Positions 1 through 64,000 of a stretch of 64,000 nucleotides of DNA are shown one piece after another (positions within the stretch are counted from its first letter, which is position 1; each line of letters starts with the position of its first letter). The notes beneath the pieces are model-generated. The model worked only from the letters and a program-made list of their open reading frames with translations. It was not told the DNA's origin and ran no database searches. Source of the DNA: Thereva unica (taxonomy: Eukaryota > Arthropoda > Insecta > Diptera > Therevidae); NCBI GenBank assembly GCA_949987705.1, contig OX465283.1, positions 134,504,101-134,568,100 of the forward strand. The letters are read 5' to 3'. The translations under genes and the position numbers were made by a program.

Positions 1-782
1 CACATTAAAGCTTGCCTCGCAAATTCAGGCCTTGGCAAAGATGGCCGCAAGGCTCGCCTCGGTCGGAATTCCGGCAATGTTGGAATTTGAATTCGGCCGA
101 GGCTGTAGTTTGATTTTGACAGTTGAACGTTTCGGTTGGGGTTTTGCTTATTGGTAGAAATAGTGCTAAAAACGGAGGAACTCTTGATTGAGTGCGTTCA
201 CTTAGTAGCACAATGTTACATTATGTGACTAATGTAACACAAAGTCGTTCAGTTAAGGTTCTATGTAAAATATTTCTGACGTTTGTAGCACAAAAAATCG
301 TTCACTTAGCAACGATGTTATGTCGTTTATGTAACATAAACCGATGAAGCTATTTTGCTTCTCCAAACGTTGCATAATGACAGTTGAAAGCTGGTCATAG
401 TAAATTTGACAGTTGTGGCATATTCCAACACATATCGTCTAGTTAAGTTTCGTTACAGAATGCAACATTCTACCCTTCTCTTTTCTTTTGTCATATTTTA
501 CATTATGTTACATTATGCCTCTAACTGAACGTAGCCATTGAAGCATATGTATGTCACTTAATTAAAAATAGCAAAGAAAACAGGCAAGCTAATTCGATTT
601 TAATCAAATGATTTTTGAATTTTATACTTTTTACGAATCCCAACGAAAATCGTTAACAAATTTGACAACTGTCATCAGCTGGACTGATTGTGTTTTGCGA
701 ATTCCGCGGACGGCTTTGCAGCTCGCCTCAAGGAAAGCTTTGAGAGGTGAGCTTTAAAGCCAGCCTGGATGTATTTCGGCCC
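1..782. repeat. MITE-like inverted-repeat debris before the gypsy element
   Basis: There is no convincing gene here. The left edge (about 6-30, AAAGCTTGCCTCGCAAA) is matched in inverted form near 735-757 (TTTGAGAGGTGAGCTTTA), suggesting one TIR element across most of the interval. A second, nested inverted pair lies at about 188-220 (GTTCACTTAGTAGCACAATG) and 505-535, the latter reading CGTTCAGTTAGAGGCATAAT on the minus strand. Several internal copies of a TAATGTAACA-like motif occur between them. I could not find clean target-site duplications, so the element boundaries are approximate. Confidence 0.4.
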
Positions 783-1111
783 AAAAGGGACTCGAGAAGC
801 TTCCAGAAGTTAAATGAAGGTGGAGCTTGGATATAAAAGCCGGTTGCAGCCGCTATCGAGTCAGTTTTGATTTGAAAGGCGATAAAAGTGTTCTAAAGTG
901 AAAACAGTGAAAAGTAGTGATTTAAAAGTGAACTATAAAGCGATAGATAGAATTTAATAGTGCGAAATATTAAATTGAAAGTGATTATAGTGAACTATAA
1001 GAATTGTGTTTGTGTTTTGGTTTGTAATAAATAAATTATTGTGTGGATAATTAAAAAAAAGTGTATTCCTTAATTAATCCTACGAATCCGTTAAGCCGTC
1101 AAAACGTAACA
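783..1111 (+). repeat. 5' LTR, lacking most of U3
   Basis: Positions 783-1111 match 6712-7039 almost base for base; the clear difference is one extra A in a poly-A run near 1055. The segment contains GATATAAAAGCC (TATA-like) near 830. It ends in CA two bases before the primer-binding site. The first ~163 bp of the 3' LTR (6549-6711) have no counterpart upstream of 783, so this LTR starts inside U3. Confidence 0.9.
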
Positions 1112-1113
1112 AT

Positions 1114-1130
1114 TGGTGTCAGAAGTGGGA
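1114..1130 (+). promoter_or_regulatory. Primer-binding site (tRNA-Leu type)
   Basis: TGGTGTCAGAAGTGGGA begins two bases after the LTR's terminal CA. It is complementary to the 3' end of eukaryotic tRNA-Leu (…TGACACCA). This primes minus-strand reverse transcription. The tRNA identity comes from remembered tRNA-Leu acceptor/T-arm sequence and was not looked up. Confidence 0.75.
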
Positions 1131-1222
1131 TTAATTAAGAGATAAGTGAAATACGGGAATTTTTAAAACAATTGTGACTGGAATTTAATTTTTGTGAGTG
1201 CGAACTAAGACATAATAATAAA

Positions 1223-2596
1223 ATGGGTCGAAAATTAGTGGATTTGCGCACTGTGGAGTTGAAAAGAGAACTAAGTAAACGGTCGTTGTCAACAGTGGGG
1301 GCTAAAAGTTCTCTAACCGCCCTGCTTCGAGAAGATATGGTGAACGAGGGTAAGGATCCTGAAACCTACATGTTTGAAGGTGAGGTAGAAGCAGAGCCAG
1401 AAGAAGCGACAGTGAGTATGGCAGAACTTTTTAAGACATTGATGGTGATGAAGGAAGCACAAGAACGGTCATCAGCGACGCAAGAACGTGCAACAGCAGA
1501 AATAAAGGAAGCGCAAGAACGATCATCAGCGGAGATCAAGGCCGAAGTGTTGGCGTTAAAAGATGAACAGAAATTGTTAACAGTAGTTCATGGGCGTTCA
1601 ATCGCAGAGCTCAAAGACTCTATGGAAGAACAGAGGAACCAGCTGAATGGCAAAATAGAAAATGTAAGGAATGATCTGGAAAATCTCGAATATTCGATCA
1701 AGGCAAATGTGAGGAATGATCTGGAAAAGCTCGAAACTTCCATAAAGGAAAATGAAGAAAAGGTAAAGATTGAACTAGAAACTGTCCGGGCCGACCTAGA
1801 AAGGGTAAAGATGTATCAGCCAGCGACGGCATCGCATGAAGTCGTCGGAGTTAGGAAACTGCAGCCACCGACTTTCGACGGGCAAAGTCCATGGCCTACT
1901 TACAAGCTCCAATTCGAAGCAGCAGCAGCCGGTAATTACTGGACCGAGGAGGAGAAAGCAATGTCCTTAACGTTAGCACTAAGGGGCATAGCAGCAGAAA
2001 TACTACAGTCAATACCTGCAGAACATCGAAACAATTACGGGTTCTTGGTTCAGGCGTTAGAAATGCGTTACGGCGATCAGCACAAGCAAGAGGTCTATCG
2101 GCTTCAACTTCGAAATAGACTTCAAAGGCCAGGAGAAACATTACAACAACTATGCGCCGACATCGAGAGGCTAGTGCATCTGGCTTATCCTAGTTTTGGT
2201 CAAGACTACATCAATGAGGTAGCAAGAGAGGCTTTCCTGAACTCTTTTACCGACCGGGACCTGCAACAGGCAGCCCGATTGGCCGGAAAGAAGAACACCG
2301 CAGAAGTTTTGGCATACGCTCTGGCATACGAGGCAGCGAAGCAAGCAACAAGGAGTGCAGTCCGCCTAAGGGAAATCCACACGACAGAGGACATTTGCAA
2401 CCGAATGAATACAACGGAAGTACGCGGTCGACTCCGATGCTGGAACTGTGGTGAACCGGGTCATCTGCAAAGGAATTGTAGAAAGCGAAGGAGAGCGGAG
2501 TCCCCCGAGAATAAGAGTGGCGCAAAGTGTTGTGAAAAATGCGGACATAGACAGAAAGGTGACCAGAGGGAGGCCGAAGAAAATGACTCCGTGTAG
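1223..2596 (+). CDS. gag: gag of Ty3/gypsy element (SAP-like N-terminus, CCHC zinc knuckle)
   Basis: This is a 457-codon capsid/nucleocapsid frame. Residues ~3-38 (LVDLRTVELKRELSKRSLST…) resemble a SAP-type helix-extended-loop-helix. A Glu/Lys-rich predicted coiled coil follows (~65-200). The retrotransposon gag domain is at ~205-385, with PPTFDGQSPWPTYKLQFE and an LRNRLQRPGETLQQL helix. A CCHC knuckle, CWNCGEPGHLQRNC, lies at ~406-419, with a second Cys-rich stretch (CCEKCGH) close to the end. The frame is intact and follows the leader 90 bp downstream of the primer-binding site. Pol lies downstream in another frame with no overlap in this copy, so the usual expression link (frameshift or reinitiation) is not obvious. 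Confidence 0.9.
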   Translation: MGRKLVDLRTVELKRELSKRSLSTVGAKSSLTALLREDMVNEGKDPETYMFEGEVEAEPEEATVSMAELFKTLMVMKEAQERSSATQERATAEIKEAQERSSAEIKAEVLALKDEQKLLTVVHGRSIAELKDSMEEQRNQLNGKIENVRNDLENLEYSIKANVRNDLEKLETSIKENEEKVKIELETVRADLERVKMYQPATASHEVVGVRKLQPPTFDGQSPWPTYKLQFEAAAAGNYWTEEEKAMSLTLALRGIAAEILQSIPAEHRNNYGFLVQALEMRYGDQHKQEVYRLQLRNRLQRPGETLQQLCADIERLVHLAYPSFGQDYINEVAREAFLNSFTDRDLQQAARLAGKKNTAEVLAYALAYEAAKQATRSAVRLREIHTTEDICNRMNTTEVRGRLRCWNCGEPGHLQRNCRKRRRAESPENKSGAKCCEKCGHRQKGDQREAEENDSV

Positions 2597-2637
2597 CCCC
2601 GTAGACAGCAGCAGGGAAACGAATAAAGACTAACTCC

Positions 2638-4119
2638 ATGGGGCGGGAGTTGGTCGGGGAAATCGAAGCCCCCGGTATCATCATCGTCACTATCAAACAA
2701 CTGCAGCGTAGTGGCGACAGCCTTGTCATCGTTGGAAAGATTGGAGCCGAAAAATGCACAATAACGGTAGATACTGGTGCTTCAAAATCTGTCATCCGGG
2801 CTGACTTGGTCGGTAATAAGTGGCTGAAAGACACATGCCAATACAGACTGAAAACTGCAACAGGAGAGCCAGTACGAGTACACGGGGAAACTATGTTGGA
2901 TGTGGTTCTCGCAGACACCGGATTTTCACACTCGTTCCTGGTAGCTGATATAACAGACGAGTGTATTCTGGGACTGGACTTTATGAAAACACATAAAATT
3001 CTACTGGACATCGGAGAGGAAATACTGAGATATGACAACAAGGAGATTCCCATGGCCATAGGATCCACGTGTTTTTCGCAGCTGAAAGTCGTCGTTCGAG
3101 AAGATACCGTGCTTCCTCCGTGCGCTGAGAAATTGGTGCGAGCAATAGTCGATGGTGATCCCGGGAGCTACCGATTCTATCTTATCGAACCAGAGAAAAC
3201 GGAACAGGCCAAAAGTATAGCAATTGGAAAATGTCTGGTGAGCATCGATGACAAAAGGGAGGTGTTCATGAGAGTGCTAAATACCAACGAGCGCGAAATA
3301 CGATTGAAGAAGGATACGGTTTTGGGGAAAGGAGAACCGGCAGAACAGATTACATTAGTGGAGTGCGCTCACACGGAACCGGTGGCAAAACCAAAGCCAA
3401 AGGCCACGAAATTGGTAAACACCGTGCTCTCAAGTAGTTGTCTTGAGAAAAACCAGTATCTCCAGGCAAGAACATTAGTGGAGGATTTTAGTGATATCTT
3501 CGCCATGAGAGATGATGATTTTGGAAAAACGAACATCGTCCAACATAGGATCGACACCAGAGATGCCCAGCCAATCAAGCAACCGCCGAGAAGACTACCA
3601 CTAGCCAAGCGGGAAGAAGCAGCCAATATGATTGAGGACATGAGAAGACAAGGCCTTATAGAGGAGTCGAAAAGCCCTTGGATGTCTCCCGTGGTCCTAG
3701 TCAGAAAGAAAGATGGCAGCACAAGGTTTTGCGTGGATTATCGACGGTTAAATGACATCACTAAAAAGGATAGCTACCCATTACCTCGTATCGATGACAC
3801 TCTGGATACTCTCTCTGGAGCTCAATGGTTTTCTACCCTGGACCTTAAGAGCGGCTACTGGCAAGTCGAAATTCACCCCGAGGACCGCGAAAAGACAGGC
3901 TTCTCTGTAGGACACGGCTTGTGGCAGTTTACAGTTATGCCGTTTGGACTGTGTAATGCTCCAGCAACATTCGAACGACTGATGGAATGCGTTTTGCGAG
4001 GACTGTCTGGTTTATTTGGACGATATCATCGTCGTTGGAAAAAGTTTCGAGGAACATCTGGGAAATTTACGAGAGGTTTTCCAAAAGTTGAGAACTGCCC
4101 AACTGAAACTCAGCCCTAA
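2638..4119 (+). pseudogene. pol: pol, first part: protease and N-terminal reverse transcriptase (frameshifted)
   Basis: The aspartic protease motif VDTGASKSVI lies near residues 43-52, with the paired ILGLDFM strand ~65 residues later. The RT domain follows: LIEESKSPWMSPVVLVRKKD, FCVDYRRLND, YPLPRIDDTL, FSTLDLKSGYWQVEI and MPFGLCNAPATFERLM. The frame is then lost just upstream of the active site, and the YLDD motif is read only in another frame (around 4008-4030). The last ~35 residues (GRYHRRWKKF…) are therefore out-of-frame sequence, not RT. A short deletion whose length is not a multiple of three is the simplest cause. As it stands this copy cannot make active RT. Confidence 0.88.
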
Positions 4120-5026
4120 AAAGTGCGTGCTGTTCAGTGACCAAGTCAACTATCTCGGACATGTGGTTTCATCCAATGGAGTTCAAACAGATCCGGAGAA
4201 AATAGCAGCAGTTAAGAATTGGCCCACACCGAAGGATAAACATGAACTTCGAAGCTTCTTGGGACTTGCCACCTATTATAGACGTTTTGTCAGGAACTTT
4301 GCCGACATAGCTAAGGAATTACATAAACTGACAGAAAAAGGAAGACCATTTATCTGGACAGAAAAATGCGAGGAAAGTTTCAAGACACTAAAGCAAGGAC
4401 TTTGCCAAGCACCAATACTTACATATCCGAAGCCAGGGGAAAAATTCATATTGGACACAGATGCGAGTAATGTCGGAATTGGTGCAGTGCTATCACAAAA
4501 CTTCGAAGGGCAGGAAAAGGTCATAGCTTACTACAGTAGAGCGCTGTCAAAATCGGAGCGGAATTACTGCGTCACAAGGAGAGAACTGTTGGCAATCGTG
4601 GACTCAACTAAGCACTTCCACAAGTATCTCTATGGGCAAAACTTCATCCTTCTAACGGATCATGCAGCATTAAAATGGCTGATGCAATTTAAAAATCCTG
4701 AAGGACAAGTGGCAAGATGGATCGAGAGACTTCAGTCCTACGACTTTAATATAGGCCACAGAAAGGGAAGAAACCATGGAAATGCAGATGCACTCTCCCG
4801 GCGACCATGCGTACCAGACTGCAAACATTGTGGGCGTATTGAGGAAAAGTGTCAAAGGACGACCGTTGAGCCAACGACAGGATGGGACGACCAGGGACTC
4901 CGAGACGCCCAACGTGACGACCCAGATATTTCTTCGATTCTGGCATGGAAGGAATACGAGGAGAAGCCTGAATGGAAGGATATTGCAGAGAGAAGCGAAA
5001 CCCTGAAGAGCTATTGTTCCCAATGA
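4016..5026 (+). pseudogene. pol: pol, second part: RT active-site region and RNase H
   Basis: Reading resumes at the RT active site (…DDIIVVG, preceded by Tyr-Leu in the same frame). It continues through the RT thumb, NYLGHVVSSNGVQTDPEKI and LRSFLGLATYYRRFV. The RNase H domain follows with ILDTDASNVGIGAVLSQ, YYSRALSKSERNY, REllaIV and LLTDHAALKWL. The frame stops at 5024-5026 only because a TIR element was inserted there: the TGA is made by the element's first bases after CAA. Across the insertion the protein would continue directly into the integrase part. The Met at 4016 is not a natural start. Confidence 0.88.
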
Positions 5027-5343
5027 GGCTTGTTACACGGCATAACACTTTCTGCTGTAACAAACCGGTTTGTGCGTGTTATACGAATTTCACGATAAAC
5101 TGAGTGTTCTGCATTTTTTCGTGTAACAATTCTGTTGTCTATGTAGCTGTGTACAAACTTTAAGTCATTTTCGTAGACCCCGAGAATGAAATTATGATTG
5201 TGTTAGTGTGTTGCTCTGTGCAGTCGAGAATTTTTTGGGATGCACAAGTAACAAACTTCCCCGCGACCCCTTGCCTATAAAACCGGTTTATTGGAATTAT
5301 TGGAAGTGTTGATGGAAGAAATGTTATGCCGTGTAACTTGCCT
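5026..5343. mobile_element. 318-bp TIR element (MITE) inserted in gypsy pol
   Basis: The ends are inverted repeats: AGGCTTGTTACACGGCATAA at the left and, on the opposite strand at the right, AGGCAAGTTACACGGCATAA. They are flanked by a 5-bp direct duplication CAATG (5021-5025 and 5344-5348). Removing the element plus one CAATG restores the pol reading frame across the junction, which fixes the borders. The inside is non-coding and carries CCTATAAAACCGG near 5273. The superfamily is uncertain; a 5-bp duplication fits few of the common DNA transposon groups. Confidence 0.85.
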
Positions 5344-6537
5344 CAATGGGATTCATTGCACATCGAGCGAGGAGTGTTAAAGCGCAAATGGGAAACCGCT
5401 GACGGTACCTCTCACCGAATGCAGGTGTTAGTCCCTCGCAGTAGAATAAGAGATATTCTCGAGGAGTGTCATAATGGCGCATCAGGAGGACATCTGGGAG
5501 TCAATAAAACTTTGGCAAAAATAAGAGATAGATTCTATTGGCTTCACATGCGGGACGATGTTACAGACTGGTGCCGTAAATGCACAATTTGTGCCAGCAG
5601 CAAAGGCCCTCGAGTAAAAACAAAAGGAGAAATGCAGCAATACAACGTGGGAGCCCCATTTGAAAGAATTGCAATCGATGTGGCGGGACCTTTTCCAGCA
5701 TCAGACCGAGGGAATCGTTACATTTTGGTGGTTATGGACTACTTCAGTAAGTGGCCCGAAGCATATGCCATTCCAAACCAGGAAGCAATCACTGTTGCAG
5801 AGGAATTAGTGAATAATTGGATCTGCAGATTTGGTGTTCCTCATGAGCTTCATTCTGACCAAGGGAGAAATTTCGAATCTCAAGTTTTTCAAGAAGTATG
5901 TAAGATACTCGGAATGAAGAAGACCAGGACGACGCCTCTTCATCCCCAATCCGATGGAATGGTAGAACGATTCAACAGGACAATGCTAGAGCACTTAAGG
6001 AAAGTCGTTAGCGAGCACCAGCGCGACTGGGACAGTTATATCCCTATTTTTCTAATGGCATACCGGACAGCAGTTCATAATTCCACAGGACAAACCCCTT
6101 CTAGTGTGATTTTTGGAAGACAAATCCGGCTGCCAAGCGACTTGAAATTTGGGACACCTGTGGAAAGCAACGAATCTACTGGCGGTTATACAGGTGAACT
6201 TCGTGATAGACTTGCAGATATCCACCAGCTCGCAAGGAGGAATCTCAAGATAGCCAGTGACAGGATGAGAACAAGGTACGACCTCCGAGCAAACTGTAGC
6301 AGATTCCAGGAAGGTGACCTCGTTTGGCTGTTCAACCCTCGAAGACGGAAAGGCAAGTCTCCGAAACTTCAGCGTCAGTGGGAGGGGCCCTATAAAATCC
6401 TAACACGGATCAACGATGTGGTCTACAGGATTCAACAAGGACCCAAAGCAAAGAAGATGATTGTGCACATAGACAGGCTGTGCCCATATCATCAGCCGGA
6501 TCCAGGATGGACAACTGTTCGGGACGAACAGTCCTAA
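5344..6537 (+). pseudogene. pol: pol, third part: integrase
   Basis: The frame open to 6537 has its first ATG (5326) inside the inserted element; the gypsy sequence itself begins at 5344. The HHCC zinc-binding domain is visible (HNGASGGHLGV…HMRDDVTDWCRKCTIC). The DDE core follows: IAIDVAGPFP for the first Asp, ELHSDQGRNFES for the second, and PQSDGMVERFNRTM for the Glu. The C-terminal part (GDLVWLFNPRRRKGKSPKL, WEGPYKI, IVHIDRLCPYH) is the GPY/F-type tail common in Ty3/gypsy integrases. No inactivating change is seen within integrase. It is followed directly by the purine-rich tract and the 3' LTR. Confidence 0.88.
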
Positions 6538-7039
6538 GAAGGGGGCAGTGTGATGATTTACGCGCCATCTGTTGGTTAAAAATCTGAATCAACGATTGCC
6601 GTTAACGTCTCTGGTTGTTGTCTGAACTAATGACTTATGTACTAAACTGAAATTAGAACGCGCGATAAGTGAAGACAACTTCAAGGAAAAGAACATGCCA
6701 CTAGGCTCGAGAAAAGGGACTCGAGAAGCTTCCAGAAGTTAAATGAAGGTGGAGCTTGGATATAAAAGCCGGTTGCAGCCGCTATCGAGTCAGTTTTGAT
6801 TTGAAAGGCGATAAAAGTGTTCTAAAGTGAAAACAGTGAAAAGTAGTGATTTAAAAGTGAACTATAAAGCGATAGATAGAATTTAATAGTGCGAAATATT
6901 AAATTGAAAGTGATTATAGTGAACTATAAGAATTGTGTTTGTGTTTTGGTTTGTAATAAATAAATTATTGTGTGGATAATTAAAAAAAGTGTATTCCTTA
7001 ATTAATCCTACGAATCCGTTAAGCCGTCAAAACGTAACA
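6536..7039 (+). repeat. Polypurine tract and complete 3' LTR
   Basis: The purine tract AAGAAGGGGGCAG (about 6536-6548) precedes an LTR beginning TGTGATGATTTACGCGCC at 6549 and ending …AACGTAACA at 7039 (TG…CA, about 491 bp). It includes the U3 part missing from the 5' copy, a TATA-like GGATATAAAAGCC near 6760, and the same leader-like sequence as 850-1111. Confidence 0.85.
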
Positions 7040-7189
7040 ATATGTATGCAGAAATGCTCAGCTTTATTTCTCCGCTGTTGACTTGCGTCATGTATCCTAC
7101 TGGGCACAGTCAATTTGTTGCAGCTAAATACTTCGAGATCCCAGTGCATTTTTAATACGCTTTTATTAGCTTCACTTGTAACTATGTAA

Positions 7190-7790
7190 CAAAATCTTGG
7201 AAGTTAAATTTGACCCACTTCCCGGTTTCCGATTAAGCTGAAATTTTGCATACATGTTTAGTTTGGATGACAATGCAATCTGACCATTTTAAAAAAAATC
7301 AAGATGGCGGTTCCAAGATGGCGGCCGAATTTGCCAATTGTGCTCTCCGACCCCCGATATGGGTATCTAATGAAAGGGTATGACAAGTAGAATACAATTT
7401 ACTATGTGGCGTCATTCAAAATTCAAAATAGCGACTAGCACAAAATGGCGGACTATGGCTTTCTTTACAACCCACTCGTCATGTGCATCTAATGAAAGGA
7501 TATGACAAGTAGAATACTATTATCTATGTGGAGTCACTCCAAATTCAAAATGGCGGCCGAAACAAAATGACGACGAACCCAAAATGTGGATCACCTTTTT
7601 CTTTACAACGCGCTTGGTATGGGTATCAAATAAAAGCTTATGAAGAGTGTAGTACAGTAAGCTGAGTGACATCATTTTAAATCGATGAGTCATAAGGTAA
7701 CGGAGAATTTGCTGATAACTTTTTTGCGAATGACTCCCAGGGTATACCGATTTATAAGACGTTGTCACGTCAATAGACTAAAAAGTAGAA
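7190..7790 (+). repeat. Dispersed repeat with ~120-bp internal units (GGGTATCAAATGAAAGG family), locus 1
   Basis: A lead-in TTTGACCCACTTCC…CAATGCAATCTGACCATTTT is followed by about three imperfect units. Each contains GGGTATC(A/T)AATGAAAGG, ATGACAAGTAGAATAC and AAAATGGCGG, spaced ~117-137 bp (near 7366, 7483, 7620). The same sequence occurs at 27840-28340 and 36590-37080 inside the Helitrons, and inverted at 17820-18400 and 22500-23020. Frames across it are by-products of the repeats and not genes. Confidence 0.8.
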
Positions 7791-8150
7791 AATAAAAAAA
7801 ATAGTTTAAAAAAACTAAAAAATACGCTTTTATTTTAAAATGAACTGAAAAGTAAAAAATAATTTTGAATGTAAAGTTTTTATTGCTTCAGCTAGTATAT
7901 GGAAACAACCTACCTTTCAAAATTTAAAAAAGCGTGGGGCGAAAAGTTCCGATGTTAATAAAATATGTGGCATATATATGAATATAGGTAAAGAGCCCCA
8001 CGCTTTTTTACATTTTGAAAGGTAGGTTGTTTCTATATACTAGCTGAAGCAATAAAAACTTTACATTCAAAATTATTTTTTACTTTTCAGTTCATTTTAA
8101 AATAAAAGCGTATTTTCTAGTTTTTTTAAACTATTTTTTTTTATCTCACT
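7790..8150. repeat. Long palindrome, ~150-bp arms
   Basis: The left arm, about 7790-7940, ends AAAAAAGCGTGGGGC. The right arm, about 7995-8150, begins GCCCCACGCTTTTTT and is its near-perfect reverse complement, including GAAAGGTAGGTTGTTT and GCTTCAGCTAGTATA. The spacer is ~54 bp. A transcript would fold into a long hairpin. The left arm also follows the repeat array at 28380-28500 and 37115-37240, so this palindrome is a more complete version of the same family's end. Confidence 0.85.
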
Positions 8151-8781
8151 CTTTCTACTACTGTTCGACCCGACATATCTGCTATCGTGTTTAACTCGGT
8201 TCTTCTTGTTTGCGTTAATAAAGCAAGAAATCTTGGGGTGGTACTGAATAGCAGCATGACCTGCTGCCATCGCATTAGTTTTATTGTTAGTAAAGGCACC
8301 TGTCTAAACTTCGTCATTGAGGCTTGTTGAAAAGGAATGTGCGTATGAGTTTGCTTAAAGCCTTACTACCGCGTTTAACGATTGTTTACATTTTGTTTAT
8401 ATGTTACGCCGTTTTGACCACATTTCACCTTACTCGAACTCCGTTTTGGGCTATTCTCTTAGTGACTTCTGGGACTTCTGCGACTGTTTCACGGTATCCC
8501 ACAGGAGCTCAAACCTGCATAGCTTAACCAGTTTGTGCAGCTCTTGTAATCTCTCAGAAATAATAATTTAATAATTTCGCGATTCTGGTCGTTAATTAGT
8601 CATCGCTCTTACTTTGTCTTTGCAGCATAGCTTTGGAGCTTTGGAGCCCCCTAAATTATATTAAATTAAATTCGAATCAACTTATATCACCCCGGCCTGC
8701 GGGATCATAATACATTTCCAAAGTGGCCCGCGATACCATTTGGGTTTGCCACCCATGTTCTAGCTGATCACTCTTATTATT
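8151..8781. other. Non-coding interval, no feature recognised
   Basis: No host gene is recognised here. A 67-codon frame at 8324-8527 has no recognisable motif and no promoter context, so I treat it as chance. The sequence is AT-rich and unrelated by eye to the other repeats in the window. Confidence 0.5.
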
Positions 8782-9250
8782 AGCCGCGTTCTTTTTACAC
8801 CGTGATCCAGATCAGATCAGCCAAGCATAAAAGAACGGAATTGGATCATGGAAGAAATTTAGTTTTTTACAGTTGTAGTTCTGATTTTTTATATGTTCTG
8901 TCGCATTTTATATCAGTCTCTAAAACTTATTAAAAATATTTCTGATTTAAAAAGAATTTATAAAAATGTTTAATTGACTTCCAAAATTAACAAAAAGCAA
9001 CTTTCAATAATTTTTCCAAATAAATTTATGAAATTTATCAGAGCTACCAACCCTTAAAATTAAAGAAAACAGAACAAAATTATAAAAGCTCTGGATTTTC
9101 CAATGAGATGTGTCTTGGATATGGTTGTTACACCAGCTATTTTTGTATCACAGATTTTAATCCAAATCTTTTTTGGATCAAGTTGTTGTTGTTGGTTTGC
9201 TTGAATGTTAATGATCTGAGTGGGATCACGGTGTAAAAAGAACGCAGCTA
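8782..9250. mobile_element. TIR element (~470 bp MITE)
   Basis: The left end AGCCGCGTTCTTTTTACACC…GTGATCC is mirrored at the right by GGATCACGGTGTAAAAAGAA…CGCAGCT. The TIRs are about 30 bp with a few mismatches. Both flanks are TTATTAT-type sequence, consistent with a 6-8-bp duplication whose phase is ambiguous because the site is itself repetitive. The interior is AT-rich and non-coding. Confidence 0.7.
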
Positions 9251-9321
9251 TTATTATGCTTGCTGCTTGAGCTTAGACTTTCACATGTGCATAAATCAAC
9301 AGGAAACTATCTTGCATCCCC

Positions 9322-9478
9322 TAATGCGCCCATTACACGTTCATCAAGCGTTAATCAATCCCAGTCAAAATATACAGAAAATTACGTCAGTCATCACTTT
9401 AAACGGTAGGTTTTCCGTCAGTCATAGCAGTGACTGCGGCAAAACTGACAGCAAAACCTATCGTCTAATGGGCGCCTA
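9322..9478. mobile_element. Short TIR element (~155 bp)
   Basis: The ends read GCGCCCATTACACG at the left and, on the opposite strand at the right, GCGCCCATTAGACG. The inside has diverged inverted matches (GGTAGGTTTTCC and AAAACCTATCG). No coding potential is seen and no clear target duplication was found. Confidence 0.45.
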
Positions 9479-9479
9479 A

Positions 9480-10662
9480 GCTAGCCTGTTGCGGTAGAAT
9501 AAGAAAGTTGAAAAGTTAAAAGATTGCTCACGGACATTACAATGAAGCACTATGTAGGAAGAGCGCGTTTATATAGTAAAGCAATCAAGTAACAAAGTTG
9601 ACTTACAATGAATCAAAACTTTACTAAAACGATTAATATTACCTCAACTATTATTTTTTCCAATGAACTGCATAAATCTTCGTTCTTAAGAAAAGATTTA
9701 TGACGTGCGTTATTACACGATTTCATATACAAGCTTAAAGTCAGCTTGAGCTTAGTTCCTTCCTGCAATTTTCCTTATCCACCCGACAGGATTAAAGCAG
9801 CTTCTGCTGGTCTCGGGGCTTTCATTTATCATTTTTCTGTTGTCTGTGGCTGCAAAATAAAGGAATTTTCCTTAATCAAGTTTTACGGGACATTTTATTG
9901 CTGCTCGTTCTTAACATAAAGGGACTTTGGGCAGCATTATTCATGCTTTTTTTCCATTGTTTAGTACCCAGAAAATTTATCGTCCTTATGAACACAGATT
10001 TAAATCTTTCTTCTTAAATAAATCCTTTAAATGAAATCTGCGATCATCAATTTTTGTCCGTGTTAATTGCTTTTTGACTATTCTTTAAGAAATTTAAGAT
10101 ATCATAAATTATGTTTGGGTTTTGGTTGATAAATAATTCCTTCATACTGTGATAATACTCGTAGTAATGTTACGAGCATTCCAGAGGCCTAAGTATTATA
10201 TTTGACTACATTGGATATTTTTTGTCTATTTAAGAGCTGCACTAGGGTATAATTATAAATTTGTATCCATTACGGCACAAGAAATATTTTGAGGATTAAT
10301 CGCCAAAAGGATTCTCTTTTCAATCTCCTACGAAACATTTTTTTTAACTTAAACTCGGTTGAGTTATCTTTGTCGGTTTGTCTTGTTGAGATTTTGGGGT
10401 TTAATCGCTGGGAAGAAATTACTTTCTTGATTATAATAGATAAATAATGTGACGATTAACCGTCAGAAAGGCAAAACTCAGTAGTACAGTTTGTACAATA
10501 TGTAGTAGTTTCTTTTTTATAATTTTATCTGGTATGTTTTTGTAAGCGCGATGTAAGACTTCCAAAATACTGTTAGAATAACTTTTTATTTGACTTCTAG
10601 TTCCATTACGGAATTGAAGATGAGATATCTTTGGTTATAGGCAACACGTAGTAATAATATCT
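9480..10662. other. AT-rich non-coding interval
   Basis: I see no gene, RNA gene or recognisable transposon here. Frames are all short and broken. It ends in a (TTC)n tract at about 10663-10680 that belongs to the tail of the neighbouring LINE copy. Confidence 0.5.
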
Positions 10663-11085
10663 TCTTCTTCTTCTTCTTCTTTAACCTCCTTTAATCCCTC
10701 ATGGGACATAGGGCGGAAACAGTTGCCCTCCAGCGGACTCTGTTTTGCGCGAAGCAAAGGTCGTCGTCGTGTTGTCCATCCGGTTCCGAGGCATTGTTTG
10801 CCGATTCGTAGCAATGGTATTTTTTATGGGAGCGGGCTGCTAACCCTCAGCCCAACCGACTTAAAACTCTGTTTTGTGGCGCAGAGAGCTCGCCATTCGC
10901 CCGTCTCCCGTTAGCTCCTTCCGAAGAAGTCCCCAGGGGGCACCGCGGGGAGGTGGGATTAGGACTTGCTAACAGGTCTGCTAGGTGTTCGTCTGCAGTG
11001 ACTTTTCTCGGGTCTTGACAGAAGTGACAAATCGGGTGCCACCACTTTCCGAGGTCTTTGTTAGCCGTTCGCCCCCCAGTAATAA
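10663..11085 (-). mobile_element. Internally deleted LINE copy, inverted to the next LINE
   Basis: Read on the minus strand, this begins at ~11085 with the same 5' leader as the LINE starting at 11222 (cggaggtggtggcacccg region, GGGAGCGGG…, TACGAATCGGCAAACAATG). It breaks off near 10760 and jumps to what looks like the 3' end: CTATGTCCCATGAGGGATTAAAGG, then (GAA)n. The endonuclease and RT are missing. Together with the next LINE it forms a head-to-head inverted repeat around 11086-11221. Confidence 0.7.
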
Positions 11086-13386
11086 TATAATCCCAGCATT
11101 TTTCATAGTAGCGTACTCAAGTGCTCCAATTCAAATTTCATTATTTTCCTTCAACTTGCATTGCAATCCATTTATTAATTGATGAGGTATACGGACGTTT
11201 ATCGTTCACCAGTTAGACTACTGTAGAAGGGGGTGAACGGCTAATAAAGACCTCGGAAGGTGGTGGCACCCGGTTTGTCACTTAGATCAAAACCCGAGGG
11301 AAGTCACTGCAGACGAACACCTTGCAGACCTGTTAGCAGGTCCTAATCCCACCTCCCCGCGGTGCCCCCTGGGTTACTTCTTCGGATGGAGCGAACGGGA
11401 GACGGGCGAATGGCGAGCAAAACAAAACAGAGTTTTAAGTCGGTTGGGCTGAGGGTCAGCAACCCGCTCCCATAAAAAATACCATTGCTACGAATCGGCA
11501 AACAATGCCTTGGAGCCGGAAGGACAACACGACGACGATCTTTTCTTTTCGAACAAGGACGCGAATCGGATCATGGAATGTGAGAACACTGCTTGCTGAG
11601 GGACGGCTAGATGTAGTCCTCAACGAGATGAATCGAAATAAAATCAAGATCATGGGACTTAGCGAGACCAGATGGCCCGATGCGGGCGAACGTATCTGCC
11701 CAAACGGTGAGTCCTTCTTATATTCTGGTAGAAACGAAACTAAAGGCCGTAGGAGTGGCGTTGGCGTGAGACTCACTAAAAAAGCCAGGTCCAGCCTCAT
11801 TAGCTGGTCACCAGTTTCTGAGAGGATTATTACCGTGCGTACCAGACTACGGTAGTCCAATGCTATGCTCCAACTGAAGACGCAGAAGATGACATCAAGG
11901 ACGAGTTCTATATGCGACTGAATGAGGTTTTTCGCTCTATTCCAAGGGGAGACATAATTGTATTAATGGGTGACTTAAACCCACAGATCGGCCGTGACAA
12001 CACCGGCCTTGAACACACAATTGGCAACCAAGGCCTAAGCCAAGTTACCAATAACAATGGTGAGCTTTTCGTTGACTTTTGTAGCTCCCACTAACTCATG
12101 GTAGGTGGAACTTACTTTTGTCACAATAATATTCACAAAAAACCTAGAGAGACTTACTTTTGTCACAAGAATATGTATACACAAAGAGACCTGCGTATCG
12201 CCCGATGGTAGAACGAGAAATCAGATAGATCACGTGGCCGTCAGCCGCAGATGGAGAATATTCTTGAGAATGTCAGGAGTTTCAGGGGAGCAGACACTGG
12301 AAGCGACCACCATTCGGTTGTATCAGCTATTCGCCTAAAAATCGCCGCAATCAGAAACGTAAAACACGATGCTAGAACCCGTACACGGTTTAGCGTAGAC
12401 CTTCTGCGGGAGAGCGTTAAAAAGCGAGAGTTTTCTGGAAATCTGCAAGAAATATTGAACCAGCAAACCGTTTCTGACGACAAAAATATTGAAGAACTGT
12501 GGAGTACGACAAGGCGCTATATTGACGGCTGCGGAAACGAGCATCGGTTATATCCAAAGGAACCAGCAACACTGGATCTCGGACACAACCTGGCAAAAAA
12601 TAGAACGCAGAAGGGCCCTCAAAAATAACGTAAACTCTACAAGCGACCCGGAAAGACGTTATCAACTTCAACGGGAATACTCCCAATTACACCGGGAGGT
12701 AAAGAGAAATGTCCGGCGTGATAGAAGGCAGCAGCTAAATGAGCTCGCAGAAAAAGCGGAAAACGCGGCAAACACAGGCAACAGTAAGGTGCTGTACCAA
12801 ATCACTAAACAGCTCTCGGGAAAGCACTGTACTTAAAAGCATGCCGTTAAGAGTGCGGATGGAAGGCTGCTGGGCAGCAACGAGGAGCAACTCCAAAGAT
12901 GGAGAGATTACTTCTTCGCCCCCCTGAATGGTACACTTACACAGGAGCCTCAGGAAAACAGCAACAATGCACAGCCAATAAGAATCGCCACTCGGGCCCC
13001 ATCCAAGACGGAAATAGTAACCGCAATTCATGCGATGGCCAATAGTAAATCAACTGGGAAAGGTGGCATCTCGCCAGAATTGTTAAAAGCCGACTCAAGC
13101 CTCATAGCAGATGCGCTTCAGCCAATCCTAGAAATAGCATGGAACACCTGTACCTTTCCGGAGGATTGGACGGAAGGTATCATAGTCAAAATACCAAAAA
13201 AGGGGGACCTAACAATATGCGAAAACTGGAGAGGTATCTGTTTATTATATACTGTGGGTAAAATGTGTGGTTAAGAGAGGCAGAAGGCCGAAGCAGGCTG
13301 GATTCAGAAAGGGCCGCTCCTACATACATATTCAAATCTTGCAAATCATAGTGAAGCAGTGTACTGAATTACGATCCCCCTGTACC

Positions 13387-13800
13387 CAAAGTCTAGTAAT
13401 AACAAGTCTTTCATCTTCATACAAAAATTTCCTACCGTTGGTTGTGTGCGTGCATATATGAACATCACTGCTGAGCAAAACTCAACGCATACTTCGTGAA
13501 CTCGGCCAGACAAAGCCAGATTCTCTCTTTACGATAAAGTATACAGAACAGAAAAGGAAAGAAAATTGAATCAGCTGTTTTCTTTCATAAATCAAAACAA
13601 ACGAGCAAATATGCACCAATACATCCCCATATAAACTCATAAAATTTTCCGACTTATGGTTGTATTCCAGCGCGTATAAAAATGTTGCATTCTCTCTCTG
13701 ATAGCCTGACATCGTCATTTGAAAAACTTGTGCATGCAGCTGTTCGCCTTTCACTCATTAACCATATGAAGATGAAAGACTTGTTAATTTCTAGACTTTG
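13387..13800. mobile_element. hAT-type MITE (414 bp), 8-bp TSD
   Basis: The TIR is CAAAGTCTAG at the left and CTAGACTTTG at the right, with similarity extending ~35 bp inward (AACAAGTCTTTCATCTTCAT). It is flanked by an exact 8-bp duplication CCTGTACC (13379-13386 and 13801-13808). An 8-bp duplication with a CA..G-type end fits the hAT superfamily. It splits the LINE RT between the primer-grip side and the FDS motif. The same family ends occur at 54251-56294. Confidence 0.87.
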
Positions 13801-13860
13801 CCTGTACCTTGCTTTCGTATACTATGAGAAAACGTTCGACTCCGCCCATAGTAGCTTTAT

Positions 13861-14414
13861 CCCAGCAAACAATTCTTATCTTCTGGAATACAGAAAGCGA
13901 TTCGCCATCGAAGATATCTCTATCTTCTGGGATATCGTCTTGACTGCACCGGAAGATAGTTTCGTTGGGAGAAAATGGTCCGCCAATGCGATACCCCCAG
14001 AAGAGATCCATGCGTAACAACAAGGCAATAATAATGCGAATTGCGAGAGGGAGAAGAAAGCGAATTGAGGAACTCTCGCTGAAGGGAATTGTTTTCGTAT
14101 CGCGTGGAGGATAAGAATTCGATACTTACTGTGTTAGAAGGAAGAAAAGCATAAATATTTCTTCTTTCTGATATGTTCGCAATAGAATGACATCGTTTTC
14201 TTATCGTAAGGAGGAGAAAACGAGAATAAATATCTCCCTTTTCTTCCTATTATCGCCAGAACGAATTGAATTCTTTTCGAATTTTAATCGTCCTTACAAT
14301 ATCATTCAGAATATAAAAATATAACAAAATTACGATAAATTTTACATCCGGAAGATATCGCTTTGTTACGCTCTTTTATCGTGCGATAAACTTTACTCCA
14401 AATTGTTTGCTGGG
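13861..14414. mobile_element. TIR element (554 bp) in LINE RT
   Basis: The exact 14-bp terminal inverted repeat is CCCAGCAAACAATT. It lies between RT codons: removing it with one copy of the 2-bp AT duplication leaves an open RT reading across the junction. The interior is purine-rich (GAGAGGGAGAAGAAAG…) with no transposase. The superfamily is not assigned. Confidence 0.75.
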
Positions 14415-14590
14415 ATATGGCAATCGCTACGGCGAAGTGGACTGCCTGATAAAATAATAGAATTGATAAAAGCCCTATACAGCAATTCCAAATACTGAGT
14501 TCTCCATTATGGAAAATTATCCGACAGCTGTGAGGTGACTTCAAGCGTACGACAAGGATGCCTACTTTCGCTATGACTGTTTCTTATGCC

Positions 14591-15085
14591 GCGTACACAC
14601 CAGGCCAACGAAAGCCAACGAATGGGATTCGCTAACGTTCGTTGGTTCTGTGTGGACGGTTTAGCGAAAGCCAACGAAGATTCGTTGGCGTTCGCTTGCA
14701 ACCCGTAGCGTGGCGGTAACATCAAAGGAAACAACCCATTTGAGCGAATGTGGTGTGGACGGGCATCGAAGTTTAACCAACGATTGACAGGCTCGAAGGC
14801 CGAAATTTTAAGAATTTGACGTTTATGGATTTTGTTGCATTTTATAGAAGATATAGTTTTAGTGACGTTTAAGAAGTTTAAGTTTCATTAAGGTATACGA
14901 AACTAGATATAATGATTTCTTTGTCGTCATCCGTAGCCCTCTTCGATGCAACTAAACCAAATACCCGTCCCAACGAACGTTTGCTAAACCAACAAATGCT
15001 TATGGACGTATCTCCGAACGCGGACGAACGTGAGGTAGCCAATGTCGAATGTCGTTGTTGGCCTTCGTTGGGCCGGTGTGTACCC
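14591..15085. mobile_element. TIR element (~495 bp) in LINE RT
   Basis: Left end GTACACACCAGGCCAACGAA and right end (opposite strand) GTACACACCGGCCCAACGAA are inverted repeats. Several further AGCCAACGAA-like motifs lie just inside each end. The element separates the RT motif SVRQGCLLS from FDYADD. I found no clean target-site duplication. Confidence 0.72.
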
Positions 15086-15380
15086 AGCATTATAGGAATT
15101 CGGTGCTCTAGATAGTGAAACAGGCGGCATACAATGGGGTTTGGACCTATGGTTTTCGACTACGCGGATGACAACTGTTTGCTGGCCTACAGACATAAGG
15201 ACCTCAAAAACGTGTTAAACAATTTGGCAACAGGCTTAAGGTTGAATCCGAATAAAGCCAAAGAAATGCGGATAAATGCAAACACCCTTGAACGAACTGT
15301 AATGAATAGCCGTGACGTGGGGCTGGTAAAAAAACAGTTTTTGATTGAGTTTTTAGCCAAAAAGTACTTTTTGGCGGCTT

Positions 15381-17795
15381 TGACCTTGATCAACTTTCAA
15401 AGGGTTAACGGGTTTTTGAAAGAACTAAAGTTGTAGAGAATTTCATAGTCAACTATCTATAGAAACCGAGATACATGGAAAACTCGGGAAAACGCGATAT
15501 CGACGGCAGCCATATTTTTTTTGTGATCCCTAAATTATTTTCTTAAAAAGCCACAAGGAAGCTATGACCAATTTTCAGCCATTTTGGAGTTTTGTCTCTA
15601 AAATGCTAATTTCCCCGGACTATGAGTAACAAAAAAACTACTGATTACGCTTTCGACGAAAAAAATCAGCCTTTTTACTCAAAAAGTTTCAAAATCCCGC
15701 TTTACGCGAAAAAATCTGGCAACACTGCTATTTATACACCAGGACCTGGTTAAGAACACGTTTGGTCACCGTAATAATAACCGGGCAGTGCAAACAAATA
15801 ATATCTATTCTATATTGTTTTTTGAGACATGTTTCCATTAAGGCAGATCATTTTTCTAAAAATAAGTAAGGGCTATGAAAAACACATCTGATCCATGATT
15901 GTCTTATTGTTTCATTTTAATATATTTGTTATATCTGAGATGAAAATAGAATCTCGTCTCATTTCATCTAACTAAAACCCCATCAGTTTTATGTAGAGTG
16001 ATCGTACCATCTTTTGCGGATCCATATCATCGTTATTCAGTCATTTTAATTGAACAATCATTATTATATTATATAAGAACAGTACAAAAACTTTTCGTTA
16101 CTCACATGAAGGTATTTTATCAAATCTTGCTGACGCTGGTACATAAAAATTCATCTGATGTCGTCCACCTCTTGGGAGACTTCCGTTAGATTAAAGCAAA
16201 AAGATTTCCTAGAAACAAAAACAAACTAAAACTTGTGTCATAGCATCTCAGTAAGCACAAAAAAGTTGGACATACCTGTGATAGTTACTTTGACACGATG
16301 ACCTTAATATGTGTCATCACTAAAAATTATGTGAACCCATGGCATTTGTCCTTATTTAAGAAGCACCTGACTTCCTCATACCTTCCACAAGCGTTAGTAA
16401 GCCATCAAAGTTGGTCTAAAAACACTTTCTATCTTAAATCGGAAATTTCCCTGTTCCGATCATTTAACTATGAAAAAAAAAATTGAAAGTCAAAGTCAAC
16501 AGGGAAAAATTCGCGATCAATCAGTAAAAGTCCGAGTAAAACAGTCGCAAAAAAACTGGTTCATGTGGGTACTCAGGTGTACTCAGGTGGAAGAACTAGA
16601 GTTCAAGACCGTACCTAAAAACTTTTACGCCGTTAAGCGGCTAAACATGGTCATTACATAATTGAAAATCTTCGAACTGATTCATTTCGTGCTTCGCATA
16701 GCCCACGTACCCGGGGGAATCGAATGGTCTTCTAATTAGTATCCAAAAATTTGGCAATTTGGACTAGAAAGAAATCAATTAAAATGAAAGCAATAAATTT
16801 TGAGAAAATTGAAGCGAAAGCGTTTGCTCAGCCCCTCCGCATCCGTCAACTTCACGCTGAGCCCGTTTGTTTTTATCTCCTGGGTATCTTTAATTTGCGG
16901 CAACATGCCCGAGCTAGAAGCAAAAGTTTTCTTCTGAGAACAGGTGAGCTCGAAATTATGATTGGGTTAAAGGTGTTTTTTATACCGAGTACTAGATGCT
17001 GTACTAGCGCGCATTCCACTCACTCATCAACTCGTCACGCCTCGAGGAGAGCAACTTTGAATGCTGTCACTTAGCAAAGCACTTTCAAAGAAGCTTTGTA
17101 GCGGCAGCCGAAGAGAGTGTTAATTTTCGACTTAGGGCCCAGCTGTCTTGGCATAATAAGTAGACTTTGATTTCCATTGATCGTGGCCATTTCATTATGA
17201 AAGATACCAAAGCCGGCTCCGCAGGCACGAAATTTGTAGAAAGGGTTCAAACTATGGTAATTGGTTGAATTGAAAACTGGATGAATACGCCAAAGCAGAA
17301 TCGCTGTTTATTATTAAATTACGTGCAATTAAAGGAATTTGGAATATACTTGGATTTAATTAGACTTTCTTAATTAAAAATAATTAAGTATCGCTTTAAT
17401 AATCTTTTAGTCGTGCACTATTAGTGCGCAGTGATTCACCTTTTTTTAGAATAGAATAGGATTATTATGCTAGTCCGGGGAAATTAGTAAAAAAACAGCA
17501 CGAAAGGAGACAAAACTCGAAAATAACTGAAAATTGGTACGCAGCCTGCTTGGGACATTTTAAGAAATCAATTTCGGAATCCAAAAAAAAATAAATAAAT
17601 AAGACATGGCCGCCGGAGATATCGCGTTTGCCAGAGTTTTCCATGTATCTCGGTTTCTATAGGTCATAGAACCCCCTGCGAGGGCCCAAAATGTTGACAA
17701 TGATCAATGACAATGACAATGATTCTCTACAACTATAGTTCTTACAAAAAAGTTAACCCGATTAACCCTTTGAAAGTAATTCAAGGTCAAAGTTT
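15381..17795. repeat. Inverted repeat pair flanking ~1.8 kb
   Basis: The left arm, about 15381-15640, contains TTTCAAAGGGTTAA, AAACCGAGATACATGGAAAA and AATTTCCCCGGACTA. The right arm, about 17460-17795, carries the reverse complements in mirror order. The right arm has an extra ~50-bp GACAATGA-rich insertion. The arms are diverged by substitutions and small indels. This may be a decayed TIR transposon or two opposed copies of one repeat. The interior (15641-17459) shows only short frames and no recognisable gene. Confidence 0.6.
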
Positions 17796-17819
17796 TGTTG
17801 GCCAAAATTTCACTCGCTA

Positions 17820-18400
17820 CCCAGATAAAAGGATGCTACTTGTCGCAACCTTTCATTTGATACCCATACCGAGTGGCTTTTAAAGAGGAAGGTAATCTGC
17901 CATTTGTGTTGGCCGCCATTTGGGATTTGGAATGACGCCACGGCACTAATTGTATTTTATTTTTCATACCTTTTCATTTGATACCCATATTGGTGGTCGG
18001 GGAACATAATTGCAAAATTCGGCCGTCATCTTGGAACTGCTATGTTAATTGCTTTACAAAATGGTGCTATTGCATTGTCACGCAAACTATGCATATGTGC
18101 AAAATTTCAAGTTGACAGCTTATATTTTCCATTATGTCTTTCGCCATCTTGTATTGGCAGCCATTTTTAATTTTAAATGATGCCACACAGCTAATTGTAT
18201 TCTACTGGTAATACCTTTTCAGTTGATACTCATATCGGGGATCGGGAATCGCGATTGCGAAATTCGCCCGCCATCTTGGAGCAGACATCTTGTTTTTTTT
18301 ACTAAAATATCAAATAGAATTGTCACGCAAACTATACATTTGGGAAGAATTTGGGGTTAATCGGTTCGATGAAAGCTGGTCAAAATCCAGTTGAAAGAGG
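17820..18400 (-). repeat. GGGTATCAAATGAAAGG-family repeat, locus 2 (inverted)
   Basis: Units read CCTTTCATTTGATACCCATA on the plus strand near 17855 and 17965, with a diverged unit near 18215. They are interleaved with GGCCGCCATTT and GCAAAATTTCAAG motifs, as in locus 1. Orientation is opposite to 7190-7790. It ends in lead-in matches (TTGTCACGCAAACTATACAT) near 18320. It is non-coding. Confidence 0.7.
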
Positions 18401-18851
18401 TGTAGAACGCATAAAATTGTGAAAAATCGTACTAACTAATTAATTAAAACAAGACCTATTTAAAATATCGGAAAACGGAAACCTTTAGGCACTATAGAGA
18501 AAATTATAATAAACAAATTCCTGCATTTAACCGAAAAACATTAACGCCCTGCCGCTTAAGCATAGATATATTTGTGAATGACAAAACTTAGAAAAATGCA
18601 AATAATTTCTTTCATATGAAGGTTCATCCCTTCTTTCATCCCTTTTAAGCTTTTTTTCACGAAAAAAATTCGGGGGTATCGTGCAGGTACAAAAATCACG
18701 AACGTCGTTTAAACAAAAAAAAAACGGTTCGACCTAATTTTATGAAAATCTTTTCAGATCATATTTTCGTTAATACTCTTCAAACGACACCTCAACGAAT
18801 TCGGTATCTATTTAGTACGCGCGATATCGCGCAGGAAAAAATGACCACATA
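18401..18851. other. Non-coding interval
   Basis: AT-rich sequence between the repeat array and the mariner element. I see no gene or repeat family that I recognise. Confidence 0.45.
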
Positions 18852-19793
18852 CGAGGTATATATACCGTATATTTCAAAATTATTCTACAACTCTTCCATC
18901 CCCTTCAAAGTAGTCCCATTTGCAGATATACAAAGTAGTCCCCTTTTGCAGCTATACAACGATTCCAGCGTGTTTTCCATGCTTCGTAACATTTCTGGAA
19001 CGCTTCGACTGGGATGTCCGCGAGTTCCCTCGTCACGGCCGCCTGGACGTCCTCAATTGACTCAAAATGGGTTCCTTTGACCACCGGGTCGTATTGAAAA
19101 AACCAGCTCTCATCGCCTGTAATAACTCGATCAAGCAGCGTGGGATCGTTTTCCACTTGTTCCAAACAGTCTTCTGCGACGGTCATTCGATGCTGCTTTT
19201 CCTCCTGAGAAAGATTTCTTGGAACCATCTTCGCGCACAACTTTCTCATCCCTAAATCGTCGGTTAAAATTTGTCTGACTGTTTCACGGTTCATACCCAG
19301 TTCCGACGCCAACATTGGAACTGTTAAACGCCGATATCCACGGATCAGGGCGCGCAAACGCTGCGCATTCGTGTCAGTCCGCACCTCGACTGGTCTCCCG
19401 CTCCGCGCTTCGTCTTCCACGCTTTCACGCCCCTCCTTAAACTCTTTATGCCATCGAAACACCTGGGCACGACTAAGAGCACTATCACCTTGCACTTTTA
19501 CAATTTTAGCATACGTTTCCGAAGCTGTTTCGCCCAATTTGACGTAAAATTTTATCGCGACGCGTTATTCTTGATTTCGTTTTTCCATTTTCGTGACGAG
19601 CACCACGAACACACGTTTACTCAACACGACAGAGCAGGCGAACTAAGAGAGCAAGCTAGAGCGATGGCAAATATATCAATGGAGAGGGGAAGTATGCCGA
19701 GAGAAGGGAAAGGGAATTTCAAGGTCGCAGGATTACCACAATCGCGGCAATATAATCATATAATCAGTCTCATTACTTAATTGTCACACCTCG
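18852..19793 (-). mobile_element. mariner element with internal deletion
   Basis: The element is bounded by TA dinucleotides (18850-18851 and 19794-19795). The terminal repeat CGAGGTGTGACAATTAAG is clear on the right (minus-strand start). The left end keeps only CGAGGTAT and has diverged. It encodes the deleted transposase at 18905-19537. At ~942 bp it is shorter than the usual ~1.3 kb, matching the deletion. Confidence 0.82.
18905..19537 (-). pseudogene. mariner transposase, catalytic core deleted
   Basis: This is a 210-codon frame against roughly 340-350 for a full mariner transposase. The N-terminal paired HTH part is present (RAQVFRWHKEFKEGRESVED, then GRPVEVRT and LTVPMLASELGMNRETVRQI). 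The first catalytic-Asp motif VITGDESWFFQYDP lies near residues 138-151. The protein then jumps straight to the C-terminal tail (IEDVQAAVTRELADIPVEAFQKCYEAW). The region holding the second Asp and the third acidic residue is missing, so it cannot transpose. DNA binding by the HTH part could remain. The deletion keeps the frame. Confidence 0.88.
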
Positions 19794-19795
19794 TA

Positions 19796-20188
19796 CGTAC
19801 GAACACATACTTCTCAAATTTTTCTTAAAATGCTATTGGGACTAAGGGCGGCGCTTTGACAGGTGCAGATGGTGCACTTGCACCGGGCGCATTTGTCGGT
19901 TTCAAGAAACTCCTCTTTAATTGCCCTTTTTTTACAGGCCTCAGTTCAATAAAGTTCAATTTAATTCGTATAAGTGGCCTCACCGGCTGGCATGTTCAGA
20001 TCATGCTTGAAACTTTCTCGCCAGAAGTTAGAAATGCAAAAGCGCACTGGAATGTATTCCATTATTCCAGCTTATTACTCTCTTTTGAGCGAGCTTTTAC
20101 CTTCAATCTCAATTTATGTTTTGTTGAGCGTACTCAGGCTTTATTTTTCCTGAATTCAATATATGAAACTGTATGGGAACTCCGGGAA
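19796..20188. other. Non-coding interval
   Basis: No gene is recognised. A 133-codon frame (19856-20257) has no family motif and runs into the poly-(TTTA) tail of the adjacent LINE, so I do not call it. Confidence 0.45.
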
Positions 20189-20520
20189 AAATTTATTTAT
20201 TATTTATTTATTTATTTTGACAAACAAGGCACACTTAAATCTAAGTACACTTTTTAACATTTTAGCTTAAATTAATTATCACATTAGGATTAATTAAGAT
20301 CCAAAACTTTGAGCCTATCCGTATAGTGTGAAATACTTTGATAATTGGCGGGGTTATATAGATTTCTAAGTGCAAACAGGATAATTTTTTTTTAATGGAT
20401 TCTGTCCTGTTGCTACTGGCGTGAAATATGGGATCCCAGACAGGGCATGCGTATTCCAGAATTGGGCGGACCAGTGAGCAGAAAAGAGTTTTTGTGACCA
20501 AGATTTTTTTTTGTGGCAAG
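20189..20520 (-). pseudogene. LINE RT C-terminal fragment with (AAAT)n tail
   Basis: On the minus strand the motif LVRPILEYACPVWDP is typical of the region after the RT domain of jockey/CR1-like LINEs. It is followed by the 3' end and a (TTTA)n tract (plus strand) near 20190-20220. It is 5'-truncated, as LINE copies often are. Confidence 0.7.
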
Positions 20521-20578
20521 ATGAAGCTTAGGAGTCACCCTTTGAACTACTAGTCCGTCATGTCGTACAAGTCATGGT

Positions 20579-21790
20579 TCAATGAGTAGTAGTAAGCTCT
20601 AAAGGATAGATGGGATAGGATAGGTTAGGAGTCTGGAGGGTGCATGAATAGATGTCGGTGAACCTTGCGTTTGAACTCTGAGATTTTATATGAGCTCGGA
20701 AACACCGACTGCGAGGAGATTTCCACAATCGAGTTGTTCTATTTATAAACGAACTGCTAAACCGCAATGTGCGTGAAGGAGGCTGCATGGCAAAGGGGTG
20801 AGCCGAGTTGGCTAGTCTTGTGTTGCGGGAAAAAAGTTGCCGTGTAGGCAGGAGGTCCTGAATTTCAGTGGAGCAGTCGCGATGATAATAGCGGTAAAAC
20901 TTGCTGAGCGCTGCTACATTTCTATGGTGGCTTAAAGGATCGATGGAGGAGCAAAGGGTGCTAACGCTAATGAGTTTGATGGCGCGGTTTTGCACCTTGT
21001 ATAGCCAAGCCAAGGTGGTTTTAGGTGCGCCCGCCCAGATATATGAATTGTATTCAAGGCGGGGCCGAATGTAGGACCTGTGGATTGTAGCCAGGGCAGC
21101 TGGATGAAAGAAAAACTTGCATCTCTTAAGGAAGCCGAGGCACTGATACGCTTGTTTGGTGACTTGGAGTGTGTGGCGCAGATCGTTGGATAAAGTCACG
21201 CCGAGGATGTTAAAATATGGATCAGCTGTTATATTATCCTTGCCCACTGAAATGGAGGGAAGGTTGGTGCAGGTTTTGGAGTGAGAGTTGGACTCAACGC
21301 CATCCAATACTACCTTAATTGAACGGCCAGAAAGAAAGCTCTCAATCCAGTTCCTTAGAACTGAGTCGATACCAATAGCTTGGAGTTTAGACTGCAGAAC
21401 GGGATGCCAGACCAGACTCACCGAAGCCATGGATGCTTTGGTTGATGTTTTCAGTCAGACACACAAGAAGGTCGCCAGTAGACTGCCTGTCGTGAATAAT
21501 TTGGTTAGATTCTAGATATTTCATCAGCCTTCTATTGATTATGGTCTCCATAATTTTGGAGATAACAGAAGTTATTGCTATTGGGCGGTAGTTTAAAGAG
21601 TCGCTGGCTTCATATTTTTTGGGAATGGGCTGAACATGAGATAGTTTCCAAGAGTTGGGATAAACTCCGGAGAAATATGACACGGCAAAAAGTTTGCGTA
21701 GTGGTTTAGCCAATGGTGAGGCACATTTCTTGAGTATCATATATGGAAAAAACGTGGGGCGCATACATGATTGATGCGAATGATCTCTCA
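20579..21790 (-). pseudogene. LINE reverse transcriptase remnant lacking the YADD block
   Basis: Two overlapping minus-strand frames form one decayed RT. The upstream part (21387-21791) has PIPKKYEASDSLNYRPIAIT and IIHDRQSTGDLL. The downstream part (20579-21430) has WIESFLSGRSIKVVLDG, then NILGVTLSNDL and HRSYIRPRLEYNSYIWAGA. The stretch between VVLDG and NILGV is too short: the core with the catalytic YADD is absent. There is also a frameshift near 21400. The clade is not assigned. Confidence 0.8.
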
Positions 21791-21846
21791 ACCCAGCTTC
21801 TCTACACTCCTTACTATTGTCTATAGCATGCGCCCCACGTTTTTTC
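21747..21846. repeat. Short palindrome with GTGGGGCG core
   Basis: AAAAAACGTGGGGCGCAT at 21747 faces ATGCGCCCCACGTTTTTT near 21827, an almost perfect inverted repeat around ~60 bp. The core resembles the palindrome ends at 7931/7995 and the remnant at 28500-28570. Confidence 0.6.
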
Positions 21847-22499
21847 GTTTAAAATCTTACAAATATTTTCATTAGCTACTACAAATTCCCAATCACAAAT
21901 TTTCAGCACTATCTGTATGGTGTTAGGAATATATTTGAGGTTCTAAATCTGCATGGGGCTAGGAGAAAATATTTTATACTTTTTAGTTCGTTATAAAAAC
22001 GAGCTATATTAAAAAGTTTTTTTATCTATATAATTATTTTCTGCTTTTTAGTCTTGTGTGTAACATTTTGCAATCAATTTTTAATATCTTGATGATATTA
22101 TGACGGATACATGCGGATAATTATTACCTAGATCTACTAATAATATACCAATCTGAAATTTAAAATGAAGAAGTAAGTTAAATTTATTTTATATGATTTT
22201 TATTTCAATAATAGCTGCGTATCTTTTCTGATCATTTTTACTATTTCCACTAGTGAGAACTCGCAACTACTCTTTTACTGAAAAGCGGTTAGATCTCTTT
22301 TGATTGTATTTAACTGTTTTCTTCATATAAAAACATCTATAAATTAAATTTCAGTGGCAATTATCTAAAATTTTTATTTTTCATTTTTCTTGAAAAATTT
22401 ACCGTATTAATTTCCATTATGTAACTGGTGTCCATATTAAATTTTGAATTATGTCACATAGCTTATTTTATTCTACATGGCATGTCCTAGCGACATAGC

Positions 22500-23020
22500 C
22501 TATTGTATTCTACTTATGATGCCCCTTCATATGATTCCCTTGTCGAGGGAGTTGTAAAGAAAACGGTAATCCACCCTATTGAGATGGCCGCCATGGACCT
22601 GACGATATATTGAGCATACTATATTACTTATGGTGTTCTACTACTTTTATTTGATACCCATGTCTCGGGTGTTGTGAAGAAAATGATAATCCGCTCTCTT
22701 GAGATGGCCGCCATGGACCAAACGATATATTGAGTATACTATAATGCTTATGGAGTTCTACTTATCATACCTTTTCAATTGATACCCATGTCGAAGGGGT
22801 TGTGAAGAATATTTGAATCCGCCCTCCTGAGACTGCCGCCATGGATCTAAAGATATGTTGAATATACCATACTGCATTGTCATCGGAGTTAGAACTGTAT
22901 GCAAAATTTCAGGGTGATCGGGTAACCGGAAGTATTCAAAAAATTGATTGCAAGATTTGTACCGGACAAACAGACAGACAACAAAGCGAGCTAATAAAAA
23001 CGTTTTAAAAAAGGGAGATT
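22500..23020 (-). repeat. GGGTATCAAATGAAAGG-family repeat, locus 3 (inverted)
   Basis: Three diverged units lie near 22525, 22640 and 22770, reading (C/T)TTTTATTTGATACCCATG-like on the plus strand, each followed by GAGATGGCCGCCATGGA. It ends with GCAAAATTTCAGGGTGATCGG and ACAGACAGACAAC near 22900-22980. That is the reverse of the TGTCTGTCTG…GCTGAAATTTTGC order seen at the Helitron copies. About 560 bp separate it from gene 1. Confidence 0.65.
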
Positions 23021-23464
23021 TGCTATATGAACAATGATAGTCAGAACATCCCGCTACCACTGTTATCTTGCACCGCACATCCACCAGTCAAGTCGAGATA
23101 GCCAGGCAATAAAGACGTATTTTAATATAACTTGTGTGGCGTATTATTTAGAATATCACAATAACGCCATCGGAAGATGCTTTACTTTTTGCTATGGCTA
23201 TGGCGGCTTTTATCTGTTCTTTAGTACATATTTTCACAACGACACTGAAACTCCTCTAAATAAATATAATCAACAAACAAAACCAACTCGATTTATTTAC
23301 AAAGTTACTGCCTTATCATCTATACTTTGATGGGGTCAGTGTTGGATCAAGATTATATAAGAACAAGCACGATGAAACTTATTATACGAGTATATAATCA
23401 ATTCTCATTCCTCACAAATATAAAATAATAATAAATAATTTCTTTGTTTCACTTGGTGTTGAAA

Positions 23465-23505
23465 TTATCTCCAATCTCTTTGACTTGGACTTCCAACTAT
23501 AAAAA
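23465..23505 (+). promoter_or_regulatory. Gene 1 core promoter: GATA-type site and TATA box
   Basis: TTATCT at 23465-23470 (AGATAA on the other strand) and TATAAAAA at 23498-23505 lie ~75 bp before the start codon at 23580. The block from GAAATTATCTCCAA to GTGTGTAGTTTAAATACAAAATG is nearly the same before genes 1-3 and recognisable before genes 4 and 5. The farther-upstream ATCTTATCTTAT block found at genes 2-5 is not preserved here. Confidence 0.65.
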
Positions 23506-23579
23506 GGATTTTAAATACAATCTGGCTGATTAGTTTACGCTCGGTTTTCCGACTAGAAAGTGTGTAGTTTAAATACAAA

Positions 23580-24776
23580 ATGAAGTTTTCAATTGTAGCT
23601 TGGTGTTTAGTTTTTACATTTTATAAAAATACTGCCAATTCATTAGCTTGTTCTATTGAATTAGCGGAGTATCAGCCAACAGCTATAGGACTTCGTTCTT
23701 TCGGAGATAATTTCATAATTTCGAATTTAGAAAACACCAGAGAAATTTCTGCAACAAGAAGTATTTTTCTATATTGCGAATCGTTTAGATATAGAGAGCA
23801 TAAGTTTTCAAATAGTGATCATGAAATATACTGCAATAAGCAAGGTGAACTTATTATATCAATTGAAAAAGATTGGTATGATTATTACGACACATATCTA
23901 AAGTGCGAGAATGAACTATCGTTTTATCAGGTAGAGAGTAAATATTGTAATCATCAAGCATTTGCATTTGGTGCAAAAATAAGAAATGAGTCAGTTGTCC
24001 TTGCTGAAGTTTGTTATAATTTTGACAGTATGAACTTAGAATATCTTCATTATACGACGTGCAGGCGAAGCAATTTACTCAATAAGCAAATTGATCATAA
24101 TCCAAATTCTGCAAATGTTGGTGAAAAGATTGCCAAAGATAAATTTACATTTGACTATCAAAACAATTTTGCTATAAACATTAAAAATAAATTAAAAATT
24201 CAAAAACCTCAAGTGAAATTGATCGACTATGAATTAGGTGAACTTGTTGCAGCCACAAATTTTAACAACATTCTCAAAAATTTGACTCAAAAAAACGATT
24301 TACCACTAGTGCCGTGGTGGAAACCATTAAAAGACGGAAATTGGATAACCTATCAAGAAAATTTAAAAACTTATACGCGCAATCAAAACTTTAGTGTTTT
24401 TACGGGGACATCCCATAAGGTATCATATCCAGAAAATTTCTTATGCAGTGCTGATGTTGATCTTACATACGAAATAAATTCCGGAGAAAACAATATACCA
24501 CTGTACATTTGGAGTTATATGAAGATGAGAAATGAAACAAATAATCCGAACGATGTGGTTATAATTGGGTTAAATACGCCATTTTTTGAACCTTCGCTAA
24601 TTTTGTGCACTGACATATGCTCCGGCATAGCTTGGCTAGAAGAACTAGAGGTGACAAGAAAAATGCAAGCTTTTGGATATATATTTTGTTGTGATCCAGG
24701 TGAAGTTGGAACAATTTTGGATGGATTCCCAAAAAAAGTGTCATTCTCTGATAATAAATTAAAACCAAATATTTAA
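23580..24776 (+). CDS. Secreted dsRNase-like pseudonuclease, gene 1 of five
   Basis: A 398-residue, single-exon protein with a signal peptide (1-~21, MKFSIVAWCLVFTFYKNTAN). The N-terminal Cys-rich domain has Cys at 24, 66, 85, 109, 123 and 145. The C-terminal Endonuclease_NS domain (~185-385) carries FTGTSHK (274-280), IPLYIWSY (306-313), VIIGLNTPFF (327-336), LCTDIC (342-347) and GYIFCC (366-371), all matching insect gut/saliva dsRNases. Aligned without gaps to that family, the RGH motif reads L219-G220-E221, the metal-binding Asn is K251, and the catalytic Glu is Q259, so hydrolysis is not expected. The fold is sure; function is inferred (nucleic-acid binding or another secreted role). Gene 1 has an extra Cys at 161. 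From codon ~166 it is identical to gene 2. Poly(A) signal AATAAA near 24804. Confidence 0.88.
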   Translation: MKFSIVAWCLVFTFYKNTANSLACSIELAEYQPTAIGLRSFGDNFIISNLENTREISATRSIFLYCESFRYREHKFSNSDHEIYCNKQGELIISIEKDWYDYYDTYLKCENELSFYQVESKYCNHQAFAFGAKIRNESVVLAEVCYNFDSMNLEYLHYTTCRRSNLLNKQIDHNPNSANVGEKIAKDKFTFDYQNNFAINIKNKLKIQKPQVKLIDYELGELVAATNFNNILKNLTQKNDLPLVPWWKPLKDGNWITYQENLKTYTRNQNFSVFTGTSHKVSYPENFLCSADVDLTYEINSGENNIPLYIWSYMKMRNETNNPNDVVIIGLNTPFFEPSLILCTDICSGIAWLEELEVTRKMQAFGYIFCCDPGEVGTILDGFPKKVSFSDNKLKPNI

Positions 24777-24864
24777 AGTTAAATTTTACTTGTGAGTTAT
24801 AAAAATAAAGAATGTCACGTTATATTTTATTTTGTTTTCGTACAAATACATATTCTCTTTCATA

Positions 24865-25030
24865 ATCAGGAGCTCCACAGCCTATTGCTGGCCTTGGCTG
24901 CCTCCAGCATTTGCCTCCATAATTCTCGAAGCCTGGCCCAACTTTTCCAGTTTCTTATATCCAACTGTCTCAAGTCAACCTCGACGTCATCTATGTATCT
25001 TTTCTTAGGGCGACCGTGGGGCCTTTTGCA
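24865..25030 (-). pseudogene. LINE ORF C-terminal fragment, copy A
   Basis: The minus strand reads KRPHGRPKKRYIDDVEVDLR…NWKSWARLRELWRQMLEAA. That is the Arg-rich C-terminal tail seen after RT in APE-type LINEs (compare GRPRRRWIDSV in the intact LINE at 46586-49663). Only the last ~50 codons remain. It lies directly behind the poly(A) region of gene 1. Confidence 0.75.
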
Positions 25031-25207
25031 CTAAACTACAAGTACTTGTATTACAAGCGATTTTTTACATTTTACAAATTCTGTTGCACAAAGCTACAAG
25101 CCCGCCCCTCAACTTACAAGTGTAGAGAGCGAATTTTACAAGTGGGATATTCCGATTTCCCTAGTTTCTGTTGCACGAAACTACAAGTGTAAGTTCAATT
25201 AGACTTA

Positions 25208-25611
25208 GGGCTGGTTTCACAGTGCGAACTTAAGTTTTCCTTAAACTTAAGTAAATTTTTTCACTTAAGTGAAACTTAAGTTAAATTCGGTTTCACAGTG
25301 CAATTTTTTCTTCTGCTTACTATTATATTTGTTTCTTACGGCGGCACTTCAATATTGTAAATTATGAACTTACAATAGCCGAACTTTACATGTAAAATTT
25401 CCTTTTAATCGCGTTTTTCTTGAAATGTACTGGAATCAACTGACGTTTGAATTTTCTATGCATTCTGATTTTAGAAAAACTTAAGTCTAGGGAATTTGCC
25501 ACTTAAGTTACACTTAAGTAAATTTTAAGTAGCAACTGTGAAACAGCCATCCATACTTAAGTTTAACTTAAGTTAATTTTTATACTTAAGTTCGCACTGT
25601 GAAACCGGCCC
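25208..25611. mobile_element. PIF/Harbinger-type MITE, copy A (404 bp)
   Basis: The left TIR GGGCTGGTTTCACAGTGCGA and the right TIR (opposite strand) GGGCCGGTTTCACAGTGCGA are flanked by the 3-bp duplication TTA (25205-25207 and 25612-25614). The interior is rich in ACTTAAGT palindromes. A TWA duplication with GGGC ends is typical of PIF/Harbinger. It sits within a CTACAAGT-rich repeat (25030-25200 and 25615-25690). Confidence 0.88.
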
Positions 25612-25614
25612 TTA

Positions 25615-27548
25615 GACTTGTAGAATTCTTAGTTAAATTTTATAGACAAACTGAGATGTGTAAGACTTTTACAAGTCAGTTAGTGATCACCGGTTTGAGT
25701 TAAAACACCTTTGTAGCTGAAGTGTTTTAAATTAAACAGAAAAATGTTTTTGTTTTTGGGATGAAAATGATAATAAATTTTGAAGCTAGTGATAATGCGC
25801 CTTTCCACACTTGTATTCTTGCTGCAGTATTCTTACCGGTTTTTTGGAAAGGGGTAACAGAATCAAGGAGAATTCTCTGCAAAAAGCGATGAACTTAGAG
25901 AGAAATAGGCAGCACAATTTAAGCCTCCCAGCAGGAAAAAGTGGTCTCTGCGAGTGATGTAGGAATTAATACCCCGGACATGTTTTCCGTTGCCATGCAT
26001 TTAACATTGGCATGTCATTGAAGGAGAGGGCTCCTTCTGACGTCCAAAAGGTCTAAAGAGAGTACTCCTATAGAGCTCCAAATAGATTTCATTTAGGGTA
26101 CTCCCGTGAAACTCGCTGTAGACTGAAATTGGAGATCTCATCCTGAGTATGAAATGGAGGACTTCTTTTTAGCTCGATCTGCAAAAAATATGTGTTCTTC
26201 TTCTAATTTATTAAATTTATTAAGTAACTTTTTTAAAGACGCGAATAATGCATTTTTCATTGCTCTTAGCACTGCGGTTAGATGCAGAGTAACGACATCC
26301 GAATAAAACAGAAGTCCGAGTACTCACGAGTATGAAATAATAAAAAAACAGAAGAGAAGCTCATAGAGTCATATCACCTAATGAAATAAAAACACAGTCG
26401 TTGGTATAAGTTCTCTAATCAATGACTAAGAACGTATTTGGGATGGTTCATTTATTCATCCTTTACGGAGGTCTCCCAAATTACCTGCTGGGCTATTTAT
26501 CGAGCTTCAACTCACTAACACAAATAGCTGAGCAGTTTGTCGGGGTCAGAGACTTTAAGCACTCAATTCGAAATGAGGAGAAAATTACACGCACACATTC
26601 AAGCAGTTAATCAGAATATGCATGCTGACGCCGCGGTAAGAATAAGGGTGTAGAAATCAGGATTGTTGTCAATTCCGTTTGCATACTGCAGAAAGAATAC
26701 TAGTAAAAACTACAATAAATTTAGAGAATAATTTGAAGTGTCAGAAACAGTGATCGAAAAATATTATATACTCTACAGCTCGTCGACGAATTCGTTTTGA
26801 GCATGTTGAAGCGCTGCTGATAAATTAGGAAGCAAGTGACTTCATTTGGAGATTCCGACTTGCTAGACTTGATGCAAAAGGCCAACTGCTTTGAAACCAT
26901 TGGAAATTCCTGGAAAAGCGATTTTTGAAAAATCGCTAACTTGGTTGATTATATGAGGTTTTCTACGCAACCACCAAAAAACATGTCATTATGAAAAACG
27001 TTCGTTCATTGTGACCATTAAAAAAAGCATCTTGTTGATATGCAGGAGCGGATTTTTAAAAATAAAAATATAACAAGAAATATGGTTGTTGATGTAGGTA
27101 CTTAAGTAGACACCCTCATAAAATCGACTAAATTTAAGATTTTTCAAAAATTTCAACGTTCAATTGTTCAATTTCAATTGTTTTTTAAGTTTTCTAAATG
27201 AGTTTTCCAATTAAAAACCTATCTTACAAAAAATGGCACCATTGTTAAATAACGTTAAAAAGAGTAATATATAGATAGATTGTTAATTACTCAAAAAGTA
27301 AGGAACCGATGTTGTTGAAATTTTTTTTACATTCCAGGGACTACATAAACACATCTTCTGCCCTCTATGTGCAGTTATTATGAATAAAGAAATAGTGAAA
27401 ACAACATGATTTGTAAATTTTGGAAGCTGTTTGCAAGGTCGGACTTGCACCTAGTGACATCTAACAGGGACCGAAATTTTAATAACGAATACTTTCTCCA
27501 AGGCATACTTAAAGTTTTGAAAGAAATGTAGAAAAAGTACTTATTTTA
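25615..27548. other. Non-coding spacer, copy A
   Basis: No gene is recognised. A 62-codon frame at 26422-26610, duplicated exactly at 35157-35345, lacks family motifs; its conservation reflects the recent segmental duplication. The spacer runs up to the 5' TC end of the Helitron. Confidence 0.5.
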
Positions 27549-27839
27549 TCTATATAAATATAATTGGAGTGTCTGTCTGTGATTTCAAAATAAGTTTTTT
27601 TTTAATTTTATATGGTTTTTTACATGATTTTAAAACGAAATCACGCATTTTTAAAATTTTTGTGTGTCTGCATGTCTGTATGTCTGTCTGTCTGTTTGTT
27701 CGGGCTAATCTCGGAAACGGCTAATCCGATTGGGATGGGACTTTCACTGGAAGATTCAGTATTTTGGCGGGCATGTTTTAGGCTATTTATATGCACTATA
27801 TATTAGCTCTACCTGTATGTATGTATGGATGTATGTATA

Positions 27840-28590
27840 TAAACAAATCTTGAAAATTGTTTTTGACCCACTTCCATATAACCGATCAGCTTCAAATTTT
27901 GCACACATGCACAGTTCAAGTGACAATGCAATCTGACCATTTTAGAAAAAAATCAAGATGGCCGCTTCAAGATGGCGGCCGAATTTCGCAATTATTCTCG
28001 CTGACCCCCGACATGGGTATCAAATGAAACGGAATGATAAGTATAAGATAATTACCTATTTGGTGTCATTCCAAATTCAAAATGGCGGCCGGAACAAAAT
28101 GGCGGCCAACACAGATAGCGGATTACTTTTTTATTTACATCACGATCGGTATGGGTATCAAATGAAAGGATATAACAAGTAGAATACTATTAGCTGGGTG
28201 GTGCAATTCTAAATTCAAAATGGCAGCCAACACAAAATGGCGGACTACCCATTTTTACAACGCTCTCGGTTTGGATACCAAATAAAAGTGTATGATGAGT
28301 AGACTGCAGTAAGCTGGGTAACCTCATTTTAAATATCGGTCACAACAAAATAACCAAACACATATGTATAGTAAAGTAAAAGGTAGAAAACTAAAAATAT
28401 AGTTTAAAAAACTTAAAAATATGCTTTTGTTTAAAAATGAACTAAAAAGTAAATAATTATATTGAATGAAAACTTTTTTGCTCAAGCCAGTATATTTAGT
28501 ATATGGGGCGCTAGCGAAAAGTGGCAGTAATAATAAAATAAGAATATAGGTAAAGTCCCACGCTTTTTAATATTTCGAAATGTAGGTTAT
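27840..28590 (+). repeat. GGGTATCAAATGAAAGG array and palindrome remnant, copy A
   Basis: The same lead-in and ~120-bp units as 7190-7790 are followed by a left palindrome arm (28385-28510, ending GTATATGGGGCG) and a truncated right arm (AGTCCCACGCTTTTTAATAT near 28555). Its position between Helitron ends suggests that the array belongs to this Helitron family. Confidence 0.8.
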
Positions 28591-29131
28591 TTGGCCAATA
28601 TGAGATCAGGACAGTAGCAGAGATTTCGTCAACTTTACTCACATCAGGAAGAACAGCTCATTCTATGCTTAAGATACCGATCGAAGAAGATCATATGGAA
28701 AATCCTGCGTGGAGCAAATCTAAAAACCTGCGTGGAAAAAATTTAAAGTTTTACAAGACTGCATGATGGCTGTCTGCGAATGCGATGAGTGTACTATGGC
28801 AAATAAAGTATCTATTAACAGAACACCGCGAGATTTAAGATGTAAAAACCTATTATTTTGGGGAGAAACTGTTTTATTGGCATAGATTCGGGGCAAATGT
28901 TGCCAGCTGTCCGGACAAATATGTGGGCCGATGATATTGATGCATTTCAGAAATGATCACTCATTTAGGGACATATTGGAAAACGTCATTTAAAGCAAAA
29001 AATGAGAACGCAATCAGAACACTCAGAATTCTCTCCTTAACATAGGATATACAATAGAAAATGCTCTGAGATTAATGAGAATGATGACAGTGAGCTGCTC
29101 GCTGTTTGAGAAACATGGCACAGCTGAGGCC
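28590..29131 (+). pseudogene. Helitron Pif1-type helicase fragment, copy A
   Basis: Conceptual reading with frameshifts gives EIRTVAEISSTLLTSGRTAHS (helicase motif after Walker A), then CECDECTMANK (Walker B, DEC-T form). Next comes FWGETVLLA…FRGKCCQLSG, corresponding to the LAGDFRQ-type motif III. This order is that of Helitron RepHel helicases. Stops and frameshifts make it non-functional. It runs in the same direction as the Helitron termini, which supports the element call. Confidence 0.7.
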
Positions 29132-30615
29132 TATGGATAAATTTATTTATTTATTTAGTTAACTACAAATAGCCTACGGCTAATACATATATACAGATAT
29201 ATTTATAACATACACAGCCATTCTTATAACTATTATAGATTTTTACACTCACATATAAAGTTAAATATTCCTAACAAGTACATATAAATTTAACCGTCTT
29301 TTGTAGTTATAGCACCGTATCACATTGCAATTATTAAAACAGTTTTCATACATTAACATTTAATTACTATCAAGCCATAAGCCTACTTTTTCCCTAAAAT
29401 TTTTAATTGATCTAACTTGTTTAATTTCGACTGGCACCTGGTTATATAATTCAAGTCCATTATTAAAAACTGATTTTGAACCTTTACTACTATTTACATT
29501 CACAAGATGGAATTGATGTGCTTGTCTAGTAGGGTAATTATGAATATCTGTATTTTTTCTAACCAGACACTCTAAATATTCTGGCAGTAATTTATTTTCT
29601 AATCTATAGATAAATGTTAGAACATCTCTTTTAATTTCATTTTCTATTTTTAAATATCCTAATTCCTTCAGCATACTGTTGATACTTTCACTACGTCTTT
29701 TGTTTAAAACCGCTCTCATTCCTTTATTAAAATTCTTTTGTAGTTTTGTTATCTCCTTCTTATTTGCCATTGTTAGTATCGTAGAACAGTACTTTATATG
29801 TGGCACCAAGATTAATTTAAATAGCAACTCCTTTCCTTTTCTTGAAATGGTTTTTCTTAATTTATACAATAAGTTAACTTTCTTCGCTATTTTTCCACTT
29901 AAGTACTCCACATGATCATTGAAACTTAACATATTATCAATAATTACCCCAAGATATTTGTATTTTCGAACCCATTCCACTTTTGATCCCATAAGTAGAA
30001 CTTCTTGCCCTCTTTCTGCTTCTTCTCTAAATTTTGGCTTTCCTAATACCATACATTTTGTTTTCTGTACATTTACACATAACTGATTCCTACAAAGCCA
30101 CTCATATACAAGCGATAGTTCTTCATTGACTTTGGCGATTACATTCTGTATCTTTTGTCCACATAAATAAATTAATGTGTCATCTGCAAACATGTGTATT
30201 TTACACTGTTCAATCACTCTTCGGAGATCATTTATGTATAATATAAATAACAGAGGTCCCAATTTGCTGCCTAGTGGTACACCATGCTTTACTTCCTTTT
30301 CAATAGACATACTGTCCTTGAATTTCACAGTCTGGCACTGTCCCCTTAGATAATCTTTGATCCGTTCATAGACTCTACCAGTTATATTATACACTTCATA
30401 CAGTTTCTTTAACAACAATTCCCTATTTATTGTTTCAAAAGCTCTTCTGAACACTGCCACTACTCCATTTCCTTTATCCATCGCTCATAACCACTCTTCC
30501 ACCACTAATTGGAGTGCTGATTCCGTACTATGTTGTTCTCTAAATCCCGATTGATGTTCCGTCAACAACCTATTTTCTTTAATATGTTTCATTAAATTAG
30601 ATATATGGATAAATT
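29132..30615 (-). mobile_element. 5'-truncated LINE inside Helitron, copy A
   Basis: The LINE is flanked by a 12-bp target duplication TATGGATAAATT (29132-29143 and 30604-30615). On the minus strand it ends in an (AAAT)n-type tail at ~29144-29155. It contains the RT frame at 29360-30481 plus ~110 bp of upstream RT sequence (reading …LTEHQSGFREQHSTESAL) closed by an in-frame TGA. The 5' truncation removes the endonuclease. Confidence 0.9.
29360..30481 (-). pseudogene. LINE reverse transcriptase (5'-truncated), copy A
   Basis: A 373-codon frame with RT fingers/palm from AFETINRELLLKKLYEV, the HGVPLGSKLGPLLFILYIND block, and the catalytic FADDT at residues 98-102. These are followed by LCVNVQKTKCMVLG, KYKYLGVIIDN and the long C-terminal extension ending in LPxxIKQVRSIKNFREK. 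It resembles jockey/CR1-like LINEs. An in-frame TGA lies immediately before the Met, and upstream RT codons continue to 30603, so the Met is not a true start. It is identical in sequence to copy B (38095-39216). Confidence 0.85.
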
Positions 30616-30940
30616 AGTGATGTCGTATTTAGAGAAGAAGCGTTATATAGATCACGATTTATGGTGGGAGGTATGTAAGAATGACGCGGATATTTTGATG
30701 AGCGATATTTATGACGATTTCGAAAATATCAACTCAACTAAATCGACTCAACTCGGTAATGCCACAAACGTTGTAATACTTACAAGTGAAGCATCTACCA
30801 TCGTTTATAAACAAGCGTTAAAGTGGATTGCTATCCAGTGCCAGTGCGGGCGGTATGACCGGAAACGACGAAACACGAAAACGGGAAGCAGCAACTGTCC
30901 TTTTAAGGATCAAATCAGTAGTATCGTTTTAAAATGTTAG
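30605..30940 (+). other. 111-codon frame in Helitron, unknown
   Basis: MDKLVMSYLEKKRYIDHDLWWEVCKN… is acidic at first, then Ser/Thr- and Lys-rich. Its start lies in the target duplication of the nested LINE. Before the LINE arrived the frame extended a few codons farther 5' (MAQLRP…). I recognise no family. It may be decayed Helitron coding sequence or a captured fragment. It is duplicated at 39340-39675 with one Gly/Ser difference. Confidence 0.3.
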
Positions 30941-32096
30941 CAATCTTCGTCTCAAGCCATGTTCGCCATGGGGCAAGTTCAGTGTGTCAATTATCTGAGA
31001 ACGTCAAAATCTACGAGCACAAGACATATTCTGAATAAAATTGGCTAGGTATCTGTTGTGCACGTAGTATAAAAATTTTCCGATGATTAACCTCGAATTT
31101 TAAAAAAAAGGTGTAGGTAACATATTTTTATAGTCAACTCTCAAGTTTTTTATATATCCAAAATCATGTCTTGCAGATTTGCTCTATGTTTCATTATACC
31201 CTTTTCTTATTCCGGACTATGCACACATAATTTTGTTTTATTAAAAGGCGTTGCGACGCACGTGGGTTTTTGCTAGTTCACAATAAGTTAATTTAAAAGT
31301 TATGCGGTCAACCAATTTGTGAATAAACTCAGGGTGTTCAATTACACCCTAAAACGAAGCGATTACGACAGTAATCTCTCCTATGGGCCAAAAATGCTAT
31401 GAAAACGCTTCACCGACTAGCTTATTAGTTTAAAGCTATTACATTCATCTACATGCTTACAATTTCTATTATTTAATTTAAAGTAATTGGTTTGCTAATC
31501 AACCCGTTATGATGATTTTGGAGTTATATAAACGAAGTTGAGTAAATTTAAGTGAAAAAATTAACTTATAATACTATTAAACAAAGTGGACTTATTCCAA
31601 CCACAACCAAAAAAGTAATTTTATTAATTTTGAAAGTGGTTTAAGTCCACTTTAGCTTATTTTTCGAGTATTGTTTATAAAATGTATTACGTTATATATT
31701 CTAACATGTTTAAGGTCACAAAGGCAGGAAAGCAACTTACCTAATAGCAGTTAACAATATTTTTGAAACAATTCAAACGCAAACCTTTAAATATCTCTAT
31801 TTAAGAATTTGTGTACTTAAACCACTTTCAAAATAAATGGCCCATATTTAAAAATGAATTTGTCACCCTTTCAGAAGATGCTTTAATCCTTTCCTGTTGA
31901 TCTGGCAGTTGTCGTATGCCTTATGTTGCCATAACGACTTAATTGCAACTCCTTAAAAAAACATAAACTATAAAACAAAACCAACTCGTTACTTACAAAT
32001 CTGCTGCCTTATCAACTAAATATACTCTGATGGGCTCAGTGTGCATCAATATAAAATCACAGCCCAATTTTAAATATTAAATTAAACTTAAATTTC

Positions 32097-32239
32097 CTAT
32101 CTTATCTTATATGAGCACAATGAGCACAATGTATATTCTTATTGATAAAAAATATGAGAAAATAACAAACAGTTCCTTTGTGCCGTTTTATGTTGAAATT
32201 ATCTCCAACCTCTTTGACTTGGACTTCCAACTATAAAAA
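32097..32239 (+). promoter_or_regulatory. Gene 2 promoter: tandem GATA-type block, TTATCT, TATA box
   Basis: CTATCTTATCTTATATG (32097-32114) holds two overlapping TTATCT-type sites. A further TTATCT lies at 32199-32204 and TATAAAAA at 32232-32239, ~75 bp before the ATG. All three elements recur at the same spacing before gene 3, and similarly before genes 4 and 5. Binding by GATA factors is an inference from the motif. Confidence 0.6.
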
Positions 32240-32313
32240 GGATTTTAAATACAATCTGGCTGATTAGTTTACGCTGGGTTTTCCGACTAGAAAGTGTGTA
32301 GTTTAAATACAAA

Positions 32314-33510
32314 ATGAAGTTTTTAATTTTAGTTTGGTGTTTAGTTTTTACATTTTATAAAAATACTGCCAATTCATTAGCCTGTTCTATTGAATTAGCG
32401 AAGTATCAGCCAACAGCTATAGGACTTCGTTCTTTCGGAGACAATTTCATAATTTCGAATTTAGAAAACACCAGTGAAATTTCGTCAACAAGAAGTATTT
32501 TTCTATATTGCGAATCGTTTAGATATGGAGAGCATAAGTTATCAAATAGTGATCATGAAGTGTACTGCAATAAGCAAGGTAGACTTACTATATCAATCGG
32601 AGAAACCTGGGAATATTATTACGACTCATCACTAAAGTGCGAGAATGAACTATCGTTTTATCCGGTAGAAAGTAAATATTGCAACCATCAAGCACTAGCA
32701 TATGGTGCAAAAATAAGAAATGTGACAGTTGTCCTTGCTGAAGTTTGTTATAATTTTGACAGTATGAACTTAGAATATCTTCATTATACGACGAGCAAGC
32801 GAAGCACTTTACTCAATAAGCAAATTGATCATAATCCAAATTCTGCAAATGTTGGTGAAAAGATTGCCAAAGATAAATTTACATTTGACTATCAAAACAA
32901 TTTTGCTATAAACATTAAAAATAAATTAAAAATTCAAAAACCTCAAGTGAAATTGATCGACTATGAATTAGGTGAACTTGTTGCAGCCACAAATTTTAAC
33001 AACATTCTCAAAAATTTGACTCAAAAAAACGATTTACCACTAGTGCCGTGGTGGAAACCATTAAAAGACGGAAATTGGATAACCTATCAAGAAAATTTAA
33101 AAACTTATACGCGCAATCAAAACTTTAGTGTTTTTACGGGGACATCCCATAAGGTATCATATCCAGAAAATTTCTTATGCAGTGCTGATGTTGATCTTAC
33201 ATACGAAATAAATTCCGGAGAAAACAATATACCACTGTACATTTGGAGTTATATGAAGATGAGAAATGAAACAAATAATCCGAACGATGTGGTTATAATT
33301 GGGTTAAATACGCCATTTTTTGAACCTTCGCTAATTTTGTGCACTGACATATGCTCCGGCATAGCTTGGCTAGAAGAACTAGAGGTGACAAGAAAAATGC
33401 AAGCTTTTGGATATATATTTTGTTGTGATCCAGGTGAAGTTGGAACAATTTTGGATGGATTCCCAAAAAAAGTGTCATTCTCTGATAATAAATTAAAACC
33501 AAATATTTAA
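32314..33510 (+). CDS. Secreted dsRNase-like pseudonuclease, gene 2 (chimeric)
   Basis: 398 residues, signal peptide MKFLILVWCLVFTFYKNTAN, same two-domain layout as gene 1. Catalytic positions are L219-G220-E221, K251 and Q259, so it is predicted to be inactive as a nuclease. Residues ~166-398 and the 3' flank are identical to gene 1. The first half shares many states with gene 3 (AKYQ, SS at 57-58, HEVYC, DSSLKC, YPVES, NVTVV), while its leader MKFLILVW matches genes 4 and 5. It therefore looks like the product of unequal exchange between paralogues, later touched by gene conversion. Distinctive residues are GETWEYYYD near 96-104 and AYGAK at 129-133. Confidence 0.88.
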   Translation: MKFLILVWCLVFTFYKNTANSLACSIELAKYQPTAIGLRSFGDNFIISNLENTSEISSTRSIFLYCESFRYGEHKLSNSDHEVYCNKQGRLTISIGETWEYYYDSSLKCENELSFYPVESKYCNHQALAYGAKIRNVTVVLAEVCYNFDSMNLEYLHYTTSKRSTLLNKQIDHNPNSANVGEKIAKDKFTFDYQNNFAINIKNKLKIQKPQVKLIDYELGELVAATNFNNILKNLTQKNDLPLVPWWKPLKDGNWITYQENLKTYTRNQNFSVFTGTSHKVSYPENFLCSADVDLTYEINSGENNIPLYIWSYMKMRNETNNPNDVVIIGLNTPFFEPSLILCTDICSGIAWLEELEVTRKMQAFGYIFCCDPGEVGTILDGFPKKVSFSDNKLKPNI

Positions 33511-33598
33511 AGTTAAATTTTACTTGTGAGTTATAAAAATAAAGAATGTCACGTTATATTTTATTTTGTTTTCGTACAAATACATATTCTCTTTCATA

Positions 33599-33764
33599 AT
33601 CAGGAGCTCCACAGCCTATTGCTGGCCTTGGCTGCCTCCAGCATTTGCCTCCATAATTCTCGAAGCCTGGCCCAACTTTTCCAGTTTCTTATATCCAACT
33701 GTCTCAAGTCAACCTCGACGTCATCTATGTATCTTTTCTTAGGGCGACCGTGGGGCCTTTTGCA
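33599..33764 (-). pseudogene. LINE ORF C-terminal fragment, copy B
   Basis: Duplicate of 24865-25030; the minus strand again encodes the GRPKKRYIDDV C-terminal tail of an APE-type LINE. I saw no differences from copy A. Confidence 0.75.
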
Positions 33765-33941
33765 CTAAACTACAAGTACTTGTATTACAAGCGATTTTTT
33801 ACATTTTACAAATTCTGTTGCACAAAGCTACAAGCCCGCCCCTCAACTTACAAGTGTAGAGAGCGAATTTTACAAGTGGGATATTCCGATTTCCCTAGTT
33901 TCTGTTGCACGAAACTACAAGTGTAAGTTCAATTAGACTTA

Positions 33942-34345
33942 GGGCTGGTTTCACAGTGCGAACTTAAGTTTTCCTTAAACTTAAGTAAATTTTTTCACTT
34001 AAGTGAAACTTAAGTTAAATTCGGTTTCACAGTGCAATTTTTTCTTCTGCTTACTATTATATTTGTTTCTTACGGCGGCACTTCAATATTGTAAATTATG
34101 AACTTACAATAGCCGAACTTTACATGTAAAATTTCCTTTTAATCGCGTTTTTCTTGAAATGTACTGGAATCAACTGACGTTTGAATTTTCTATGCATTCT
34201 GATTTTAGAAAAACTTAAGTCTAGGGAATTTGCCACTTAAGTTACACTTAAGTAAATTTTAAGTAGCAACTGTGAAACAGCCATCCATACTTAAGTTTAA
34301 CTTAAGTTAATTTTTATACTTAAGTTCGCACTGTGAAACCGGCCC
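33942..34345. mobile_element. PIF/Harbinger-type MITE, copy B
   Basis: Same 404-bp element and TTA duplications as 25208-25611, carried here by the segmental duplication rather than by a new insertion. Confidence 0.88.
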
Positions 34346-37300
34346 TTAGACTTGTAGAATTCTTAGTTAAATTTTATAGACAAACTGAGATGTGTAAGAC
34401 TTTTACAAGTCAGTTAGTGATCACCGGTTTTAGTTAAAACACCTTTGTAGCTGAAGTGTTTTAAATTAAACAGAAAAAATGTTTTTGTTTTTGGGATGAA
34501 AATGATAATAAATTTTGAAGCTAGTGATAATGCGCCTTTCCACACTTGTATTCTTGCTGCAGTATTCTTACCGGTTTTTTGGAAAGGGGTAACAGAATCA
34601 AGGAGAATTCTCTGCAAAAAGCGATGAACTTAGAGAGAAATAGGCAGCACAATTTAAGCCTCCCAGCAGGAAAAAGTGGTCTCTGCGAGTGATGTAGGAA
34701 TTAATACCCCGGACATGTTTTCCGTTGCCATGCATTTAACATTGGCATGTCGTTGAAGGAGAGGGCTCCTTCTGACGTCCAAAAGGTCTAAAGAGAGTAC
34801 TCCTATAAAGCTCCAAATAGATTTCATTTAGGGTACTCCCGTGAAACTCGCTGTAGACTGAAATTGGAGATCTCATCCTGAGTATGAAATGGAGGACTTC
34901 TTTTTAGCTCGATCTGCAAAAAATATGTCTTCTTCTTCCAATTTATTAAATTTATTAAGTAACTTTTTTAAAGACGCGAATAATGCATTTTTCATTGCTC
35001 TTAGCACTGCGGTTAGATGCAGAGTAACGACATCCGAATAAAACAGAAGTCCGAGTACTCACGAGTATGAAATAATAAAAAAACAGAAGAGAAGCTCATA
35101 GAGTCATATCACCTAATGAAATAAAAACACAGTCGTTGGTATAAGTTCTCTAATCAATGACTAAGAACGTATTTGGGATGGTTCATTTATTCATCCTTTA
35201 CGGAGGTCTCCCAAATTACCTGCTGGGCTATTTATCGAGCTTCAACTCACTAACACAAATAGCTGAGCAGTTTGTCGGGGTCAGAGACTTTAAGCACTCA
35301 ATTCGAAATGAGGAGAAAATTACACGCACACATTCAAGCAGTTAATCAGAATATGAATGCTGACGCCGCGGTAAGAATAAGGGTGTAGAAATCAGGATTG
35401 TTGTCAATTCCGTTTGCATACTGCAGAAAGAATACTAGTAAAAACTACAATAAATTTAGAGAATAATTTGAAGTGTCAGAAACAGTGATCGAAAAATATT
35501 ATATACTCTACAGCTCGTCGACGAATTCGTTTTGAGCATGTTGAAGCGCTGCTGATAAATTAGGAAGCAAGTGACTTCATTTGGAGATTCCGACTTGCTA
35601 GACTTGATGCAAAAGGCCAACTGCTTTGAAACCATTGGAAATTCCTGGAAAAGCGATTTTTGAAAAATCGCTAACTTGGTTGATTATATGAGGTTTTCTA
35701 CGCAACCACCAAAAAACATGTCATTATGAAAAACGTTCGTTCATTGTGACCATTAAAAAAAGCATCTTGTTGATATGCAGGAGCGGATTTTTAAAAATAA
35801 AAATATAACAAGAAATATGGTTGTTGATGTAGGTACTTAAGTAGACACCCTCATAAAATCGACTAAATTTAAGATTTTTCAAAAATTTCAACGTTCAATT
35901 GTTCAATTTCAATTGTTTTTTAAGTTTTCTAAATGAGTTTTCCAATTAAAAACCTATCTTACAAAAAATGGCACCATTGTTAAATAACGTTAAAAAGAGT
36001 AATATATAGATAGATTGTTAATTACTCAAAAAGTAAGGAACCGATGTTGTTGAAATTTTTTTTACATTCCAGGGACTACATAAACACATCTTCTGCCCTC
36101 TATGTGCAGTTATTATGAATAAAGAAATATGTAGTGAAAACAACATGATTTGTAAATTTTGGAAGCTGTTTGCAAGGTCGGACTTGCACCTAGTGACATC
36201 TAACAGGGACCGAAATTTTAATAACGAATACTTTCTCCAAGGCATACTTAAAGTTTTGAAAGAAATGTAGAAAAAGTACTTATTTTATCTATATAAATAT
36301 AATTGGAGTGTCTGTCTGTGATTTCAAAATAAGTTTTTTTTTAATTTTATATGGTTTTTTACATGATTTTAAAACGAAATCACGCATTTTTAAAATTTTT
36401 GTCTGTCTGTATGTCTGTATGTCTGTTTGTTCGGGCTAATCTCGGAAACGGCTAATCCGATTGGGATGGGACTTTCACTGGAAGATTCAGTATTTTGGCG
36501 GGCATGTTTTAGGCTATTTATATGCACTATAAATTAGCTCTACCTGTATGTATGTATGGATGTATGTACATATATAGACAAATCTTGAAAATTGTTTTTG
36601 ACCCACTTCCATATAACCGATCAGCTTCAAATTTTGCACACATGCACAGTTCAAGTGACAATGCAATCTGACCATTTTAGAAAAAAATCAAGATGGCCGC
36701 TTCAAGATGGCGGCCGAATTTCGCAATTGTGCTCGCTGACAGCCGACATGGGTATCAAATGAAACGGAATGATAAGTATAATATAATTACCTATTTGGTG
36801 TCATTCCAAATTCAAAATGGCGGCCGGAACAAAATGGCGGCCAACACAGATAGCGGATTACTTTTTTATTTACATCACGATCGGTATGGGTATCAAATGA
36901 AAGGATATGACAAGTAGAATACTATTAGCTGGGTGGCGCAATTCTAAATTCAAAATGGCAGCCAACACAAAATGGCGGACTACCCATTTTTACAACGCTC
37001 TCGGTTTGGATACCAAATAAAAGTGTATGATGAGTAGACTGCAGTAAGCTGGGTAACCTCATTTTAAATATCGGTCACAACAAAATAACCAAACACATAT
37101 GTATAGTAAAGTAAAAGGTAGAAAACTAAAAATATAGTTTAAAAAACTTAAAAATATGCTTTTGTTTAAAAATGAACTAAAAAGTAAATAATTATATTGA
37201 ATGAAAACTTTTTTGCTCAAGCCAGTATATTTAGTATATGGGGCGCTAGCGAAAAGTGGCAGTAATAATAAAATAAGAATATAGGTAAAGTCCCACGCTT

Positions 37301-38094
37301 TTTAATATTTCGAAATGTAGGTTATTTGGCCAATATGAGATCAGGACAGTAGCAGAGATTTCGTCAACTTTACTCACATCAGGAAGAACAGCTCATTCTA
37401 TGCTTAAGATACCGATCGAAGAAGATCATATGGAAAATCCTGCGTGGAGCAAATCTAAAAACCTGCGTGGAAAAAATTTAAAGTTTTACAAGACTGCATG
37501 ATGGCTGTCTGCGAATGCGATGAGTGTACTATGGCAAATAAAGTATCTATTAACAGAACACCGCGAGATTTAAGATGTAAAAACCTATTATTTTGGGGAG
37601 AAACTGTTTTATTGGCATAGATTCGGGGCAAATGTTGCCAGCTGTCCGGACAAATATGTGGGCCGATGATATTGATGCATTTCAGAAATGATCACTCATT
37701 TAGGGACATATTGGAAAACGTCATTTAAAGCAAAAAATGAGAACGCAATCAGAACACTCAGAATTCTCTCCTTAACATAGGATATACAATAGAAAATGCT
37801 CTGAGATTAATGAGAATGATGACAGTGAGCTGCTCGCTGTTTGAGAAACATGGCACAGCTGAGGCCTATGGATAAATTTATTTATTTATTTAGTTAACTA
37901 CAAATAGCCTACGGCTAATACATATATACAGATATATTTATAACATACACAGCCATTCTTATAACTATTATAGATTTTTACACTCACATATAAAGTTAAA
38001 TATTCCTAACAAGTACATATAAATTTAACCGTCTTTTGTAGTTATAGCACCGTATCACATTGCAATTATTAAAACAGTTTTCATACATTAACAT

Positions 38095-39216
38095 TTAATT
38101 ACTATCAAGCCATAAGCCTACTTTTTCCCTAAAATTTTTAATTGATCTAACTTGTTTAATTTCGACTGGCACCTGGTTATATAATTCAAGTCCATTATTA
38201 AAAACTGATTTTGAACCTTTACTACTATTTACATTCACAAGATGGAATTGATGTGCTTGTCTAGTAGGGTAATTATGAATATCTGTATTTTTTCTAACCA
38301 GACACTCTAAATATTCTGGCAGTAATTTATTTTCTAATCTATAGATAAATGTTAGAACATCTCTTTTAATTTCATTTTCTATTTTTAAATATCCTAATTC
38401 CTTCAGCATACTGTTGATACTTTCACTACGTCTTTTGTTTAAAACCGCTCTCATTCCTTTATTAAAATTCTTTTGTAGTTTTGTTATCTCCTTCTTATTT
38501 GCCATTGTTAGTATCGTAGAACAGTACTTTATATGTGGCACCAAGATTAATTTAAATAGCAACTCCTTTCCTTTTCTTGAAATGGTTTTTCTTAATTTAT
38601 ACAATAAGTTAACTTTCTTCGCTATTTTTCCACTTAAGTACTCCACATGATCATTGAAACTTAACATATTATCAATAATTACCCCAAGATATTTGTATTT
38701 TCGAACCCATTCCACTTTTGATCCCATAAGTAGAACTTCTTGCCCTCTTTCTGCTTCTTCTCTAAATTTTGGCTTTCCTAATACCATACATTTTGTTTTC
38801 TGTACATTTACACATAACTGATTCCTACAAAGCCACTCATATACAAGCGATAGTTCTTCATTGACTTTGGCGATTACATTCTGTATCTTTTGTCCACATA
38901 AATAAATTAATGTGTCATCTGCAAACATGTGTATTTTACACTGTTCAATCACTCTTCGGAGATCATTTATGTATAATATAAATAACAGAGGTCCCAATTT
39001 GCTGCCTAGTGGTACACCATGCTTTACTTCCTTTTCAATAGACATACTGTCCTTGAATTTCACAGTCTGGCACTGTCCCCTTAGATAATCTTTGATCCGT
39101 TCATAGACTCTACCAGTTATATTATACACTTCATACAGTTTCTTTAACAACAATTCCCTATTTATTGTTTCAAAAGCTCTTCTGAACACTGCCACTACTC
39201 CATTTCCTTTATCCAT
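38095..39216 (-). pseudogene. LINE reverse transcriptase (5'-truncated), copy B
   Basis: The 373-residue product is identical to that of 29360-30481, including FADDT and the in-frame stop just upstream. Identity of a non-functional frame shows how recent the duplication is; it is not evidence of selection. Confidence 0.85.
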
Positions 39217-39339
39217 CGCTCATAACCACTCTTCCACCACTAATTGGAGTGCTGATTCCGTACTATGTTGTTCTCTAAATCCCGATTGATGTTCCGTCAA
39301 CAACCTATTTTCTTTAATATGTTTCATTAAATTAGATAT

Positions 39340-39675
39340 ATGGATAAATTAGTGATGTCGTATTTAGAGAAGAAGCGTTATATAGATCACGATTTATGGT
39401 GGGAGGTATGTAAGAATGACGCGGATATTTTGATGAGCGATATTTATGACGATTTCGAAAATATAAACTCAACTAAATCGACTCAACTCAGTAATGCCAC
39501 AAACGTTGTAATACTTACAAGTGAAGCATCTACCATCGTTTATAAACAAGCGTTAAAGTGGATTGCTATCCAGTGCCAGTGCGGGCGGTATGACCGGAAA
39601 CGACGAAACACGAAAACGGGAAGCAGCAACTGTCCTTTTAAGGATCAAATCAGTAGTATCGTTTTAAAATGTTAG
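39340..39675 (+). other. 111-codon frame in Helitron, copy B
   Basis: Duplicate of 30605-30940 with one amino-acid change (QLGNA to QLSNA). The function is unknown and no domain is recognised. Confidence 0.3.
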
Positions 39676-40831
39676 CAATCTTCGTCTCAAGCCATGTTCG
39701 CCATGGGGCAAGTTCAGTGTGTCAATTATCTGAGAACGTCAAAATCTACGAGCACAAGACATATTCTGAATAAAATTGGCTAGGTATCTGTTGTGCACGT
39801 AGTATAAAAATTTTCCGATGATTAACCTCGAATTTTAAAAAAAAGGTGTAGGTAACATATTTTTATAGTCAACTCTCAAGTTTTTTATATATCCAAAATC
39901 ATGTCTTGCAGATTTGCTCTATGTTTCATTATACCCTTTTCTTATTCCGGACTATGCACACATAATTTTGTTTTATTAAAAGGCGTTGCGACGCACGTGG
40001 GTTTTTGCTAGTTCACAATAAGTTAATTTAAAAGTTATGCGGTCAACCAATTTGTGAATAAACTCAGGGTGTTCAATTACACCCTAAAACGAAGCGATTA
40101 CGACAGTAATCTCTCCTATGGGCCAAAAATGCTATGAAAACGCTTCACCGACTAGCTTATTAGTTTAAAGCTATTACATTCATCTACATGCTTACAATTT
40201 CTATTATTTAATTTAAAGTAATTGGTTTGCTAATCAACCCGTTATGATGATTTTGGAGTTATATAAACGAAGTTGAGTAAATTTAAGTGAAAAAATTAAC
40301 TTATAATACTATTAAACAAAGTGGACTTATTCCAACCACAACCAAAAAAGTAATTTTATTAATTTTGAAAGTGGTTTAAGTCAACTTTAGCTTATTTTTC
40401 GAGTATTGTTTATAAAATGTATTACGTTATATATTCTAACATGTTTAAGGTCACAAAGGCAGGAAAGCAACTTACCTAATAGCAGTTAACAATATTTTTG
40501 AAACAATTCAAACGCAAACCTTTAAATATCTCTATTTAAGAATTTGTGTACTTAAACCACTTTCAAAATAAATGGCCCATATTTAAAAATGAATTTGTCA
40601 CCCTTTCAGAAGATGCTTTATTCCTTTCCTGTGGATCTGGCAGTTGTCATATGCCTTATGATGCCATAACGACTTAATTGCAACTCCTTAAAAAAACATA
40701 AACTACACAAACAAAACCAACTCCTTACTTGCAAAGTTCCTGCCTTATCAACTAAATATACTCTGATGGGCTCAGTGTGCATCAATATAAAATCACAGCC
40801 CAATTTTAAATATTAAATTAAACTTAAATTT

Positions 40832-40975
40832 CCTATCTTATCTTATATGAGCACAATGAGCACAATGTATATTCTTATTGATAAAAAATATGAGAAAATA
40901 ACAAACAGTTCCTTTGTGCCGTTTTATGTTGAAATTATCTCCAACCTCTTTGACTTGGACTTCCAACTATAAAAA
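40832..40975 (+). promoter_or_regulatory. Gene 3 promoter: tandem GATA-type block, TTATCT, TATA box
   Basis: CCTATCTTATCTTATATG (40832-40849), TTATCT at 40935-40940 and TATAAAAA at 40968-40975, in the same order and spacing as gene 2. Just downstream, the segment GTTTACGGTGGGTTTTCCGAGTAGAGAG differs from gene 2 at a few bases. Confidence 0.6.
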
Positions 40976-41049
40976 GGATTTTAAATACAATCTGGCTGAT
41001 TAGTTTACGGTGGGTTTTCCGAGTAGAGAGTGTGTAGTTTAAATACAAA

Positions 41050-42213
41050 ATGAAGTTTTCAATTGTAGCTTGGTGTTTAGTTTTTACATTTTATAAAAAT
41101 ACTGCCAATTCATTAGCTTGTTCTATTGAATTAGCAAAGTATCAGCCAACAGCTATAGGACTTCGTTCCTTCGGAGATAATTTCATAATTTCGAATTTAG
41201 AAAACACCAGAGTAATTTCGTCAAAAAGAAGTATTTTTCTATATTGCGAATCGTTTATATATGAAGAATTTAAGTTTTCTAATAGTGATCATGAAGTGTA
41301 CTGCCATAAGAAAGGTGGACTTATTATATCAATTGGAAAAGACTGGTATGATTATTACGACTCATCACTAAAGTGCGAGAATGAACTATCGTTTTATCCG
41401 GTAGAAAGTAAATATTGTAACCATCAAGCACTAGCATTTGGTGCAAAAATAAGAAATGTGACAGTTGTCCTTGCTGAAGTTTGTTATAATTTTGACAGTA
41501 TGAACTTAGAATATCTTCATTATACGACGAGCAGGCGAAGCAATTTACTCAATAAGCAAATTGATCACAATCCAAATTCTGCAAATGTTAGTGAAAAGAT
41601 TGCCAAAGATAAATTTACATTTGACTATCAAAACAATTTTGCTATAAATATAAAAGAAAAATTAACAATTCAAAAGCCTCAAGTGAAATTGATGGACTAT
41701 GAATTAGGTGAACTTGTTCCAAACACAATTTTCAACAACATTCTCAAAAACTTGAATCAAGGAAACGATTTACCACTAGTTCCTTGGTGGAAACCATTAA
41801 GAACCGGAAATTGGATAACCTATCAACAAATTTTAAAAACATATACACGCAATCAAAACTTTAGTGTTTTTACGGGGACCTCCCATAAGGTATCGTATCC
41901 AGAAAATTTCTTATGCAGTGCTGATGTTGATCTTACATACGAAATAAATTCCGGAGAAAACAATATACCACTGTATATTTGGAGTTATGTGAAGATGAGA
42001 AATGAAACAAATAATCCGAACGATGTGGTTATAATTGGGTTAAATACGCCATTTTTTGAACCTTCGCAAATTTTGTGCACTGACATATGCTCCGACAAAG
42101 CTTGGCTAGAAGAACTTGAGGTGACAAGAAAAATGCAAGCTTTTGGATATATATTTTGTTGTGACCCAAATAAAGTTGGAAAAATTCTGGATGGATTCCC
42201 AAAAATAGAATAA
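41050..42213 (+). CDS. Secreted dsRNase-like pseudonuclease, gene 3
   Basis: 387 residues, slightly shorter at the C-terminus (ends …GFPKIE). The signal peptide is identical to gene 1 (MKFSIVAW…). Cys framework and C-terminal signature (FTGTSHK, IPLYIWSY, LCTDIC, GYIFCC) are intact. Catalytic-site equivalents are L219-G220-E221, R251 (Lys in the others) and Q259. The 5' half mixes gene-1-like states (leader, KDWYDYYD, RRSNLL) with gene-2-like states (HEVYC, DSSLKC, YPVES, NVTVV). The nuclease half differs from genes 1 and 2 at several places (LMDY, VPNTIF, NQGN, RTGNW). Its 3' flank is unlike those of genes 1 and 2, marking the end of the duplicated block. Confidence 0.88.
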   Translation: MKFSIVAWCLVFTFYKNTANSLACSIELAKYQPTAIGLRSFGDNFIISNLENTRVISSKRSIFLYCESFIYEEFKFSNSDHEVYCHKKGGLIISIGKDWYDYYDSSLKCENELSFYPVESKYCNHQALAFGAKIRNVTVVLAEVCYNFDSMNLEYLHYTTSRRSNLLNKQIDHNPNSANVSEKIAKDKFTFDYQNNFAINIKEKLTIQKPQVKLMDYELGELVPNTIFNNILKNLNQGNDLPLVPWWKPLRTGNWITYQQILKTYTRNQNFSVFTGTSHKVSYPENFLCSADVDLTYEINSGENNIPLYIWSYVKMRNETNNPNDVVIIGLNTPFFEPSQILCTDICSDKAWLEELEVTRKMQAFGYIFCCDPNKVGKILDGFPKIE

Positions 42214-42566
42214 TCCTCTGATAATAAACTACTATAATCAACTATTTTAAAATATTAAAATTTTTAAAATCATGATACCTTTAAATTTACATATTCTTAT
42301 ACTTGTGAGTTATAAATATAAAAAAATATCTATTTATATTTTATTTTGATTTCGTACAAATATACTTTTCCCTTTCTACTTAATTTTTAACCCGCTCAAG
42401 CGTCACGTCACAACTTCCAGCCCTATATAAACCACCAGGTCCTAACGGCATAGTGCCGGCACAACTGCAGCGCACCTTTAGTTATATAATATAAGGTTGC
42501 AGATCATGTTTACTGGGTGCCTTCAAAATAACTGCATTATCTCTAGTTGGTAACAGGTTAAAGTAG

Positions 42567-44775
42567 TTTTTATACCTAAGGCAGGAAAAGTCTCCCACGC
42601 AACACCCAAAGACTTCAGGCCAATCGCCCCCATCATCTTTCTAATAAAGACTCTAGAAAGGCTAATCGGATTATATCTGAGGCAGACCATATTAACCTCG
42701 GAGCTCTCTGGCGCACAACACGCTTATACCAAGGACAAATCTATTGATACTGCTCTTGCTATTGGTCTTAACCGTTGAAAAATCCCTCGAGGTCAAGGAG
42801 TATATATTAGTAGCATTTCTGGACATAGAGGGAGCTTTTAACAACATATTGTCGGGCGCCATTGCTCTTGCCTTGACAGAACATGGGATCGAGACATCGC
42901 TGGTGTCTCTTATCCACCGGGATGGTGAGCTCAATCTTGGACGACAGCTCGGTCCGAAAGACCGTAAATAGAGGAACTCCCCAAGGAGGAGTACTTTCCA
43001 CACTGCAATGGGTCGTAACTAGGAGCCAGCTGTTGCGACGTATAGAGGCAGAGGGCATCACGTCCTGGCGTACGCGGATGACGTTGTTATCATCAAAAAA
43101 GGAAAATTTCCTCAAGTCCTCTGTGACCTCTTGGAGGCGACGTTACAAACCCTCTCAAGCACCCGCGGACTCAGCGTTAACCCAGTAAAAACTCAACTGG
43201 TCCTCTTCACAAGGAGGTATAAAATCCCTCCGTTAACACCCGCCTCCCCGGCTTAACAATGTTAGGCTCAAAATTAGCAACAGTGCCAACTACTTGGGAG
43301 TAGTCCTGAACAAGAAACTCCTCTGAAAAGAAAACACAGACGAGTTGAAGCGAACATAGCGCTTTTCGCTAGCAAAAAATCCATTGGGAAGAAATGGGAC
43401 TTCTCCCCTAACAGAATACGATGGATCTTCACAGCGATCGTCCGCCCAATTCTCCTTTACAGGGTCTTAGTTCGGTGGCCAACCCTGAGTACATCAAATC
43501 CACCGTGCTAAACAAACTACATAAAGTATAAAGGTGAGCTGATTTATGCATAACAGGAGCACTTCGCTCCACACCTATACATAGATGCCCTAAATGTTAT
43601 GTTATACCTCCCTCCTTTAAATATTGTGAGCCATTAGAATGAAAGAATCTGGTTTTTGGACCGAAATCAGGGGAAGACACACGAAGGTGCTGAGCTTTGT
43701 TACTATCCCCACAAAATCCGATTTCTGCATACCCGAGATTACCTTCACGAGGAACTACGGAATGCACATTCCTTCACGTCGTGAATGGAGAAATATACCA
43801 CACTGTTTCAAGGTGCCATAAACTTCTTTACTCATGGCTCTAAGCTCGAGGGACGGATAAGAGGAGGAGTATTTTTCCCAAAGCTTGGAATTGAAGTCTC
43901 ATTTCGACTACTCGATCACTTCAGTGTATACCAAGCGGAGGTTCCAGCCATACAAGAGGCTGTTCTGCAAATCAACCAGCAAGGACATAGGAACCGGAAT
44001 GTCTATATCTTCTCAGATAGTCAGTCGGTTCTGAAAGCCCTGCGCTCTTGCACAAACAGCTCTAGAAATACCTCTGAATGTCGCAGATCTCTTAACGAGA
44101 TGGCTCAGCAGTTCAGGACCCTCCTCGTATGGGTGCCCGGCCACCTAAATATAAGGGAAATTGTAAAGCTGACGAACTGGATAGGAAAGGCAAGATCCTT
44201 CCAGAAAAGGAAAAAGTTGATATGCCTTGGGCCACTTTTAAACTCCGATGCAAACAGCACACAATGCAATAAGAGAAAAAGCATTGGAGGGATCTTAATA
44301 AATGAACTCTGCCCAAATTAACCTGGCCCTCTTATGATCTCAGGCGGACCACTTCACTACTGAGCCTCGGGAGACAAGACCTCTCAGTGGGAGTGCTGAC
44401 CGGAAACTGTCTGATAGGGACCCATGCGACTCACTTAGGTCTTGAAACCTACGATTTTTTCAGAAGCTGTAAGAATCTGGACGAGGAAGAAAGTGTACTA
44501 CATCTCCTCTGTCACTGCCGGCCCTAAGCAGAACTAGGTTAACCACATTTGGTGAACCATTTCTAAGCACGCTTGCGGAAATCGCGAAGATTCGGAATCT
44601 CGGATTCCGCAATTTAGAAGATTCATTACTTCCTCGGGATGGTTTTAGCGAAGAAACGACACTTTAACATCAGGTTTAAAGTGGGATCACTATGGCATCA
44701 CAATGGGCCTATCCTTTTTGTCTAGGTGTATGAGCTTAAACCAACAACTCCATATCTAACCTAACCTAACCTAAG
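42567..44775 (+). pseudogene. Decayed LINE with RT and RNase H domains
   Basis: RT begins at ~42567 (VFIPKAGKVSHATPKDFRPI in two pieces), then LIKTLERLIGLYLR, QHAYTKDKSID, EYILVAFLDIEGAFNNI, TVNRGTPQGGVLS and, in a shifted frame, LAYADDVVI near 43070. A C-terminal RNase H follows at ~43830-44170 (INFFTHGSKLEGR, IFSDSQSVLKALRS, VWVPGHLNI). RNase H after RT is a feature of I-/LOA-group LINEs. There are many stops and frameshifts. The 3' end near 44750-44775 carries three CCTAA repeats (CTAACCTAACCTAACC). Confidence 0.85.
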
Positions 44776-45195
44776 CTTGACTGAACATTCAATATTTGAA
44801 ATTTAATAAACATTAATCGCAACGAATTCGTTGGGTTTCATTTATTCAAATCATAGCTATCGGTAATCCACGTTACTGCAGTACTTTATAATAAACCATT
44901 TTTTTTTCGTAAAAGACAACTCCGTCGGATAATTCACGACATCATCTTAATTAGTGATGGAATCAACTGATTTGTTTCGTAAGCATTTTTTTGTTAATCA
45001 TTCTGCAGTGGTACATTAGATTGAACTGCTTCCTGCATCGCATCACGGTCATAATGATGCTAACGGTTCAGTTCTTGATTGAACGCATCGTTCAGGGATA
45101 GCATGTTGTCACAACTATGGCGAATTGCGTTCTTATTAGATGCGCATTCGATGAGACCATGGAATCAGCGATTGTATGGTCCCATTGGAATCGTC
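44776..45195. other. Non-coding interval
   Basis: No gene is recognised. The interval lies between the tail of the RNase H LINE and the decayed end of the next LINE. Confidence 0.45.
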
Positions 45196-46390
45196 CTCAA
45201 ATAAGCTCAAACGCTGGCACGCCTCTGGAATGTTTTGACAAAGATGACCATTTACCGTTCGCGCGTTCCCCGTTTACCTTTTTCCAATCTAGCGCTAAAT
45301 GGACAACTGCGGTATGTCGTTCAAGTATTGCGAAAGAGAATACACAGCGCCACATGTCGGCCCATTTGGTATTGGTAGACTTCATCATTGGCATTTTCAG
45401 AACCAACTACACTGCCATGCTATTTAGTGATCCGAGTCGAAGTTGGCACCTCGGTACGTTCGTAACATCATCAGACCCGAAAGGTAGCGGCGCGGCGGTC
45501 TATCAACACATGGTCTATTTGGTTGCGAGTGGCTCCATCAGGAGATACCCAGGTGGCTTTATGGATATCTTTACGCACAAATCTAGTACTTGCAACGACC
45601 AAGTTCTTACTTGCTGCTATCTCTATAACTCGCTGCCCGTTGTCATTAGTGTTTTCATGCAAGCTGTGGTTGTCGACATATTTCCTGTATGGGCTTCCGG
45701 CCTACTTTGGCGTTCAGATCTCCAAGCATGAGTTTCACATTATACCTGGGGCAGGCATTAAGTTCCCGTTCAACCAATTCGAAGAACCCTTCTTTATCAT
45801 CACCCAGGGACTGTTCTGTAGGTGCGTGAACGTTTATGAGGCTGATGTTCTTTAATTGACCTCGCACACGAAGGGAGCATAGCCTTCGTTTATTGCTTTA
45901 AAGCCGATAATGGTGGGCTTCTTTCTTTTAATGACCATAAAACCTACTCCGATTACATGGTGTTTTGTATGACAGCTGTAGTATACGTCATACTCAGGTT
46001 TTTGCAAAACACCATTCCCTGTCCATCTCATCTCCTGAATGGCGGTAATGTCAGCTTTATACTTTGACAGGGCATCGGCCAGATGTTGTATAGCTCGAGT
46101 TCTGTACAGAGTGCGAACATTCCTTTTTGGTTGCCGTGGTCGTCGTCCTTGATTCCAGTATCTGCAGTGGCGGATTTACCAAGAAGCAAAGGAAGCAAAT
46201 GCTTGGGGCCGCGCTTGGACAGGAGCCCCAAAAATTGAAAAAATTTGAAAACACATTCGAAAATTTGAAAAAACAAAAAAATAAAAAATGCAAAATGAAA
46301 AAATCCATGTAAACAAAATCGATTATTCATTGTCCCCAAACGATTTAAAATTAGTTCAAAACTGTATTTCGTGCGTACTCGTGAGAGTGG

Positions 46391-46565
46391 TTGCTTTACT
46401 CTCCACACACGGGCAATGTGTATTGTTTTGTTTGCCTGTTGTTTTGTCCAGGCACCACTCGCTTTAGTGGTGGCGGGTCTTCAGACTGGCGAAATTGTAA
46501 CGACGTGCAAAGTCATGAGGGTAATCAAAAACATCAGGATGCCCAGTTGACGGTTTTAGTTGGAC
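46391..46565 (+). pseudogene. hAT transposase, TTF/zinc-finger part
   Basis: LYSPHTGNVYCFVCLLFCP…FSGGGSSDWRNCNDVQSHEGNQKHQDA has the Cys-x2-Cys…His…His pattern of the TTF-type finger found at the N-terminus of ZMYM1-like hAT transposases. The frame is cut by the LINE at 46566 and resumes at 49907. Confidence 0.75.
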
Positions 46566-49500
46566 CATCCATCCATCCAATGGCGCTACAGCCCAAATCG
46601 AGCCTTGGCCTCCTCAAGGGCATTTCTCCAATTTTGACGGTCCCTTGCAGCATGTCTCCAGTTCCGGATGTTGAGCATTGACTCTGCGTCAGCCGTCACA
46701 GAGTCTATCCATCTCCTCCTGGGTCTACCTACTGGCCTACTTCCCGAAATTTCTGATGCCATAAGCCGTTTTGGGATGCGATTGTCCTCCATCCTGATCA
46801 CGTGGCCGGCTAGTCTCAGTCTGTTGATTTTTATTAAAGTTGAGAGTTGTGGGTCGTCAAAAATTTCATACAACTCGTTGTTGTATCTTCTTCGCCATAT
46901 TCCATCCTCTCTGATTGGGCCTATTATGCATCTGAGAATTTTCCTCTCGAACCTGTTGACTCGTTCCTCTATGTCCTGGGTCATAGTCCAAGTCTCGCTA
47001 CCATAACACAGTACTGGTCGTATTACTGTTTTGTAGAGTGAGAGTTTCGTTTTCCTGTGCACAAATCTTGAGTGCAGGATTTGTTTTTGGGCATAAAAGG
47101 CTCTATTAGCCAGTAGTATTCGTCTGGTTATTTCTTCTTTCTCTTCGTTTCTTTTTGTGATAGTAGACCCAAGGTAGACTGTTTTATCGACTACTTCTAG
47201 GTTATGTTCGTCGATGGTTATATTTCTTCCCATTCTAAATCGTCCTGCTCTGGATTGTTGCATAACCTTCGTTTTTCCTTCGTTAATCTTCAGGCCTATG
47301 TCCTTTGCCGCCTCTTTTAATTCGACATAGACTTCTTTTGCTGCCAAAAAGGACCTTCCCACGATGTTTACGTCATCCGCATATCCAAGTAATTGTACCG
47401 ACTGGGTAGCTATTGATGCACTTCTCTGGACTGACGTTTTCCTTATCACCCATTCTAGGGCCAGGTTGAAAAGCATGGGGGCCAGCCCATCTCCTTGTCT
47501 AAGCCCTTGACGTACTTCGAACTCCTCTGTTATAACATTCTGGATCCTCACTTTCGCCAGTGAGCTATTTGTGGCGCATTTGATCAGTTGTACCAACTTT
47601 GAAGGGATTCCTATTTCCGATAGGATCTCATATAGCCTCTCTCTGTTTATTGAATCATATGCCTGCTGAAAGTCGACAAATATCTGATATACATCTACAT
47701 TCCTTTCCCAGGTTTTCTCCAGAATTTGCCTTAAGGTCAGCAGTTGGTCCGATGTTGACCTGTTTGTCCTAAAACCAGCTTGATATTCTCCTATAAGGCC
47801 TTCCGCTATAGGTTCCAGTTTTTGTTTCACAAGGATTGTGAAGATTTTGTAGCTGGTGCTGAGGAGTGAAATGCCTCTGTAGTTTTTGCAGTTTAATTTA
47901 TCTCCTTTCTTGTATATTGGACATATAATCGCTTTCTTCCAGTCCTCTGGTATAACTTCTTCCTCCCAGATGGTGCATATGAGTTCGTGTAAAGTTTGTA
48001 GCAGTTGGGGTCCTCCTTCCTTTAGCAGCTCAACTGCTATTCCATCGGCGCCAGGCGATTTGTTGCTGCTCTGCCTTTTTACAGCTTCCCGCACCTCATC
48101 CAATGTTGGTGGTTCTATTGAGATGTTATCTTGGGGAATTACAAATGCCTCTGTCTCTGCATTCTCGTTTGATATGGAGATAGGGTTCAATAGGTTCTGA
48201 AAATACTCTCTCCACCTTTCCTTTATCCTATCAGGATCTGCCAACAAGTTCCCATCTATGTCCTTGCAGATGTCCGTTCTTGGCTGAAACTTGTTGGTGA
48301 TCTGGCGAGTTCCTTTGTACGCTTGTCTAATTCTCCCTTCATTGAAGTCTTCCTGTATCTGTAAGATTTTCCTATTTAGATATTCCCTCTTCTTTTTTCT
48401 GCATAACTTGTCTGCGGTTTTTCTTTTTTCCTTGAAGACTTCCATCCTTGCTCTTGTTGGCCTTGCAATGTACTCTCGGTGGCTCTGGTTTCTTTCTTCA
48501 ATTGCTGCTCTACAGTTTTGGTCAAACCAATCAATTCTAGTCTGTCTGGGGGCCCAGCCTAGTGCCTCTTCTGCTGCCCCCTTTATGCTGTTTTTGACCT
48601 GTTCCCATTTGTCATTGATGCTGGGCTGCTCATCTACCTCTCTCAAGTTTTGTACGACAGCATGTTGGTAGGCATCTCTTATTTCTTCCCGTTTTAGCTT
48701 ATCTATATCGTATTTTGGCTGAGTTTGCCCTCTATGCGTTTTAGTTGCTATCCGGGTTCTCAATTTCACTTTCACTAGATAGTGGTCCGAGCCACAGCAC
48801 GCTCCTCTCATTGTTCTTACGTCCAGTATACTCGTGGCCCCTCTTCTTTCAATTAGGACGTGGTCAATTTGATTATTAGTTCCTCCGTCTGGTGACTGCC
48901 ACGTCATCTTATGTATATCTTTGTGCGGGAACATTGTTGAGCTTACTACCATTGCGTTTGAGCTTGCGAAATCGATCAATCGACTACCATTGTCATTGGT
49001 AACGTTATGTAGGCTATGCTTTCCTATGACTCCTAGGAACTCCTCTTCTTTTCCTACTTTGGCATTCATATCTCCAAGCACCATTTTAATATCGTTTGAC
49101 GGTATTAACCTGATGGTGTTTGTTAGCTCTTGGTAGAATTCCTCTTTGTCCTCATCCGTTTTCTCTTCTGTGGGCGCGTGGACGTTTATAAGACTGATGT
49201 TATGTAACCTTGTCTTAATGCGAAGTGTGCATATTCTATTGCTGACTGGTTTGAAGTCCAGAATCAGAGATTTCATTTCCTTCTCTACGATGAATGCTAC
49301 TCCGAACTCTCTTCTTCCATTTGATGATCCGCTGGAGAGTACCGTGTGGGTTTTTAGATCCATTATCCCACTGTGGGTCCATTTTGTTTCCTGAAGGGCT
49401 GTGATCCTTATGCCATATTTTTTTAATACTAATAAAAGCGAACGCAGAGCGCCCGTTCTGTTGAGCGTCCTAACGTTCCATGTTCCAAGATCGTATTCCA

Positions 49501-49893
49501 TATTCCGTTGCCTGAGTCGTTGCCGTTGAGTCCGTCCTGTCCGAGGCCTGCCTTGAGGATTCGTGACGGGTAGGTTTTTACGGTGAAAGGTTGTCAGCCT
49601 GCCGCCCAACCCCCAACCTGGAGGACCAGTCCGGTATTTGCTTCGTTTTGAGGCGCGAAACACTCGCCTTTCACCCTCCTCAGTCTGTTACTCTTGCGTA
49701 CACAAGAGCATCCAGGGGACACCCGATGTAAAATCTACATCTTCGTGGAGGTTGAGGTAGGATTCGGTAGCATATCGGAAAATCTTAGATCGTGAAGACC
49801 TTAGATCGCAGGTGGCGTTACCCAGGATTTATCTCTTTGACGTACCGGCACCATCAATGGTCCCTGAGGCCTTGCTACCATTTGACCCCCCAA
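46566..49893 (-). mobile_element. Full-length LINE, innermost level of the nest
   Basis: A 13-bp target duplication GTTTTAGTTGGAC (46553-46565 and 49894-49906) brackets 3328 bp. The 3' end on the minus strand is a short (GGAT)n tail. The 5' untranslated region is 49664-49893. It contains one intact 1025-codon ORF. A complete 5' end, perfect TSD and open ORF point to a recent insertion. Confidence 0.92.
46586..49663 (-). CDS. LINE ORF: APE endonuclease plus reverse transcriptase, intact
   Basis: 1025 residues. APE endonuclease is at ~55-300: GTWNVRTLN (60-68), LQETKW with Glu ~92, INVHAPTEE, LGDMNAKVG with Asp ~198 and Asn ~200, NQIDHVLIERR, and GSDHYLVK with the final Asp-His at ~293-294. 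A basic linker (380-450) follows. RT is at ~520-800: KSPGADGIAVELLKEG, NYRGISLLSTSYKI, YQAGFRTNRSTSDQ, IFVDFQQAYDSINR (661-674), RQGLRQGDGLAPMLFN and the catalytic YADD (761-764). The C-terminal tail is GRPRRRWIDSVTADAESML…NWRNALEEAKARFGL. All catalytic residues expected for both enzymes are visible. It nicks target DNA and reverse-transcribes its own RNA there. It resembles RTE-like elements annotated as craniofacial development protein 2-like; the clade is an inference. Confidence 0.9.
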   Translation of the reverse strand: MFRASKRSKYRTGPPGWGLGGRLTTFHRKNLPVTNPQGRPRTGRTQRQRLRQRNMEYDLGTWNVRTLNRTGALRSLLLVLKKYGIRITALQETKWTHSGIMDLKTHTVLSSGSSNGRREFGVAFIVEKEMKSLILDFKPVSNRICTLRIKTRLHNISLINVHAPTEEKTDEDKEEFYQELTNTIRLIPSNDIKMVLGDMNAKVGKEEEFLGVIGKHSLHNVTNDNGSRLIDFASSNAMVVSSTMFPHKDIHKMTWQSPDGGTNNQIDHVLIERRGATSILDVRTMRGACCGSDHYLVKVKLRTRIATKTHRGQTQPKYDIDKLKREEIRDAYQHAVVQNLREVDEQPSINDKWEQVKNSIKGAAEEALGWAPRQTRIDWFDQNCRAAIEERNQSHREYIARPTRARMEVFKEKRKTADKLCRKKKREYLNRKILQIQEDFNEGRIRQAYKGTRQITNKFQPRTDICKDIDGNLLADPDRIKERWREYFQNLLNPISISNENAETEAFVIPQDNISIEPPTLDEVREAVKRQSSNKSPGADGIAVELLKEGGPQLLQTLHELICTIWEEEVIPEDWKKAIICPIYKKGDKLNCKNYRGISLLSTSYKIFTILVKQKLEPIAEGLIGEYQAGFRTNRSTSDQLLTLRQILEKTWERNVDVYQIFVDFQQAYDSINRERLYEILSEIGIPSKLVQLIKCATNSSLAKVRIQNVITEEFEVRQGLRQGDGLAPMLFNLALEWVIRKTSVQRSASIATQSVQLLGYADDVNIVGRSFLAAKEVYVELKEAAKDIGLKINEGKTKVMQQSRAGRFRMGRNITIDEHNLEVVDKTVYLGSTITKRNEEKEEITRRILLANRAFYAQKQILHSRFVHRKTKLSLYKTVIRPVLCYGSETWTMTQDIEERVNRFERKILRCIIGPIREDGIWRRRYNNELYEIFDDPQLSTLIKINRLRLAGHVIRMEDNRIPKRLMASEISGSRPVGRPRRRWIDSVTADAESMLNIRNWRHAARDRQNWRNALEEAKARFGL

Positions 49894-49906
49894 GTTTTAG
49901 TTGGAC

Positions 49907-51580
49907 AACGACAGTTTAATGTTTCATGTGATCTTACCGAACAAATCGATAAGGATCGTAAATACTGGATAGATGTACTTAAGCGTGTTATTGCAGTCAT
50001 TCGAACGATAGCGCAACAAGCCATAGCCTTTAGAGGGTCGGATGAGAAGTTTGGAGAATCACATTGTGGCAATTTTATTAGTTTATTAGAACTGATGGCT
50101 CAATTCGATCCGTTTTCGAAAAACCATATTGATATGAAGGGCAATTTCGGTAGTGGTAATACGTCGTATTTATCTAAAACAACTTGCGATGAATTGATCC
50201 ACCTAATGGCAAACAAAGTTCGGAAATCTATTTTTGAAGATGTAATTGCTGCAGGGTACTTTAGTGTTTCAGCCGACTTCACGTCTGATGTATCTCATAT
50301 TGATCAATTAACTGTCGTAGTTTGTTATGTATGTTCTACAACTGGTTTACCTGTAGAAAGGTTTTTGGCCTTTCTTGAGATAGAAAGTCATACTGGAAGG
50401 TACTTAGCAAAAACTACTTTAGAGTATTTAGTTAACGGCGGGTTTAATTTCGATTTGTGTAGAGGCAGGCACTTTTAGAGGAAAATCCTTTTACGTGTTA
50501 TATACCGTATTCTGCTAACTCATTGAATTTAGTTGGACAATCTTCTGTAGCGTCGTGCTTAGAAGCAGTGATTTTTTTTGGTATAATTCAAGCTATTTAT
50601 GTATTCTTCGCAGGTTCAACGAAACGAGCTGTTTCGACGAACTATGATAAAATAACTGATACTTTACAAAAGATCGCAGATGATCGTGATCTCGACGGTG
50701 ATACTCGAAACCAACCATCAAGTTTAGTAAAGAGTATGGAGAATCTTGAATTCGTTTTCATTATGATTTTTTGGGGATCAGTCCTTCACGAATTTAAAAA
50801 GCATCAGCTACTTTACAAAATCCGTCGATTTCTCTTGAAACATGTGCGAACTTCTACACTGCGTTAATTACGTTCGTGGAGAATTATCGTGATGACTTTT
50901 TGGATATCGAAGCCAAAGCGAAGGAGTTTGTTCCTGGTTCTGATTATAAAGCGAACACGCAAAGAACAAGACGCTGAAAGACACAATGTAACGACGGGCC
51001 TGCTCCAGATGCGCTTGTAAATCTGTCTCCGCGTGATAGTTTTCGAATAAAATCGTTTCTTCCGATGATCGATTCTTTGACAACCAACTTGCGACAACGC
51101 GCTACGGCATACACTGATATCGCGGCTAAATTCTCTTTTTTGTCAACTTAAATGCCTCGAAGGAGAAATCACAGAAAGTTTTGAAAGACTGATGGAAGAC
51201 TATCAAAATGATTTTAACATGAACATTGTGACTGAAATTCAAAATTTTCACATCTATGTGAGACAGGTATACGGAAACGAGTCTCGTAAAACATTCGTTG
51301 AATTGTACCAAATCATTTTCAAGGATGAATTGTTTTCAGCGTTTTCAAATGTTGAATGCCTCATAAGGCTATTCCTTACACTAACGATAAATAATAGTAT
51401 ACAGGGGAGAGATCGTTCAGGGCATTGAAAAGCGCCAAAAATTATTTACGCTCATCGATGTACCATGAAAAAGTAAGTGATTTGGGCTTACTGTTTATCG
51501 AAAAAGCAAGCTTCAAAAACTTGACTTTGATGATGTCATTCATCAATTTACGACTGAGAAAAGTAGGGAAAAATTGTAAT
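49907..51580 (+). pseudogene. hAT transposase, catalytic and dimerisation parts (decayed)
   Basis: After the LINE, reading resumes with LTEQIDKDRKYWIDVLKRVIAVI, AIAFRGSDEKFGESHCGNFISLLELMAQFDPF, SYLSKTTCDELIHLM and YFSVSADFTSDVSHIDQLTVVV (catalytic-Asp region), then PVERFLAFLEIESHTG. It is broken near 50478. It continues with HSLNLVGQSSV-like sequence and FFGIIQAIYVFFAGSTKR, then LYTNYDKI-like sequence, decayed blocks with several stops, and the hAT dimerisation end GERSF-…KNYLRSSMYHEKVSDLGLLFIEKASF near 51430-51520. The N-terminal ~34 codons of the open frame at 49792-50478 are LINE antisense sequence and not transposase. Confidence 0.85.
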
Positions 51581-51850
51581 TAGTTATTAAATTACGAGTA
51601 AACTGAATAATATATTGATTTTGCAAAATTAACTGGTTATTTATTATTTTAAAATATGGGGGGGGGGGTAATTTTAGATTGAGGGCCCCGAAAATCTGAG
51701 ATTGGATAAATCCGGCACTGAGTATCCGAGGCATGTTACTCCTGTAATAATTGTTTTTACGGGTGAGTTTATTAGCCTCACGCCAACCTTAATTGCTTAC
51801 TTCTCTCATAGAATAGTTACCAGTGGCCACCGCTAGGAGGTTCTGTTCGC

Positions 51851-52430
51851 ACTTTCATCAGTCTGAAATAGTTGCTAAAAGTTATTCCCCTATTCTGCTG
51901 ATGATTGACCACCTCTGTAACTAACTAGGTTAAACTAAATTAAATTGTTACTCCAACTCAAGTGTTAATCAACCCAGATTTTTCTATTTCTTTTGGCAAA
52001 AAAAAAAAAAACAAGATATCAAACATTAGATCTACGCTAGTATGGAAAAGGTTCAAAATTATCTAAATTAACATCGATATTCATTTGGAAAACACCTTTA
52101 CGTAATTTTTTGTTAAGACATCTTTAAGATTAAATTCATCAACCTAACGGAAGATACTATCATTTTTGTCTCTCGTCATTTATTCTATATTATTTCCACG
52201 ATTTAATTAAAACTCCTTTATTTAAACATAATCAACAAACAGAATATTTTTTTTTTGATTTCCAAACGATCAACTATACTTTGATAGGGTCAGTGTTGGA
52301 TCAATATAAAAAAACAGCCAAATTTCAAATATTAAATATAAATAAAATTTCATATCTTATCTTATATGTGGATATTAGCACAACAAAATATATTATATCA
52401 ATTCTTATTCATGAGAAGAAAAAAAAATTA
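51851..52430. other. Spacer upstream of gene 4
   Basis: No gene is seen. From about 52140 the sequence resembles the upstream regions of the other array genes (GGAAGATACT, TACTTTGATAGGGTCAGTGTTGGATCA near 52275), so the homologous gene unit starts at least ~430 bp before the ATG. It also holds a (T)n/(A)n-rich stretch near 52000. Confidence 0.5.
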
Positions 52431-52487
52431 AACATTGTCGTTTTGTGCTGAAATTATCTCCAAACTCGTTACCTTCTAAATATAAAA
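52352..52487 (+). promoter_or_regulatory. Gene 4 promoter: tandem GATA-type block, TTATCT, TATA box
   Basis: ATATCTTATCTTATATG (52352-52368), TTATCT at 52454-52459 and TATAAAA at 52481-52487. It has the same order as the other genes but slightly different spacing, and the region between TATA and ATG is more diverged (TGGCCAGTTAGTGG). Confidence 0.58.
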
Positions 52488-52569
52488 TGGGTTTCAGTAC
52501 TCTATGGCCAGTTAGTGGTTTTCTGGTTTTCCGAATCGAAAGCGTGTAATTTAAATACAAAAATTTATA

Positions 52570-53778
52570 ATGAAGTTTTTAATTTTAATTTGGTGTTTAT
52601 TTTCAATATTCTATAAAAGTACTGCCAATTCAGTTTGTTCTATAGAAGCATTTGTGCAGTATCACCCAACAGCTATAGGACTTCGTTCTTTTGGAGATGA
52701 TTTCATAATTTCGAATTTAAAAAACATCAAAGCAATTTCGTCAGAAGGAAGTATTTTTCTACATTGCGAATCGTTTAGTTATAATAAGGAGTTCCAATTA
52801 TCAAATAGTGATCATGAATTATTGTGCAAGAATGGTGGACTTATTGTATCAATTGGAGAAAAATGGTATAGTTTGAACGCACAACTAAATTGCGAGAATC
52901 AACTATCGTTTTATCATGTAGAAAGTAAATATTGTAACCAACAAGCACTTGCATTTGGCATAAATATAAAAGACATCCCACTTGTTCTTGCTGAAGTTTG
53001 TTATAATTTCAACAGTATGAAAATAGAATACATTCATTATTACACTACAAGCAGACGAAATATTTTTCTTGATAAGCAGATTGATCATAATCCAAATTCT
53101 GCAAATGTAAGTGAAATGATTGATGAAAATAAATTTACCTTTAACCATCAATATAATGTTGCTATAGCCATTCAAAATAACTTAACAGTGCACAGACCTC
53201 AAGTGAAATTGATTGACTATGAATTACGTGAACTTGTTGCAAACGCAAATTTCAACAACATACTCAAAAATTTGGACAAAGAAAACGGACTGCCACTAGT
53301 GCCTTGGTGGAAACCTTTAAAAGACGGAAATTGGATAACCTATCAACAAATTTTAAAAACTTATACACACAATCAAAATTTTAGTGTTTTTACGGGGACA
53401 TCCCATAAGGCCAGCTATCCAGGAAATTTCTTCAGCAGTCTTGATGTTGATCTTACATACGAAATAAATTCCGAAGAAAACAATATACCGCTGTATATTT
53501 GGAGTTATGTGAAGATGAGAAATGAAACAAGTAATTATAACGATGTAGTTATAATTGGCCTAAATACGCCATTTTTTGTTATTTCGCAAATTTTGTGCAC
53601 TGACATATGCTCGGCGATAACTTGGCTAGCAGAACTTGAGGTAACAAGGAAAATGCCAGCTTTTGGATATATATTTTGTTGTGACCCAGATGAAGTTGGG
53701 GCAATTCTGGAAGGATTCCCAAAAACTGGAAAATTTTCAAATTATAAACTTGTAGAACCAACTATCGAAGAAATTTAA
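52570..53778 (+). CDS. Secreted dsRNase-like pseudonuclease, gene 4
   Basis: 402 residues; signal peptide MKFLILIWCLFSIFYKSTAN. This is one of the two more diverged members: N-terminal domain states include AFVQYHP, EGSIFLHCESF, EKWYSLNAQLNC and KDIPLVLAEVCYNF. The C-terminal fold signature is intact (FTGTSHKASYP, IPLYIWSYVK, VIIGLNTPFF, LCTDIC, GYIFCC). The catalytic-site equivalents are L219-R220-E221, K251 and Q259, again with no nuclease triad. It lacks the Cys present near residue 289 in the other four (FFSSLD against FLCSAD), so one disulphide may be missing. The C-terminal tail (NYKLVEPTIEEI) is unique. The intact frame under clear divergence suggests purifying selection on the protein. 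Confidence 0.88.
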   Translation: MKFLILIWCLFSIFYKSTANSVCSIEAFVQYHPTAIGLRSFGDDFIISNLKNIKAISSEGSIFLHCESFSYNKEFQLSNSDHELLCKNGGLIVSIGEKWYSLNAQLNCENQLSFYHVESKYCNQQALAFGINIKDIPLVLAEVCYNFNSMKIEYIHYYTTSRRNIFLDKQIDHNPNSANVSEMIDENKFTFNHQYNVAIAIQNNLTVHRPQVKLIDYELRELVANANFNNILKNLDKENGLPLVPWWKPLKDGNWITYQQILKTYTHNQNFSVFTGTSHKASYPGNFFSSLDVDLTYEINSEENNIPLYIWSYVKMRNETSNYNDVVIIGLNTPFFVISQILCTDICSAITWLAELEVTRKMPAFGYIFCCDPDEVGAILEGFPKTGKFSNYKLVEPTIEEI

Positions 53779-53939
53779 AATATTATGAACACTCTAATTT
53801 TATGTTATTCATATATTTGTGAATTATAAAACAAAATATGTCTTTTTCGTTTTATTTTAATTTTCATTTACAAGATAATATATACTCTTTCCCTAATTTT
53901 AATATCTTTCAGGAGCACAACGTACAATATTATTCATAA

Positions 53940-54170
53940 GAGTTCTTCTTCAATGGCTGTGTAACCCAATTCGAGCGTTTTTCTCCATCAGCTTTTTTCT
54001 GCAGACGTCTCTCTGTTTCACAGCTTGTATCCAGTTTATTGTCTTGAGAAGTGCTGCATCGGCCTTAACATTGTCTTCCCACCTTGACCGTGGTTTGCCA
54101 ACTGGTCTTTTGCGATCTGGTAGTAGGTCTAGGGCTTTTTTTGGTAGCCTTGAGTCATCCATTCATTGGA
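53940..54170 (-). pseudogene. LINE ORF C-terminal fragment
   Basis: The minus strand reads RPVGKPRSRWEDNVKADAAL…INWIQAVKQRDVCRKKLMEKNARIGL. This is the same Arg-rich C-terminal tail as in the intact LINE, from a different family. It stands behind gene 4 in the same relative place as the LINE tails behind genes 1 and 2. Confidence 0.75.
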
Positions 54171-54398
54171 CATGATCGGTCCTACGTAAACACGATAAAT
54201 ATGAAAGTGCGACTATTTTTGTTTCGCTAAAAGAAGAGGGTCGCTTAAACCAAAGTCTAGAAGTTAACTAGTCCTTCATTTTCATATGGTTAATGAGTGA
54301 AAGGCGAACAGCTATATGCACAAATTCTTCAAACGAAGATGTGGGGAAGATTTTATGATTTTATATGGGCATAAACTTGATGTACAGCTTTTTCACAT

Positions 54399-54651
54399 CG
54401 AGGGTTTCCTGCCAGAAGGGCGTATCCACAAAATCGCGATTTTGAGCGTATAAAATTTATTAAATTTTTTACGGTTTGTTTTGACAAAACTCATCAAGTG
54501 AATAAAAGTATCCAAAACATACGCCTAAAAACATTTATTTTCGATGATAAGCAATATGAAAAAAAAAAAATTCACCGATTTTTGAAATGTTTTTATTGAA
54601 GCCTCTAAATCCATGTTTTTGTTGATACGCCCTTCTGGCAGGAAACCCTCG
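54399..54651. mobile_element. 253-bp TIR element nested in the hAT-type element
   Basis: The left end CGAGGGTTTCCTGCCAGAAG and the right end CTTCTGGCAGGAAACCCTCG are exact inverted repeats, continuing to about 28 bp (GGCGTATC). The flanking duplication is ACAT (54395-54398 and 54652-54655). The interior is AT-rich. The superfamily is not assigned. Confidence 0.82.
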
Positions 54652-54654
54652 ACA

Positions 54655-54805
54655 TTAAATTCACCCATTAGCAAATCAATTTAAAATTCACCTTTACAAT
54701 TAAAATTCACCTTTTTGCAACTTAAATTCACCTTTTCGCAAAAAAAATTCATCCTTTTGCAAATGAAATTCACCCTTTAGCAAATCAAATTCACCCATTC
54801 GAAAA
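54655..54805 (-). repeat. ~21-bp minisatellite (AAATTCACC(C/T)TTT)
   Basis: About seven imperfect copies of an AAATTCACCTTTTNGCAAAT unit. On the minus strand they spell a run of KGEF-like repeats, which explains the short frame there. Not considered a gene. Confidence 0.75.
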
Positions 54806-54829
54806 ATAAGTACTTCTACATTATATATT

Positions 54830-55481
54830 ACTAGCTGGAGCCCGGTGCGCCTGACTACATCCATAAGCCAATAGTATGGCGTGCGCCAAAACAGTTTGGA
54901 ATATCCAAATCGCTTTGCCATTGGCAGTGAGAGTCCCAACTTCCACAACGAAAGTACATCCGAAAAGAAAAGCGTCACTCCTTTCGTTTAAAACCCCAAA
55001 TCACCAGCTCATTTATATTCCCAATCACAATTCATCGGTCTCACTACCACTCTTGTCGTAGTCAGATGGAGGGAGTGTTGTTGCCCGTAAACGAATTTCG
55101 GAAGGGACATTACATTGCACGGCGCTTGCATTTTATCCATACACGATATGTTAAAATGGGTAGAATTGTAATTTCCAATTTAAAGGATCGGCTAACATAC
55201 TTATTTCTTATTTCTATTTCTTCTGAAAAGCCCGTATTGTGTGGACGTAGAATATACCCTTTTAAGCACAGCCTTTTGTCCGTGCAGTTTTGCCGTACTG
55301 CCTTTGCCATTAAAAATATCGTAAAAAAGCCATTAATCTCTATATGAAAAAAAGAAGCGAAACCGAAAAGCGAGGTGACCTAAGTCCGCGTGGTGTAGAT
55401 GCACCATAAAGAGAGAATCTGGCTTTCTCTCGCCGAGCTTACTATGTTAGCGTTGAGTTGCGCTCAGTAGTTATGTTTATA
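54830..55481. other. Possible Helitron 3' end (minus strand) and unassigned sequence
   Basis: TTACTAGCTGGAGCCCGGTGCGC at 54829 read on the minus strand gives a GC-rich stretch followed by …CTAG and T, as at Helitron 3' ends. No matching 5' end was located, so this is tentative. The rest shows short frames without family motifs. Confidence 0.35.
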
Positions 55482-56220
55482 CAGGGTGTATCAGTGAAAA
55501 TGTCGAAACGCCTGCCTGTGGATAGGCCGTGGATAGACGAAAAAAAATCGTATGGGTGGGGGATCGTAACGGTTTAGCCGCTAAGGCGTTTTGAAATTTA
55601 ATTAATAGGGTTACAAAAATACAGGGTAATATGTAAACTTCTACCAAAAAAAATTACAAAACGCCCTGGCGGCTAAACCGTTACGATCAACCCCCCGCAC
55701 CCATACCATTTTTTGTTCGCCTATCCAAGATAGTTATGAGCAAAAATGTTCTTGTTCTTGCAGTCTTGTCTTGTTCTTGCACATTTAGCAAGAACAGGAA
55801 TTAATTATGCTTGCAAGAGCAAGAACGAAATTAACTGTGCAAGAACAAGACCCAGAGCAAGACTTTAGCAAGATTCTTGCAAAATTTGCACCTAAATTCA
55901 TTCTTTTAAAAACAAAAATATTAAATTTATTATGATATTCAAGTAATTATGATATAAATACATGTGTGCATATTTACTTTTTAGTATGATAATTGTAAAA
56001 GCTTTTGTACATAGGCACATAATGACTTTGCATGCACATTTAGCAAGACCAAGAACAAGAACAAGACTTAGTTATGCTTGCAAGAACAAGAACAACACAG
56101 ACTGATCAAGACCAGAACAAGACTATGTAGATTAGTCTTGTCTTGTGCTTGCGTTTGCTCATCACTAATCCAAAACCTATCCAGAGCCAGGAGTTTCGAC
56201 ATTTTCACTGATACACCCTG
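55482..56220. mobile_element. Tc1/mariner-type MITE (739 bp), TA duplication
   Basis: CAGGGTGTATCAGTGAAAAT at the left faces ATTTTCACTGATACACCCTG at the right, flanked by TA (55480-55481 and 56221-56222). Matching continues to ~27 bp. Inside are a ~70-bp-arm palindrome around 55545-55710 (GGCTAAACCGTTACGATC arms) and a CAAGAACAAGA-rich segment (55740-56150) with weak inverted ends (GAGCAAA…), probably a further nested repeat. Confidence 0.82.
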
Positions 56221-56302
56221 TATATGCCCGCACACAACTAACTGCGTGAAAATTTTGTGTATGAAGATAAAAGAGTTGTTATTTCTAGACTTTGGCTTAA
56301 AC

Positions 56303-58440
56303 ACGAGCTGAAAATAAACAAACGAGCCATTTCGTCCTTATAACTTCACTTGAAATTCCTTCCTTTGGGTTGTGGGTTTGACCCTTTCGGTCCACACGAT
56401 CAGCTTCCCAAAATGAATGTTGAATATTATGAAAGGATATTTTAGTAATAAATGGACAGTAATAACAACAAATGAAAAATCACACTAAATTGATACATCT
56501 GGTTGTTCAAACAAATAGCAGTGCTGCATCCAATATATAAATAAATAATATAATATTTATAAACTGACTACTTTGTAAATAATAATTTATCTGACTTTAA
56601 TAGAGTGGTCGTGCTCGTCGCCGTGGCCTTGGTATAATTTTAGGCAACTTCATAAAAATCGTGTGAATTATAAATGTGTTTGACAGTAGCTGCGAAGAGA
56701 GTTTCGCCCGTTGCCCCAATTGTGGTAAGACCATTATTAGAGAAAACTAATCAATTTAAGGTGCTTGTGAACCCTAGCCGAAGTAGTATTTTCATTTAAT
56801 AAGACATTTTTCAGATGATAATATAAAACTCATATCAACTCCTTCATATTTATTCCGTTATAAAATTGTTATATACTAAACATTAAAAGTGGTAGACCGA
56901 GGAATTTTTGTTAATTTACCCGGCAAACCTAAATGAATAGTTAATTGTTTTTCTATATCACCTACATCAGAGGTGGCGAACCTTTTTCAGTATAGGTGCC
57001 GAAAAAATACAATATATTTTTATAAAATTGCTGACGTGCCAAGCTATTGGTAATATTAAAATATTAAATAACAGTGCGACTACGGCGTGTTTTGTGAATG
57101 AGAGGAGATTTAATGGATGAGATTTATGAAGTGACGTTATGTGGACCTGGCCCGCTACATAATCCTGCGGGGCCCGGTGCTAAAATATGATTAGGGCTCC
57201 TTCAATAAAATTGATATTCCAAAAAATCTTTAACTAGATAAAAAAAAATATTTAATACTTTTTAATTCGACGAATTTGACCCACTTCTGACCGGGGCCCG
57301 AGGCAATTCGTCCAAGTTGCACCCCCATTGTTACGAGCCTGATGAGGATGACAGCTTATTTGTTTTAATTTTCCATTTCAAAGGGAAGATATTGTAATCG
57401 GGCCGAACATCGAAATCGCAATTTTCCCAATAGCATTTTAAGCAAAAATTTGAGAAGAGGTATGTTTGTGTGGCCGTGTCTCCACGTATGTCGTCATTAT
57501 TTTCTGCACAATATCACGGGAACCAAAAAAGATATTGACTTCCTTCAGATGTCGTTCGAAGGGTATTAACGGAAATATGATCTGAAAAGATTCTCATAAA
57601 ATTCAGTCGAGCCATTTTTTTTTGTTCTAACGACCTACACCTACACAAAATCGCGTAAACTTAAAATGATATCGACATCTTTGAACTGCCTCTCTAAGCA
57701 TATTAACGGAAACATTCTCTGACAAAAATTTCATAACAATCGGTGAAGCCCTATTTTTGTTTAAACAATATAAATATTTTTGTTTAAAAAATATACCAAT
57801 TAACGTAAATTTTCCAGTTTGCCATCGAATTTATATTTTTTAGTATAATTTATATCGATTAAACCTAAATTCAGAGAGTAGACCTGACACTCAGATAATT
57901 TGTCATGTTGGGCTTTTGGTCCAATTTCACTCTACATATTTTATCAGAACTCCCGAGTAAAAATAAAAAATATGCTTACAGCAGGCGAACACCGGCCGCT
58001 TGGCTTTGTAAGGGGGATATGATGGCCGTAGAAATGTTAACCATTTTTAATGGGAGGACATACGGCCCCTCGACGGCCAAACTTGACCAAAAAGTTTAAA
58101 TGGCCAAGAACTAAGCTGTGCCCGGGAGCATTCCACAGCAAATTTAAGCCAAAAAAGAAACTTCACCAAATGTATTATTGAAGTTGTTTTATGGGGACTT
58201 GAAAATTTTCGTTATATACAATGAGTGGCTCTTTCGATTTATAATACAAGATTATTGATGCACAAGAGGAACAAGCTCACCAGTCGACAGTTTGTTGTAC
58301 GTAAAGAATGTGGTACCGTGTTTATTTGTATTGTAGTGGAAAATTTTGTTATTTAACCACACGAAGAGAAGAAAAAACAATCGAAAAGTAATAAAACATT
58401 TAATTGCAGTCTGTTGATAAAATTTTTGAAATTTTCGAAT
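56303..58440. other. Non-coding, repeat-derived interval
   Basis: No gene is recognised. CAGAGGTGGCGAACCTTTTTC at 56969 looks like a lone hAT-type end without a partner. 57400-57790 resembles decayed dispersed repeat sequence. A 64-codon frame at 57905-58099 lacks any motif. Confidence 0.4.
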
Positions 58441-58449
58441 TCGAAGATG

Positions 58450-59240
58450 CCCAAGTAAACATTTTTCTAGTTTTGGCGAGGCCCTACGAGTAACTTGTTG
58501 GTAAATATGGGGAAATTTTTTCTCTTTACTATGAATGTGGGGATTTTTTTTCTAGTTTTCTCCTACGAGTAACTTAAGGGAAAATGATAAGGAAAACTAC
58601 CCCAGCATTTTCCTACAAGATACTTGGAGAAAAACCATTCTAGTTTTTCCCTACAAGGAACTCGAGGGAAAATTACAGGGAGGAAGATATTCTTGCAGAT
58701 TTCTAGAAGTAACTGCGGATGGAAAATCTATTCTAGAATTGTTTTGAGTAATTTGCAAGGAAATAATAGTGTAAAACGATTTTAGTGTTTTCTTAAAAGT
58801 ACTCGTCACCAAACGTTAAAAAATATTTATATTATTCGCCCGTCTCCCTTTTCCCCATTTTTTCCTCAAGCACGGGAATTCACGATAAGAGAGCAGTCAA
58901 ATAGATTGTTTCACCGATTTTGGAACAGTTTTGTTGTGACTTTCGGCTGTGCTAGAATGTAGAAAATTGTAAAAAAACAAGGTTAAAAAGTTTCGAAAAA
59001 GGCAACAAATATTAAGAGACGCAAAAAGTGACTACAATAATAGGTTTATTTTTTCGCCAACCATTCCCCACCACTAGTTTGTTTTTTGCCAGCAATAGCT
59101 AGTTTTCGGCAACAAGTCTGATAGTTTTTTCCAAGTAATCGGCTAATTTTCTACGAAGGTATGGCTAGTTTTTTACTGTTGACTGGCTAGTTGTCTACAA
59201 GGGACTGCCTAGTTTTAGTTTGTTGCGAGTTAATGTCTAG
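58450..59240. repeat. Degenerate tandem motif (TTTTTCTAGTTTT…ACAAGTAACT)
   Basis: The motif CTAGTTTT(C/T), followed ~10-25 bp later by (C/T)TAC(A/G)AG(T/G)AACT, recurs irregularly (for example near 58470, 58552, 58640, 59100, 59165, 59210). Spacing is roughly 50-90 bp with strong divergence. A last relative lies near 59565-59625. It looks like an old minisatellite; no coding potential. Confidence 0.5.
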
Positions 59241-59249
59241 TTTACCACG

Positions 59250-59530
59250 GGGCGCTCGTCAGTTGACTAGACTTTCCCTACAAGGCACGTTTTATGTGAA
59301 AGACTAGAGGCTCAGGGAAAGCCCCTTTGTACTGTTGACAATTGGGGCCCTCGGTAGTCTAGGGGCACCGAGAAACAACTCGCTTGAGTTTTATGTCTCC
59401 TGGAACGAGTTAAACCTCATCAACCAACCGATGACACGCGCTTTTGGTGGAACGGGGAAGGGCTGCCGGGATTCGAACGCGGGACCTCTGGGATGGTAGT
59501 CAGACTCCTTACTATCTAAGCTACCGAGGC
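59250..59530 (-). repeat. tRNA-derived SINE
   Basis: On the minus strand from 59530: GCCTCGGTAGCTTAGATAG (pol III A-box region), then GTTCGAATCC (perfect B box) ~45 bp later, near 59472. A non-tRNA body follows down to about 59250. The acceptor stem does not close (no CCGAGGC 3' partner after the T arm), so this is a tRNA-like promoter head and not a tRNA gene. Confidence 0.6.
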
Positions 59531-59979
59531 ATAAACTAGCGTTACATAATCTTACAAAGCCCTTAATAGTTTTTCTCGCCAGTTACTTGCTAGAGAAAGG
59601 GAAAAACTAACCTGTTACTAGTGTATTACTAAAGATTAATTAATTACTTAATTATTAATTACTTCTTCTTGGGTCTGGTAAAACAAAAAAAAAAGATATC
59701 AAATTTAGGTTTGCGACTATGTAATTACCGATATATATTAGAAAAATGTCTATGCTAAGTCATTCTTAAGAGCAAGTTCATCACCCTATCGGAAGATGCC
59801 TTACATTTTGCATTGGCTGTGGCGGCTGTCATAACAAATCAATATAATCAACAAAATAATACCAACCCGATTTATTTACAAAGTTGTCTTTCTTATCAAC
59901 TACCCTCTGATGGGGTCAGCGTTGGATCAACATAAAATAACAGTCAACTTTTAAATATTAAATCAAAATGAAATTTTAA

Positions 59980-60156
59980 ATCTTATCTTATCTGTGCCCA
60001 TGAGCATAATGAAACTTATTATATCAATCCTTATTTATATAAAAATATAATAATACAATAACAGAAAACACAGTTCCAATACCACAACACAACAGTTCCT
60101 TTATTTCATTTTGGGAGAAATTATCTCCAATCTCGTTGGTTTACAACTCTATAAAA
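59980..60156 (+). promoter_or_regulatory. Gene 5 promoter: triple GATA-type block, TTATCT, TATA box
   Basis: ATCTTATCTTATCTG (59980-59994) holds three consecutive TTATCT-type sites; a further TTATCT is at 60121-60126 and TATAAAA at 60150-60156. The region upstream (GATGGGGTCAGCGTTGGATCAACATAAAATAACAG, 59908-59942) is also shared with the other genes. Confidence 0.6.
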
Positions 60157-60229
60157 TGATTTTAAATACAATCTGGCTGATTAGTTTTCGCTGGTTTTGC
60201 GACTAGAAAGTGTGTAGTTTAAGTACAAA

Positions 60230-61432
60230 ATGAAGTTTTTAATTTTAGTTTGGTGTTTATTTTTAATATTTTATCAAAGTTCTGCAAATTCATTGGCTTG
60301 CTCCATTCAATCACTTATAAAGTATCAGCCAAGAGCTATAAGCCTTCGTTCATACGGAGATAATTTCATAATTTCGAATTTAGAAAACACCAAAACAATT
60401 TCGTCAAAAAGAAGTATTTTTCTATATTGCGAATCATTCAGTTATCAACAACAGAGTTTATTCGGCAGTTACTATGAATCGTCAAATAGTGTTCATGAAC
60501 TATTCTGCGGCAATGATGGACTTATTGTATCAATTGGAAAAGTATGGGTTGAATACGACTATAGACTAAAGTGCGAAAATGAACTTTCGTTTAATCAGGT
60601 GCAAAGTAATTTTTGTAACCATCAAGCACTAGAATTCGGTATAAAAATAAGAAACGTCACAGTTGTTATTGGTGAAATTTGCTATAATTTGGGCAATATG
60701 AACATAGCATATATTCATTACACTACAAGCAGGCAAAACATTTTACTCAATAAGCAGATTGATCATAATCCAAGTTCTGAAGAAGTCAGTGAAACGACTA
60801 ATGCAAATAAATTTACTTTTGACCATCAAAACAATTTTTCTATTACCATTCAAAATAACTTAACAATGCACAGACCTCAAGTGAAATTGATCGACTACGA
60901 ATTAAGTGAACTTGTGGCAAACTCAAATTTCAACAGTATACTCAAAAATGTGATCAAAGAAAACGATTTGCCACTAGTGCCTTGGTTGAAACCTTTAAAA
61001 GACGGAAATTGGATAACCTATCAACAAATTTTAAAAACATATACACGCAATGAAAATATTAGTGTTTTTACGGGGACATCCCATACGGCCAGCTATCCAG
61101 AAAATTTCTTATGCAGTGCTGATGTTGATATTACATACGAAGAAAATTCGGAAGAAAACAATATACCACTGTACATTTGGAGTTATGTGAAGATTAGAAA
61201 TGAAACAAGTTATCAAAACGACGTGGTTATAATTGGCCTAAATACGCCATTTTTTGAACCTTTGCAAATTTTGTGCACTGACATATGCTCGGATTTAGCT
61301 TGGCTAGATGAACTAGAGGTGACAAGGAAAATGTCAGCTTTTGGATATATATTTTGCTGTGACCCAGCCGAAGTTGAAAAGATTCTGGATGGATTCCCAA
61401 GATTAGGGTTTTCAGATAATAAACTTATATAA
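60230..61432 (+). CDS. Secreted dsRNase-like pseudonuclease, gene 5
   Basis: 400 residues; signal peptide MKFLILVWCLFLIFYQSSAN. The most diverged N-terminal domain of the five, with a short insertion near residues 75-88 (QSLFGSYYESSNS) relative to the others. The C-terminal nuclease fold is intact (FTGTSHTASYP, IPLYIWSYVKIRNET, LCTDIC, GYIFCC). Because of the insertion, catalytic-site equivalents are L225-S226-E227, K257 and Q265; again His, Asn and Glu are all replaced. PWLKP replaces the PWWKP of the other copies. It is the last member in the window. The array may continue beyond 64000, though the ~2.5 kb after it show no sixth copy. Confidence 0.88.
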   Translation: MKFLILVWCLFLIFYQSSANSLACSIQSLIKYQPRAISLRSYGDNFIISNLENTKTISSKRSIFLYCESFSYQQQSLFGSYYESSNSVHELFCGNDGLIVSIGKVWVEYDYRLKCENELSFNQVQSNFCNHQALEFGIKIRNVTVVIGEICYNLGNMNIAYIHYTTSRQNILLNKQIDHNPSSEEVSETTNANKFTFDHQNNFSITIQNNLTMHRPQVKLIDYELSELVANSNFNSILKNVIKENDLPLVPWLKPLKDGNWITYQQILKTYTRNENISVFTGTSHTASYPENFLCSADVDITYEENSEENNIPLYIWSYVKIRNETSYQNDVVIIGLNTPFFEPLQILCTDICSDLAWLDELEVTRKMSAFGYIFCCDPAEVEKILDGFPRLGFSDNKLI

Positions 61433-61440
61433 CAAAATAT

Positions 61441-62240
61441 TTGATAATAATAGCTCCTAAATACCGAAATTTTAAATCCGTTTAATTTTACATTATTCAT
61501 ATAATTGTGAATTATAAAACTAGAAAATATTATTTTCGTTTTATTTTGTTTTTTACTAGCCTCTATCTTATTTTGTTTTTGGTGGAATCAAAGAAAATTT
61601 AAAGTAGTAGTGCATTTCTTGACAGAACATTTATTTGCAGAAACGTGTTAGACAGCGATAAAGGTTACTGGTTTCTTTAAAAGTTGGCGTTTTAATATCA
61701 ATTGGAGCATGTTCATGCGCTTTGCAACTTAGGATGATGCAAACAACTCCTCAGTTTGTGCGAATTTTTTGCATATTTTTACAAAAAGCTGTGTCCAAAA
61801 ATCTACACCCACAATATACCTACAACAAAAGACCTACTTTAAACCAAAATGCAACAATTTAAGGTAAAAGGGAAAATTCAGATAAAATAAAATAAAGAAT
61901 AATTTCCTAATTTCATTTGAAAATCATTCTAGTTATACGGAAATACCGGAAAGTAAAAAATAATCGAAAAACCGTAACCAAAACCTCAATCACGTATCTA
62001 CCTATTTTAAAAATATCGCAAACGAATTTAAAATCAAGTGAAATTAGAAGTGAATATCAGACAGTCATTAAATTGCATAAGCATTTGAAAAATCAGAAGA
62101 ATACACTGAAAGAAAAACTTATGTGAAATTACCAAAAAAACGGGCATAAATTGCCTATGGGCTACTACAATATCCAGCCTTCCAAGTTCTTAGTCAAAAC
62201 AGCGAAAAAAAAACTTAGGTAAAACTTAGGCGATGAATAA
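61441..62240. other. Gene 5 3' flank, non-coding
   Basis: The 3' flank resembles that of gene 4 (TTTACATTATTCATATAATTGTGAATTATAAAA near 61488). After that no gene is recognised; the 69-codon frame at 61917-62126 is Lys/Asn-rich low-complexity sequence. Confidence 0.45.
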
Positions 62241-62700
62241 TTGGACGAAAACGTAGGCAATTCCCACAATATACACTTAGATAAGATGCCTAAAATTTTT
62301 TACAAAAGCCATGTATAGTTTTCCCTAGACTTCAATAATAAACTACATATGTATTTAAACAGTTTGTCGTCGTAGCTTGGTTAGACTATCGATTATTTAG
62401 ATAAAATACATAAAGAAGCTTAGGTATAGTACCCAAACAGCTTGGGCCAATGGCCGAAGTATTTTACAAAAGTCATGTATATTTTTGCAAGACTTCGGTG
62501 ATAAACAACTAAAGCTGTTAGGCAGTTAATCGAACAAACTTAATTGGAATACCTTGTATTTAGGCAATTTACACAATCACATTTGGTAAAGTACCCAATC
62601 AACAAAAGCAAATTGCCCGAATATTTTACATTAGACATGTTCATTTCTCCTATAACTTCGATACTTAGCTTTAGCTTACTATCGAAGTGCTAGGAAAACT
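62240..62700 (+). repeat. Three degenerate ~165-bp tandem units
   Basis: Each unit has an AGGCAATT(C/T)-like start, a GTAC/GATGCC segment, then TTTTACAAAAG(C/T)CATGTATA and GACTTC(A/G)NTNATAAAC. The latter block occurs near 62300, 62465 and 62625, giving a period of ~160-165 bp. Diverged relatives may continue near 63600-63950 (TTAGGTG, AATTGCC motifs). Confidence 0.5.
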
Positions 62701-64000
62701 AAAATGACTAACTTAAAATATTTTAATGAATAATAAACTTCCGAAATTAAAGTCACTTTGTTAACTTACCCGCGTGCCTACATACACAAGATATTCATCA
62801 TAATATGTCGATGAGCAAAGCGACATTTCAAAAGATATCTAACAAACTTAGGGAAATTCCAATTTTTTTAATATGGCATTATGCACGATTCATGCAATAT
62901 TATTAGCCTCACATGAAAAATGGTCTTCTACAATATACTTTTTCTTATTACAGAAAAGTTGTGCAGCTAGTATAGAAAAAATAAAAGTCGGGAATAACTT
63001 TTCAATTCATTTTAATTTTATTTTTTCATTAAATTAAATATACATGTACATATTTTATCAACACTCATTTTTGTTTTAACCTGTTTGGGATATCTATAAT
63101 AAAAGTATCTACAACGGGAAGTTCTCCTACTGTTTCTTGAATAGAATATAAAAATTTTTGTATAAAAGAGAAAAATTGGAAAATTTTATTTTCTTGTTTT
63201 AATTTTCTTCATTTCTTAGAGTGTCTACATTCTCAGTGCTGTTGATGTGCAGTCTACATTGATGCTGTTTCCTTACTATCTTCGCAAAACCGGCAATAAA
63301 AATTTGGTGAGAAGGTTTTGCCGAACTCTTATAACTGATTAAGTCCTAAATTATCAACCAGAACAACGGCCTAAAATAAATTGTACTTTTTTATAAAATA
63401 ACAAATTTAATCATTAATAGGATCTATACACTTAAATAATTATAATCACTATTTTTCACTGCACTCTCTACAAAGGGTTCGAAAATAAAGATCAGATTGC
63501 TTCGAATAATAACGCGGTAAACTGATGAATGCCTGCGTAAACCTATGAAGCAGGCAAAACGGTTTGCGTCGATTTAAATTCACAGAATTCCTTATATGAA
63601 CATAGACATGGGCATAGACAATATGTAATAATTTGCCCCAGCCTTAGGTGAAATATACTTGGCTTCGTAAAAATGCCCAACTTTAACATGAAAAATTAAA
63701 TGTAATTTACATGAATTGCCGAAGTTTATTAGGCGATTTAGTGAAGTTTTTTTGCTAGTATAAAATATACCAAATGCAAGGGGAACTAGCTGGTTTCTTT
63801 TACAATAGCGCTTTGGTAAACTACAAAAGTGTTTTAGGCCATAACTGACCATCATAGTCTTAGGTGTACTATAAATTTCCTTTGTAAAATTGCTTAAGCT
63901 TTGGGTGAAAAATTACCATGTACATTAAGTGAATTGCTCAAGTTTTTTAAGTTGGTTTGCCAAATGTTTTCAAACATTAGCCCAGCATAAAATATGCAGA
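62701..64000. other. Non-coding tail of the window
   Basis: AT-rich with short frames only. The 87-codon minus-strand frame at 63592-63855 has no family motif. No further member of the pseudonuclease family and no complete transposon were seen. Confidence 0.45.

Follow-up and report, generated by a model that had tools for sequence, protein, structure and literature searches.

The analysed window, 64,000 nucleotides of the Thereva unica genome, contains five genes (g1 to g5) arranged in tandem on the + strand, each of which runs from ATG to TAA without interruption and encodes 387-402 amino acids (ORF reading). The five tandem genes with open frames reported in the first-pass annotation are thereby borne out, including the diverged g4 and g5.

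23580..24776, + strand: g1, NUC-like protein of 398 aa with a signal-peptide-like leader; E221 (for His), K251 (for metal Asn), Q259 (for Glu); ORF and alignment
32314..33510, + strand: g2, 398 aa; hybrid of a g3-type upstream region and a g1-type 3' part; ORF and alignment
41050..42213, + strand: g3, 387 aa; lacks the C-terminal tail that the other copies have; Arg (R251) at the metal-Asn place
52570..53778, + strand: g4, 402 aa; LRE at the RGH place; ORF and alignment
60230..61432, + strand: g5, 400 aa; LSE at the RGH place; E227, P248, W252, K257 and Q265 at the five motif positions
23490..23579, + strand: core-promoter-like stretch upstream of g1, with CAACTATAAAAAGG and, about 30 bases further, TTAGT; alignment A6
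23401..42228, + strand: tandem duplication with a period of about 8.73 kb (23401-33492 versus 32135-42228); self-BLASTN and block identities
29360-30484 and 38095-39219: RT-bearing LINE fragment, in both repeat units

Identity to g1 is 93% for g2, 89% for g3 and 71% for both g4 and g5 (range across copies 69-93%). The N-terminus is hydrophobic in all five proteins (MKF-L-I-L-...-ANS), a putative signal peptide as judged by eye, and the proteins are presumably secreted. Their mature parts contain 10-12 cysteines and 4-5 N-glycosylation sequons, and the Cys-rich C-terminal signature LCTDIC...GYIFCC, which had also been claimed, is found by alignment in 5/5. No sixth copy, remnant or pseudogene of the family was detected in the window by tblastn with all eight family proteins (the five copies and three distant relatives, P0001-P0003); the one further hit, weak and partial, at 15000-15092 (E 0.39), was taken as chance. 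Rfam gave 0 matches. The neighbourhood of the array is rich in transposons. The CAACTATAAAAAGG and TTAGT elements also occur, with changes, upstream of g2-g5 (alignment A6), and may represent a TATA box and an initiator, respectively.

The two units of the 8.73-kb duplication are 98.2% identical overall (self-BLASTN), and six 500-base blocks, including 24401-25400 and 28392-30391, contain neither a difference nor a gap. Upstream, between -300 and -60, g2 is identical to g3, whereas from approximately +494 (approximately codon 165) to its end it is identical to g1, with a mosaic between these two parts. Such a structure is what unequal crossing-over between adjacent copies should produce, an event that made one additional in-frame gene. 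Genes 1-3 derive from recent unequal crossing-over, and g4 and g5 are older copies.

The Serratia nuclease motif (H89-N110-Q114-N119-E127, with spacings of 21, 4, 5 and 8) was placed on the sole resembling stretch of the array proteins (L-x-E-L ... L-K-D-G-N-W-I-T-Y-Q), an assignment of columns that depends on spacing. On this placement, RGH is represented by LGE in g1-g3, LRE in g4 and LSE in g5 (columns 225-227 in g5); the metal-binding Asn by Lys in four copies and Arg in g3 (g5 column 257); the catalytic Glu by Gln in 5/5 (g5 column 265); and the equivalents of Asn110 and Gln114 by Pro and Trp, respectively, in 5/5. All other copies carry the same five motif-position residues as g5, save for the Arg of g3, and the array pattern is L-[G/R/S]-E, L-[K/R]-x-GNW and Q, versus RGH, N-x-G-x-W and E in Serratia-type enzymes. 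The replacements originally described (His by Glu, metal Asn by Lys or Arg, Glu by Gln) are exact in every copy.

A motif of the H/N/Q/N/E kind is described for insect nucleases (PMC5738047), and in the control nucleases its first spacing is 21-22, followed by 4, 5 and 8, the last of which could equally be 9 in two of them. When every spacing near the motif was scanned along the whole proteins (8 family members and 5 controls), the complete five-residue HxNxQxNxE / RGH motif was found in 0/8 family proteins and 5/5 control nucleases. The best partial motif, in g4, P0001 and P0002, has 4/5 positions and is located in the N-domain, and none of the six reading frames of the window contains the strict nuclease motif. 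An intact RGH, Asn and Glu elsewhere in these proteins, which would have undone the first reading, is therefore not to be found however they are aligned, and the array proteins are very probably not Serratia-type nucleases.

Membership of a known family is not evident from sequence comparison. The PF01223 (Endonuclease_NS) profile matched 0/5 window proteins at E ≤ 10 (Pfam; HMMER filters discard most weak matches) and none of P0001, P0002 and P0003, but matched 5/5 control nucleases with E values of 8.1e-45 or better. When compared with five bona fide Endonuclease_NS proteins (5 of 7 loci, with L003 omitted as a partial ORF and L006 as nearly identical to L005), hhalign and hmmsearch gave insignificant results with no signal above shuffles, the real hhalign score being reached by 61/200 column shuffles. 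The earlier assertion of a gapless alignment of all five proteins with the insect dsRNase / Endonuclease_NS core is thus not upheld by Pfam, hhalign or shuffling; the local match seen by eye fared better in part, as hhalign with the five window copies alone set L-K-D-GNW...Q on L-N-Q-GAW...E with the segment ungapped, at an E value of only 0.28 in a single comparison. Searching the PDB by sequence gave chance-level matches only (best E 0.052), and no relatives were found in viral contigs (queries A1 and P0001) or GTDB genomes (query A4). Sub-threshold matches to ABC_toxin_N (g3, E 0.068) and DUF5338 (P0003, E 0.045) in Pfam, and to AdeC/AdeK (E 0.0039-0.033) and a hypothetical family (E 0.087) in NCBIfam, the latter two far under the cut-off, were taken as chance.

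The protein search with g5 alone returned no relatives at E ≤ 0.001, and that with all five copies returned P0001 (E 2.6e-29, 24% identity), to which a third search added P0002 and P0003 (82% and 50% identical to P0001). These three proteins, 24-28% identical to the array, are each encoded on a single contig of 1.5-1.8 kb, have no Pfam domain or name, and possibly come from the same species. Ten cysteines and the C-terminal C-x-D-x-C ... GY-x-FCC are common to 8/8 family members (full alignment), as are a Lys or Arg in the metal-Asn column and the Trp in the Gln114 column. At the other motif positions the relatives have T, T and S for His, Val for Asn110 and Trp for Gln114 in all three, and K, K and L, beside a gap, for Glu; Lys occupies the metal-Asn column in all three, and each of them reads GYT where the array has GNW. 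D222 and E224, a DxE stretch immediately preceding the lost RGH place, are invariant in 8/8, and H89, H163, K321, R366 and K367 are likewise invariant across the family. Since the site is lost in both the array and the relatives, the loss either is older than their split or occurred in both. The view that the changes were fixed before the array expanded is partly sustained, by the loss common to all copies and by the Lys position shared with the three relatives. The family is real, constrained and without annotation, and because it escapes Pfam, annotation pipelines would miss it.

Constraint on the array genes is evident from codon substitution. Pairwise NG86 dN/dS is 0.42-0.74 (10 pairs), and a custom implementation of a GY94-type model gave an omega of 0.461 for all five genes (2 x delta lnL of 34.3 versus omega = 1) and 0.445 without g2 (2 x delta lnL of 35.2), the latter comprising 0.406 for the C-terminal half and 0.469 for the N-terminal half. 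A dN/dS near 1 is not seen among the five. When random drift of g5 was simulated (2000 runs), the frame stayed open in 0.5% of runs at 0.10 substitutions per site and 0.05% at 0.15; g4 and g5 each sit on a branch of approximately 0.29 substitutions per codon, or approximately 0.1 per site. With omega well under 1 and frames that rarely stay open under drift, the copies are maintained genes. Comparison of M2a with M1a gave 2 x delta lnL of 12.4 for all five genes and 7.3 without the hybrid g2, with candidate rapidly evolving sites within a loop of the N-domain (columns 73, 106, 108, 113 and 114; only 114 without g2). Positive selection at these few sites was set aside, because the genes recombine and 4/5 sites vanish without g2.

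The C-terminal half of the proteins probably has a NUC fold, a conclusion moderately supported by structure prediction. In a template-free AlphaFold model with a mean pLDDT of 40, built from an input alignment that contained no nuclease, 46/50 of the structural matches listed for the C-terminal half were EndoG/EXOG/NucA or ENPP, with 10-14% identity to the EndoG/EXOG/NucA neighbours across aligned residues. The neighbours of this model favour the proposed fold, but its confidence is low, and the first model had no nuclease among the 50 matches listed by VIA-align. Foldseek against BFVD returned nothing at E ≤ 0.001 and nothing interpretable.

The array probably belongs to an old family of secreted pseudo-nucleases of arthropod type, with a catalytically dead NUC fold, acting by binding. 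Each protein would consist of a signal-peptide-like leader, a Cys-rich and probably beta-rich domain (approximately residues 21-200), and a C-terminal NUC fold (Endonuclease_NS, His-Me finger) in which the general base, the metal Asn, the catalytic Glu and two pocket neighbours would be replaced. With five pocket residues replaced, hydrolysis of nucleic acid in the Serratia manner is not expected, and the proteins are putatively catalytically inactive; as the cutting residues are lost yet the genes are kept intact by selection, the proteins probably bind rather than cut, a mode of action for which Tsal offers the analogy. They may act stoichiometrically as secreted binders or inhibitors, with an effect that scales with amount, in which case tandem duplication and unequal crossing-over would raise the dose and reshuffle the N-domain. 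The Asn of active enzymes coordinates Mg2+. Because Lys/Arg sits at this place in the family, the pocket may be neutralised without a metal, and the cleft may instead grip phosphate or the acidic group of a partner. The ligand may be a protein or other partner or, slightly less likely, nucleic acid. The fullest version of this reading, an ancient and unnamed family of secreted arthropod pseudo-nucleases in which Lys/Arg permanently replaces the metal, so that the cleft becomes a clamp that grips phosphate or an acidic partner without any metal, and which was retained and multiplied in tandem for a stoichiometric extracellular role, is doubtful. The suggestion of selection for a non-hydrolytic secreted role is favoured to this extent by the omega of 0.46, the motif complete in none of the proteins, and the fold neighbours.

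A nucleic-acid trap like the Tsal proteins of tsetse saliva, holding extracellular DNA or RNA tightly and uncut at the feeding site or in gut or haemolymph, is a somewhat doubtful proposition. Tsal1 and Tsal2 are secreted proteins of 45.6 and 43.9 kDa that have Gln for His and are described as binding nucleic acids tightly with residual activity; the same His-to-Gln change in Serratia nuclease lowers activity to < 0.001% (PMC3479092). The predicted fold and the presence of Lys or Arg at the metal site of 8/8 proteins are consistent with such a trap, but five motif positions are replaced instead of one. The C-domains are also acidic, with charges from -2 to -12 among the array copies, and so are 4/5 control nuclease pieces; acidity was dropped as an argument, being weak evidence against nucleic-acid binding because an active crab DSN has a pI of 4.2 (PMC2413221). 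If D222, E224, H163 and K257 instead built a new or altered active site, the proteins would be cryptic enzymes, nucleases or other hydrolases; the invariance of D222 and E224 directly ahead of the RGH place, and of H89, H163, K321, R366 and K367, is what such a site would show, but is compatible with a structural role, and with no enzyme family above cut-off in Pfam or NCBIfam we regard this as quite unlikely.

That the family has no nuclease fold at all, being an unrelated secreted Cys-rich family whose GNW resembles a nuclease helix by chance, would account for the empty Pfam, hhalign and shuffling results, the GYT of the three relatives, the low model confidence and the first model without a nuclease neighbour among its 50 listed matches. 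It is nonetheless unlikely, given that 46/50 structural matches listed are NUC-fold or ENPP with no nuclease in the input alignment, and that length, domain position and Cys-rich C-terminus fit arthropod nucleases as these are described. Partial inflation of the copy number by the assembly (haplotypes or misjoined repeats at 23.4-42.2 kb), to which the long 100%-identical blocks of the two 8.73-kb units could be ascribed, is very improbable: the N-domains of g1-g3 differ from one another at as many as 13 positions per 60 bases, g2 is built like a crossover product, and g4 and g5 are clearly distinct.

For the favoured pseudo-nuclease reading, Tsal is a fair working analogy, as first proposed, in being secreted, of the nuclease family, deprived of the catalytic His (Glu in 5/5 here) and encoded by several related genes. 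It differs in that, as described, only the His is lost, and nearly all remaining active-site residues and similarity to Pfam01223 are kept (PMC3479092), whereas the array has Pro, Trp, Lys/Arg and Gln in 5/5, retains none of the five motif residues and has no Pfam match. A limited literature search found no catalytically dead dsRNase-like array, and Tsal was the sole dead relative in the sources covered. If the pseudo-nuclease reading is true, this would be a second case of a nuclease turned binder, more extreme than Tsal, with loss in two divergent branches. The fate of extracellular DNA and RNA in insects, in dsRNA uptake, DNA traps and feeding, depends in part on secreted nucleases.

Wild-type EndoG, EXOG and NucA, the PF01223 structures that are the best neighbours of the predicted C-domain, have an intact catalytic site and are not known to carry an N-terminal Cys-rich domain, unlike the array proteins. 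The nuclease-like domain of ENPP1 and autotaxin, which is not known to act as a nuclease, resembles the predicted C-domain of the array in being a NUC-fold domain of a secreted or surface protein, but is one domain of a phosphodiesterase (residues 629-902 in ENPP1; PMC6200793), whereas the array C-domain comes after another N-terminal domain. Arthropod dsRNases, duplex-specific nuclease (DSN), shrimp nuclease and Lundep, as they are described, fit the array in length, in a signal peptide (putative in the array) and in having an N-terminal region ahead of a NUC domain (predicted in the array; approximately 195-376 in crab DSN), with the active-site stretch at a comparable position. They are active or annotated as active, unlike the putatively dead array proteins; Lundep keeps RGH, and the H/N/Q/N/E residues are described as kept in the boll weevil study (PMC5738047). 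The endonuclease-like venom proteins of parasitoids are likewise secreted NUC-family insect proteins, for which cutting activity is presumed in the papers that describe them (PMC4977848, PMC7930282).

The surroundings of the tandem, apparently secreted pseudo-nuclease-like genes are rich in sequences with a known or possible link to transposons:

783-7041: largely complete Ty3/gypsy-type LTR retrotransposon (LTR-like ends; protease, RT and integrase matches)
10752-11547: inverted repeat with arms of about 325 bases (10752-11076 and 11229-11547, 89.9% identical)
18905-19564, minus strand: Mariner-type transposase fragment (HTH_48, Mos1)
46586-49687, minus strand: open LINE ORF of 1033 codons (Exo_endo_phos and RVT_1 matches)
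49789-50478, plus strand: ORF with a domain match to DUF4371

The Ty3/gypsy-type element, the polymerase part of which is split over two overlapping frames, is evidently a young insertion, since its LTR-like ends (783-1113 versus 6712-7041) are 99.7% identical. The inverted repeat is possibly a foldback element. Between g3 and g4, the third and fourth genes of the array, the LINE ORF is apparently intact, and the DUF4371-matching ORF is presumably a fragment derived from a transposon.

The stop of g3 comes sooner than in the neighbouring genes, and beyond it the translation in the same frame still resembles the C-terminal ends of g5 (the fifth gene) and g4 (region 41050-42246).
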